Assembly: GCF_037975245.1 (NCBI RefSeq)
Contig: NC_092561.1
Location: 20,719,008-20,783,007, forward strand
DNA length: 64,000 nt
Reading direction: 5' to 3'
Source of the DNA: Apostichopus japonicus
Taxonomy: Eukaryota; Echinodermata; Holothuroidea; Aspidochirotida; Stichopodidae
In this document: positions 1 through 64,000 of the stretch, piece by piece
Layout of the letters: the number at the start of each line of letters is the position of its first letter
How positions within the stretch are numbered: position 1 is the stretch's first letter
Notes under the pieces: model-generated
What the model was told of the DNA's origin: nothing
The model's input: the letters and a program-made list of their open reading frames with translations, nothing else
The model's database searches: none
Program-made: the position numbers and the translations under genes

Positions 1-2370
1 ACGGAATGACATTTAACTAGAAAAGAGTCCATTGTATTTAAGAACCAAGGAGCACCCTGAAGTCAGCCAACTTTGTAATTGCATTTATTGAGGGACAGGA
101 TGTTACCCTAACCGTACTGTTAATGTCACCCTAAATGTTCTGGTTAAGTTGCCATCTGTTTCATAAATCGCTGTAGAGTTGTTTGCCGAGCACTGATGTA
201 CCCCAGAACTTAATTCGCGAATATTAAATTTCTGTATTTAGCAAAGCGAGACCCGTATCTGTCTACAATATCACAGAAGCAAGATAGTGAGCAGTCTGAC
301 AGCAGTAAAGTCAGGATAAGTTTAAATATACTTTCTTGTTACTTTATCATGGCCATAGACAATAATTTTTTTTTTTAAATCCCAAGTTGAGATTTGTACA
401 CAGCTGTGCCTGTTTGATGTATAGTATACTGCAGTACACATTACAGACTTAATAATTGTTTATCTAGATTCACAAATCCTGTGCAGCTGAGTCTGTTTTT
501 GAAGTTATTGTAAGAACGTATTATGCTGAGTGTGTGATCAAGTTTGATGTATTTTCAATGTTACTTTTTTTGGCCATTGAATATACCTGATGCATCTCCC
601 TTTCCCCAAATTGCAGGATTGAATATAAGTTATTCATGGCACATTTCTGAGTATTTGTCTTCATTGTGAATTTATGTAGAACTGACTCAGCATTTTAAAA
701 TATCAGATTTGACCCAGTTGAACCTGGAGACAATGTTATCCTATCTTGAGCCTTATAGGAGCACCTGTTACATACAGAAAGAATACTGAGTGTGTGGTCA
801 GGTTTGATATTGCTCACCCATCGGCTTGATTACCCTGACACAAGAAAATGAGTGTTACAAATCCAAACAAGAGCTGTAAATTCTCGACACTTTTATTTCA
901 TTGAGAAGGCAATTTTTCTTCATATTCTTAAAAAAATGGAAGTACTCACAGGAAGAGACCTTAGTCATTACTCATTACTATGGAATGTCAATAATTTGAG
1001 GCAAAAAATCATCAATTGATCTGGTTGTATGGTCAAACCTATTGGAGTAAACTTGGCTATCTGCATCAGTTAGGTTATGGTACAATTGAGAAATAGCAAG
1101 AAGTTGAAATATGATTTTATTTCTATTGCTTTGAAATAACTTTGCTAAGGGCACACTGGGGGTGCAGTCAACTGAAATTTAACTGTTCCAAAGTCAATTC
1201 ACTTTTCACAACCGTCCTACGACACTGGCTTCTCCTCCCCACTAGACATCGGCTTCTCCTCCTCCACCATACATTGGCTTCTCCTCCCCCACTATACATT
1301 GGCCACCCACGTATCCTCTCCGTTTGTCCATGTAAGCCTCTTTACTCCTCTCAAAACAGCTGCAGGGATTATGTCAAACAAGGAATGAAGCTTTTAACAA
1401 ACCTATGCAACATTTCTCTATTTTTTTTTGTACAAATTAATGTTTTAAATTTAAAAACAAAGTCGGATGATAAGTAAAGCACATGGTGTTCAACCTGTTA
1501 TGCAGCCTAAATAATGTTCAACATTGATACAATTTATACCAATGCAAACAGAATGGCATTCTCCCTCTAATAGCCAAGTAGGTGAACCGACGCTTATTCC
1601 GCAAATCCTTCTCACTGACAAGAAATCAATAACTCATGTACTTCCTTATTCAATTCTGATAAATAACTATCAATCGTTAACGATCTTTCTCTCAGTTCAA
1701 AACATCTGCGGCATCCATTCAATTGTTTCTGAACACCATAATTTTACCAGTAAGTTCTCGTTTCATAATTAATGACATCCCATTAGCTGACTAATTTCTC
1801 AAAATACTAGCAATTTCATGATATAGTTAAATACTCTTCATTATAGTACAGCTGTAGTTAATCCTGAAAATGATACAAAATTCTGTTTAAGACCGAATGA
1901 ATTAAAAAAATGCAATTTCTCAACTGACAAGATTCTGATTTAAAAATATGAAAATTTCAGCTCATCATCAATGCGAAGTGTGATACAAATAACAGCATTC
2001 TTCTCTCCCAAAACAGGGGAGACAGACAAAAATAAAGAAAAGAGCAAAATGATTGAAGAGAAATGAAGTAACATTGCCATGTGTAACATTAATATTAAGG
2101 AATGAAATGATACTGTTATTACTTTCAAAGCAATAAAATTTATAATCTCTTATGCAAACTCAAATCAAAATATAAAATCCCCCAAATAGCAAAGAAACAA
2201 TACTTTATGTGGTAAGTTATTTGATACAATGCTTACACATGCTTCAATGCTGTAAAATGGGGTTATTTTAATCTTTATTTTTTTTTTTGGTTTTTGCTGC
2301 TTATTAAACCATTAAATCCATCCTAACTCAAACTTTCACACAGTTTGGTAAAAACAAAATTGATATGGCA
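1..2370. other. No gene recognised
   Basis: AT-rich sequence without a recognisable coding exon on either strand. The small open frames here lack family motifs and splice context. A short imperfect triplication of a CT-rich phrase (cattggcttctcctcccc) lies at about 1,229-1,305. It could contain the 3' UTR of a gene to the left, but nothing shows this directly. Confidence 0.5.
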
Positions 2371-4296
2371 CTATCAACACTACTCTAGCAAAAACATTAG
2401 ACTACAAACATTAGACTAGCAAAAACATTAGACATCAACACTACTCTAGCAAAAACATTAGACTACAAACATTAGACTAGCAAAAACATTAGACATCAAC
2501 ACTACTCTAGCAAAAACATTAGACTACAAACATTAGACTAGCAAAAACATTAGACATCAACACTACTCTAGCAAAAACATTAGACATCAACACTACTCTA
2601 GCAAAACCATTAGACTACAAACATTAGACTAGCAAAAACATTAGACATCAACACTACTCTAACAAAAACATTAGACTACAAACATTAGACTAGCAAAAAC
2701 ATTAGACATCAACACTACTCTAGCAAAAACATTAGACTACAAACATTAGACTAGCAAAAACATTAGACATCAACACTAATCTAGCAAAAACATTAGACTA
2801 CAAACATTAGACTAGCAAAAACATTAGACATCAACACTACTCTAGCAAAAAACATTAGACTACAAACATTAGACTAGCAAAAACATTAGACATCAACACT
2901 ACTCTAGCAAAAACATTAGACTACAAACATTAGACTAGCAAAAACATTAGACATCAACACTACTCTAGCAAAAACATTAGACTACAAACATTAGACTAGC
3001 AAAAACATTAGACATCAACACTAATCTAGCAAAAACATTAGACTACAAACATTAGACTAGCAAAAACATTAGACATCAACACTACTCTAGCAAAAAACAT
3101 TAGACTACAAACATTAGACTAGCAAAAACATTAGACATCAACACTACTCTAGCAAAAACATTAGACTACAAACATTAGACTAGCAAAAACATTAGACATC
3201 AACACTAATCTAGCAAAAACATTAGACTACAAACATTAGACTAGCAAAAACATTAGACATCAACACTACTCTAGCAAAAAACATTAGACTACAAACATTA
3301 GACTAGCAAAAACATTAGACATCAACACTACTCTAGCAAAAAACATTAGACTACAAACATTAGACTAGCAAAAACATTAGACATCAACACTACTCTAGCA
3401 AAAACATTAGACTACAAACATTAGACTAGCAAAAACATTAGACATCAACACTACTCTAGCAAAAACATTAGACTACAAACATTAGACTAGCAAAAACATT
3501 AGACATCAACACTACTCTAGCAAAAACATTAGACTACAAACATTAGACTAGCAAAAACATTAGACATCAACACTACTCTAGCAAAAACATTAGACTACAA
3601 ACATTAGACTAGCAAAAACATTTGACATCAACAATACTCTAGCAAAAACATTAGACTACAAACATTAGACTAGCAAAAACATTAGACATCAACACTACTC
3701 TAGCAAAACCATTAGACTACAAACATTAGACTAGCAAAAACATTAGACATCAACACTACTCTAGCAAAAACATTAGACATCAACACTACTCTAGCAAAAC
3801 CATTAGACTACAAACATTAGACTAGCAAAAACATTAGACATCAACACTACTCTAACAAAAACATTAGACTACAAACATTAGACTAGCAAAAACATTAGAC
3901 ATCAACACTACTCTAGCAAAAACATTAGACTACAAACATTAGACTAGCAAAAACATTAGACATCAACACTAATCTAGCAAAAACATTAGACTACAAACAT
4001 TAGACTAGCAAAAACATTAGACATCAACACTACTCTAGCAAAAAACATTAGACTACAAACATTAGACTAGCAAAAACATTAGACATCAACACTACTCTAG
4101 CAAAAAACATTAGACTACAAACATTAGACTAGCAAAAACATTAGACATCAACACTACTCTAGCAAAAACATTAGACTACAAACATTAGACTAGCAAAAAC
4201 ATTAGACATCAACACTAATCTAGCAAAAACATTAGACTACAAACATTAGACTAGCAAAAACATTAGACATCAACACTACTCTAGCAAAAAACATTA
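2371..4296. repeat. 61-bp minisatellite, about 32 units
   Basis: Tandem array with a 61-bp unit built of related sub-units: a tagcaaaaacattagac block, a shorter tacaaacattagac block, then another tagcaaaaacattagac followed by atcaacactactc. Variants include actaatctagc, an extra A in gcaaaaaac, gcaaaacc, and units lacking one sub-block (near 2,580 and 3,770). A combination of variants at 2,555-2,670 recurs about 1,192 bp later at 3,747-3,862, so part of the array was duplicated as a block. It lies about 500 bp beyond the MAN2C1 stop codon. Confidence 0.95.
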
Positions 4297-4706
4297 GAGA
4301 CAAAAAACATTACAGACAAAGCAAAACAGAAGGACATAAAAACAAGTGACACTGCAGACGGAAAAAAATGTTTTGATATAATATAATAAAGTACTAACAT
4401 TTTAAGAAATTAATTTAGCAAAATTTGCATCAGATTTATGCTTCCTTCCCATTTTTATTTTCCAAATCATGTTTCATTGAGATATAAGCGTCTAAAATCT
4501 TTCTGTAAAAATTCACTTTTGGAACCTTTTTTGTTTTAGAAGTTCTTGCAAGTCCAAAACTTTGGCCATACTGATAAACTTCAAGTTATTTGGCACGATT
4601 GAATATTTCCGCATTGTCTGTTAAAATTACCTATAATATTTTAAGAAAATAAAAGCAAGCTCTTGAATACCGCAACAAATTTTAGTAACCGACTTACCAA
4701 GAAACC

Positions 4707-4712
4707 TTTATT
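4707..4712 (-). promoter_or_regulatory. Candidate MAN2C1 polyadenylation signal
   Basis: AATAAA on the minus strand, about 95 nt downstream of the MAN2C1 stop codon. Another AATAAA overlaps the stop codon itself and is too early to be useful. The position is plausible for a short 3' UTR ending before the 61-bp array; the cleavage site is not determined. Confidence 0.4.
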
Positions 4713-4806
4713 CAGTTTAATGTTATCTGCAGTGACAATCTCTTGTCTACAGCTTTTAGTTTATGCAGGTTCCAATAAACTTTTGTGTTTCTCGTAATTT
4801 CATTAT

Positions 4807-4918
4807 TTATTTCTTGAATTCTACCAGGAATGATACCACTTGAAATGGTGTCAGCTGAATATGGAAGGAATGATCTTTGTGAGTCATCTGTGATTCTTCT
4901 TCCTCTAAGAGATTACAC
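4807..4918 (-). CDS. MAN2C1: MAN2C1 exon 25 (residues 1032-1068, stop)
   Basis: Acceptor CTATAG|G. Encodes [10 protein letters not shown] and [18 protein letters not shown] followed by TAA, matching the human C-terminus LTFSPFQVLSLLLVL. Confidence 0.93.
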
Positions 4919-7900
4919 CTATAGAAAAAATAAAAATAAATAAAGCAATATTCTCTTGAACCCTTTTTTCCCCATCGCTACGCATTTCCCAGAAAATATT
5001 AGCCAATGTTAAAAGTACCATTGAAAGAAAGAATGGCTTGATTAAACATCCTGTTAGTTTTTCTTCACCAAGTCACTGTTAGGTAGCCAAGTAGTATAAT
5101 GAGTTCATTTTACTTAAGATATTTAATTGTATAAACTATGTTAGTATGTCCAGTGAATGTGCATGTGAAATACCAGAAAATCTCCGAAAAAAGTGTTGAC
5201 TTCTTTTGTAAATCATTTGAAACGAAAATGTAAAGAAAATGAACTACATATTATTATATAATTACAATTCAAATCAAGGTAAACAATCAGAAGTACTACT
5301 ATATGGTATTATATTTGTACTTAACACAAGGATACAGTTATTTTATTTATAAATCTAAAAGAATAAAAAAAAAATTTTCAATATGAAAAAATGTAATCAT
5401 CACCTGGCAACTGTAAGTACTGGAAATGGTGTGGAGAGAGTTCCCTGAGCATGACTGCCAAATGCCTCATACAGCCTGAGAACCAACACAACTCCTGAAC
5501 TCTGGTCTGCAGTATCTTCAGGCTGAAAGATATACAGTACAATAAATATTATAAATAGATAGACAGATAGATTTACAGATATACAGTACAATAAATATTA
5601 TAAATAGATAGACAGATAGATTTACAGATGTACAGATTGATTTTGGTTAAGCACACTATAGTAGAAATATTTCATAATTCAATTACCAGTCCATTCAATA
5701 TTAATAGTACATTCAATCATAGTACATCAGTTACTTCATATTTCAATCAAATAAAGTTATTTTCATATTTAAGTTTAAATTTCCTAAGAGAGTAGTCTGT
5801 GTCTTGTCTTGATCAAGTGATGATAAGGGAAGGACAATTACTGGAGTAAATATAGATAAAGAGAAAAGATTTTAAAGAAAGTCTTGACATGTTAACTGGG
5901 AATGATTTAGTTATCAAATTTTGTGAAGCTCTTAAAACAAGCTTCTTATGAAATACGATGGTTCCTAGATGAACAGAAACTGCTATAAATTTCCGCACTT
6001 GTTCAGCAATTCATCCAATTTGCATAGCATTTTGTGATGAGATACCCGATAAATTATTCCTGGTTAAACCGCCTCACCAATTTGACCGTCTCCAGGATAA
6101 TGGCTGGGTTATCAACAGTAAACATGGACAGGGCTTCTTTGAGTTGACCTGCTGAGACGGTTAATGGATTATTCAAATCATAGGCAGCTTGGATGACTCC
6201 GGCATCTTGGAATGTACCTAACGAGGGAAAATTCAAAATAGATAGATGACGTGGGATATTCTTAAGCCAATGGCTCTTAATGTAGAAAAGCTTATGGATA
6301 TTCAGCTGTGAATACAACATTTTGGGTGATCAAAGACTACCACTGTGTGGAAAGATAGTAAGCTGATGGACACCCACACCAATGGTGGGGTTTTGGGTGA
6401 TCACAGACATACCACTGTATGGAAAGGTAGTAAGCTGATGGACACCCACACCAATGGTTGGGTTTTGGGTGATCACAAACACACCACTGATGGACACCAC
6501 ACCAATGGTTGGGTTTTGGGTGATCACAAACACACCACTGATGGACACCCACCATTAAAGTAAAATGACAGGCATGCACACCGACGGTGATCATTGACTT
6601 ACCAGTGTGAGGGAAGACAGCATATGTGAATTGATGGACACCCATATCTGCAGTGGGGTCAGGATTCTTTGCAGACTTTAGCCTGTTAAAACAAGACAAC
6701 AAAATCACAAATGTCTGGGAGGAAAGTTACATAGTGACCCAGCTAAGAAGACTATGTTATAGTTTGAGAGCTACAGCATATTAATTTTAGATTGTGAATA
6801 CCCAAGTACAACGGCACATTACTCTAATTACTGCCTTACCAACAAGATGTCATGGATTAAGCTGCTATCAGGGCACCTATGATAATAACATATACATTTA
6901 TGCAGCACTTAACATAAAAACAAAATATCATAAAGCACTTTACATGAACTTAAGAAAACTAAGAATTAAAAATATCAGATACATACAGATTGAGAAAAGG
7001 TAGTAAAGTAGTCAAAACAAAATCAGAAAATAAATCAAACCAATCAATGAAGCACTCAATCAACTAGAAAATTTGATAAAACAAACTGAGCAATTCTTAC
7101 AAAATCTACCATCGGAAACAGGACAGAGGAACTGTTTGACCTTTATTAACTATTTCATAAATTCTAATTACTAAACACTTTTTTGTCATTTCATGCAAAC
7201 AGCAGTGCATCCACGGATCAAGTATAATACCATCTACCATTAAAATGTGAATGTGCAACGTGCTATTTGAGAAGACAAAATCCCCCAAAGTAAACTTTGG
7301 GAAGGGAATTTTAAACTTTAATCAACAGTTTCATATATTGTAGTCAGAAGTCAACCCCAATAATCTTCTTTTGGCTTCTTAACTTAAACAGCAGCACATA
7401 AATGGAGCACATACAATGTCATTCATCCTTGACAAATTTGGAAACCTTTTATATATACTATTTAGATATTTTAATATACACATTCAAACATAAATCAGAG
7501 AACAAAAACTTCTAAACAAGAATATTAAGAACACATACTGTGCTGCTTAATAACACCTCTATCACAATCTACTTACAGAGACAGTCTCATAATGTTGTGT
7601 TCCGTTGAGTGGCCGTATTTGCAGTCATTCAGAAGTGCTACACCCCAATTGTGCTGCGACATGTCGGCCCATTTATGACCTGTGACCTGAGCAGAAGAAA
7701 ATGAAAGACGATCATACATGTCGTAAAGATGACGTTTCTGTAGTATGGTGGATTAATAGGGACATAGGGAGAAAAACAAAGTGTCCCAAAATATCAAACT
7801 TTTGACTTTTTATCTCTTTTATTGGAATGCACTCAATGATAATAATTACAAGTTGTAACTCTGAAGTCCTAAAGAAAAAATTATTGGAATCTCCTGATGA

Positions 7901-10900
7901 GTTCAACTACTTTTGAACACTTCTAGGGATTTTTAGCAAACTAAAATTGAGAGGCCTTAACTTGACTATTTGGTGACACTGTTTAATTTTCAACTTGCCA
8001 AAGTAGTCAGTACTTTAAACAATTTAACACACTTCAGTCGTTTTTGACAGTTTTGGAAAATATAACTCTGTACTATGTACCTGTGTGTTAACAAATTATC
8101 ATGGTAAGTATTGACAAATTTTTCAAGCTAATCTGCCCACAAATTTGCTACCATATTTTTGCCATATTTCTCCTATTCCTTCAGACAGCTAGGTGCTGCA
8201 CAAAATAATTTATTATATTCACCTTGATGTCATGGCAACCTGATTAGATTATCTTGTCAGACAGTGCTGTACATCACCATGGTGACTTGTTAAAATATAA
8301 TTTTTCTTATGCCTGGTGTTCAAATAGCATTTCATCAAAAAGTATATATGTCACATGTAAAAGTCTAATAATACACCAAATATTAATAAGATATTTTTAT
8401 GTGATAACATATATGATGAGAGAGTGCAACAGCCACAAGTTTACCCGTCGATATCGTGTTTGGAGAAACTTTCAATTTTTTATATTTTAATAATCAAAAT
8501 CCATTCAAAAAGAGCATCAATAATAAGGCATTCAAAAGAGCTGTCAATAAACAATCACGATGCCAGGAGAGTCTTCTTTGAATCAAAACCGATAACTCCT
8601 TAAACGCTCTCACATGTAGCTGTTACAAGAAGTTAATAATTGCCCTATACAAGGTGACGACAGAGAAGAAAGCAGAAAACAAAATTGTTTTATTGGATTT
8701 ATAAAAGTTTACCTCATACTTAGCCCAGTCCCAGGATGTATTGGAATGAGTTGGTCTCTTCAAGTGACCAAATTGAACTTCATATGTAGCCTCTGACGAA
8801 TGGACATTGAAGGGAAACTCTACCTTCAATAATTTATGGTTTTCATGCCAGTTTACCTAAAAATTTAAGACAATGGTGCAAGAAAAATCATAATAATAAC
8901 CGTCAACAAAAACCATGACAAAAAGTTAATTTCACCAGAACAACAATAAAATCAAGACATACTTTGCAATATTCGTTAAGGAACTCAAGAAGATGCAAAA
9001 ACGATTTTAATATATTATTTTAATCAATGTTTGCAGATAAAGCAACAGTGAGATCAATTTGTTAATATTATTTAAAGGAAACAAACTCAGTCAGAAGTCA
9101 AATCTGTTTTAAATTTAACTTTAACTAATCGTGGTTCAAAGATAAAACAAACAGGGAGACATATATTCTTAATATTATTAAAGAAATTGAACTCAATAAA
9201 TACAACTGAAAACTATTTTAGATTAAATAAATCATGGTGAAAAGATGGAAACAACAGAAAAATATAGTTGTTATATCATAAAAATGGGCCAAACCCCCCC
9301 CCCCCCCAAAAGAAACAGGGTAATATGGCATCTCTTTACCGTTGTGTGGAAACGCAGCACAGTGTCTCCTCTGTCTAAGGATATCTCTTGCTCCACTGAG
9401 CTCTTAGAACTGATTTCAAGCTTGAATTTGATACTTTGTCTCAAGATGCCACTCTCATACTTTTCTGGTTCTTTGATGATCTTGGTCAAAGGTTGTCTGA
9501 TAATTAGGAACGGATGTTGGGTGTTAAATCAGGTTAAGATGTGAAGAATACATGATCTTGATTGATACACACATTGAAACCCTAAGTGTACAATCATCAT
9601 CTGATGGAAACCAAGGGTATGGTAGCCCACTGAAACTCTAAAAGCCACCTTTATTGTCAGTATTTCCAAGCAAGTTGTAAACAAATTTTTTTGGTAATGT
9701 TCTAACAATTTTGAATTGTCAGCCCAGGAAGTACAAGAGACATTTCCAAAGTTTATGGTCTGATTCTGACAATGTACAACAGTCATTCAATAATATACTG
9801 ATGAACATTTAATTGGCTCTGAAGTGTAAAAAGGAAAAAAACAAACTTACATATAGCCTGAAGACTTGTTTTAAGGTTTCCAACAAATTTGCATAACTCT
9901 GGTCTATTTCATTGCAAAATTCCAGCAATGTTCATTAATATTCATTAGTAATCCCAGACGCACAAAGTTGGGGACAAGCATATAAACGTTTTCTTGCTAG
10001 GTGTGTTTCTTTAGATGACGAAATATGTATTACATTTTTAAATACTTATAAATGTATGCAAATTTTAATGTACACTCAAAAACACAACATGGATGAGGCT
10101 AATTCTGTCACGTAATGTCCTCCTTGTAGTTCACTGACCGAAGTTAACCAAACTAATCATAGTAAATTAAAAGTAAAATCCAACAATAACAAGAAAAACT
10201 TATCTATACGGTATGCTAAAACCCATTATGGCTTATTTAAAAGAATAGTCCAGCGGTAATTTCATTTTGCCCAATGGGAAGAGGAACATACTCTAATGAT
10301 TATAGTGAAGTTTCCCTTTTAATTCCTACATAGCCATATATTAATATTTGAAACCTGGTAAAGCGACTTTGAAGCGAACAGGTCTGATGTCATAGTGACA
10401 CACAATGGCACCAAATTGCTTTCTTTTCTATTGTTTTCACATTAGACTGAACAGGGTTCTAATGGTACCTTAAGGGAATTTGTTAACAATATATCTATAA
10501 CAGTTTATCCATTATTAATGTTGAAATGCAGTCTCAATTTTGAATTTAGAAAACAGGAATAAATACATTTGAAAGAGAAACAGTATTAATCAATGCGTAT
10601 CTGTGACATTACGCCTGTTTGTGTCAAGTCCACTTTTTGGGATAAAACATGTCAACATCAAATCTTGCTATTTCATAAATCTCACATATAGGAACTGAAG
10701 GCATATTTCCAGAGGATACTGAGTATGTGTTCCTCTCTGATCGGTCAAACATAAATTTATGATGGACTATCCATTTACAATGCTTTCATATAACATGGCC
10801 CAATGGACTATCCATTTACAATGCTTTCATATAACATGGCCCAATGGACTATCCATTTACAATGCTTTCATATAACATGGCCCAATGGACTATCCATTTA

Positions 10901-13900
10901 CAATGCTTTCATATAACATGGCCCAATGGACTATCCATTTACAATGCTTTAATATAACATGGCCCAATGGACTATCCATTTACAATGCTTTCATATAACA
11001 TGGCCCAATGGACTATCCATTTACAATGCTTTCATATAACATATGGCCCAATGGACTATCCATTTACAATGCTTTCATATAACATGGCCCAATGGACTAT
11101 CCATTTACAATGCTTTCATATAACATGGCCCAATGGACTATCCATTTACAATGCTTTCATATAACATATGGCCCAATGGACTATCCATTTACAATGCTTT
11201 CATATAACATGGCCCAATGGCAGCAATGCCTTTGTATAAATCATCTACACAGCAAACTTGTAGACATGGTAACAGACACTGTACGTACCTCGTTTCCAAG
11301 TGATAGTCCATGATATCCCATGCATCCCAAAACATTGGAATATCATCATACAGTAAAAACTGGTTGCCATGGAAACCTTTCTTCGTATCATCCAAAAATG
11401 CATCCCTGGAATGTAAAAAGTTGGAAGCAATTAGTAAACAGAATGTGTACATGTGGTGGTCTTGCTTAAACTGAAATTTCGAATGACATTCCAAAAATAC
11501 AAATGAGTTCATCAAACCGACGTGACAATCTTTAAACACATTATTTTAACATGTTTGGAACATTTCTGAATGTTAATTTATCACCGGTATAATTATAAAC
11601 ATATTTATTAACATTTATGTTTATTAATTTCATTTAAATCGACATCTACCAGATAATTTAAATTAACTCTCAGTTTAATATATTTCCTCCAAATCAGACA
11701 GAATTAGTATTACTTAAAGAACAGCCATTTTGCTCACTAAATTGGATTCAGTAACAGAGATATTCTCCACATGACCTTTTGATGGAATTACTTGGGGATA
11801 TAAGAAAGTCAGGGGATACATTTAGCAATACTGTAAGATTGACATCTTATTCATGACTTCTATTCATTTCTTACTTTAGCAATACTGTAAGATTAACATC
11901 TTATTCATGACTTCTATTCATTTCTTAGTTTAGCAATACTGTAAGATTAACATCTTATTCATGACTTCTATTCACTTCTTAGTTTAGCAATACTGTAAGA
12001 TTAACATCTTATTCATGACTTCTATTCACTTCTTAGTTTAGCAATACTGTAAGATTAACATCTTATTCATGACTTCTATTCATTTCTTAGTTTAGCAATA
12101 CTGTAAGATTAACATCTTATTCATGACTTCTATTCATTTCTTAGTTTAGCAATACTGTATGATTAACATCTTATTCATGACTTCTATTCATTTCTTAGTT
12201 TAGCAATACTGTATGATTAACATCTTATTCATGACTTCTATTCATTTCTTAGTTTAGCAATACTGTAAGATTAACATCTTATTCATGACTTCTATTCATT
12301 TCTTAGTTTAGCAATACTGCATGATTAACATCTTATTCATGACTTCTATTCATTTCTTAGTTTAGCAATACTGCATGATTAACATCTTATTCATGACTTC
12401 TATTCATTTCTTAGTTTAGCAATACTGTAAGATTAACATCTTATTCATGACTTCTATTCATTTCTTAGTTTAGCAATACTGTAAGATTAACATCTTATTC
12501 ATGACTTCTATTCATTTCTTAGTTTAGCAATAATGTAAGATTAACATCTTATTCATGACTTCTATTCATTTCTTACTTTAGCAATACTGTAAGATTAACA
12601 TCTTATTCATGACTTCTATTGATTTCTTAGTTTAGCAATAATGTAAGATTAACATCTTATTCATGACTTCTATTCACTTCTTAGTTTAGCAATACTGTAT
12701 GATTAACATCTTATTCATGACTTCTATTCATTTCTTACTTTAGCAATACTGTAAGATTAACATCTTATTCATGACTTCTATTCATTTCTTACTTTAGCAA
12801 TACTGTAAGATTAACATCTTATTCATGACTTCTATTCATTTCTTAGTTTAGCAATACTGTAAGATTAACATCTTATTCATGACTTCTATTCACTTCTTAG
12901 TTTAGCAATACTGTAAGATTAACATCTTATTCATGACTTCTATTCACTTCTTAGTTTAGCAATACTGTAAGATTAACATCTTATTCATGACTTCTATTCA
13001 TTTCTTAGTTTAGCAATACTGTAAGATTAACATCTTATTCATGACTTCTATTCATTTCTTAGTTTAGCAATACTGTATGATTAACATCTTATTCATGACT
13101 TCTATTCATTTCTTAGTTTAGCAATACTGTAAGATTAACATCTTATTCATGACTTCTATTCATTTCTTAGTTTAGCAATACTGTATGATTAACATCTTAT
13201 TCATGACTTCTATTCATTTCTTAGTTTAGCAATACTGTATGATTAACATCTTATTCATGACTTCTATTCATTTCTTAGTTTAGCAATACTGTAAGATTAA
13301 CATCTTATTCATGACTTCTATTCATTTCTTAGTTTAGCAATACTGTAAGATTAACATCTTATTCATGACTTCTATTCATTTCTTAGTTTAGCAATAATGT
13401 AAGATTAACATCTTATTCATGACTTCTATTCATTTCTTACTTTAGCAATACTGTAAGATTAACATCTTATTCATGACTTCTATTCATTTCTTAGTTTAGC
13501 AATAATGTAAGATTAACATCTTATTCATGACTTCTATTCACTTCTTAGTTTAGCAATACTGTATGATTAACATCTTATTCATGACTTCTATTCATTTCTT
13601 ACTTTAGCAATACTGTAAGATTAACATCTTATTCATGACTTCTATTCATTTCTTACTTTAGCAATACTGTAAGATTAACATCTTATTCATGACTTCTATT
13701 CACTTCTTAGTTTAGCAATACTGTAAGATTAACATCTTATTCATGACTTCTATTCACTTCTTAGTTTAGCAATACTGTAAGATTAACATCTTATTCATGA
13801 CTTCTATTCACTTCTTAGTTTAGCAATACTGTAAGATTAACATCTTATTCATGACTTCTATTCATTTCTTAGTTTAGCAATACTGTAAGATTAACATCTT

Positions 13901-16900
13901 ATTCATGACTTCTATTCATTTCTTAGTTTAGCAATACTGTATGATTAACATCTTATTCATGACTTCTATTGATTTCTTAGTTTAGCAATACTGTAAGATT
14001 AACATCTTATTCATGACTTCTATTGATTTCTTAGTTTAGCAATAATGTAAGATTAACATCTTATTCATGACTTCTATTCATTTCTTAGTTTAGCAATACT
14101 GTAAGATTAACATCTTATTCATGACTTCTATTCATTTCTTAGTTTAGCAATACTGTATGATTAACATCTTATTCATGACTTCTATTCATTTCTTAGTTTA
14201 GCAATAATGTAAGATTAACATCTTATTCATGACTTCTATTCATTTCTTAGTTTAGCAATACTGTAAGATTAACATCTTATTCATGACTTCTATTCATTTC
14301 TTAGTTTAGCAATACTGTAAGATTAACATCTTATTCATGACTTCTATTCATTTCTTAGTTTAGCAATACTGTAAGATTAACATCTTATTCATGACTTCTA
14401 TTCATTTCTTAGTTTAGCAATACTGTAAGATTAACATCTTATTCATGATTTCTATTCATTTCATGGTTTAGCAATACTGTAAGATTAACATCTTATTCAT
14501 GACTTCTATTCATTTCTTAGTTTAGCAATAATGTAAGATTAACATCTTATTCATGACTTCTATTCATTTCTTAGTTTAGCAATACTGTAAGATTAACATC
14601 TTATTCATGACTTCTATTCATTTCTTAGTTTAGCAATACTGTAAGATTAACATCTTATTCATGACTTCTATTCATTTCTTAGTTTAGCAATACTGTATGA
14701 TTAACATCTTATTCATGACTTCTATTCATTTCTTAGTTTAGCAATACTGTAAGATTAACATCTTATTCATGACTTCTATTCATTTCTTAGTTTAGCAATA
14801 CTGTAAGATTAACATCTTATTCATGACTTCTATTCACTTCTTAGTTTAGCAATACTGTATGATTAACATCTTATTCATGACTTCTATTCATTTCTTAGTT
14901 TAGCAATACTGTAAGATTAACATCTTATTCATGACTTCTATTCATTTCTTAGTTTAGCAATACTGTATGATTAACATCTTATTCATGACTTCTATTCATT
15001 TCTTAGTTTAGCAATACTGTAAGATTAACATCTTATTCATGATTTCTATTCATTTCTTAGTTTAGCAATAATGTAAGATTAACATCTTATTCATGACTTC
15101 TATTCACTTCTTAGTTTAGCAATACTGTATGATTAACATCTTATTCATGACTTCTATTCATTTCTTAGTTTAGCAATACTGTAAGATTAACATCTTATTC
15201 ATGACTTCTATTCACTTCTTAGTTTAGCAATACTGTAAGATTAACATCTTATTCATGACTTCTATTCATTTCTTAGTTTAGCAATACTGTAAGATTAACA
15301 TCTTATTCATGACTTCTATTCATTTCTTAGTTTAGCAATACTGTATGATTAACATCTTATTCATGACTTCTATTCATTTCTTAGTTTAGCAATACTGTAA
15401 GATTAACATCTTATTCATGACTTCTATTCATTTCTTAGTTTAGCAATACTGTATGATTAACATCTTATTCATGACTTCTATTCATTTCTTAGTTTAGCAA
15501 TAATGTAAGATTAACATCTTATTCATGACTTCTATTCATTTCTTAGTTTAGCAATACTGTAAGATTAACATCTTATTCATGACTTCTATTCATTTCTTAG
15601 TTTAGCAATACTGTATGATTAACATCTTATTCATGACTTCTATTCATTTCTTAGTTTAGCAATACTGTAAGATTAACATCTTATTCATGACTTCTATTCA
15701 TTTCTTAGTTTAGCAATACTGTATGATTAACATCTTATTCATGACTTCTATTCACTTCTTAGTTTAGCAATACTGTATGATTAACATCTTATTCATGACT
15801 TCTATTCATTTCTTAGTTTAGCAATACTGTAAGATTAACATCTTATTCATGACTTCTATTCATTTCTTAGTTTAGCAATACTGTAAGATTAACATCTTAT
15901 TCATGACTTCTATTCATTTCTTAGTTTAGCAATACTGTAAGATTAACATCTTATTCATGACTTCTATTCATTTCTTAGTTTAGCAATACTGTATGATTAA
16001 CATCTTATTCATGACTTCTATTCACTTCTTAGTTTAGCAATACTGTATGATTAACATCTTATTCATGACTTCTATTCATTTCTTAGTTTAGCAATACTGT
16101 AAGATTAACATCTTATTCATGACTTCTATTCATTTCTTAGTTTAGCAATACTGTATGATTAACATCTTATTCATGACTTCTATTCATTTCTTAGTTTAGC
16201 AATAATGTAAGATTAACATCTTATTCATGACTTCTATTCATTTCTTAGTTTAGCAATACTGTAAGATTAACATCTTATTCATGACTTCTATTCACTTCTT
16301 AGTTTAGCAATACTGTATGATTAACATCTTATTCATGACTTCTATTCATTTCTTAGTTTAGCAATACTGTAAGATTAACATCTTATTCATGACTTCTATT
16401 CATTTCTTAGTTTAGCAATACTGTAAGATTAACATCTTATTCATGACTTCTATTCACTTCTTAGTTTAGCAATACTGTATGATTAACATCTTATTCATGA
16501 CTTCTATTCATTTCTTAGTTTAGCAATACTGTAAGATTAACATCTTATTCATGACTTCTATTCATTTCTTAGTTTAGCAATACTGTAAGATTAACATCTT
16601 ATTCATGATTTCTATTCATTTCTTAGTTTAGCAATAATGTAAGATTAACATCTTATTCATGACTTCTATTCACTTCTTAGTTTAGCAATACTGTATGATT
16701 AACATCTTATTCATGACTTCTATTCATTTCTTAGTTTAGCAATACTGTAAGATTAACATCTTATTCATGACTTCTATTCACTTCTTAGTTTAGCAATACT
16801 GTATGATTAACATCTTATTCATGACTTCTATTCACTTCTTAGTTTAGCAATACTGTATGATTAACATCTTATTCATGACTTCTATTCATTTCTTAGTTTA

Positions 16901-19900
16901 GCAATACTGTAAGATTAACATCTTATTCATGACTTCTATTCATTTCTTAGTTTAGCAATACTGTATGATTAACATCTTATTCATGACTTCTATTCATTTC
17001 TTAGTTTAGCAATACTGTAAGATTAACATCTTATTCATGACTTCTATTCACTTCTTAGTTTAGCAATACTGTATGATTAACATCTTATTCATGACTTCTA
17101 TTCATTTCTTAGTTTAGCAATACTGTAAGATTAACATCTTATTCATGACTTCTATTCATTTCTTAGTTTAGCAATACTGTATGATTAACATCTTATTCAT
17201 GACTTCTATTCATTTCTTAGTTTAGCAATAATGTAAGATTAACATCTTATTCATGACTTCTATTCATTTCTTAGTTTAGCAATACTGTATGATTAACATC
17301 TTATTCATGACTTCTATTCACTTCTTAGTTTAGCAATACTGTATGATTAACATCTTATTCATGACTTCTATTCATTTCTTAGTTTAGCAATACTGTAAGA
17401 TTAACATCTTATTCATGACTTCTATTCATTTCTTAGTTTAGCAATACTGTAAGATTAACATCTTATTCATGATTTCTATTCATTTCTTAGTTTAGCAATA
17501 ATGTAAGATTAACATCTTATTCATGACTTCTATTCATTTCTTAGTTTAGCAATACTGTATGATTAACATCTTATTCATGACTTCTATTCATTTCTTAGTT
17601 TAGCAATACTGTATGATTAACATCTTATTCATGACTTCTATTCATTTCTTAGTTTAGCAATACTGTAAGATTAACATCTTATTCATGACTTCTATTCATT
17701 TCTTAGTTTAGCAATACTGTATGATTAACATCTTATTCATGACTTCTATTCATTTCTTAGTTTAGCAATACTGTAAGATTAACATCTTATTCATGACTTC
17801 TATTCATTTCTTAGTTTAGCAATACTGTATGATTAACATCTTATTCATGACTTCTATTCATTTCTTAGTTTAGCAATACTGTATGATTAACATCTTATTC
17901 ATGACTTCTATTCATTTCTTAGTTTAGCAATACTGTAAGATTAACATCTTATTCATGACTTCTATTCATTTCTTAGTTTTTGTCCAACTGTAGTATTTAA
18001 TAATTGTTGACTTACACTAGCTGAGATTTCTTGTGGACATTTGACATAAGCATGTATGCTTGTAGCAACAATGTAAGAATAATATTCTGGTCACTTCTAT
18101 CAATCAACTCTTTGATTAAATGATTTATTTTTAAGTTACTCACAATCCTGACTTCTTATGTATCAGGCTCCTGATCCTTCCACATTTGTCGATTACTGCC
18201 TTCAAATTCTCGTTCTCGAGAATAACGTTTCCATCATCAAACTTTGTCCACTGTTTGAGTTCTTCTCCCTTGTTGTGGTCAACAATCTTTCCGACGCTTA
18301 GTGGAGTCACTCCCAACGACTGAGCCTCGACGTATACTGCAAACATATGAATGTGAAGAACAACGTAATTCCATTAACACAACTCTCTCATGCCAAGAGT
18401 TACTGCAATCATATGAATGTTAAGAACAACGTAATTCCATTAACACAACTTCTCTCATGCCAAGAGTTTGATGGTTGAATATGTGAGGGTACTGTAATGG
18501 AAAGATCACAGCCGACAAACTAAAGGTCATTCTTTCCAAGACAAAAACAAAATTTAAATTCTCTTTTTTGTCTTGGAGAAATTCCTGGTTTGTCCACTTC
18601 ACTTTATCAAGGTACTTAAAGTAGCTCTTTTTACTGGATATATTTTTGATAAGTCTTCAATTGTAGGGGGTAATTATCATCCCAATATAATGCTATCTAA
18701 TGAGTAATTTTTTTTTCAAGAATATCTCAAAAACGCTGTACTTTGCCTTGGGGAATGTTTAATAGTAATGTTTGAATTAGCAACAAAATGGTCTGGAAGA
18801 AATAATTGTCAAACTTAAGGGCACACCAATTACAAATATGTTGAATTGGTGAGTAAAGCTTCTGGATAAAGTCTTAACTTGTAAATTATTATTGACACAA
18901 AAGAAAAGAAGAATTTTTTATTTTAGGAGTTTTGGGAAATTTGCAGCATCTGTAACTTTTACAAAATGCATACAACTGCTTGAAAGGAGCATTTTCTTTT
19001 ATTCCAAAACTGCCAGTGATGCCAACTTTTCTCAATTTTACAGATTACTTTACCTGATACAGTATAACTGAATATTCATTAATACTGATGCAGTATAAAT
19101 GAATATTCATTAATACTGTATAAATGAATATTTTACCTAAAATATTCCCTTTCTTGTCAAGCTGAATACCATTCTGGTCCTGAGAATGATTCTGAAGCTG
19201 TTCAAACATCTTTCCAGGAATAGATATGACCTCTAACCTCTTCCAACAGTGAGGATTAAAAATAACCACTGATGATTTCAAGTCCGTATTCTGAGTTTGA
19301 GCCTGCAGTTGAATTATGCAAGATACAAAGTTAGAAAAAATGGAAACATTAAAATTTTTAAGCAAAAGTACCAAACATGGTATTTTAATACCCCAGGGTC
19401 TACAGAGGCTGAAGTATGCTGAGGTAAGGAGTTCCAATGTGTTGGAGTAGAAGATGCAAAGCATGAGTCAGGGTTGTCCGACTTTGTCGAAGATTAAACA
19501 CAAGATTAAGAGACTGGACCATACAAACAGCAGTATGTCAGAAGTAGAATCTTGACAATACAAGGTATCTTATCTGTAACCAGACTAGTGCAGTTCCTCA
19601 AAGGATATTTCAACAAGATACTGGGATTCAAACCATCTTTAACTCACCCAGATTTTAATATAGTGATATGAATTGCACCTCCTTAAATCACCCTGTTTCT
19701 AAAAGTTATACACCCACAAACAGAACTGCAGGCATTGTTACAGACTGTGAAGGTCATATGTTTCTAATAGAAATGTGGTATCATAAGTGACTGGGAAGTT
19801 TTACCTTTCTCTTCCTGTTCCAAGCCCCAGATGAGAGGGAGGCTAAACCTGCTTGAAGGAGAGGAGTAATATCTGCATTGACTTGCTCGTAGATGCTGCA

Positions 19901-22900
19901 TGCATCTTTCACCACCTAAAGGAAGAGGAGAAATGAGGAACAGACATGACAAATGAAAGTGCCCGAAAACGAACACAATGATCTTTTTCTGAAAAACCCC
20001 AACACCAACCCCCCCCCTCCCCCTTGCCCTATCTAAGCTTTGCCACCGACACAACAGAAAGTCTGTGCAATAAGTGGATGTGTCAATCTGTATCTCTAGA
20101 ACCTTCTCATCTGAATTTATTGCTTATAAAAGCTGCAGGTTGGGTTAGGTCGTAATTTTTGCATCATTTTTACCAAGCTATGCTGTGTTCGTATATTTAC
20201 TGTTGATTCAATTAAGACTTAATCTATGTCCTTTAATACAATCATGATATTATGACCAGTAAGTGAATTATTAACCTTCTAATGAAACAAACACACATAT
20301 CTGTGTCTTACATACTGTCGGTTACTCTAATGATTTATTCTTTCATGTGGATATTGACCATCGTCATCTATGGCTCATTTCAATGATTCTGGTAAAAATT
20401 TGGCAGACTACAAAAACAGGCACTTCAGATTTCCTCAGCAATCAACAAAGTTACCAGCAGGTTGTGGAAAATTATTATTACCAGATACAGTTCAAAGATT
20501 TATTATCAATTTTAACATAACAATCTTGAACAATTTTAAATAGAAGTAAGATGGATTGGTGCATACAAAGTTTGCAAGGTGAAAATAACTCATTTGCCAA
20601 CAATTATTTTTTTGTTCATGAAATAAATTAAGAAAGCCAAGCCTGTCTATTGGCCTCAGCGGAGAGCTTTCCACTCAGTTGTATAGTAGTAACAACAGTA
20701 GTAACCAACACATAGATTTGGAAAGTTTTAATCCAAAGGAAGTACTGGGGGGGTGTTCAGAATATGGATTTTTAGGACATCTTAGCCTCAGACTCTGCAT
20801 ATTACCTCTTGTGTGCTGCTGCCAGGTAATACATCGTGGAACTGATTCAGAAGGACATTCTTCCAGCTCTTGTCAAGTATATCACAAGGATATGAAGATC
20901 CCTTGAGGTTTAGGACAGCTAGCATTGAGTACATCTTCTCCACTGTCTGTAGTGCAATTTCAAGCCGTCTGTTCCAAAGTTTAATCTGTAAATGAGATAA
21001 GATTAATGCCAAAAACTAAATAAATAAAAATGCAAAAAAGGACTTCACAATATTTTCCTCACAAAGGGAGCTTTGAAAACTGATTGACTTCATATGATTC
21101 ATCAATGGCTGAGTAAGCATATGCTGATAGTTCACTTGGAGGGGGGGGGGGGGGGAATATATGTTACTGATTTCAAATTGTGTGTTGGACAGCTGTTATT
21201 ATCACATCTGAGTCACCCTGTATTGAGCCCAACTGCAATGAATTTTTTTACTTGGTGAAACAGAGTTTCACAAATTAATACCAGTTTCAAACTATTGCCA
21301 TCAGTTTTTCCTGTAAAAAATGTAAGGAATCTTCAGATCACAGGACAACACAGAAACCTGCAGTAAACGTTGGCAGTGCATTAAAACGTGAGAACAAGCT
21401 ACAGAAAACATTTGTTTTGTGTGACAAAGTTAGGTCTTATACATGTCTCGTGTTACACAATAGCGCCACCACATATGCCCTTTAAAAATTGTCTCCGGTG
21501 TGCTACAGACAGCAACATAATTCTTGTCTCTAATTTGTCACAATTTATCCCACACATTTTGACTTGTCTCAGAGAATACTTGAGCACATGAGTCAACAAC
21601 ATTCAATCATACATGTGAAGACTGTTCGGAAGATGCAGGTTTTAACGAAGGTTTAAGTGTGTTTAATCTTGCAGTAAAACAATGATGACCAGTAAGAGGC
21701 TTGTACCAGGCCTGTGCATGAATTGTAGGAAAGAAATAAGACGTTGCTTTTACTGCGAGGCTGCATGGTCGTTTCATCATACTATACCTATTACATCTGC
21801 AATGGATTAATTAAAATACTTAAGCAAATGACAAAGCTTCTGAAAAAGCTTTACTTCCTTGTGGTTATTACCAGACAAAAAAGGCAACCCATTATTAACT
21901 CAAACAGTGTCAGAAAGATGGTAAATAATTAACCACTCTCACAAACAATTATTAAACAAAGACTTTTGAGAAATGAAATGAAATTTCTAGTTTGTTAATA
22001 TTCTTAATATGCAAAATGTAAGACTTGATTAAAGTCTAAATAATTCTACAACTACCCAGCTTAACTCTAAACTATCCAACTAAAACTTATACCATGGTAG
22101 ATTGCAGGATGTATAGCTTGCTTAATTGCAGATAATTCAGACATCAGAGATCTTTCAATTGTTGTACTTTTTTTGGGAAGATTAAAGCCAAAAACCTTTG
22201 CCTGAGAAGTTAATGTTCCCTGATATTGCAGACAGTTTAACACTATCCAACTCAAACTTATTCAGTCTAGACTGCAGGGTGTATAGCTTGCTAACTCAGA
22301 CCTTTCAATTGTTTTAATTTTAATTTTAGCAACAACACCTTCGCCTGAGAAGTCAATGTTCCCTGATATTACATCAGCTTAACACTATCCAACTCAAACT
22401 TATACAGTTCAGATTGCAGGGTGTATGGCTGGCTAACTCAGACATCAGAGATCTTTCCATTGATATAATTTTTAACAACTAAATACCTTCGCCTGAGAAG
22501 TCAATGTTCCCTGATGCATTTCAAGGTACAGCTCACCGACCCAAGTACAAAGGTTTTCAAGATCGTTTTCTTCAACTTTCTGGAAAAATAGGTCTGGCGT
22601 GGAATTTGTGATCCTGTCAGAGACAATGAATTAATCAGAGCATGTCGTTAATTATTGGCACAAATGTGATCACTTAAATATACCTCCAATAATGAAAAAG
22701 ATTAAAATTATTGAATTAACTCGAAGAACAATTGTCTCCTAAGAGCTTTTCCTGTGTTTATAAGTTCTTGGATTTAAAACTGTAAAAATAAGGATTTAAA
22801 TATAAACTCCTGGTTTACTTTGATCTCTTATATACAAACCACCTTTTTTTGAAGTACGACAAACAGCCTAGAATGTGTGACCTATGTTCTATAGTGATCT

Positions 22901-25900
22901 TACATTGACAAACATAACGGTCGAGCTACTATTAAAACCAGCCTTCTGTGTTTGTTCGATAATTTTAACCAAATCAAGAACTTACTCAAAATAAGTGTCC
23001 AATCGATCAAATTGAGACACCATTTTACACTTGTCCCTAAAGTAGCTTTGTTACTGAATAAGAAAATTAAATGTATTTGATTCGATCTGCCACAATTCTT
23101 CCCTCGGACACGTTTACGTGTAATATATTTATACATTTGTACTTTCAATATTTTGAAGCTTTCATTTGGTATTTGAACTTATGAAAATTGACAATTCAAG
23201 CAAATGAAATAAATTATTGGGAGACATCAAAGTACGTTGAACAGGTTTCTGAAACTAAACAAGCTCGAATGCTGCTGGGAGTCTAAAGTCAAGAATAAAC
23301 TTTGACTTACTTTGGAAGTCCATCTGTGTCATGAAGTCTCTCAATTCTCTCTAACATGGTTTCACTGTTACAGAAAAACAAGAAAAATTATCAGAAATGG
23401 AGTTTGCGATGTAATCTATATATATGCGAATGACAGTTATTATAACATGATTATAAACAGTGAATCTTTCCATGAAAATTTATGTTGAAGTGAGAAAGCA
23501 AGAAGACGTCACTCAATATAAATGTAATTCACACAGATTCCAAAACCTTATATCTTTGAACCATCTTTGGGTCTTTTTCTCTCTTTCTCATGAACTTAAA
23601 GTAACCTTTACATGCACTCTCAAATCAAAATCCATTTTCTTATTGCCCCTGTATGAACATCTCTCCCGTAAAGATTGTTCTAGATTTCTGAGATATGATG
23701 TAACGTGTTCTGTAATGTACGTAGCTTACGTTGGTCCTCCCCCGCCGTCACTGTAACCATAAAGCATAATAGCACCATTCGTACGACCTTTGTCCTTGTG
23801 GCCTTGTCGTGTCTTCATAACCTGCAGGATAGAGGGCAGCATACAGTAATTACCTCACAGCTACAAAATTCACGTAGATAGTAGTGTCACTCAGCACATA
23901 AATCCCGTCCGAGAAATTTTTTCAGGGCAATTTCTCTTTCATCATCTGACTTTTTAATACCTAGATTCTTTCACCTTTTACGCATTGGAGAGGAATACAT
24001 TAATCATACAATAACAGGAATTATTTAGTCAGTATCGCATCACAAAATGGCTGTGCAGATATAAATACGAAAGCTTCACGAATATGAATATCAAAAGCCA
24101 GAGAGCAGTTTTTGTATGCATATATACCAAAATATAAGTATGAATATAAAAGATTTTGACTCTTTCTGTGTCACAGCTAAAATAGAAAACATTTGTTTCT
24201 CTTACCGTTCTAACATAAAAATGATAATTTATAATAATTTTGAGCTTTTTGTTGGAAACTTGCAAACTGCATGATATGATGATGGTAAGACACAGGATTG
24301 CATCGTCATTGCAATGCTGAAACCGTTAGGTTCACACCTTTCTGTTTGTTCTACACTATACATAGACTGACATGATTGTTTACCAAATTCTTACCGATTT
24401 CATGTCTATTTTGGTCCCGTAATTGTCAGCTGGTGGAAAGTGTGAGAGGCTTCGAGTCCCATCAAGCCCCTGCCACCAAAATGTGGTGTGCTAAATGAAA
24501 AACAAAAGTGACAACAATGTTTACCAGTTAAATAGGTGAGGTAGATGTTACCAGTTAAATAGGTGAGGTAGATGTTACCAGTTAAATAGGTGAGGTAGAT
24601 GTTACCAGTTAAATAGGTGAGGTAGATGTTACCGGTTAAATAGGTGAGGTAGATGTTACCGGTTAAATAGGTGAGGTAGATGTTACCGGTTAAATAGGTG
24701 AGGTAGATGTTACCGGTTAAATAGGTGAGGTAGATGTTACCGGTTAAATAGGTGAGGTAGATGTTACCGGTTAAATAGGTGAGGTAGATGTTACCAGTTA
24801 AATAGGTGAGGTAGATGTTACCAGTTAAATAGGTGAGGTAGATGTTACCAGTTAAATAGGTGAGGTAGATGTTACCAGTTAAATAGGTGAGGTAGATGTT
24901 ACCAGTTAAATAGGTGAGGTAGATGTTACCAGTTAAATAGGTGAGGTAGATGTTACCAGTTAAATAGGTGAGGTAGATGTTACCAGTTAAATAGGTGAGG
25001 TAGATGTTACCAGTTAAATAGGTGAGGTAGATGTTACCAGTTAATAGGTGAGGTAGATGTTACCAGTTAAATAGGTGAGGTAGATGTTACCAGTTAAATA
25101 GGTGAGGTAGATGTTACCAGTTAAATAGGTGAGGTAGATGTTACCAGTTAATAGGTGAGGTAGATGTTACCAGTTAAATAGGTGAGGTAGATGTTACCAG
25201 TTAAATAGGTGAGGTAGATGTTACCAGTTAAATAGGTGAGGTAGATGTTACCAGTTAATAGGTGAGGTAGATGTTACCAGTTAAATAGGTGAGGTAGATG
25301 TTACCAGTTAAATAGGTGAGGTAGATGTTACCAGTTAATAGGTGAGGTAGATGTTACCAGTTAATAGGTGAGGTAGATGTTACCAGTTAAATAGGTGAGG
25401 TAGATGTTACCAGTTAAATAGGTGAGGTAGATGTTACCAGTTAAATAGGTGAGGTAGATGTTACCAGTTAAATAGGTGAGGTAGATGTTACCAGTTAAAT
25501 AGGTGAGGTAGATGTTACCAGTTAAATAGGTTAGGTAGATGGGAGAGTGCAATTGTAGAGATGAGACAGTTAAGAGAGGGGCGCAGTAATTGACAGAGAC
25601 AGGGTCAATATGACTAATGGCTGAGTACATACAAGATCTTATGAGTGCTAACGGCTGAGTACATACAAGATCTTGTGAGTACTAACGGCTGAGTACATAC
25701 AAGATCTTATGAGTACTAACGGCTGAGTACATACAAGATCTTATGAGTACTAACGGCTGAGTACATACAAGATCTTATGAGTACTAACGGCTGAGTACAT
25801 ACAAGATCTTATGAGTACTAACGGCTGAGTACATACAAGATCTTATGAGTGCTAACGGCTGAGTACATACAAGATCTTATGAGTGCTAACGGCTGAGTAC

Positions 25901-28900
25901 ATACAAGATCTTATGAGTGCTAACGGCTGAGTACATACAAGATCTTATGAGTACTAACGGCTGAGTACATACAAGATCTTAAGAGTACTAACGGCTGAGT
26001 ACATACAAGATCTTGTGAGTACTAACGGCTGAGTACATACAAGATCTTATGAGTGCTAACGGCTGAGTACATACAAGATCTTATGAGTACTAACGGCTGA
26101 GTACATACAAGATCTTATGAGTGCTAACGGCTGAGTACATACAAGATCTTATGAGTACTAACGGCTGAGTACATACAAGATCTTATGAGTACTAACGGCT
26201 GGGTACATACAAGATCTTATGAGTGCTAACGGCTGAGTACATACAAGATCTTATGAGTACTAACGGCTGAGTACATACAAGATCTTATGAGTGCTAACGG
26301 CTGAGTACATACAAGATCTTATGAGTACTAACGGCTGAGTACATACAAGATCTTATGAGTGCTAACGGCTGAGTACATACAAGATCTTATGAGTACTAAC
26401 GGCTGAGTACATACAAGATCTTATGAGTGCTAACGGCTGAGTACATACAAGATATTATGAGTCTTAACGGCTGAGTACATACAAGATCTTATGAGTCTTA
26501 ACGTCTGAGTACATACAAGATCTTATGATTACTAACGGCTGAGTACATACAAGATCTTATGAGTACTAACGGCTGAGTACATACAAGATCTTATGAGTAC
26601 TAACGGCTGAGTACATACAAGATCTTATGAGTGCTAACGGCTGAGTACATACAAGATCTTATGAGTACTAACGGCTGAGTACATACAAGATCTTATGAGT
26701 GCTAACGGCTGAGTACATACAAGATCTTATGAGTACTAACGGCTGAGTACATACAAGATCTTATGAGTGCTAACGGCTGAGTACATACAAGATCTTATGA
26801 GTACTAACGGCTGAGTACATACAAGATCTTATGAGTACTAACGGCTGAGTACATACAAGATCTTATGAGTACTAACGGCTGAGTACATACAAGATCTTAT
26901 GAGTACTAACGGCTGAGTACATACAAGATCTTATGAGTAGTAACGGCTGAGTACATACAAGATCTTATGAGTGCTAACGGCTGAGTACATACAAGATCTT
27001 ATGAGTACTAACGGCTGAGTACATACAAGATCTTATGAGTGCTAACGGCTGAGTACATACAAGATCTTAAGAGTGCTAACGGCTGAGTACATACAAGATC
27101 TTATGAGTCCTAACGGCTGAGTACATACAAGATCTTATGAGTGCTAACGGCTGAGTACATACAAGATCTTATGAGTGCTAACGGCTGAGTACATACAAGA
27201 TCTTGTGAGTACTAACGGCTGAGTACATACAAGATCTTATGAGTCCTAACGGCTGAGTACATACAAGATCTTATGAGTACTAACGGCTGAGTACATACAA
27301 GATCTTATGAGTACTAACGGCTGAGTACATACAAGATCTTGTGAGTACTTACGGCTGAGTACATACAAGATCTTATGAGTAACAATGGCTGAGTACATTC
27401 AAGATCTTATGAGTACTAACGGCTGAGTACATGGAAGATCTTATGAGTACTAATGGCTGAGTACATACAAGATCTTATGAGTACTAACGGCTGAGTACAT
27501 ACAAGATCTTATGAGTACTAACGGCTGAGTACATACAAGATCTTATGAGTAGTAACGGCTGAGTACATGGAAGATCTTATGAGTACTAATGGCTGAGTAC
27601 ATACAAGATTTTATGAGTACTAATGGCTGAGTACATACAAGATCTTCTGAGTACTAACGGCTGAGTACATACAAGATATTCTGAGTACTTACTGGGAATT
27701 TGTTCACTAAGCTCCAACTGATTTTGATTGTCAAAAATCGGCGAATCCCGACGCCGTTCATAATCTGAGGGAGTTGAGCGGAGTATCCAAAGGTGTCTGG
27801 CAGCCAAAACTGACGACAAAAGGTTGGAAAATGAATATTGATTAGACTAATCTTCCGTACAGTCAACTACATTTCTGCAGTGATCTTGCAGGAATGAAAA
27901 AACCATATTTCAGTACTGTAATTCAAAAACTGAAGTAAAAAGACACACATACTGTAGTACTAACTTTGTCAATGGAAAAATTGTTTTATTCGATTCGTAC
28001 AAGGTATAAGAACAGGCCTTGAAAAGGACTCAATATTAATGAAGATTTGACATGAAAATGATCGTGTATAAATTGTCTTAAAGCTGCAGCTTTCATGTTT
28101 ACTGGTTTTGATATTTGAGTGGCTGTGCAACACTTAGCCCACTGGAATCTGCCTAGCAGATATTCACACAGACTATCTAGTCAGTGTGAATAATAAACCT
28201 TGAAATGAGCCCAGCCTGCCTGAGTGCGGGAGGGGGGGGGGGGGAGGTCATCGAATCTGTGTATAGACACTTTTTTATATTGGATGTTTCTCCATACTAT
28301 CATCTCATACTGTTAGAATCAAATCATTATCCGGGCTGTAGTCGACTTTGTTTTTTAATTTTCGGAGTGGCGTTTAACCAAATGCTACGAGAAAATTAAA
28401 GAAATAAATAAATATGACCTGATCTGGACTCCAAATGTTGAGAACTAAATGGAATCAATAATAGTTGCTCAATAATCTTCACTTTGTAATACATGAACAC
28501 TTGTACTCTTATCATATGATAACACTCAATTAAGTTTGCCAAAAAGGCTGGACAAACACAGAAAACTGCTCGAAAAGGGAGAAAAACTGGAAGAGAAGAA
28601 CATAATGTAAATATTGTTGATTTATATTTGTTAATCCAGTCAAATAGGCCACTGAAAATAGTCTCTTATGATAGCAAAACCTACCTCTGAGCATTTCCGA
28701 CCAAATTCTTGCATAAAGAACCGTTGGCCGTGGAGAAACTGTCTGATGAAGGCCTCACCGCTGGGGACGTTCCCATCCATCTCCACCCATGTTCCTCCGA
28801 CAGGGATGAAGCGACCTTCTGCAGCCTTGGCTTTTATCTTTTGGTACAGGGCTGGGTAATTTTCCTTAACCCATGCAAACTGTTGAGCCTAAAAATTAAA

Positions 28901-31900
28901 GGAATTATTTGGAATTTATGACGACTAAACTTTGAGGAAGTGTAATTTCGTTTCGTTTTGTTTATTCCAATATAAATTGCATAAAATACAGTTCATAAAT
29001 AGGAAAATGTTACAATGACTTGTACAGAGTACAGACTATTATCTCTTTCGTGTGAAGAGTTTCGAAATTTTACAATAAATAGCAGTGTCGTCAGCGTACT
29101 TAATGACAGAACAATTGGAATTTGACTGTATTTCATTAGTAAACATTGTAAAGAGCAATGCCGAGAGGGGACCACCTTGCGGAACACCAATTTTGATATT
29201 GGAGGTATCAGAGAGACCTTTTTCAATCTTGACTTGTCTGGACCACCCCTTAAGGAAGTTTGCAAGCCAGTGGGTTAACCATGGTTCGATACCAAAATTC
29301 ATAAGATCATTTAATAAATAATTTGGTAAAACGATGTTAAAAGCACTTGAAAAATCAAGGAATAAAACTTTGGCAACAGTAGTGTCTTTACAATTCAAAC
29401 CTGAAACAATGTCATGGACTAGGGTTAAAAAAGCGTCTGTACATGATACCCCCTTCCTGTAGGCAAACTGGCAATTGTACCCGTACAGGCTAAGAGCTTC
29501 GGTGACATATGGTAATAAAGTCTATTGCATGCAATTGAACCAATGCTAGCAAGATCGATTGGCCTGTAGTCATTGACAGCAGTAGGTCTAGGTCTCTTGG
29601 GAATGGGTGCAATTATTGCATGCTTCCAGGAAGAGATACTTATTATATAAAAGATGAAACTTCACACACATTTCATTTCTTGGCTAACCTTGGAATTCCC
29701 CTAAATGTCCTCTTATTCCCCTAAATGTCCCCTTATTACACTAAATGTCATATAAATGTCACTGAACTATTAAAGTTAATTATATCAACAAAATTCTAAA
29801 ACAATAATTCAACAAAGACCTTATTAAGATAAAACATGAAAATATGTTTCTATCAATCACCTGAGAACACACAAAGGTTAAGTCTGGGTACTTGTCCATC
29901 AATTGAATCACTGTAGACCAGGTACGGGCACATTTACGAACTGTTTCTGCATATGGCCACAACCAGGCTGTGTCAAAATGAAACGGAAAAAAGAAAGGCA
30001 TGAAACAAAATCAGAAGTAGAAATAAAGGGAAGGGCAGGACAGGCCAGGGCAAGGCAGGACAGGCCAGGGCAGGGCAGGACAGGACAGGGCAGGGCAGGG
30101 CAGGGCAGGACAGGCCAGGGCAGGGCAAGGCAGGCCAGGGCAGGGCAGGGCAGGGCAGGGCAGGGCAGGGCAGGCCAGGGCAAGGCAGGACAGGGCAGGG
30201 CAAGGCAGGGCAGGGAAAATTCCATAGCATTAACTCATTCTAAAAAGGGAAGCATATTTGCTGACTCATTTCCTTCCACTCTTTATTTTCTTGTGATAAA
30301 CAGAAATGTTTACAAAAGGCACAAGCAAACAATTCCTGATATGAAAGTTGTCATACACTTGTTTACACACTTTCAAGGCTCCCTTTGTGATGACTGACAA
30401 TTCTCCAGTTACCTGTATCAATGTGTGCATGCCCCATAGCATGTATTGTGAACTGACTGTCTCCATTCTTCTCCCGAAAGAAATTGCGAGCGACCTCCTT
30501 GGCCTTCTTGCAGCCGTTCTCTTGATCGAGGGTACAGAGATTGACCATGTGGTTTACGGTGTGTAGCGCCTGGACACTTCTTTGGTCATCTTCTGGTAAT
30601 TCCTAGTATAAAATAATACAGCCAAATGTTAAAAACAGTTCTAAACCGGATTGAAACCGGTTTCAAATTCTACATGGTACCTTGTAATTGAGACCAATTC
30701 AAAACCACTGAACTTTGTAACTGAGACTGGTCCAAATCCTATATGGTTTTCCTTTTCAGGTATGATACTGCTGTGGTATTGTCTAATAATAATATGTGTG
30801 TCAGTAGCAAAGCCTGCCTCCATGTGAAACTTTGCTGTTGGTAGAATTTGCACTTGCTTTATAACTTGTGGACGGGGGTGAAATGAGTGAGATTATAAGT
30901 CCATTAAAATGTATATCTTGGCCTTCGATGCCATTACGAACAGGGACAAACGTTCCAATCTTCTTCAGATTTAGCTCGTGAGGAGTAAACAATTTATGGA
31001 GATGCTGATCAACCAGATGAATTCATTTTCTTTTTATCTCTGAAGTATATCAGTACGCACACACAGTACTTTCACATTACTCTTGACACTGCTCTGTGCT
31101 AAGATTATTTTTCCTTTTCATTTCTGAGGTATATCGGCATACATGCAGTACTTTCATATCATTCTCAACACTGCCTCGTGCTGAGAGTAATTTTGTAGAG
31201 TAGTCTCTGAAGTATATCTGCATATCAGCATACACACAGTACTATCACTTCATTTCTCAACACTGCCTCGTGCTGAAAGAACGTAAAGAATTTAATTTTA
31301 CCGTAGCAATATCCGTCAACAGCTCAATATCTGTGATGAGGTCATGGACTTCCATGTCAAGGGTCACAAGGTCACACTTTGACAAGGTGAAGGTCATGTC
31401 TGGTTTTGGTGGACCAATCATGTAGTCACCAGCTCCAAACATTGTGTTGCAGGCCATTTCAATGTACAGAATGATTCTATAAGTCATTGAAAATGTTTTC
31501 AAGTTAGTTTAGTTTTAACTTTCTTTAATTCTACTTAAGCAGAATTTTAAATGTGACAAAAGCCAAAGCCCTAAAAAACAGAAACTTTTAGCTAGAACAG
31601 GATTTGAACTTGTGACTTCAGAATGACAAGTCCTGTGCTTTTAATGACAAAGCTATCCAGCCCTTAGTTGATCTTTAACCCTTATTTAATCCATTCTTTG
31701 AGGTTTGGTGCCACCCAATAGACAGGTCTTTGTTCAACACTGGTATGCAAGGTATGTACAGTATTCTGTGACCATTCATACATCTCATGGTATTGCTATA
31801 TATTTAATTATTCCAATTTACACACTTTACAACAGAAACCACAGACAGACAGACATCTGCAATAGAACAGCATGTTCAAATACTTGAAATCAGTTTTAAA

Positions 31901-34900
31901 CTTTCACAATTAACCAAAGTTCTTACTTTCCCTTGATTGACTTGAAATCATCCTCCAGGATAAAGTCTATCCTCTCCTCTGGATTTAACCCTTGTAGAGG
32001 AACTCCGTCACGGCTCCAGATCTGACAAAAGAAAAGCAACAATCTTGAATATGTACATTGAGACCATTCTACAACTCACACTCTTCACAACCAAGTTTAA
32101 CCCTACGGAATACTCCATCAAAGGTCTGAGTTTAACCCTCTTGTATACTCCATCAAAGGTCTGAGTTTAACCCTCTGGTATACTCCATCAAAGGTCTGAG
32201 TTTAACCCTCTGGTATACTCCATCAAAGGTCTGAGTTTAACCCTCTGGTATACTCCATCAAAGGTCTGAGTTTAACCCTCTGGTATACTCCATCAAAGGT
32301 CTGAGTTTAACCCTCTGGTATACTCCATCAAAGGTCTGTGTTTAACCCTCTGGTATACTCCATCAAAGATCTGAGTTTAACCCTCTGGTATACTCCATCA
32401 ATGGTCTTAGTTTAACCCTCTGGTATACTCCATCAAAGGTCTTAGTTTAGCCCTCTGGTTCACTCCATCAAAGGTCTGAGTTTAACCCTCTGGTATACTT
32501 CATCAAAGGTCTGAGTTTAACCCTCTGGTATACTCCATCAAAGGTCTGAGTTTAACCCTCTGGTATACTCCATCAAAGGTCTGTGTTTAACCCTCTGGTA
32601 TACTCCATCAAAGGTCTGAGTTTAACCCTCTGGTATACTCCATCAAAGGTCTGAGTTTAATCCTCTGGTATACTCCATCAAAGGTCTGAGTTTAGCCCTC
32701 TGGTTCACTCCATCAAAGGTCTGAGTTTAACCCTCTGGTATACTCCATCAAAGGTCTGAGTTTAACCCTCTGGTATACTCCATCAAAGGTCTGAGTTTAA
32801 CCCTCTGGTATACTCCATCAAAGGTCTGAGTTTAACCCTCTGGTATACTCCATCAAAGGTCTGAGTTTAACCCTCTGGTATACTCCATCAAAGGTCTGAG
32901 TTTAATCCTCTGGTATACTCCATCAAAGGTCTGAGTTTAGCCCTCTGGTTCACTCCATCAAAGGTCTGAGTTTAACCCTCTGGTATACTTCATCAAAGGT
33001 CTGAGTTTAACCCTCTGGTATACTCCATCAAAGGTCTGAGTTTAACCCTCTGGTATACTCCAAAGGTCTGAGTTTAACCCTCTGGCATACTCCATCAAAG
33101 GTCTGAGTTTAACCCTCTGGTATACTCCATCAAAGGTCTGAGTTTAACCCTCTGGTATACTCCATCAAAGGTCTGTGTTTAACCCTCTGGTATACTCCAT
33201 CAAAGGTCTGAGTTTAACCCTCTGGTATACTCCATCAAAGGTCTGAGTTTAACCCTCTGGTATACTCCATCAAAGGTCTTAGTTTAGCCCTCTGGTTCAC
33301 TCCATCAAAGGTCTGAGTTTAACCCTCTGGTATACTCTATCAAAGGTCTGAGTTTAACCCTCTGGCATACTCCATCAAAGGTCTGAGTTTAACCCTCTGG
33401 TATACTCTATCAAAGGTCTGAGTTTAACCCTCCAGTCTACATCAATGAATTTGAAAACAATTTTCTGGAGGTTATTTTATAAAGATTTTAAACTAAGCTC
33501 TAATACTGAAAGCTTTAGAAGAAAGTCCCAGAGTCTTTTTCAGGGAATGTGTTTTGTTACTAAACCATTGCTTAAAATTAAGTATACATAAATTGTGCTG
33601 CAAAGTACCCAACGAAGTTTGCCTGGCTATTCATGAAAACTTTATTTCAGGTACTGATCAAAGTTTTCAGCAATGACACAATATTGCAATCATTTTATCT
33701 CACAGTACCAACAGATAACTAGATGTCAATGGCACTCCCAACAAACAATCTAAACTTCATTCCAAGGTTGTATCAATTTACTCTCAGGGATCCACCATTA
33801 AAGTATAATTCACTTTTGAAAACCATTTGTTTGTTTGAAGGTTTGCAAAATCACTCCAGGGAGAATAGATGATGAATTTGCTATCATCACAAACAAAGAA
33901 TGGATGATTGCTGAAATTGTTTTCAAACTTTTGATAACCATCGTTGTTCAAATAAATGATCACTCTTTTACGACCATGACACAATAGGCTCACATTTTAT
34001 TGTCTCAGATAGCGTTTGCAATTTCGTGCCGACTCACATCACAGTTTTTATTACGTACATCAATAAAAGTTACATTTTGCTCCACTGGCAGTAAAATGAG
34101 ACCGAAGATCTAAATGATGACAAACAATTATTCAGCAGTTTTCTAACAAGTCGACCCCAATTGTTCTTTGAAAGAACAATCTTGTTAAGTACTGTGGCAG
34201 TTAGCTGTGATGACACTATTTTGGTTGTCTAGTGTTCTCACTACATTACAGCAGCTTAAGTCAAGACACTATCTTTGAGTCTAGTGTCCTCACTTCATTA
34301 CAGAACATTACAGGTAACAAACGCCTACAGTGGAATTACGACCTTCCTTACCGGTTCCGAACCTCCGGACATACAATCAGCGTCCATAGCCTTAGCTACA
34401 TGGTTAGCTATGGACGCTTTACTGAAATCTGTTGAAAGGGTTGACTAAAGCTGGAAGCAAAATACACCTACCAATGCCTCGGATCCGGAGTGCCACTGTA
34501 AACGTACGTGTTGAGATTTCCATGCCTTTGGAATCTGAAATTCAAGCCGAAACCAATGTGTGGACCATCTAAGGAATAGAAGCAAAAAAAAGGGAATTGA
34601 ACCTAACTTTTACCTACACTTTGTTTGACCTTCCTTCCATTACAATGTTTAGTATATACAGTATACTGAATTACAGCATTAGTCAACCGAATTGAGAAAA
34701 GTCGGTAGCTCCATTAAACTAAGAAGATATTAAATGTTATCAAATGATTGGGCATTTTTTGCCAAAGAAAGCCCCCTTAAAATGAAAGTGGATTTATGAA
34801 AATGAAAATACATTGAACTAATTAAGTTAACTGTACATCTGAATACTACAGAATATGTGAATTTCTCTAATCTCAATTGTACATACTCAATAAATCTACT

Positions 34901-37900
34901 ACGAAAAGAAACAGGTGTGAGGGGGGGGGGGTGGTTGTTCTGGCATACTGTCATATTATCGTCAAATGGAAAGGAAACAGAAAGAGGGAATGTTTCACTT
35001 ATTTAGACAATAATTGTTAATATTTTAATTGTACCCTATATTTTATTACAAAGTGAAGTGGGAGGAGCATGGGGAAGGTGTGGATTACTAGTCATTTCAT
35101 CCCTTCCTTCCCACAACAGATCACACACGGTATATCTTTTAACAAAACTGTCGTCATTCTGCAGCTGGATACTCACGTAGGCCCATACGATCCTCCGACT
35201 GTCACTGAATCAAACTTCTGTGTGACAGCAGCTTTAAATGGCACTCTACCTGGAGCTGCATAATGGAATATCCCAGGCACAGTCATGCGGTTAGTATAGA
35301 GCCTACAGTGTAAAGACAGTATAAATAAATCAGCATTAATTGGGAGACTTAGTATGGAACTTAAGATCTAGATAATAATAATCAGCAGTTATTTTTACGA
35401 CGCTTAGGCGACCACAAATGTGGGAGAAAACCGCCAGGGCTTATGGATTACAACTTACATGTCGAGTGGCTTCCAATTCAACATTTTAACTCAAAATTTC
35501 GTAAATTGCTCTTGGAAGCAAAAACCCACCTTACTATGACACGTTCGGGTATCCTAAGCCTCATTGCTTCAAATGCCACCGCTTTTATCCACTCGGCCAC
35601 AGCACCGGTCTAATGATTCATGACTTCTAAGTATTTCGTTTAATTAACTCGTACAGACGACTTGCACTATATAGTGTACAGCTTGAAGTACCATATAGTT
35701 AATGGCACAAACCAACATTGATGAATTTAATGTCAAAACTTCTAAGACAGGATTCCAGACTGATTTACAAGCTAGTTTCCTATTTCTTTTTTTTCTCTGT
35801 GAGAAAAAGTAGCAAATAACCCACAGTTTTAAGACTAATTTTGGATAAATACAACTGATTTGGGGGAAATAAAAAAATTCACTTTCATTGACACATTTTG
35901 AAACTTTTGAAAATTTACCTATCCTTAATATTAGTTATAACCTGGACAATTTACAGACCATGATATTGCAGAACTGAGATCATACAAAACATCAAATCAA
36001 TTAAATTCTACCATATTATAATAAATATGTATTGCACCCCAATGCATAGAAATAATGATATTAATGAAGGGGGTTCTGAAATTTTCTCAAGTTTCATTAG
36101 ACTATGTTTATCATTGAAATATATGTGAAGTATTGGTTAAAGAAATTTACACATTGCAAAATCTGCAGATTTCACTTGATATTTTACTATGAAGAAAAGA
36201 AATCATCTTGACGTACAGTAGGCTACATAACAACAATATTATTTTGTGATTCTGCAATGAAATTGTGACTGAACGGTTTTGTTTTCTTGGGCTGTGGCAT
36301 TTCACATCACTGACTGGTAACCTGGGCAGACTGCCCTCCCAGCACCCCTCCCCCTCCCCCTCTCTTGACCCACTTAGTAAGCTGCTTAAAGGCATTGAAG
36401 ACTCGCCCCAAACTGCGTGCGGCCATCTGTTAAGTTAACTTTCTGTTGCTTGCAAGTGACGTTTTGTTCGTGTCGCTACAAAATGCAGACAGTAATGAAA
36501 TGTGATACCTTGTTATCTTTAGCTGGACCTGAGATGTCCATCGCTATATCGTTTGTATACTGTGCTGTGGGTATTGACCGTGGCTGTATGTACTGACTAT
36601 ACACTAGTGTCTAATTACCGATGGTAGCAAGCTGTGTGTGTATTTTCTGGGATCAATGGTGGTGTTTAACACTTCTGTAACACCTCATTCGAAACTAGGT
36701 CAAATTACCGGCATTAGACGTTTCTTTTTGCGCGAGTCTTCACACCCTTTAACTCTATCCTCTTGCAGGCTAAGCCTGTAAGTAACTTCCATTCCATGCC
36801 TTTGAAAGAAGACCACTTTCAAAGATTTTTTGCTGAACTAAAATATGGTAGGCCTTATAATTTCCACTTTAAGTTTAGAAATAAGTTCAGTTAAATAAGT
36901 TACAAAAGTTTTGTAATATCCAGATCTATGAGACAGAAAAATACATATAATGTAACTGGCAGATCAAATCTTAATGCTTTGTGATAAATTCCAAATGTTT
37001 ATCAATTGAGTAACACATCCACAAAGATCTTCTTTTTTTAATAGACAATGCATTTGAACGCATTTTGAGGGCACAAAGGTTGGTTCAACAGTTGTTGTGG
37101 AGAAATAGTGGACTTTTGGCGCATTATCAAGCAGTGAAAACTGAGAAAGGGATATATCAACAAAAAACTGGGAGGAGCAACCCCAAATGAGTGCGTGATG
37201 TTTCTTCACTCCTACTCCTAGCTAAGCAGGATTCACCACTCTTGGGTACAGGAAAGTTGAGTAATTTCACCCAAGCATACACTAGCCTATTGTATGTGCC
37301 TGCATTACCTGGCATCAACTAGCCTAAATACAGTAGGTGAGAATCTTTTTACTTTTAGTGATGAAAATAAAATAGCCTGGGTTTATGATTAATCTTACTC
37401 CTACTCTGGTTATGCAGGCAATTAACCTTGATCAATAGCCTAAGATTGTCATAGGTCTAATAACTGGTTAACCTTCACTGCACTAAATTAGGCCTGTAAT
37501 TGTAAGTTTCAGGTTTTTTACAGAACTACTACTAGGCCTCAGTCTACTCTGGACTTCTCGGCATACTGTATTTGTATGCCTAGGCTTTTTTTTAAACGAC
37601 CTTCTTATGGGGTGCACCATGTCATTACATCTTTATTACATATCGGCCATGCAGTATGTATATCACATCCGAAACAGAGTTTTAGAGAGATATTGGTAGC
37701 ATACGAACCTTGCATACACAGGGAGTAGTTCACGAAATATATCTCGCTAAACTGATACCCAGTCACCCTTACAAGCGATGTACAATTAGAGCGATTCAGT
37801 CAAATGATTACCTGCTTTGTAAGTTCGAATCTTTAAAGTAAACTTTCGAAGTAAATTTCTCGGCTCTTTCTAGAGTAGTTCTGCGGTGTTTTACCAGCGG

Positions 37901-37909
37901 CGCTGCCAT
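4807..37909 (-). CDS. MAN2C1: Alpha-mannosidase 2C1 (GH38), complete gene, 25 exons
   Basis: Cytosolic Co2+/Zn2+-dependent alpha-mannosidase that trims free oligomannosides released by N-glycan turnover (family knowledge). The exons join in phase to 1,068 residues, against about 1,040 in human. The start M is in [19 protein letters not shown], matching the family N-terminus; an in-frame ATG 37 codons upstream was not used. Metal and catalytic motifs are present: GHAHIDTAW (H257, D259), [17 protein letters not shown] (nucleophile D369) and NQFHDV (H576, D577). No signal peptide or membrane segment is seen, which fits a cytosolic enzyme. Exons, in transcript order: 37812-37909, 35177-35302, 34472-34568, 31927-32021, 31302-31476, 30413-30602, 29861-29967, 28685-28888, 27693-27809, 24395-24490, 23730-23821, 23311-23364, 22487-22613, 20806-20985, 19805-19915, 19137-19302, 18144-18336, 11289-11405, 9340-9496, 8713-8856, 7577-7686, 6603-6682, 6078-6217, 5404-5522, 4807-4918. 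All introns are GT-AG. No frame break was found, so the gene looks functional despite about 30 kb of repeat-laden introns. Confidence 0.97.
5404..5522 (-). CDS. MAN2C1: MAN2C1 exon 24 (residues 993-1031)
   Basis: Acceptor TTTCAG|C, donor CAG|GTGATG, phase 2. Encodes [20 protein letters not shown], matching [19 protein letters not shown] 49-bp tandem duplication starts 6 bp upstream of the acceptor. Confidence 0.96.
5529..5626. repeat. 49-bp tandem duplication beside exon 24 acceptor
   Basis: Two adjacent copies of a 49-bp unit (gatatacagtacaataaat..., with a short TAGA run) just intronic of the exon 24 acceptor. The first copy supplies part of the acceptor tract. Confidence 0.9.
6078..6217 (-). 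CDS. MAN2C1: MAN2C1 exon 23 (residues 946-992)
   Basis: Acceptor GTTAG|G, donor TTG|GTGAGG. Encodes [18 protein letters not shown] and [10 protein letters not shown], matching [18 protein letters not shown] and AVVLETVKQ. Confidence 0.96.
6320..6560. repeat. Tandem repeats derived from MAN2C1 exon 22 end
   Basis: Four tandem units beginning ttttgggtgatca at 6,320, 6,391, 6,463 and 6,514: two of about 71-72 bp and two shortened to about 50 bp. On the minus strand the long units read [12 protein letters not shown] then GTATGT, parallel to exon 22 [14 protein letters not shown] then GTAAGT. The array therefore appears to be decayed copies of the exon 22 3' end with its donor site. It sits in intron 22. 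Confidence 0.85.
6603..6682 (-). CDS. MAN2C1: MAN2C1 exon 22 (residues 919-945)
   Basis: Acceptor AACAG|G, donor CTG|GTAAGT, phase 1. Encodes [20 protein letters not shown] and AVFPHTG, matching [20 protein letters not shown]. Its 3' half is the apparent source of the tandem repeats in the next intron. Confidence 0.95.
7577..7686 (-). CDS. MAN2C1: MAN2C1 exon 21 (residues 883-918)
   Basis: Acceptor CTCAG|G, donor CT|GTAAGT, phase 2. Encodes [22 protein letters not shown], matching [14 protein letters not shown] second AG 7 nt into the exon would break the frame. Confidence 0.94.
8713..8856 (-). CDS. MAN2C1: MAN2C1 exon 20 (residues 835-882)
   Basis: Acceptor TTTTAG|G, donor GAG|GTAAAC. Encodes [18 protein letters not shown] and [20 protein letters not shown], nearly identical to the human block. 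Confidence 0.97.
9340..9496 (-). CDS. MAN2C1: MAN2C1 exon 19 (residues 782-834)
   Basis: Acceptor TATCAG|A, donor ACG|GTAAAG, phase 0. Encodes [18 protein letters not shown] and DTVLRFHTT in the C-terminal beta domain. Confidence 0.93.
10271..10740. mobile_element. Possible MITE-like insertion (weak)
   Basis: Non-coding segment of intron 18 whose ends carry imperfect inverted repeats: agaggaacatactc near 10,281 and, on the other strand, AGAGGAACACATACTC near 10,738. No clear target-site duplication was identified, so the boundaries are approximate. It could be chance. Confidence 0.3.
10762..11219. repeat. 41-bp minisatellite, about 11 units
   Basis: Tandem array of atggactatccatttacaat... 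in intron 18. Most units are 41 bp; two are 43 bp because of an extra AT (aacatatggccca instead of aacatggccca). It ends about 70 bp from the exon 18 donor. Open frames across it ([17 protein letters not shown] repeats) are periodicity artefacts. Confidence 0.95.
11289..11405 (-). CDS. MAN2C1: MAN2C1 exon 18 (residues 743-781)
   Basis: Acceptor TTCCAG|G, donor GAG|GTACGT, phase 2. Encodes [20 protein letters not shown] and DYHLETR, a diagnostic MAN2C1 block. Separated from exon 17 by a 6.7-kb intron that is mostly minisatellite. Confidence 0.97.
11821..17976. repeat. 54-bp minisatellite, 114 units
   Basis: Fills most of intron 17. The unit begins tttagcaatactgtaagatt and ends tattcatttcttag. 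Unit starts stay in register from 11,821 to 17,977 (6,156 bp = 114 x 54), so there is no net indel across the array. Variation is by a few recurrent substitutions: ctgtaag/ctgtatg/ctgcatg/atgtaag, ttcattt/ttcactt/ttgattt, cttag/cttac, gactt/gattt. A variant combination at 12,527-12,800 recurs near 13,391-13,660, offset 864 bp (16 units), which shows higher-order duplication. Confidence 0.98.
18144..18336 (-). CDS. MAN2C1: MAN2C1 exon 17 (residues 679-742)
   Basis: Acceptor TTGCAG|T, donor ATT|GTGAGT, phase 2. Encodes [20 protein letters not shown], matching [20 protein letters not shown]. The acceptor lies in a 66-bp tandem duplication. Confidence 0.94.
18335..18466. repeat. 66-bp tandem duplication including exon 17 acceptor
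   Basis: Two copies in tandem, about 18,335-18,400 and 18,401-18,466. On the minus strand both contain CATATG.TTGCAG, so the real acceptor (exon start 18,336) has an upstream duplicate acceptor that would place an exon start at 18,402. Confidence 0.85.
19050..19131. repeat. Short AT-rich tandem repeat abutting exon 16 donor
   Basis: Two to three imperfect copies of about 29 bp (cagtataaatgaatattcat...). The last truncated copy ends within 6 bp of the donor GT of exon 16. Confidence 0.8.
19137..19302 (-). CDS. MAN2C1: MAN2C1 exon 16 (residues 624-678)
   Basis: Acceptor CTGCAG|G, donor TTAG|GTAAAA, phase 1. Encodes [18 protein letters not shown], matching LIVNTLPWKRIEVMALP. A short AT-rich tandem repeat abuts the donor. 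Confidence 0.93.
19805..19915 (-). CDS. MAN2C1: MAN2C1 exon 15 (residues 587-623)
   Basis: Acceptor TTTAG|G, donor AAG|GTAAAA. Encodes [20 protein letters not shown], a helical linker. It is less conserved, and is supported by phase and position. Confidence 0.88.
20806..20985 (-). CDS. MAN2C1: MAN2C1 exon 14 (residues 527-586, metal-site His)
   Basis: Acceptor TTACAG|A, donor GAG|GTAATA. Encodes [21 protein letters not shown]576 is the family's remaining metal ligand. The LPGSS form differs from VTGSC of human but is a common GH38 variant. Confidence 0.96.
22060..22515. repeat. Three-copy 140-175 bp repeat spanning exon 13 end
   Basis: Units at about 22,060-22,234, 22,235-22,376 and 22,377-22,515, starting ttaacactatccaactcaaa. 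The third unit overlaps the true 3' end of exon 13. The two intronic units keep the last 24 coding bases (GTLTSQAK) at 22,196-22,219 and 22,339-22,362, each preceded by CAG and followed by GT. Confidence 0.88.
22487..22613 (-). CDS. MAN2C1: MAN2C1 exon 13 (residues 484-526)
   Basis: Acceptor TGACAG|G, donor AAG|GTATTT, phase 0. Encodes [14 protein letters not shown] and ends GTLTSQAK. Its last 24 coding bases plus donor occur twice more downstream in intron 13. Confidence 0.94.
23311..23364 (-). CDS. MAN2C1: MAN2C1 exon 12 (residues 466-483)
   Basis: A 54-nt exon. Acceptor TAACAG|T, donor AA|GTAAGT. Encodes [16 protein letters not shown], matching TMLDRLKRLSNTDGLP. Confidence 0.94.
23730..23821 (-). 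CDS. MAN2C1: MAN2C1 exon 11 (residues 436-465)
   Basis: Acceptor CTGCAG|G, donor AC|GTAAGC, phase 2. Encodes [15 protein letters not shown], matching the family glycine-rich FGFGDGGGGPT. Confidence 0.95.
24395..24490 (-). CDS. MAN2C1: MAN2C1 exon 10 (residues 404-435)
   Basis: Acceptor TTTAG|C, donor TCG|GTAAGA. Encodes [20 protein letters not shown] and ends DMKS. A 27-bp minisatellite begins about 30 bp upstream of the acceptor. Confidence 0.95.
24521..25542. repeat. 27-bp minisatellite, about 38 units
   Basis: Unit ttaccagttaaataggtgag plus gtagatg, in intron 9, starting about 30 bp from the exon 10 acceptor. Six consecutive units near 24,630-24,790 carry accggtt, and 26-bp units (ttaatagg) recur at 107-108 bp steps (25,040, 25,148, 25,255), signs of local homogenisation and block duplication. 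Confidence 0.97.
25612..27690. repeat. 34-bp minisatellite, about 61 units, reaching exon 9 donor
   Basis: Unit actaacggctgagtacatac plus aagatcttatgagt. Variants are mainly at the position agtact/agtgct/agtcct. The last unit on the plus strand runs into the exon 9 donor (minus strand CCA|GTAAGTACTCAGAATATC), sharing GTACTCAG with the repeat. Together with the 27-bp array it makes up almost all of the 3.2-kb intron 9. Confidence 0.97.
27693..27809 (-). CDS. MAN2C1: MAN2C1 exon 9 (residues 365-403, nucleophile)
   Basis: Acceptor CGTCAG|T, donor CCA|GTAAGT. Encodes [17 protein letters not shown] with the catalytic Asp369, then [19 protein letters not shown]. The 34-bp minisatellite starts within a few bases of this donor. 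Confidence 0.97.
28685..28888 (-). CDS. MAN2C1: MAN2C1 exon 8 (residues 297-364)
   Basis: Acceptor TTTTAG|G, donor GAG|GTAGGT. Encodes [35 protein letters not shown] and a segment ending EFGRKCSE, among the best-conserved parts of GH38. Confidence 0.97.
28940..29640 (-). pseudogene. LINE reverse-transcriptase relic in MAN2C1 intron 7
   Basis: Minus-strand fragment of a non-LTR retrotransposon RT. Motifs in order: [57 protein letters not shown] and YADDTAIY. The longest clean frame is about 29,039-29,430. A frameshift near 29,520 separates it from the upstream part, and sequence beyond YADD is deleted. The motifs suggest the CR1/Jockey group. The 3' end is AT-rich (AATAAACAAAACG). It is inactive, and lies in the same orientation as MAN2C1. 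Confidence 0.88.
29861..29967 (-). CDS. MAN2C1: MAN2C1 exon 7 (residues 261-296)
   Basis: Acceptor ACACAG|CC, donor CAG|GTGATT, phase 0. Encodes [17 protein letters not shown], which completes the HIDTAW motif, and ends TFVCSQ. Confidence 0.96.
30031..30217. repeat. CAGGG/CAGGA pentamer minisatellite
   Basis: G-rich tandem array of cagggcagggcaggacaggcc in intron 6, G-rich on the plus strand and therefore C-rich in the MAN2C1 transcript. The open frames across it ([20 protein letters not shown]) are periodicity artefacts. Confidence 0.95.
30413..30602 (-). CDS. MAN2C1: MAN2C1 exon 6 (residues 198-260, first metal site)
   Basis: Acceptor ACTAG|G, donor ACAG|GTAACT, phase 1. Encodes [17 protein letters not shown] and the start of the GH38 domain, [12 protein letters not shown], with the metal ligands H257 and D259. 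Confidence 0.96.
31038..31281. repeat. 83-86 bp tandem triplication beside exon 5 donor
   Basis: Three diverged copies starting tctgaagtatatc at about 31,038, 31,121 and 31,204. The last ends within about 20 bp of the exon 5 donor. Confidence 0.85.
31302..31476 (-). CDS. MAN2C1: MAN2C1 exon 5 (residues 139-197)
   Basis: Acceptor TTATAG|A, donor ACG|GTAAAA, phase 0. Encodes [15 protein letters not shown] and [16 protein letters not shown]. The donor is followed within about 20 bp by an 83-86 bp tandem triplication. Confidence 0.94.
31590..31662 (-). mobile_element. tRNA-Thr-like SINE head
   Basis: A 73-nt minus-strand segment folds as a tRNA. The acceptor GGCTGGA/TCTAGCT has 7 pairs with two G-U, the D stem is GCTT/AAGC, the anticodon stem CAGGA/TTCTG with loop CTTGTCA (anticodon TGT), the variable loop AAGTC, and the T arm ACAAG-TTCAAAT-CCTGT has one mismatch. 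The D loop lacks the invariant GG and position 37 is C, so it is a tRNA-derived SINE or pseudogene rather than a working tRNA gene. It lies in MAN2C1 intron 4, same strand. Confidence 0.65.
31927..32021 (-). CDS. MAN2C1: MAN2C1 exon 4 (residues 108-138)
   Basis: Acceptor TGTCAG|A, donor AA|GTAAGA, phase 2. Encodes [12 protein letters not shown], matching VWRDGEPVQGL of human MAN2C1. Confidence 0.93.
32096..33430. repeat. 35-bp minisatellite, about 38 units
   Basis: Unit tttaaccctctggtatactc plus catcaaaggtctgag in intron 3. A variant unit (tttagccctctggttcactc) recurs at 32,446, 32,691 and 32,936, exactly 245 bp (7 units) apart, then at about 33,283. This is a seven-unit higher-order period. 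One unit near 33,057 lacks catca. Confidence 0.97.
34379..34418. other. Perfect 12-bp stem hairpin
   Basis: AGCGTCCATAGC at 34,379-34,390 and its exact reverse complement GCTATGGACGCT at 34,407-34,418, with a 16-nt loop. It lies 54-93 bp into intron 3 downstream of the exon 3 donor. It may be the end of an old palindromic insertion. Confidence 0.75.
34472..34568 (-). CDS. MAN2C1: MAN2C1 exon 3 (residues 75-107)
   Basis: Acceptor CTTAG|A, donor TTG|GTAGGT, phase 0. Encodes [14 protein letters not shown], part of the N-terminal beta domain, ending WHSGSEAL. Confidence 0.93.
35177..35302 (-). CDS. MAN2C1: MAN2C1 exon 2 (residues 33-74)
   Basis: Acceptor TGTAG|G, donor AC|GTGAGT. Encodes a variable segment ending [10 protein letters not shown], matching GDSFGPT of the family. 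Confidence 0.9.
35371..35610 (-). mobile_element. tRNA-Ser-derived SINE, copy 1
   Basis: The minus-strand head reads GTGGCCGAGTGGATAAAAGC, with box A TGGCCGAGTGG and a GGCATTTGAAGC anticodon-like arm (TGA). It continues with a body that includes TTGGAAGCCACTCGACATG and GTGGTCGCCTAAGCG, and ends in an ATT-rich tail (ctgattattatta). The body matches 57,187-57,440 in the opposite orientation. It lies in MAN2C1 intron 1. Confidence 0.7.
36386..36752. mobile_element. TTAA-flanked MITE, 367 bp
   Basis: Begins TTAAAGGCATTGAAGACTCG and ends, read on the other strand, TTAAAGGGTGTGAAGACTCG. The terminal inverted repeats are about 20 bp with a few mismatches, bounded by TTAA on both sides, which suggests a piggyBac-type TTAA target site. 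There is no internal ORF. It lies in MAN2C1 intron 1. Confidence 0.7.
37812..37909 (-). CDS. MAN2C1: MAN2C1 exon 1 (residues 1-32)
   Basis: Starts at the ATG of [19 protein letters not shown] and ends SNLQS with two bases of the next codon. Donor CAG|GTAATC, phase 2. The conserved N-terminal helix fixes the start. Confidence 0.93.
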
Positions 37910-38084
37910 TTTCGTCCTTTCACATGTGACGTAGTTGCTCGCAGTCACAGTACCTTCAAATCGCTGCGAAGCCTTGTGCAGGTGCAGGCTGTCTGTTTGT
38001 AAAAATGTCAATGGTCGCAACTATGATTTTATTATTCAATACTGTTTACATTAGGACCTGGGAAAGAGCGGATACTTCTCCGTT

Positions 38085-38102
38085 TCATGGGAAGGACGCC
38101 AT
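38085..38102 (-). promoter_or_regulatory. Shared ATGGCGTCCTT block, copy 1 (upstream of MAN2C1)
   Basis: ATG GCG TCC TTC CCA TGA on the minus strand, 176-193 bp upstream of the MAN2C1 start codon. Flanking sequence (GAAGTATCCGCTCTTTCCC, GATCGTTTCTCTAAA, ACAGTATTGAATA) is shared with the blocks near 52,125 and/or 57,850. It may be a duplicated core promoter or leader; ATGGCG also resembles a YY1-type site. Confidence 0.5.
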
Positions 38103-38199
38103 CATCCAACCGGTAACTTAGGCAGGATCAGCAGAGTACAGATTTTAGAGAAACGATCGACAAAAGGGGATTCTTTTAATAAGTTGCAACCAACAAAAA

Positions 38200-39500
38200 C
38201 ATCACATCACTCTTTGTACCGGTTTCCATAGTTCATAGTGGGGGAAATACATTTTATTTTCTTAACGCTGTATTAGAAGTACTGGATGTGTGTGTTTTCA
38301 ACGTCATCGAACCAACTCCCTTGCTTTTGACTTATAACTACTGTAAATACTAAGACACAACATTTTGCAGACTAAAATTTTTGCTTAGTAAACTGCTACA
38401 TTAATTGATTTCAGTGATTTTGAGATCATTTTCTTCCATCATTCAATAACAAGTATGTTTTTTGTCAGCTTGTAACTTTTATAACTCTAAATGTTGAAGA
38501 AATGAATAGCATCTCTGAACTGTACAGGATAATTTCAATGCCAAACAAGGGTAAACTTCTTATCACTAATTCACATGCTTTAAAAGCACATTTTTACTCT
38601 ATTGAAAGCATTCATCAGGGAGATAGAGCCATCTAGATATAATGCATCATCAGATTGAGCTTGGTTGCCATGGTATTGACAAGTAAATAAGGTACTTGGA
38701 CTTGGAATCACTGACCATACTTGAACAGTTAATGATTGAGAAACTTCAGGTGCCTTCCATGATTCTTTGCTTATGAATTATGTCATTAAATGTGAAAAAC
38801 AAAGGCTGCCAAATTCAAATATTTATTTCTAATGTTTTTGCTTGTATAATTCTCCTCTTTCAATTTATAACACTGTTTTTCAAGGCAGTCATGCCTAGTT
38901 GTTATGTTTTGCCTATAGATTAAATTCCTTGCTTGATTTACTTCCCTGTGAGTGAGGGCTCACTTTCCTACTGACCAAAAATGTGATGCAATGATGTTTC
39001 ACAGGTTGCTGTCTGCCATTAAAGCACAAAATATAAATTATGAAATCAAACTTATCTGTTGCAAACTTTGATTTAGTGCTATATATTTACCTAAGCATTA
39101 GTAAACAAAACATTGAATTTGCATAAAAAAGATAAATATAAGCAACAACAATTTTTTTTGCAATTATGTGATGAAATCAGCATAACATTTAACCATAATG
39201 ATTCAAATATTAGTACAAACCCAGAGCAAAATAAACAATTTAACTAACCAAATCGATTCAAACTAAAATCAATGCCACTCATATGGACAAAATGAGTTAA
39301 AATAATTTAACAGTTAATGCTAGGCCTACACACTAAGGAGGATGTAACGACAGGCTACTTATCATATAGCCCTAACAATTGTAATTCTTGCAAAGTACAT
39401 GCCAATACCTATATCATCAAATTTCAAACTACAAATAACAGGAGACAATAAAATATCCAACACTGAATGCTCTAGAAATATTTCATTATATAAGTAGGGC
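38200..39500. other. No gene recognised between MAN2C1 and zinc-finger gene A
   Basis: AT-rich intergenic sequence between the MAN2C1 5' end and the 3' end of gene A. I see no coding exon or structured repeat. Confidence 0.5.
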
Positions 39501-39843
39501 TGGTTATTAAAATAAAGAAGTGTTCAGGGTAGGATCTTCAAGCCACACCAAATTGATATTTGCATAAAACCATCACACATTCTCTCATGTTTGCAATTTA
39601 GATACAATGATAACGTTACTCTCCTGTTTATGTCCTTTCATACTTTATTAAACCCTCAGAATAAGCACACATTTTTTTGCAATAACTAAATTGATCAGGT
39701 TCCTCTCCTGTATGTGTTCTTTCATACTTTTATAATTGTTGGAATAATTAAACATTTTTGTCGCAATAACTAATTTTCTGTCCTGTATTTCTGTCATTTG
39801 TTAGAATGTCACATTGAGCAAACAATCTTTTGCAAAACAGAAG
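39500..39843 (-). pseudogene. Decayed finger tail and 3' UTR of zinc-finger gene A
   Basis: Past the stop codon, fragments of C2H2 finger sequence persist with stops. The segment around 39,530-39,600 (minus strand GATGGTTTTATGCAAATATC) matches the 3' regions of genes B (about 46,890) and C (about 56,430). The family ancestor probably had more C-terminal fingers. Confidence 0.7.
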
Positions 39844-40805
39844 TCAAGGGCCTGTATGATTTCTGTCATGTAGCTTCAAGCCTCTATAGGTAGTGAACAT
39901 TCTGCTGCAATAGCTGCATTGATGGGATTTCTCTCCTGTATGTATTCTTTCATGGCTTTCTAATTTGTCAGATGTAGCAAACCTTTTCTTGCAATAAGTA
40001 CATTGATAAGGTGTCTCTCTTGTATGTGTCCGCTCATGTACAGTAAGAGTTCCGGATCGAGCAAACATTTTGTCGCAATACCTACAATGGAAAGGTTTCT
40101 CTCCTGTATGTGTTCTTTCATGTTTCTTCATAGTGCCAGATTCAACAAACATTTTCTTGCAATAGCTACATTGATAAGGTTTCTCTCCTGTATGTGTTCT
40201 TTCATGTACCTTCAAGCTTCCAGAGGTAGTGAACATTTTGCAGCAATAGCTACATTGATGAGGTTTCTCTCCTGTATGTGTTCTTTCATGTATCTTCAAT
40301 GTTAGAGATCTGGCAAAGCTTTTGTTACAATAGCTGCAATGAAAAGATTTTTCTACTGTGTGTATTCTTTCATGTTTCTTCAAAGAGACAGCTATAGCAA
40401 ACTTTTTATTGCAATAGCTACAATGATAAGGCTTTTCTCCTGTGTGTGTCTGTTCATGTTCTCCCAAAATTCCAATTTCAGCAAACTTTTTGTCACAATA
40501 TTTACAATGAAAAAGTGCATCTCCTTCAAGTGTTTGTTCATGTTTGTTCAGAATTTCAGTTTCAGCTATAACATTGTTTCCATAGCGGTTATTGTGAGGT
40601 TTCTTTACCAAATGAGAAACATCTACATGTTCTGAATCTTCTGGGGATGTTTCTCCATCATTTGCTTCAACCTCCAGTTTGATTGATATATGACATGAGT
40701 AGCCCTCCACTGGTTCCTCACATGCACTTTCCTCCTCTTTAATGTCCTGCTGATGTCCCTGGTAAAGTGAATTTTCAGTTTGTACAGAGGATAATTCCTT
40801 GGATC
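39844..40805 (-). CDS. C2H2 zinc-finger protein, gene A (last exon, 5' partial)
   Basis: A large terminal exon after acceptor TTTTCAG|GATCC (exon start 40,805, phase 1), giving 319 residues to the stop at 39,844. The acidic N-terminal region (YQGHQQDIKEEE, CHISIKLEVEANDGETSPE) has two SUMO-consensus-like sites, IKEE and IKLE. Eight C2H2 fingers with TGEKP-type linkers follow, from FHCKYCDKKF to HQCSYCSRMFTTYRGLKLHD. The role is probably nuclear DNA binding; the target is unknown. Helix residues differ from those of genes B and C. The upstream exon(s) were not identified. It is divergent from gene B with mirrored 5' sequence. Confidence 0.88.
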
Positions 40806-41749
40806 CTGAAAATATAACAAATGATTTACGATGTTAAACCAGCGACTGACAGACTCAGCAATTCCTTGCCATATTTCACATGAAAACATTTAATTTATCA
40901 TTGCATCCACAGTGGAAACTGCTAAGGTGTTTTCCCATTTTCCCCAGGAAAACCAGGCCTAACATATTGGTGGTCCAAATAGCAAACTTGGTGATCTGAA
41001 CAAAATGTAGCAAAATAACACAGAACAACCAGTGAGTAGGTGGTAGAAGAGATGTGTAGGTTTTGTGAATCTAGAACACCAGCTTTGCACAATAATATTC
41101 TCTCTCAGGTGGACCATAGAACTACCATGATGGTTTTATTTCAGAATCTCCAAAATGATGTAGGGTCACATCAGTCAATCAGTTTTCCTATTTGGGGGTA
41201 TTAAGTTACAATGCATTATAAATTTAATGTAAACAACAAGTTGTCTAAATTCCAGTTTGGTTGCTGGAACAGAAATTTGGTTTTCAGGACAACCCTTCCA
41301 TTTGTCCTCACATTATTCATTCAACTTTCTCATCTCCACAAATAACAAAGACATGGAACTTACTAGGGTTAATGACATATAGACTTGGTATGAAGTTTCT
41401 CCAATTCTCACCTGAGCTAGTGAACACACATGATATATCTGTACTGGCCATCAAAAACTTATTTTCTTTGTAAACAGTAAGGTTTTCCTCTAAGCCTTAC
41501 ATTTGAAGTTATAATGTTTACAAAAAGTTTAAGACTTTGACCTTTGAATACCTGAATTGACCTTTCACCTTTATGAGAACTAGTGGGCTCTACAAAATGC
41601 TCTGGATCAATATATACCATGTATGGACTTCATTCAAGGGTTGCCTAAGTTTGAGTCGAGAGAATATCACAATGCATTCCATTATTCACCCATCATGTGG
41701 ATATATAGTGAGTGCACTACTTACCTAGGCCTAGCCTTCCTTTATTAAT

Positions 41750-42617
41750 TGCTCAGCCACTGGGCAAATAATATACGAAGTGATTATTCGCAGGGCAGCC
41801 CGACGAATAACGTACACAGACACCTTATTCGCAGGGCTGTGACGATTTTGAAAATAGGTTTATTATTAGGTTTTACTATTGATACCAGTCAGTTTAGGGG
41901 CCTTGAAAAAGCCAACCTTTTGGGCCCAAATAGTCTTAGCCACTTCATTAGCTAATTTTTGGAGCCCCAGCAGTTCAAGTTTAAAAGCTTATTTTAAGGG
42001 AGCTTATCTTGGGCTTCCCCAAAAGCCGATATTGCCTGAAAGCCAATATGGTCAAAGGTGTGACACACCCCCCCCTCCCACACCTTTACATGCAAATGAG
42101 CAGTCACTCTGCAAAAACAAAGGTGAAAATGATCGAGGGATGACATTTTTATGTTGGCGGTACTAATCCTAGACTGGTTCAATCTTAAGGCCCTAGGCTC
42201 CCAAAACCAATCCTAACAGCATTAACATAGGAATCCCAAAGGCCAATAAATTCCTCAAAATATAGAGGCTCCCAATTAAGACTCTCAAAAAGATAGCTGG
42301 TGCCCAAAAGCAAACTTGAATAGCCCCAAAAGCAAACTCGAATAGCCCCCAAAATGACTGAGCCCGTTAACCCAGTCTAAGGCTGCCCTGTGAATAAGGT
42401 GTATGTGTCTGGCTATTCGCAGGGCAGCCCTGCAAATAAGATGCTTGTGTCCGGCTATTCCCAGGGCTGCCCTGCGAATAAGGTGTATGTGTCTGGCTAT
42501 TCGCAGGGCTGCCCTGTGAATAAGATGCTTTTGTCCGACTATTCGCAGGGCTGCCCTGTGAATAAGGTGTATGTGTCTGGCTATTCGCAGGGCTGCCCTG
42601 CGAATAAGCCCCACCAA
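41750..42617. repeat. Palindromic 42-bp repeats within an insertion in gene A upstream arm
   Basis: About 42,373-42,617 holds five to six tandem 42-bp units (gaataaggtgtatgtgtctg plus gctattcgcagggctgccct). Each unit junction forms a near-perfect 21-nt palindrome, TTCGCAGGGC-W-GCCCTGCGAA. Related single copies lie at 41,783-41,840. The segment interrupts sequence otherwise matching the gene B upstream region, so it is probably an inserted, non-coding element. Confidence 0.65.
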
Positions 42618-43259
42618 TAATTTAAGGAATTTCTCTTATTCTGCTTGCTGCGGGGCAAATGGTCATGACTTTTTCATTTAGCGCTAGTCTAACTTATGCT
42701 TAGCCTACTGTAGACAGTCTAGCCTAAGGTGATGTTCCTTACTGCATGAATAATATAAGTTTTGCATTATCAGTCAACCACATGATACAGTAGTAGTAGG
42801 ATGGTGACTTCGAAGTTCGGCCACTTAAGACTTAAAACACCCCAAAACTAAATCTTCTGGTATAAATCATTTGAAAATATACTTCATATGGTGGGAGAAT
42901 TTTGTCATAGTACGATACACGGCCAAACTTTCTTTCCTGCAAACTGTTTTCACGTTGTTTTCCAAGAAGATTCTTCGTGATTGTGGAACTGGTATTTCTT
43001 GCTAGAGTATTGCGAAGTTCGGCCGCGCAACCCACAGTGTGGCGATGGTGATAAATTGGGGGCGCAGTTGCTTTTTCAGTAATTATAACAGACTTCATAG
43101 ATCTTCGTCATTTTATTGACAAATATGAAAGTAATTTCTTGCACACGGGTCATTTTGGAGAGAAAATAACTGTAGCTTCGTACTTTTTGGTGAAATTTGA
43201 CTCTTCCTGTAGATTTTCATGGTGAAATCGTGTATTTCTTAAGGGTGGCCGATCTTCGC

Positions 43260-44340
43260 AGTATGGCGAACTTCGCAATACTGACTATACTGTACTGTAC
43301 TTAGCTATAGCTTATTTTCGTGGAACCGTTACCATAGGAATAATGCAAAGGTGATTCAGGTTCCATCTTGACTGTGGTTCCAAATATTTTTATTTCCTCT
43401 GGTCTGTGACCTTGAAACAGTCGAATCCTTCAGGAGTTACTGTTGTAAAATATTTCCATGACATGCAACTAGGAAACCCTCTTTGGCGCTAAGTGTTACT
43501 TGAATACCCCTAAGTTGCCGTTCTTGATCGTGACTATGGTTAAATACCTCAAGACTATTGACTAGGACTCTCTCTGTTCCAATAGCTACGACGCTACAAT
43601 GTCTGTGTATACCATAGAATACGAATACGTACTACTGTACAGAAACCGTAGGGCAGGTCTCTAGGCAGTTTGGCATCCCTGTATATGCGAATGAATGCTC
43701 TCGAACGAGTTTTTGCCTTGCGCATTATTCATAATCTTAACCGGACAATACAGATAAATTACTAATATTCTTTCCTCGCTGTATAACGCCCTAACCCACT
43801 TACTAAACCCTAACTATGATTTCAAACGAATTTGTAAATTCCTGAAAAACCTGAAACCCACGTTCGTCCTGGGACAAAAAATACGCGGCCTGCAAAGCTC
43901 TCAAAAGTGATGGCGTCCTTCCCGTGAGCGCATTCTTCCCCTGTTCAGAAGGTACTTTGAGTGTACTAAACATTGAGTAGCAGTTTCAACTTTCAACGCG
44001 ATCAGCAACCTAGTTGGGTAGTTACGACGCTTACACAGCGTTACGGTCAAGGATGGCAATTTAATAGGTACACATTCCAGTAACGCCAAGTGCCAAAGAG
44101 GGTTTCCTAGTTAAATGCCGTGAAAATGTTTTACAACAGTAACGCCTGAAGGATTCGACCGTTCCAAGGGCACCGACCAGAGGAAATCAAAATGTTTGGA
44201 ACCACAGTCAGGGTGGAACCAGAATCACCTTTTCGTTATTCCAATGGTAACGGTTCCACGAAAATAAGCTACAGCTACTGTATGTGGTTGACTGCAAATG
44301 CAAATCTGACATTAATCATTCATTTAGGAACATAAGCCTA
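43260..44340. repeat. Inverted repeat between zinc-finger genes A and B
   Basis: Sequence at about 43,300-43,560 is the reverse complement of about 44,040-44,300; shared phrases include accagaggaaat, ggaaccacagtca, atggtaacggttccacg and gccaaagagggtt. The arms run outward toward both genes, placing the symmetry centre near 43.8 kb. A direct third copy lies at about 52,250-52,570 upstream of gene C. Confidence 0.85.
43910..43927 (+). promoter_or_regulatory. Shared ATGGCGTCCTT block, copy 2 (upstream of gene B)
   Basis: ATG GCG TCC TTC CCG TGA, followed by sequence like the other copies (CTGTTCAGAA, GTACTAAACA). It could be part of a non-coding first exon or promoter of gene B; CC|GTGAGC resembles a splice donor, but the phase would not match the next exon if the ATG were used. 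Confidence 0.5.
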
Positions 44341-44632
44341 GGCTACACAGTCTACATAAGGTATAAGTTAGACTAGGGCTAAATGAAAAAGTCATGCCTA
44401 TTTGCCCATTAGCTGCGAGAATTAGCGAAATTTCTTAAGCTATTTGGCCAGCAGCTGTTAAAGTTATTTTGTTCTAACCTGGTTGTCCAAGAAACAGATG
44501 GGTAGTACGTCCTTAGCAATTTCCACTGTGTGTGCAAGGTTACATTAAATGTGCTTATGTGAAATATGGCAAGGAATCGCTAAGTCTGTCAGTCGCTGGT
44601 TTAACATTGTAGATCATTTGTTATATTTTCAG

Positions 44633-45906
44633 GATCCAAGGAATTATCCTCTGTACAAACAGTCAATTCACTTTACCAGGGACATCAGCAGGACCATAAA
44701 GAGGAGGAAAGTGTATGTGAGGAACCAGTAGGCTACCCATGTCATATATCAATCAAACTGGAGGATGAAGCAACTGATGGAGAAACATCCCTAGAAGAAT
44801 CAGAACATATAGATATTTCTCATTTGGGAAAGAAACCTAACAATAACTGTAGCTATAGGAACGAAATGTTAGCTCAAACTGAAATTTTGAACAAACATGA
44901 GCAAACACTTGAAGGAGATGCACTTTTTTATTGTAAATATTGTGACAAAATGTTTGCTGAAATTGGAACTTTGGAAAAACATGAGCAAACACATACAGGT
45001 GAAAAGCCTTACCATTGTAGCTATGGCAACAAAAGTGTTGCTCAATCCGGAACTCACACTGAACAGGAAAGAACCCTAAGAGAGGAGAAAGATTATCGTT
45101 GTAACTATTGTAACAAATTGTTTGCTCAGTCTGGAAATTTAAAAGCCCATGAAAGAACACATACAGGAGAGAAACCTTATCAATGTAGTTACTGTAACAA
45201 CATGTTTGCTACCTCTGGCAATTTGAGAAAGCATGAGAGAACACATACAGGAGAGAAACCCTATCATTGTAGCTATTGCAACAAAAAGTTTGCTATATCT
45301 GGCACTTTGAAGAAACATGAAAGAACACATACAGGAGAGAAACCTTATCAATGTAGCTATTGTAATAAATGGTTTGCTCGGTCTGGGGTTCTGACAAGAC
45401 ATGAAAGAATGCACACCGGAGAAAAACCTTATCATTGCAGCTATTGTAACAAAATGTTTGCCAGATCTCTATCATTGAAGACACATGAAAGAACTCATAC
45501 AGGAGAGAAAACTTACCACTGCAGCTACTGCAGCAAAATGTTTGCTTGGTCTGGAACTTTGAAGGCCCACGAAAGAACACATACAGGAGAGAAACCTTAT
45601 CATTGTAGTTACTGCAACAAAATGTTTGCTACCTCTGGCAATTTGAGAAAGCATGAGAGAACACATACAGGAGAGAAACCTTATCATTGTAGCTATTGCA
45701 ACAAAATGTTTGCTGTATCTGGCAGTTTAAAGAAACATGAAAGAACACATACAGGAGAGAAACCATATCAGTGTAGCTATTGTAATGAAAGGTTTGCTCA
45801 GTCTGGAGTTCTGACACAACATGAAAGAACCCACACAGGAGAAAACCTTATCATTGCAGCTATTGAAACAAATGTTCACCAGCTCTGTAACATTGAAGAT
45901 ACATGA
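44633..45906 (+). CDS. C2H2 zinc-finger protein, gene B (last exon, 5' partial)
   Basis: Exon after acceptor TTTTCAG|GATCC, giving 423 residues in frame. The N-terminal region is like gene A (SLYQGHQQD, CHISIKLEDEA), but DIKEEE has become DHKEEE, losing one SUMO-like site. Ten good C2H2 fingers and one degenerate finger (YHCSYGNKSVAQS, second Cys lost) follow, from FYCKYCDKMF to YQCSYCNERFAQSGVLTQH. The frame ends aberrantly: the linker GAGAAAACC near 45,842 has four A's where paralogous linkers have five, and the following frame reads NLIIAAIETN to a stop. Further fingers downstream are broken. Probably a nuclear DNA-binding protein, or one starting to decay. Confidence 0.87.
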
Positions 45907-46930
45907 AACAGCACATACATGAGAGAAGGCTATTACTGCAGCTACTGCAGTAATATGTTAGCTTGGTCTGGAACTTGGAAGGCCCATGAAAGATCACATA
46001 CAGGAGAAAATCCTTTTCATTGTATATGTATTTTGTATTGAGGGATCCTTTGGGAAGCAATGCTTCTGCATTGAGCAGGACTACCCTCATTAAAGATGAC
46101 AATAATAAAAAATAATAAAAAAATTGCCAAAATATATTTTCTAACTCTTGAGCATTGACAAGGCATAAAAGGACATACACAGCAGAGAAACCTTATCAAT
46201 GTAGATATTGTAATCAAAAGTTTGCTCAGTCCGGAGTTCTGACTGGTGTTCTTGGAATTTGAAAGAACATATCAAGAAAATAATAAAAAAATTGCCAAAA
46301 TATATTTTCTAACTCTGGAGCATTGACAAGGCATAAAAGGACATACACAGCAGAGAAACCTTATCAATGTAGATATTGTAATCAAAAGTTTGCTCAGTCT
46401 GGAGTTCTGACTGGTGTTCTTGGAATTTGAAAGAACATATCCAGGACAGAAACCTTATCATTGTTACCATTGCATTAATATGTGCAAGTCTGAAGAAACA
46501 TAAACTAACACATGCTGGAGAGAAACCTTGTCATTGTTACCATTGCATTAATATGTGCAAGTCTGAAGAAACATAAACTAACACATGCTGGAGAGAAACC
46601 TTGTCATTGAAGCTTCTGTATTGCAAAAGATTGTTTGCTCAATGTGAAATTCTACCAAAAGATGAGAGAACAAATACAGGACAGAAGTTTAGTTATTGCA
46701 GAAAAATGTTTGCTTATTCTGACAGTTTAATGAAGTATGAAATGACAAAAACAGGAGAGAAACCATATCAGTGTAGATGTTGCAAGACAATGTTTGCAAA
46801 CTCTGGAGCTTTGACAAGGCATGAAAGGATGAACACACAACAGAAACCTTATCAATGTAGCTATTACAAACATGAAAGACTGTGTGATGGTTTTATGCAA
46901 ATATCAATTTGGTGTGGTCGAGGCTAGCCC
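45907..46930 (+). pseudogene. Decayed C-terminal fingers of gene B
   Basis: Degraded C2H2 finger sequence with stops and shifts. Recognisable pieces include KPYQCRCCKTMFANSGALTR near 46,760. Two internal tandem duplications are visible: about 166 bp (46,110-46,276 repeated at 46,277-46,440) and about 80 bp (46,441-46,520 repeated at 46,521-46,610). Confidence 0.8.
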
Positions 46931-48135
46931 CCTCATACTTTAATTTTTACTTCCCCCACTGAGATTTGGAAGCATATATCTATGTCAAATGTAAAGATAT
47001 ATTACTAAGGACCTTTAAATCTGAAAATACCCAGTACTACAGGAAGTTATCAGGGAAGGTAACCAACTGGGAATGCTAATAGAAAAGTTAATAATGCAGG
47101 AAAGAAAACACATCACTTTTTTTGGAGGTCATGTATGAGATTTTTGTAAGCATAATATCTCAAGAAGAAATATAAGGATGTATCTATCTCATATTTGTTT
47201 GATACCAATGATTTGTTGCAGTTAAAAGTCATCTGATGTCAGTAGAGGTTAAGTTTGTGTAATCCTTTTAAATGCAAATTTCATATATTGAGATCAGATA
47301 AATATTTCTAAAGAGTAGTTGATTAATCCCATTGTTTTTTGTCAGTAAAAGGTCATCTGAAGTCAGTAAAGGTTAACTTTGTGTCATCCTCTTAAAAACT
47401 GTTTTTTTTAAATATTTTTTTATTTATTTATTTTTTATCTTGGAGTGATTTTTACATTTCTGAGGGGAGGAGAAGGGCAGGATTCTTCGAGGGGGGTCAA
47501 CTACTATAGAGAATGTAAAGGAAAGGTACCTCAAGAATATGTGCGGGGGGCGGGTGGCCAACCACGCAATAGAATGTAATGAATGATCACCTCAAAAATC
47601 GTTGCAGTTGCATTGGCTCACAGAGTGTCCATATATTTGTATTCACTATTCACATATATTTTTTTTGTCAATATGTGACACAACGAGATGGTTTTCGACC
47701 ATGCAGGTGCGCACATTATTTTTTTTCCTTTTTTTCCCCATAAATTGGTAGTTTTTGTACCAAAAAAAGGAACATTTTAGTACACGAATGTAGTTTAAAA
47801 AAAATGGAAATGATAGCACCATTTTGCATCTAAGCCCTTTTCGAAAAGCAAAATGTTGACACTCCCCTTTATACCTCCCCCCTGCTTCGCACACCCCGTT
47901 GGCCCCTTCCTTCTCTCCTTTCGCTACGCCACCCCAACCTACACAAACGAAAACTTTAGTTGTGGACGGATGCAACACCACCCTGAACGAATGGAATTGT
48001 GGTTTTTAATCATAGCATCTCCGGTGATTCAAAAGTGGTCAGTTTAGCTTCTATGATTACGTAATCTTTCTCCACGAGTAATACATTTTGCGTGCATTGC
48101 ACAATAGACGTCCAGTGCAGTTCACGATCGTAGAA
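46931..48135. other. Intergenic region between gene B and ZNF593
   Basis: The first about 250 bp match the region downstream of gene C (about 56,470-56,770), so they belong to the zinc-finger duplication unit. The rest is AT-rich and contains no recognisable exon. The ZNF593 promoter should lie near 48.0-48.13 kb. Confidence 0.5.
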
Positions 48136-50490
48136 ATGACGCGCGTTCGTAGGAAGAAGTACCACTATGGGGACACTCATATTCGGAAAAAGTACAAAAC
48201 AAAGAGACGAACAAAGTACATGGACGAGATCCACGACGACATGAAACCAGAAAATGCAGAAAAGATGTTGCACCAAGATGTCGATTTGGACAAACCTGGA
48301 AGTGCCCAACATTATTGCCTTCATTGCGCGTGAGTATTGGTTCCGCGATGTCAGGATCTTAAAAGCATGTTACACCACAGTACACACTAGTTAGCAACAG
48401 CATAGATGATGACTACCCATCGCAGAAATTAATACATGTATTATTTTCTGTGATAAACATGCCCTTCCAACGCTGGCCACACAGTACTTTCAGTAGTATA
48501 GATTTAAATAAGATTTGGCTCGTCGCATTCAGGGTTGCCGAAACGTAAGGCTAACCCAACATCGCAAATTTCAAGCTGGATTTTCACTTTTCAACACTAG
48601 GTTAACTTAAAAAGGTCTTATTTCAAAATTTCAATGTTCCAAACATTGTGGTTCATAAGCCTAAAGTACAATCTTGCTTTAACGATGAAAGGTTCTAAAG
48701 AAAAAGATTAATAGATCTTTTCTAGGTGCCGATAGGTGCCATTTTCTGATAAGGGGCATAAAAATTAACAATGACATACATGAAGTCCAATTGGTGTTGA
48801 TGATCACAATTTTCCTTACAATTTAAGTTTGACATAGCAATAGATGGTTAATGCCAGCAGTATAGTTCTAATAACAGACCAAATGTTGTAAAATTATTGT
48901 ACAGTAATTAAATATACTATCTTAATACTGAATTAAATATATATTTCTTTCTCTTAAAGGAGGTACTTTATCAACCTGCAGTCAATGACAGCACATTTCA
49001 GATCAAAGCAGCATAAGAGGAGGTGAGATGAAAACATGGATTTTAATATAACGGTTTTGTGTAATTATTATTTATGTTCAGCAATATAAAACGGATGACT
49101 GTATTGTTGGGAATGCATTAATTTTAATGCATTTAAGAGGAAGTGAGATGATAATGTCCCCATCTAATGTTTCTGTGTAATTATGATAAATCAAAACAGC
49201 AATATTCTTCATTAAAATGAATGATCGTAATGTTGTAGGGGTAGCAGTAATTTTGATATGTTCTAGACAGGTGAAAAACATTTGTGTTTTATGTTAGAAA
49301 GTTAAACATCTAAACTACAGTGCTGTAACCCCTCTCAGGCATGATTCTTCTTGTCTTTGGTTATTAGTACAGTAGAGAATGAATGAATTACAACTGGAAT
49401 TTAAATTATGTGACAACACAACTTTTCAACACATACCACTACACAATTCAAACTGAAAGTGAATAAAGAAAACTAATTTCCTTTCAGTAGTCTGTATGTC
49501 TATAATGTACATATTGCTTAGCACAATACATTTCATGCAACTTTGAGAGTACATCAAATAATGAACAAGAAAAAAAGCTTTCTTAATGATCGAGTGAAAG
49601 TTCCAGACAAAGCTTTAAACAATGTCATTGTAAATTGGATGTGGGTCCCATATATTTATGTATATATAAATATAAACATGCATTGTTTCCTATTTAAGAT
49701 AGGAAACTACTGTATGTATGTTTGTTATTTACATGATCAATTTCATTTTGCGTGAAGGGCCAAGAAAGAGGTTAAGTCATGGTGGTACTTAAAGTTGTCA
49801 GAATGTAAGGAACAGCACATCTTCTACAGGACTGAAATCTTCAAGCTGTACTCTGGGCTTAGGTTGCAATTTGTGCGACTATGACCAAGTCATGTGTAGT
49901 ACAATAGTACATAATAATTTGCATACAGATCATTCTATCTAACATACAGTACAGTATTTGGTTAGAATCACTTGGTTGCTCGGTGGTGAGATATGAACTA
50001 CTCGATCCTTTTCAGTCTGTTCTTGCATTTTCTTTCATAATTTCTTTTTCCTCTAAGGTTGTCTAGACTGACCACTTCATCGATCTAAAAGGCAATGAAA
50101 GTTATCGCTGAATACACACCATATAAGAAAACTGTTTGTCCTGCAGACAACCTCACGATACTGTTGGTTGTCTCTCAAAAATATCCTTTAGTGGTCTCTG
50201 ACTGCCAGATATGAGCTCTGTGTGTTTTTTATGGCAAAGGAAAGTAGTTTCCTTGTTGATGAACAGTTTGTAGCTCTCCAGCTCTGTTGTCTGATATTTG
50301 TAGAAAGTCTCTCTCTCTCACTCATTTAATCTTCCTTTGTTTCAGATTGAAGGCTCTGGAGGAGGAACAGTACACACAGAAAGAGGCTGATGCTGCGGCT
50401 GGCCTCGGAACCTACAAACCAACAACCAAGAAGAAGGTCCTGACCCAGGAAGTTAGCGAGGATGTTGGCATGAAGGACACAAAGGAATGA
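48136..50490 (+). CDS. ZNF593: Zinc finger protein 593 (BUD20-like), three exons
   Basis: Exons 48136-48329 (donor GC|GTGAGT), 48960-49022 (acceptor AAAG|G, donor AG|GTGAGA) and 50346-50490 (acceptor TTCAG|A) join in phase to 133 residues, close to human ZNF593. A basic N-terminus ([32 protein letters not shown]) precedes one long C2H2 finger, [20 protein letters not shown], with C61, C64, H77 and H83 in [10 protein letters not shown]. The tail [17 protein letters not shown] is diagnostic. The yeast homologue Bud20 acts in pre-60S ribosomal subunit export, so a nuclear/nucleolar role is inferred. The sequence is unrelated to the neighbouring poly-finger genes. Confidence 0.95.
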
Positions 50491-51370
50491 GAGGATATTT
50501 TAGAGTCACAGGAAGCAATTTATAAGCAGTGCTCCTTCTAATCGGAGACTTAATGAACTCTGAGTAAAGTACAGTCAGTTGATTGAGGTCACAACTCCTC
50601 TATCTGGTGTATTCCCTTTGTGGGATTCTCCTGTTTGGCGACTTCCCTCAGAGGTTCTTGTTGTATAACTTCAAAATGTAAAGTTTTGAAGGAAAGAGGA
50701 ATTGGGAGGGACAGTGGGGCGTATTGAACGCCGAAGATGTTGATCGGTGGTATTTTAGCACCCACAGCCAATGAAAAGCTCCAAGGTGAGAGAGACCCGT
50801 CTAATTTTAGTAATTGTTGGCAGGTGGGGGGGAGTGGGGGGAGGGGTTAGGATAGAAAATGTCACCCATTGGTGTGTTCATGGGATTATTGAACACCCAT
50901 TAATGTGATAACATTGTTCTTACAATATCTTTACCTGTAAAAGCCATGTTGAAATGTTGGAGGTTGACTGTCATTAGATAACTGTAATGGCAAGCATCCA
51001 ATCATATATATCTTATATTATTTTAAGAATGATATCAGACGTTAGGTATTGCATTTGAAATATATAATGCTAAATCTGACTTGCGTAATATTTCCTCCTT
51101 TGCATACGATGGATAATCAATACCCCAAAACCTCCCATTTCCAATAATTCTCTGTATTTAGCTCATCTTGCAAGAACATATTTCTGCAGAATTGAACTGA
51201 ATTCAGCAGAAATTTCACTTTATAAAGTCAAAACCTGCACATGAACGAAAATTGCAAATTTCAATTTAAAAGAATAACTGATTGGAAATTTTGAAAGTTC
51301 TTGGGGGATTTTAGACTAGAATTACATTATTTAAAGCAATCACTTAAGGCAAACATGTCTAGATACTAAA
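50491..51370. other. Region downstream of ZNF593
   Basis: Contains the presumed ZNF593 3' UTR, a G-rich patch at 50,821-50,845 and AT-rich sequence. No further exon was recognised. Confidence 0.45.
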
Positions 51371-51960
51371 ACTGCATTGTGCATTTTGGTTGTAACTCAC
51401 ATATTTGCAAGTACAACTTTCTCAGGCAAACTTTTCCACTCATTCACAACCCTATTAGAAAAAAAGTTATGCTGAATATTAATCCTACTTTGTAACTTTT
51501 AGAGTTTAAGACAATGACCTCTGGTACAACTACTATTAGCAAACATGAAAAAGTCGGTGAAGGGTAAATTGTCGAAACCATACACAATCTTGAAAACCTG
51601 AATCAAGTCACCACGTCACGTCCTAAGCTCCAGTGTGGATTCAACAGTTGTAACCACCTATAATAAGGAACACTCTTTAAGGAACTAATCATCCTAGAAG
51701 CCCTCCTCTGGACCTTTTCAAGTACTTCCTTATCCTTAGCAAAATATGGGTTCCAGGCCTGCGCAGCATACTCCAGATGAGGCCTAACCAATTGCTTATA
51801 AAGCCTAACTACTATGTCCTCTTTCAGAAAACTGAAGTTCCTCTTGATCATACCTAAAACCCTATTACCTCTTTTAGCAGCTTCACGACTTCTATTTGGG
51901 GCCCAAGAAACAATTGCAGAAAATGGATTCAGGTCGTCCCTCGCTTTGGAAACCAGTAGA
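51370..51960 (-). pseudogene. LINE (CR1/L2-like) C-terminal relic
   Basis: The minus-strand frame 51,603-51,851 reads LYKQLVRPHLEYAAQAWNPY and LEKVQRRASRMI, the thumb/C-terminal region typical of CR1/L2-type LINE ORF2. Downstream, after a frame change, come VFKIVYGFDNLPFTDFF and FFSNRVVNEWKSLPEKVV, interrupted by a stop (HCLKL*KLQSR). It is a truncated, inactive copy. Confidence 0.88.
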
Positions 51961-52124
51961 AAGCGTGATGTGGTTTATTTCTAGTTGCAACTTATTGGAA
52001 AGCATCCCCCATTGACGATCGTTTCTCTAAATCTGTATTCTGTAAATCTTTCCCAAGTAATAGTTCGTTGGCGTCATCACAAATTCCTTCACAGGCTGAA
52101 GGCCTGTAAGGCTCTAAAAAAGTA

Positions 52125-52142
52125 ATGGCGTCCTTCCGGTGA
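52125..52142 (+). promoter_or_regulatory. Shared ATGGCGTCCTT block, copy 3 (upstream of gene C)
   Basis: ATG GCG TCC TTC CGG TGA. Flanks share GATCGTTTCTCTAAATCTGT (about 52,016) and AACAGTATTGAATA with copy 1, and GTACTAAACA with copy 2. It lies upstream of the last exon of gene C, as copy 2 does for gene B. Confidence 0.5.
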
Positions 52143-52737
52143 AAGTTGACGTATCCATCCACTATCCTCTACTCAGAATGTACTAAACAGTATTGAATAG
52201 TATAGTAGTAGTAGTAGTATCGACGCGACGCCACCAGCAACCTAGTTTGCTAGTTACGACCATTGAGGTAAATGAATCATTTACGACGCCTAGCCAGGGT
52301 TATGGTCAAGAAGGGCAACTTAGTTAGAGCCTTAGAGGTATACATTCATATAAAACCAAGTGCCAAAGAGGGTTGCCAAGTTGCATGAAATTTTTTACAA
52401 CAGTTACGCCTGAAGGATTCGACCGTTCCAAGGGCACCGACCAGAGGAAATACAATTGTTTGGCGCCACAGTCACGATGGATCCAGGATCACATATGCGT
52501 TATTCCAATGGTAACGGTTCCACGACACTAGGCAACAGCTACTGTATGTGGTTGACTGCGACATAAGCCTAGGCTAGACTGTCTACATTAGGCTAGGCTT
52601 AAGTTATAGTAGGCCTAAATGAAAAAGTCATGCCTATTTGCCAAACAGCTGGCAGAATTTGATAAATAACTTAAACTTTTTGACCAGCAGCTTTTTTATT
52701 ATTTTGCTACCTTTTATTCAGATCACCAAGTTTGCTG

Positions 52738-52752
52738 TTGGAAAACCAAGAT
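52738..52752. repeat. Target-site duplication, left
   Basis: TTGGAAAACCAAGAT, identical to 54,630-54,644, brackets the Penelope-like element. Confidence 0.85.
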
Positions 52753-52830
52753 CAAAATAAAATAAAACTGTTAGCAAACTGCTTATCCACTAGAGAGCCT
52801 GTGTAATAGAATGTGTAAAAGTAAGTTGGC

Positions 52831-52863
52831 CTGACGTTTCGATCCTAGCAGGATCTTCTTCAG
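52831..52863 (-). ncRNA. Hammerhead-ribozyme-like motif in Penelope 3' tail
   Basis: The minus strand reads CTGAAGA (matching the CUGANGA core), then a 6-bp stem GATCCT/AGGATC with loop GCT, then GAAAC and GTCAG. Penelope-like elements are known to carry hammerhead motifs. The third helix and cleavage site are minimal here, so activity is uncertain. Confidence 0.5.
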
Positions 52864-53178
52864 AGGCTAAATGACAAGTTACAGTAACAGAGGGGACAAA
52901 AACACGCACAGAATACAGACAGGTTAATGAGCACGGTGAACACAATGAGATGGATGAAAGGGGATTATAAGTAGAAAGCAACAGGAGAAGAGGAGAGGAA
53001 GGAGGTAAACTGTGGAGGGACAAAGAGAGGATTAAAGGCACAGGGTAAGGAAAAAACTGGAGAGGGACAAAGACAGAAAGGTGTGAAGAAAAATGGAGGG
53101 GAAGAGAGCTGTGAGAGGAAGAGTGAAAGGGGGGGGGGGAAGGGAGAAAGGGGAGAAGGAGTAGGGAACAGAGGAAAG

Positions 53179-54627
53179 TTAGTCATGTCCTTCCTGAATG
53201 TTCAGCCCATGAGGTTGAATGGTACGAAGGCGTTGCATCCAGAGCCTCTCTCTGCTGATACGTACTAGGTCAGGACGGCTACCTAAGGATTCAATCCCCT
53301 GTAGGGACATGTCGTTAATGGTATGGTTGGGAAGGTTAAAATGTTCTCCAACTGGGGTCTCAGTCTTCATGGTGTTGACTGTGGATCTGTGACCATAGAA
53401 TCGCTTCTTGAGGGTGGTTTTGGTTTCGCCAACATACTGGATGCCGCAAACTCTACAAGAGATCAGATAGATGACATTGGTGGTAGTGCAAGTGATGTGA
53501 CCCTTAGTCTTGTGTGTGAGTTGCATGCTGTGGCTGGTGATGGAATTGGATTCAACAATGTGGTGGCTGCAGACGATGCATCTCGAAGTACGATCACATT
53601 TGAAGGTACCATGCTGAATGGGTGTGGGGTTAGAAGTTAGAGGTGGAACAGCAGCACGTACAAGAAGGTCTCGTAGGTTGCGTGGTCGTCTGTAGGCGAT
53701 GATGGGTTTTTCAGGGACGGCTCGTTGGAGTCTATCTGAAGTGAGGAGAATGTTGTGGTTGTTAGAGGTGATTTTCTGAAGGGGAGGAAGATTTGGGTGG
53801 AAAGTAACAACGAGGGGCAGCTTGCTGTCGCAATCTCGTCCCTTTTTGTCCTTCACTGCCAAAGTAGATGATCTGGAAAGGGAGCGGACTCTCTGAATGG
53901 CTTCACGCACCCTTCTGGCACTATGGCCCCTGGCAATAAGGTGTTTTTCCAAAGCATCTGTATGGCGAATGAAAGAGGAATTGTTAGAGCAAATGCGACG
54001 AAGACGAAGTGCTTGACTGTAGGCAATTCCAGACTTGCAGTGACGGGGATGGCAGCTTGAAGAATGGAGATACTGGTGTGTGTCTGTGGGCTTGGTGTAT
54101 AAGTCTGTAGAGAGAGAATCGTGTTCCTTGCGAACAGTCACATCGAGAAAGTTGACCTGTTGGTGAGAGTAATCAGAGGTGAATTTGATGGTGCTGTGGA
54201 AAGAATTGATGTGTATGATGAAGGTGAGCAGGCTATCCTCATCACTGGTCCAAATGAAGAAGATGTCATCGATGTAGCGCCACCAGATAAGGGGACGACA
54301 GGGAGCCGTACTGAGCATGCGTTCTTCAAGGCTAGACATAAACAGGCATGCATAGGAAGGAGCCATCCTGGTTCCCATGGCTGTCCCGTGTCTTTGAAGG
54401 TAATGCTTGTCCATGAACGTGAAGTTGTTTTTGGTGAGAACCTGTTGCATGAGAGCTTTGATGTCAGAGATGGGTGGACAAGGGTGGACCTTCTTAGACA
54501 GGGCTGCACACGTGGCTGCGATACCTTCAGCATGAGGGATGTTAGTGTACAGAGAAGTGACGTCGAAAGTACCGATGATGGCTGTACTGGGGATTTGGTT
54601 TTTGATATCTTCAAGTTTCCTGAGTTT
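53179..54627 (-). CDS. Penelope-like RT / GIY-YIG protein, 5' truncated
   Basis: An open frame of 482 residues with no start of its own at the 5' junction. RT motifs: FDVTSLYTNIPHAEG (about residues 20-34), GTAMGTRMAPSYACLFM (about 81-97) and RYIDDIFFIW (YIDD about 118-121). A Cys-rich linker, FKCDRTSRCIVC, precedes the GIY-YIG nuclease: NVIYLISCRVCGIQYVGET with Arg in LKKRFYGH and Glu in GEHFNLP. This domain order is specific to Penelope-like elements. The remaining frame is intact, which points to a fairly recent insertion, but the copy cannot be autonomous. Confidence 0.92.
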   Translation of the reverse strand, partial: KLRKLEDIKNQIPSTAIIGTFDVTSLYTNIPHAEGIAATCAALSKKVHPCPPISDIKALMQQVLTKNNFTFMDKHYLQRHGTAMGTRMAPSYACLFMSSLEERMLSTAPCRPLIWWRYIDDIFFIWTSDEDSLLTFIIHINSFHSTIKFTSDYSHQQVNFLDVTVRKEHDSLSTDLYTKPTDTHQYLHSSSCHPRHCKSGIAYSQALRLRRICSNNSSFIRHTDALEKHLIARGHSARRVREAIQRVRSLSRSSTLAVKDKKGRDCDSKLPLVVTFHPNLPPLQKITSNNHNILLTSDRLQRAVPEKPIIAYRRPRNLRDLLVRAAVPPLTSNPTPIQHGTFKCDRTSRCIVCSHHIVESNSITSHSMQLTHKTKGHITCTTTNVIYLISCRVCGIQYVGETKTTLKKRFYGHRSTVNTMKTETPVGEHFNLPNHTINDMSLQGIESLGSRPDLVRISRERLWMQRLRTIQPHGLNIQEGHD

Positions 54628-54629
54628 CC

Positions 54630-54644
54630 TTGGAAAACCAAGAT
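54630..54644. repeat. Target-site duplication, right
   Basis: TTGGAAAACCAAGAT, the second copy of the duplicated target. The retroelement 5' junction is immediately to its left. Confidence 0.85.
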
Positions 54645-54809
54645 GTAAGACCTGCTTGTCCTAGGCTAGAGACAATGGGTAATACTACCTTAGCAATTTC
54701 TACTTTGTGTGCAATGTTACATTAGGTGTTCTCATGTTAAATATGGCAAGCAATAGCTAACTCTGTCAGTCGCTGGTTTAACATTGTAGATCATTGGTTA
54801 TATTTTCAG

Positions 54810-55864
54810 GATCCAAGGAAATATCCACTGTAAAAACTGACAATTCACTTTACCAGGGACATCAGCAGGATATTAAAGAGGAGGAAGGTGTATGTGAGGA
54901 ACCAGTGGAGGGCTACTCATGTCATATATCAATCAAACTGGAGGATGAAGCAAATGATGGAGAAACATCCCCAGAAGATTCAGAACATGTAGATGTTTCT
55001 CATTTAGGAAATAAACCTCACAAAAACTGTAGCTATGGGAACAAAATGTTAATTCAAACTGCAATTTTGAACAAAAATGAAAGAGAAGATGAAGGAGATG
55101 CAGGTAAAAGGCCTTATCATTGTAGCTATGGCAACAAAAGTGTTGCTCAATCCAGAGCTCACACTGAACACGAAAGAACCCAAAGAGAGGAGAAAGATTA
55201 TCGTTGTAACTATTGTAACAAATTGTTTGCTCAGTCTGGAAATTTGAAAGCCCATGAAAGAACACATACAGGAGAGAAACCTTATCAATGTACTTATTGC
55301 AACAAAACATTTGGTTTTTCTGGAAATTTGAAAGCACATGAAAGAACACATACAGGAGAGAAACCATATCATTGTAGCTATTGCACCAAAACATTTGCTA
55401 TATCTGTAACTTTGAAGAGACATGAAAGAACACATACAGGAGAGAAACCGTATCAGTGTAGCTATTGTAATAAACGGTTTTCTCGGTCTGGAGTTCTGAC
55501 AAGACATGAAAGAATGCACACCGGAGAAAAACCTTATCATTGCAGCTATTGTAACAAAACCTTTGGCAGATCTCTAGCAATGAAGATACATGAAAGAACT
55601 CATACAGGAGAGAAAGCTTATCAATGTAGCTATTGTAACAAAACATTCACTCAGTCTGGAACTTTGAAGGTCCATGAAAGAACACATACAGGAGAGAAGC
55701 CTTATCATTGTACTTATTGCAACAAAAAGTTTGCTTGGTCTGGAACTTTGAAGGCCCATGTAAGAACACATACAGGAGAAAAACCATATCAGTGTAGCTA
55801 TTGTAATAAAAGGTTCGCTCAGTCTGGAGTTCTGACATATCATGAAAGAATACACACAAGATAA
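54810..55864 (+). CDS. C2H2 zinc-finger protein, gene C (last exon, 5' partial)
   Basis: Exon after acceptor TTTTCAG|GATCC, 350 residues to the stop. The N-terminal region (SLYQGHQQDIKEEEGVCEEP, CHISIKLEDEANDGETSPED) keeps both SUMO-like sites IKEE and IKLE. It has one degenerate finger (YHCSYGNKSVAQSRAHTEH) and eight intact C2H2 fingers from YRCNYCNKLFAQS to YQCSYCNKRFAQSGVLTYH. It lacks the first FYCKYCDKMF finger of genes A and B. It is a direct paralogue of gene B, with a Penelope-like insertion in the preceding intron. No first exon is assigned. Confidence 0.88.
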
Positions 55865-56440
55865 AACTGAATCATTACAGCTATTGTATCAAAATGTTTG
55901 CCAGATCTGTTACATTGAAGATACATGAAAGAACACATATAGGAGACAAAGCTTATCTCTGCAGCTACTGCAACAAAATATTTGCTTGGTCTGGAACTTT
56001 GAAGGCCCATGAAGAAACACATACAGGAGTGAAACTGCATCAATGTAGATATTGCAATAAAAGGTTCACTTGGTCTGGAGTTCTGACTAGAGTTCTTGGA
56101 ATTTGAAAGTACATGTAAGGACACATTCAGGACAGAAACCTGATCATTGTTACCATTGCATTAATATGTTTGCTGACTCTGGAACTCTGAAGAAACATTA
56201 ACACATGCAGGAGAGAAACCTTGTCATTGAAGCTTCTGTATTGCAAATGATTGTTTGCTTAATGTGACATTCTAACAAAATATGAAACACATACAGGACA
56301 GAAACCTGATCAATTTAGTTATTGCAACAAAATGTGTGCTTATTCTGAGGGTTTAATAAAGTATGAAAGGACATAAACAGGAGAGTAACGTTATCATTGT
56401 ATCTAAATTGCAAACATGAGAGAATGTGTGATGGTTTTAT
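55865..56440 (+). pseudogene. Decayed C-terminal fingers of gene C
   Basis: Finger remnants continue past the stop. The 55,894-56,106 frame still reads LKIHERTHIGDKAYLCSYCN and KLHQCRYCNKRFTWSGVLTR; further pieces near 56,110-56,400 are broken by stops. The arrangement matches the tail of gene B. Confidence 0.8.
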
Positions 56441-57186
56441 GCAAATATCAATTTGGTGTGGCATGAAGATAGCTTTCCTCATATCTTTTATTTTTACTTC
56501 CCCCACTGAGATTTGGAAATATTTATCTATGTCAATTGTAAAGTTATATTAAAAAGGACCTTTAAACCTGAAGAGTACCCAGTACCACAGAAAGTTATCA
56601 GGGAAGGTAACCGACTGTGAATGCTCATAGAAAAGTTAATAATAATACAGGAAAGGAAACACAGCACTCTCAGGTCATTCTTTTGGAGGTCATGTATGAG
56701 ATTTTTGTAAGCATCATATCTCAAGAAGATATATAACGATGTATCTATCGCATATATTGTTTTAAGGCAACTCATATACAGTATATATATGTTAAGTCAG
56801 TTGATACTATTGTTTTGTTGCAGTAAAGGTCAACTGATGGTACAAACATTGAAGGACATTGACATTTTTGGTTGAACCAGGGACCACAAGTACGAGGTCA
56901 ATGATATTACAGGTAGCAGATATATATCTGCTACCTTTCATATCCTTGAGCTAATTGTAAACACAGTAACATTGTTGGGTGTGAGTTGTGTTGCCTGGTG
57001 TTTCTTGGTTTAAATTAGCCTTTATTCTCTTTGCCTCTGGTTTATTTTAATTAATTTGTCGCGATAACGATTGACATGTATTTGTAGGATTAAAGCCAAA
57101 AATTTCATGTAAATTGTTTTTCCTTAATCTCCTTTGATGTAACAAACTTGAGTGTAATTTAAGTGTAACTTAAGCAAAAAGACTTT

Positions 57187-57440
57187 ATTAGCACTCAGGA
57201 GGTTCTGGTTTTGATACCCGGCCAGGTCATAGTATGGTGGGTTTTCATCCAAGAGCAATCTACAATTTTCCCATCTAAATTGAAAAGATTCCAAATTTGA
57301 GGTAAAAATGTTGAACTGGAAGCCACTCGAAGTGTAAGTTGTAATCCAAGAGCCCTTGCGGGTGTCTCCCACATATGTGGTCGCTTAAGCATCATAAAAA
57401 TAACTGCCGAATATTATTATTGTTATTATTAGTATGATTA
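57187..57440 (+). mobile_element. tRNA-derived SINE, copy 2
   Basis: Same family as 35,371-35,610, opposite orientation. It starts in the second half of the tRNA-like head (box B-like GGTTTTGATACCC), shares GGAAGCCACTCGAAGTG and ATGTGGTCGCTTAAGC, and ends in an ATT-rich tail (57,411-57,460). The first half of the head is missing. Confidence 0.7.
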
Positions 57441-57849
57441 TTGTTATTATCATTATTGTAGCTTGTTGACGATTGTCATTATCGTGTAATATTTAATCCA
57501 TTTTCCATATATGACTGTTATTTTATGATTGTTAATGTTTCTTAAGTCACCAGATCGTCCAGAACGACAGAATATCTAGAACCGATATTGAATAAATTTG
57601 GTTCAACGATTGAAGATCTGATCTGCTTTGTGTGAGGTTTTTGGCTCTGTAACTGTCTAAAATAAATCACTGGGAGATAAACGAGTGTCTTTGAACCGTT
57701 TTATACCTAAATATAAACACAGTAGCTGCAGGATCAAACCTACCAATTTGTGGTTACGATGCCGAAGGCTCAGTAACCTTTTCAATCATGCTGGCGTGCG
57801 TGTGTGTGTATGTGACGGCTAGCTTGTAGTTTCAAGTTTCAGTTTGGTA

Positions 57850-57867
57850 ATGGCGTCCTTTCCGTGA
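57850..57867 (+). promoter_or_regulatory. Shared ATGGCGTCCTT block, copy 4 (orphan)
   Basis: ATG GCG TCC TTT CCG TGA, followed by GAAGTATCCGCTCTTTCCC as in copy 1. No zinc-finger exon or other recognised gene follows, so this copy has no assigned partner. Confidence 0.45.
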
Positions 57868-58126
57868 GCAGTGAAGTATCCGCTCTTTCCCTGGTCAGAA
57901 TCACTGAAATTTATACATGGAAGCCACCTCCGTTTTGTCGCTTGCAGCAAATTGAAGATGAAAATTGGGTTTCAGAATCCACCATGTCTTTTGCACTTGT
58001 GTTATAACGTCCATATTGAGATGGCATTTTACTACAGGTTGCCAGAGAAATGATTTTGTTTGGTGACCTCTCAAGATTGGACAGACAAATAAAGTAGAAA
58101 AAACTTTTTTTTTTCATGAAAACCAC

Positions 58127-58132
58127 TTTATT
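58127..58132 (-). promoter_or_regulatory. Candidate polyadenylation signal of a minus-strand transcript
   Basis: AATAAA on the minus strand, followed about 12-20 nt later by a genomic A run on that strand (plus-strand T run at 58,105-58,115). It could end a long 3' UTR coming from the right. The A run could also be chance or mark a retrocopy. Confidence 0.3.
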
Positions 58133-59579
58133 ACAAAGTTCCAGAGTTGCAGTCTCCCTTCTTCTAGTACACAAGATGAGTGACAAAACTCCTGAATCAG
58201 TCTTCACTGTGATGATGATGATGATAATCAATAATACTTCACAATAAATAATTATTTTGTTCATTAATACTCCCACAAAAATGAAATGAAAAAACTGAAG
58301 AAAAATGACACTAACCCTAGAAAATGTTTCACTCGTAAAATCACACCCCCAAAAAATGCATAATTAATTTGAAGGAAAAAAAAAAATCATTGCAAACACT
58401 GCCTAAAACTTTGTATGAAAAGTTAAGAAAGGGAGAAAGAAAGAAGAAGGTATGAAGTTTCAAGGAAAGCAACACAATCACTTCAAAAACCTTACACTTG
58501 TTAGTTTACCCCGATTCAATGAAAAACAGTCATTACTGTCCTCAATGACAAAGAAAAAAGAAGTTCTTAGCAAGACATGTGACACTTAACAAGGTTGGAC
58601 TGACAAGGACCGAAGTCTTTGAGAAGTGGGTTTCTGTTGGAGCACCCTGGTGGACTATTTTTCAGAAAAGCAATGACTTGAGACATGGGGCAAAATGAGT
58701 GATTGCTGATTACTAGAAGAGTTACAAGTCAGTGAGTGTCTGAAACAAACCAACAGCTTCTTGCTTAATACTCTCGACTTATCCACTCTTCCTTTGTCTG
58801 ATGCAAAAATTCATGACACCTTCTAAGGCTTAAAACTTTGCTGAAATAAAGTAGAAGGTCATGAATAAGTTGTAGCACAATGCTATTGTAGAATAGCACC
58901 CTCAATATTGTAGATTCACTCTCTCAAAATGGTACATTGAGTAGTCATTCCAGAAACACAACGTAGGTCATCATTTGTAAATACTCACATTCCCTCTTGG
59001 GCTAACGCCTCCATTCCCTCCCCTCCTCTTCCCTTTGACTGTAATATTTGAACTTTGACCCACATTTGTCACCATTGTATTTAACGCTAACGCTGTGATC
59101 ATACCCTTCTTGGTTAGCACGATTATTATTACATTGAAAATACATTTTTAACTCTGTGGATTAAGCATTCATTCTCTACAAAACCAGGATGTAAGTACAG
59201 TACAAAAAAGTATATATATTTCGCTATAACATAATGCCTACAAACTCGATAGAAACACAGAATAAGTGTACAGTCTATATTCCTGTAAAATATATATAGA
59301 AAATAAAACCAGAGAACATATGAAAGTTAATGGCTAAAATTGTGTGATAATACAAACTTTTGTCTAAGCCTAGATGAGATTCACTATTTCGAAACTTAAC
59401 TGGTGACCTATTCATTAGGTTAAGGAAATGCGGAAGAAATATACTACACTCTCGAAATGATGAATATCAATTTATTTTTTCAGAAATATATCCCAAAAGA
59501 ATCACTTGAGTTCAATTTGATATTAACTTCTGTCACAATGTGAAATAACCACTTTCTTAATTTCTCTCTGTGTATTTTT

Positions 59580-59850
59580 TAACCCTGCGCTCCTCTTTTG
59601 GGGAAACCCCTATTCTATTATTAGAACTGTTACTGATATACATTGCAGAATGCTCTCCTCTTTTGGGGCAAACCCCGATTCTATTATTAGAGCTATTACT
59701 GATATACATTCCAGAATGCTCTCCTCTTTGGGGGAAACCCCGATTCTATTATTAGAACTGTTACTGATATACATTCCAGAATGCTCTCCTCTTAGGGGGA
59801 AACCCCTATTCTATTATTAGAACTGTTACTGATATACATTCCAGAATTAC
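59580..59850. repeat. 64-bp tandem repeat, about 4 units
   Basis: Unit gctctcctcttttggggaaa plus ccccgattctattattagaactgttactgatatacattccagaat, with small differences. Each unit holds a short ggggaaacccc hairpin. Confidence 0.9.
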
Positions 59851-60089
59851 CATCCCTGGGTATTTTTGCTGCTGCTGGTCTACTACCCTCCTGTTCTTAC
59901 AGATTTAAGAAAGATGGAGGGTATAAAAATATTAGAGTTCTCTTACTTTAAGCAGTGAACATAACAGGCTTAAAAAAAAGAGTATAGCATTCATTTTAAA
60001 ATGGTCACACTTTTCTTTTAATTGAAGAGAATAAATGAAACACAGTACTTGTAGTATGTTAAATCCTACATATCAGCAAACCCTGCCTG

Positions 60090-60335
60090 ACACCCAGCCC
60101 GCCCCCCCCCCCTTTAATGCCTTTCAAAGAGTAATGGATGACAAAGATAGCACCCACATCATTGACAAATCGAATTACAGAAAACAGACGAGGATATCCA
60201 AAGACCCACCAGGAACACCCGCCCCCCCTTTAATGCCTCTCAAAGAGTAATGGACGACAAAGATAGCACCCACATCATTGACAAATCGAATACAGAAAAC
60301 AGACGAGGATGTCCAAAGACCCACCAAAGACCCAC
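60090..60335. repeat. About 117-bp tandem duplication
   Basis: Two copies beginning cgccccccctttaatgcct and including gatagcacccacatcattga; a short internal caaagacccac duplication follows at about 60,315-60,335. Confidence 0.85.
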
Positions 60336-60427
60336 CAGGAACTTGGGCATGTAAAAATGCAACACTGTGAGTCCCTGACGACTAAAAGTAAAAACAATAC
60401 AAGGAGGTTCAATGCTGACTGTCTCTG

Positions 60428-60660
60428 TCTCACCTATCAGGGCTGGGATGATATGAGCATCCCAGGTTTATCCTTATCACCTATCAGGGCTGGGACTGAT
60501 ATGAGCATCCCAGGTTTATCCTTATCACCTGTCAGGGCTGGGATGATATGAGCATCCCAGGTTTATCCTTATCAGCTGTCAGGGCTGGGATGATATGAGC
60601 ATCCCAGGTTTATCCTTATCAGCTGTCAGGGCTGGGATGATATGAGCATCCCAGGTTTCT
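60428..60660. repeat. 47-bp hairpin-forming tandem repeat, 5 units
   Basis: Unit tatcagggctgggatgatat plus gagcatcccaggtttatccttatcacc. Each unit contains CTGGGATG and its reverse complement CATCCCAG separated by a 7-nt loop, an 8-bp stem. The second unit has a one-base insertion in the stem. Confidence 0.9.
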
Positions 60661-63600
60661 CCTTACAAATCTCTCTATCTCTTGTTCATCTACCATCACA
60701 CTGACTTAGGGAACTTTGGAGTACAATTGGTCACATTTCACTACTTCCATTGCCATGGTTACTGTGCTTCTTTCTTCATGTTTTCTTTTGCAATGCTGAT
60801 CTGAACAGATTTTAATGGAACTTGACGAGTGGCCAGGTTGGCTGTGAAATTTGACCCGGCATAAGATTCTCACTTTTTTGAAATAAAGTAACCTAGAAAT
60901 CTATGAAGGAGGAAAGAAGTTGCCTGATATTTTTGAAAGGTAAAATAATTTCAGAAGATATGGAATCCTGACCAAGACACAGACAATGAATGTCATAGTC
61001 CAAATTACCAGCTACGATTTTGTTGTAACAACACAGTAACGACACAAACTTTTCATGAAGTGACTCCCTCTAAAACTATTCCCTTTTATTCCTTTTTTGC
61101 AAACTATTTGCATATTTCTGTGAGGGACCAATCACCATGCACGGGATGTTTCGCAGTTGTGATAGCTCACTGAACATGGGATGCTGCCATTCTTGAAATG
61201 GTGGTGTCATTTAAAGAATGCTGAATCCATGGAAACGTCATAATGTAGACTGATATCACTGTATGTATGAGTGGATACAGCCTGCCCTCTACAAACCATC
61301 CCGTTCAATCCCAGTGTACCTCAATGGAATTGTGGTGTAATTCCATTGCGAGTTGATGTTTAGCCTACACGGCTTCTGTTGGTTTTCACCAGGTATAGTG
61401 AATCAAAGTTCATGACTGTTCAAGCTGATTTTCAGTAGCATCAGTCAAATTCAGACAAAACTATGAAACTATGTAGCTAAGGTGATGAATATGCATACAA
61501 ATTAATCCCTCTTGTCATCCCATAATGCATTTCACCCGGCTCACTATATCAACCAATCTTCTAGGCTATTTCTTAGAACTAACAGCAGTATTTTTATGTA
61601 TTAAAGAAGACTTTCAGCTATTTGGAATTGACACAACCAATTGTCAGGAAGTCGAAATCGACAAATTGTCATTGTTGTGAGTAAAGGTTCTTATTAAAGC
61701 CAGAGACACTCAACAAAACTAACCTTGAATCTAAGGATAAATCATGAAGCAGTGACTTCCAATGTCCTTTTTGCTGCTAATGTTTGCCATTATTGCACCA
61801 AACGCTGTATAATATTTCCTCGGATTCGTCAGGCCTTTCAGTCAGTCGATTTAGCTGATTACCAGAGGTGTTGTTCAAAATAATCTCTCTTACTGACCAG
61901 CAATAAAGAGTTATAACTGATATATGATCACTGATATTAGCTAGAAATAACCTATATATGTACATACAAGTATGTACATATAGACATCTATGTGTACATA
62001 ATATTAAATAAACAAGTGTGAACTACTATTTAATCCTCACAATTGCTGAAAATGTTGTCATTCACCACCATTTCGACCCTATCTGAAACATTCTTGACCA
62101 AACTTGTCATCCACTTTCAATCAGCAGCCACTATATAATAGTTTCTACCTCTGAACCTTATAAAACAATGACGGAGAGAAACACACACAGACACATACCC
62201 AAGCAGCTGGTACGAGATAACCAACAAAGTGTAATTACTGTTTACAAAGGACTGACCGTGATGATTCATCGTTTTGCAAATGATACTTGAAGCCTGTGAC
62301 CACATTTTTACCCCCCCCAACGAAAAAAAAACACCCCCCCCAACGAAAAAAACAGAGTCGCAGAAGAAACAAAGTTGGAGAAGAGAGAAAGGAAACCTCA
62401 CGTTATAGGACTATTTTCTTTAATTTTTCGTAGAAGACTCCACATCACGACTTAATCTGGACAACAAAAGGGATGGTAACCCCTGTTGAGAGAGCCTTGG
62501 ACGGGTTTCTCTTTTAACATACAAATATCATCAGAATATCATCGCAGGCAATCATGGACTTTCTGGCCTTTATTACTGCTGGTTAAATCATCGTCAGAGG
62601 AGATTATCTGCATATTTAAAAGGGAAAAAAGTGCAACAGCCCCCTAGGAGTATACATACCACACAAAATGTCAGGGGTTAAAGGTCATTGTTAGAGAGCT
62701 CGGACAGCGTGCAAAGGCTTCGAGCAGACCAGTTTCAAGAAGAAGTCGTAACAGTCTTTCTATACAATCCTGAATTAGGCAGTGCACAAACAACAAATGA
62801 GTGATACTTTTCCTCTGCTTGTAATTCTCTACATGCTAACTGCCCCCCACCCCCCCATCCACCTGCTCACCCCACCATATAATCTTCCCTCTGACACACA
62901 GAAACAAATATTTTGGTATTTCCACATGTGGACTTGTCACGACTATTCTTTTCAGTCATTTTTCTTCACCAACCTTGAAACAAAATGTGACCTTTGACCT
63001 CTGACATGTTTGCATGGTAACGAACGATGTTCATAACACTGCATGCCTAGCTTCCATGGAAAATCTTATTTTAATACAAGAAGAAAAAAAAGCACCATAT
63101 GGCCAAAAGTTTACCTCATAAATTCAATACACAGGCATACTGCACTGCAAAGCACTGGACGATTATGCTTGAATATCAATTTCAAAAATATGGTTGGAAG
63201 ACTCTTTTAACCGTATCACCAACACAAGTAACACCCTTTAGAAAACATCTGCACACATTGAATGGGTTTCGAAAAACCTGGGCAGAAAACGTGGAAGCAA
63301 TTTCACATTTTTTAAACTCATTTTTAAAAAATCGCTGTAGCACAGAGATCAGAACTCTTTAACTAGCTCTGGTTAAGAGGATTACATCATTATTGCACAA
63401 CATTTAGTTACCTATGGTTACCAAGCTCACTAGCCTAACAATTCCATGACAACTACAACTTTGGGACTATTTGCTAGGGTCTAGGAGCTGCTACCTCATC
63501 CTGTGCAAAGCGTCAAAAACACCAAGCAACTTTCTGGGGGATAAACACGGCAAACCATTTTAGAGTCCAGGACTTGCTTCCTTCGCCCCTTGGCAGGGCA

Positions 63601-64000
63601 CCTCCCTCTGTGCAAACCGAGTCGATATTGTTTACCACTCCCCACTGCAATGTAACATTGTTCTTCTGTTGAACAAACATGTCAAAACACTCCCCCTTCC
63701 AGTACATTATTCCATCTCCCCCCATCCCCCCCCCCCACCATCACAATTTGCAGTGATGCGGTGTTACGGAAAAATCCAGCTTACTGTTGCTGATTCACTA
63801 TTATTTTTCTTGCCAAATGTGTAATGTGAAAAACATCAAAGTTATTTCACTAAAAATATTTCCTGTTCTGTCCGCAGGACTTAATGGGTGCAAGTCAAGT
63901 TGTACAGTTTTAGTTTTCTTTTCATTCTTCTCTGAAAACAGAGAGAACGCATTTTCAAGCTAAAACCATCCTCAAAAAAAAAAAAAAAAAAAACAATTGG

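Follow-up and report, generated by a model that had tools for sequence, protein, structure and literature searches.

A MAN2C1-like alpha-mannosidase gene of Apostichopus japonicus carries tandem repeats that span its exon-intron boundaries or lie close beside them. The repeats straddle or touch the donors of exons 9, 13 and 22 and the acceptor of exon 17, which supports reading them as boundary minisatellites like the lancelet 'mirages', accompanied by others near boundaries. We favor this reading, in which the repeats would be tolerated by-products, at a probability of roughly 0.6. Positions below refer to the window, meaning the whole 64,000-nucleotide stretch of DNA that was analyzed. The exon model is predicted, having been made by reading the sequence, and its spliced form keeps an intact reading frame.

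4807–37909, minus strand (running from 37909 to 4807): MAN2C1-like gene, 25 predicted coding exons, 24 introns of which 24 are GT-AG, 1068 amino acids (spliced model and Pfam)

Pfam matches in the product (PF01074, 8.8e-93; PF09261, 1.4e-23; PF07748, 7.1e-62; PF17677, 3.9e-13; PF22907, 8.8e-29) comprise the GH38 N, middle, C and C2 domains together with an Ams1-like jelly-roll, so that the N, middle and C domains marking membership of GH38 are all present. The GH38 assignment rests on these domains, and within that family we presume the name MAN2C1, which had been given in the sequence-only reading. The coding sequence has a GC content of 0.449 and a GC3 of 0.471.

Eight repeats at junctions had been described in the sequence-only reading, and all eight were found where it placed them, although the copies at exon 22 are degenerate. 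They had been counted as affecting eight of 24 introns. That count is wrong because two introns enter it twice: intron 9 is bounded by the exon 9 donor and the exon 10 acceptor, and intron 16 by the exon 16 donor and the exon 17 acceptor. The correct figures are 8 of 48 junctions and 6 of 24 introns.

31018–31280, minus strand: three degenerate copies at a spacing of about 83–93 bp, the first about 21 bp into intron 5, at the exon 5 donor (loose TRF and alignment)
25613–27692, minus strand: 34-bp array of about 61 copies that starts at the exon 9 donor (TRF and alignment)
24521–25541, minus strand: 27-bp array of 38 copies that ends 30 bp short of the exon 10 acceptor (TRF)
22181–22515, minus strand: unit of about 142 bp (copy spacing 148 and 143 bp) across the exon 13 donor, copied twice into intron 13 (TRF and alignment)
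19054–19132, minus strand: 31-bp repeat 4–18 bp inside intron 16, at the exon 16 donor (TRF and alignment)
18335–18468, minus strand: 66/67-bp tandem duplication that takes in the exon 17 acceptor plus 1 nt of the exon (2 nt by TRF) (TRF and alignment)
6279–6644, minus strand: 72/51-bp degenerate repeats derived from the end of exon 22 and its donor (TRF and alignment)
5528–5635, minus strand: exact 49-bp tandem duplication, 2.2 copies, 5–8 bp before the exon 24 acceptor (TRF and alignment)

Pairwise alignments of the repeat copies were judged against 200 shuffles each. The cases at exons 5, 9, 13, 16, 17 and 24 give scores of 53–154 against shuffle maxima of 22–29, and the exon 10 case, with its array edge at the 30 bp that had been described, rests on TRF. 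At the exon 5 donor, the three copies said to lie about 20 bp away start near 31280, 31187 and 31104 and are 77–86% alike; TRF misses them at standard weights, and looser weights give a 226-bp stretch. The overlap reported at the exon 9 donor is borne out, as intron bases 1–33 (27692–27660) match the following 34-bp unit at 94% identity, and the array therefore begins at the donor GT itself. Intron 9 consists almost entirely of its two minisatellites, leaving an array-free length of 101 bp.

The unit at the exon 13 donor comprises 29 exonic nucleotides plus the start of the intron, and the exon end is indeed copied twice, with identities of 29/29 and 27/29. At the exon 16 donor the repeat lies within about 6 bp by alignment, as had been proposed, but its unit is 31 bp and not 29 bp; two TRF rows place its edge either 4 or 18 bp from the donor, with 18 bp being the cleaner row. 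The duplication described as containing the exon 17 acceptor does so, its copies being 96% alike and its end falling 1 nt inside the exon, and the duplication at the exon 24 acceptor likewise agrees with its earlier description. The end of exon 22 had been read as copied four times. Copies exist there, but they are degenerate and align weakly as single pieces (13–30 nt, scores of 26–28 against shuffle maxima of 21–24), while one 72-bp unit that was tested reaches a score of 52 in a 59-column alignment with the exon end and donor, higher than any of 2000 dinucleotide shuffles (maximum 41). The array-free length of intron 22 is 150 bp. In the second exon 13 copy, mismatches number 0/29 in the exon-derived part and 13/103 in the intron part (P = 0.033, one copy pair); the other two copy pairs give P = 0.39 and 0.22, and we do not claim selective conservation of the copied exon sequence.

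Six further strict TRF arrays, missing from the earlier list, all lie farther from junctions (59–164 bp).

32094–33432, minus strand: 35-bp array of 38 copies, its edge 72 bp short of the exon 4 acceptor (TRF)
30027–30215, minus strand: AGGGC array with a 5-bp unit, 59 bp upstream of the exon 7 acceptor (TRF)
29695–29749, minus strand: 20-bp repeat, with the exon 7 donor 111 bp away (TRF)
11821–17979, minus strand: 54-bp array of 114 copies, with the exon 17 donor 164 bp away (TRF)
10762–11220, minus strand: 41-bp array of 11 copies, with the exon 18 donor 68 bp away (TRF)
5682–5717, minus strand: 18-bp repeat within intron 23, with the exon 24 acceptor 159 bp away (TRF)

Other elements were observed in and around the gene. 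A 31/61-bp minisatellite occupies 2373–4298, about 500 bp past the stop codon and outside the gene; long arrays thus occur outside introns as well. C2H2 zinc-finger ORFs built of 84-bp repeats stand beside the gene at 39844–40710 (minus), 44824–45906 (plus) and 54794–55864 (plus), with Pfam run on the second only. An ORF at 53179–54450 (minus) combines a GIY-YIG domain (8.6e-05) with a match to reverse transcriptase (1.8e-04) whose 21.7 bits fall under the curated cut-off of 29.6; we take it to resemble a Penelope-type retroelement. Frames at 29039–29661 (minus), in intron 7, look by eye like the remnant of a LINE-type reverse transcriptase with a YADD motif. The only match in an Rfam search of the window at gathering scores is a tRNA match of 50.8 bits at 31589–31662 (minus), in intron 4, possibly a tRNA-derived SINE.

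To avoid the selection in the earlier list, the distance of repeats to junctions was assessed on the full set of the gene's strict TRF arrays (13 after merging of 18 rows), which total 12,216 bp, or about 41% of the intronic length. Their edges lie 72, 59, 111, 0, 30, 0, 4 (or 18), 0, 164, 68, 48, 159 and 5 bp from the nearest junction. In the main null model each array was collapsed to one unit and placed at random within its own intron, with straddling of the boundary allowed; for the 18-bp repeat at 5682 a distance of 100 bp was used, the neighboring array being collapsed to one unit. Against this null the 13 arrays are closer to junctions than expected by a threshold-free measure, the mean log distance (P = 0.016), and the fact that all of them fall within 164 bp gives P = 0.002 in a same-intron test of maximum distance. 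The counts within fixed distances, whose P values are uncorrected for multiple testing and come from a gene picked because it was striking, are 5 against 2.82 expected within 10 bp (P = 0.11), 6 against 3.97 within 30 bp (P = 0.15), 7 against 5.12 within 50 bp (P = 0.17), 10 of 13 against 6.36 within 75 bp (P = 0.015), 11 against 7.12 within 100 bp (P = 0.010) and 12 against 8.46 within 150 bp (P = 0.013). The same-intron excess at 75, 100 and 150 bp, together with the threshold-free result, counts against purely random placement. For direct contact, within 10 bp, there is no clear enrichment.

These figures shift with the choices made. When any intron of the gene is allowed, the threshold-free P is 0.0005 and the count within 10 bp is 5 against 1.75 (P = 0.019). 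With 18 bp as the distance of the exon 16 repeat, the same-intron count within 10 bp is 4 against 2.8 (P = 0.29) and the threshold-free P becomes 0.023; counting exon 22 as a contact gives 6 against 2.8 within 10 bp in the same-intron test (P = 0.03). With the three arrays of unit below 25 bp removed, P is 0.008 (n = 10). Keeping one array per intron, P at 10, 30, 75 and 100 bp is 0.14, 0.33, 0.016 and 0.04 when the nearer is kept (n = 10), and 0.62, 0.56, 0.011 and 0.03 when the farther is kept, with the 18-bp repeat at a non-matching 51 bp. A null of insertion points in array-free introns yields 5 of 13 within 10 bp against 0.97 expected (P = 0.001) and is too strict because it forbids straddling. 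When the array-free intron length is capped, P is 0.013 at 600 bp, 0.064 at 400 bp and 0.19 at 300 bp; the excess near junctions thus fades if introns were about 300–400 bp long when the arrays arose. Most strict arrays are more than 90% matched internally by TRF, and they may therefore be recent, born in introns near their present size. Fifteen weak repeats found by loose TRF only, a set that excludes the exonic repeat at 19832–19881, show no same-intron excess at six thresholds (P = 0.23–0.79); placed in any intron, the same 15 reach P = 0.03 at both 75 bp and 100 bp, while a KS test of relative distance yields P = 0.036. Overall, clustering near junctions exceeds chance to a moderate degree in this one gene, chosen after the fact. 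A published genome-wide test of repeat distance to splice sites did not come up under the search terms used and may still exist.

If the repeats are mirages of the lancelet kind, they can be accounted for as follows. In a repeat-prone genome, slippage or the fill-in repair of staggered breaks would produce duplications of tens to about 150 bp, and some of the short ones would then expand into arrays. A duplication wholly within an exon would presumably alter the protein and be lost; one that is intronic or straddles a boundary could survive if the spliceosome keeps to the original site, the extra copies remaining intronic. The intact frame and the mostly weaker copied sites described below would agree with such survival of straddling duplications. 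The joins of the 49-bp duplication share TCT, compatible with an origin by slippage at microhomology, and those of the 67-bp duplication have little or no sequence in common, which may be compatible with fill-in repair. Nearness to junctions would follow in part from short introns (introns 9 and 22) and from straddling, and the remaining modest excess within about 75–150 bp may come either from having happened to pick a striking gene or from a genuine local bias.

That bias is the core of the idea first proposed from the sequence, in which a local mutational process in this lineage would render the DNA around splice junctions liable to duplicate in tandem. We regard it as possible but doubtful. 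The same-intron tests speak for it in part, above all the clustering of the 13 arrays at P = 0.016, as do their strength once the short-unit arrays are dropped and the boundary duplications known at several lancelet genes in the source texts available; its dependence on intron length, the lack of a same-intron excess among the weak repeats and its origin in a single striking gene with 13 arrays and uncorrected thresholds weigh against it. R-loops, suggested as a cause of such a process, find no backing, as sense-strand GC skew over 11 repeat stretches (GC 0.22–0.45; the set leaves aside the 5-bp, 20-bp and 18-bp arrays) is positive in 6 and negative in 5, and without a consistent sign no common R-loop signature is visible. 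Slippage-type duplication is plausible as a general cause of the repeats. Wider still, and in our view unlikely, is the proposal that splice junctions are genome-wide birth hotspots of tandem duplications in this lineage, with exon edges seeding minisatellites that drive intron growth.

The remaining explanations concern what the copies do or how they came to be. The sequence-only reading had also suggested that duplications at junctions are retained because a copy serves as a backup or alternative splice site, an idea to which we give little credence. Sites were scored with position weights from the gene's own 24 donors and 24 acceptors, leave-one-out. The real site outscores its copies at exon 13 (3.2, the gene's lowest donor, against 1.6 and −2.0), exon 17 (acceptor, 3.8 against 2.4) and exon 22 (9.4 against at most 5.3); the exon 13 repeat also has a GT at 22372, not copied from the donor, whose score of 4.2 exceeds the real donor's 3.2. 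The real exon 9 donor, at 7.2, stands above every GT of the array there but one, and most in-register units score at most 2.6. Points in favor of a backup role are that one of the roughly 61 units, at 27352 (minus), carries a donor-like GCC|gtaagt scoring 7.8, that the exon 22 copies keep moderate donors (the best, GTG|gtatgt, at 5.3), and that several arrays contain many site-like words, including 52 acceptor-like words in the 34-bp array and 38 donor-like words in the 27-bp array of intron 9 (counted at scores of at least the 10th percentile of the gene's own sites). However, each of seven copied sites tried (two at exon 13, one at exon 17, four at exon 22; the exon 9 unit is outside this set) brings in a premature stop. 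Their use would add 148 or 291 nt at exon 13, 66 nt at exon 17 and 67–262 nt at exon 22, and the first stop would come after 530, 687 or 980–1045 residues instead of 1068. Weaker copies and truncation disfavor a general backup role and fit the tolerance of intronic by-products. The scores suggest that splice-site copies in boundary minisatellites would mostly be weaker than the original sites, and we infer that normal splicing would be undisturbed. Mis-assembly that made or inflated the arrays is very improbable. One lancelet mirage was aberrantly assembled in a draft genome according to the available text of PMC3087553, and in that of PMC3902484 the repeat numbers of lancelet PGBD5 differ between two assemblies, yet the PGBD5 repeats were confirmed there when sequencing data were re-examined; in our gene the copies diverge mostly by scattered substitutions and indels (75–96% alike), unlike doubled reads, with the exact 49-bp pair excepted. 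The least probable explanation is that the introns themselves were born by tandem duplication of exon segments with AG|GT (Rogers-type gain). The exon 13 and 22 copies do consist of exon end plus donor, but when donor and acceptor flanks were compared over 80 bp each way, 0 of 24 introns stood clearly above shuffles, at least 17 of 200 shuffles reaching the observed score in each. The same-intron flank homology that would mark recently gained introns of this type is thus missing in the 24 introns, and we rejected them as candidates.

The likeness to lancelet mirages is structural. In the available text of PMC3087553, mirages are tandem duplications of exon-intron boundaries in Adh3 and the globins BflGb6 and BflGb9, with regular splicing of these genes reported as undisturbed; that of PMC3902484 describes splice-site repeats for lancelet PGBD5, citing troponin C as well. 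As given in the accessible parts of both papers, the units measure 10–160 bp and both boundary types are involved. The MAN2C1-like repeats similarly span or abut donors or acceptors. Units holding an exon edge together with intron occur at the exon 13 donor (29 exonic nt), the exon 22 donor (degenerate) and the exon 17 acceptor (1 nt), and both boundary types are represented (donors of exons 9, 13 and 22, acceptor of exon 17) with units of 34–148 bp. Unlike the lancelet genes as those texts present them, this gene has six introns involved and several arrays longer than 1 kb beside short duplications. By these structural features we read its repeats as what is probably a dense new instance of mirages, and the number of introns affected in one gene is, as far as the available published texts show, unusual.

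Two other cases offer further comparison. In IFI6 (6-16), Turri in 1995 reportedly described a minisatellite with multiple splice donor sites in which the copied donors are used. The MAN2C1-like gene resembles it in that a minisatellite with site-like sequence in its units lies at the donor of an exon; use of the copies, reported for IFI6, would be hypothetical in our gene. In human segmental duplications, tandem repeats at exon-intron boundaries have a mean unit of about 30 bp and change splicing, and they can form novel introns, according to the available text of PMC2812944. The minisatellite-sized units at boundaries are common to both, whereas the copied sites of the MAN2C1-like gene mostly score below the real ones, and those tried would truncate the protein, in contrast to the human repeats as described there.

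The MAN2C1-like gene adds one dense case to the few reported boundary minisatellites found in the literature. A junction bias that held across the genome would link local DNA duplication to transcription or splicing, and it would offer a route to intron growth and new splice sites.
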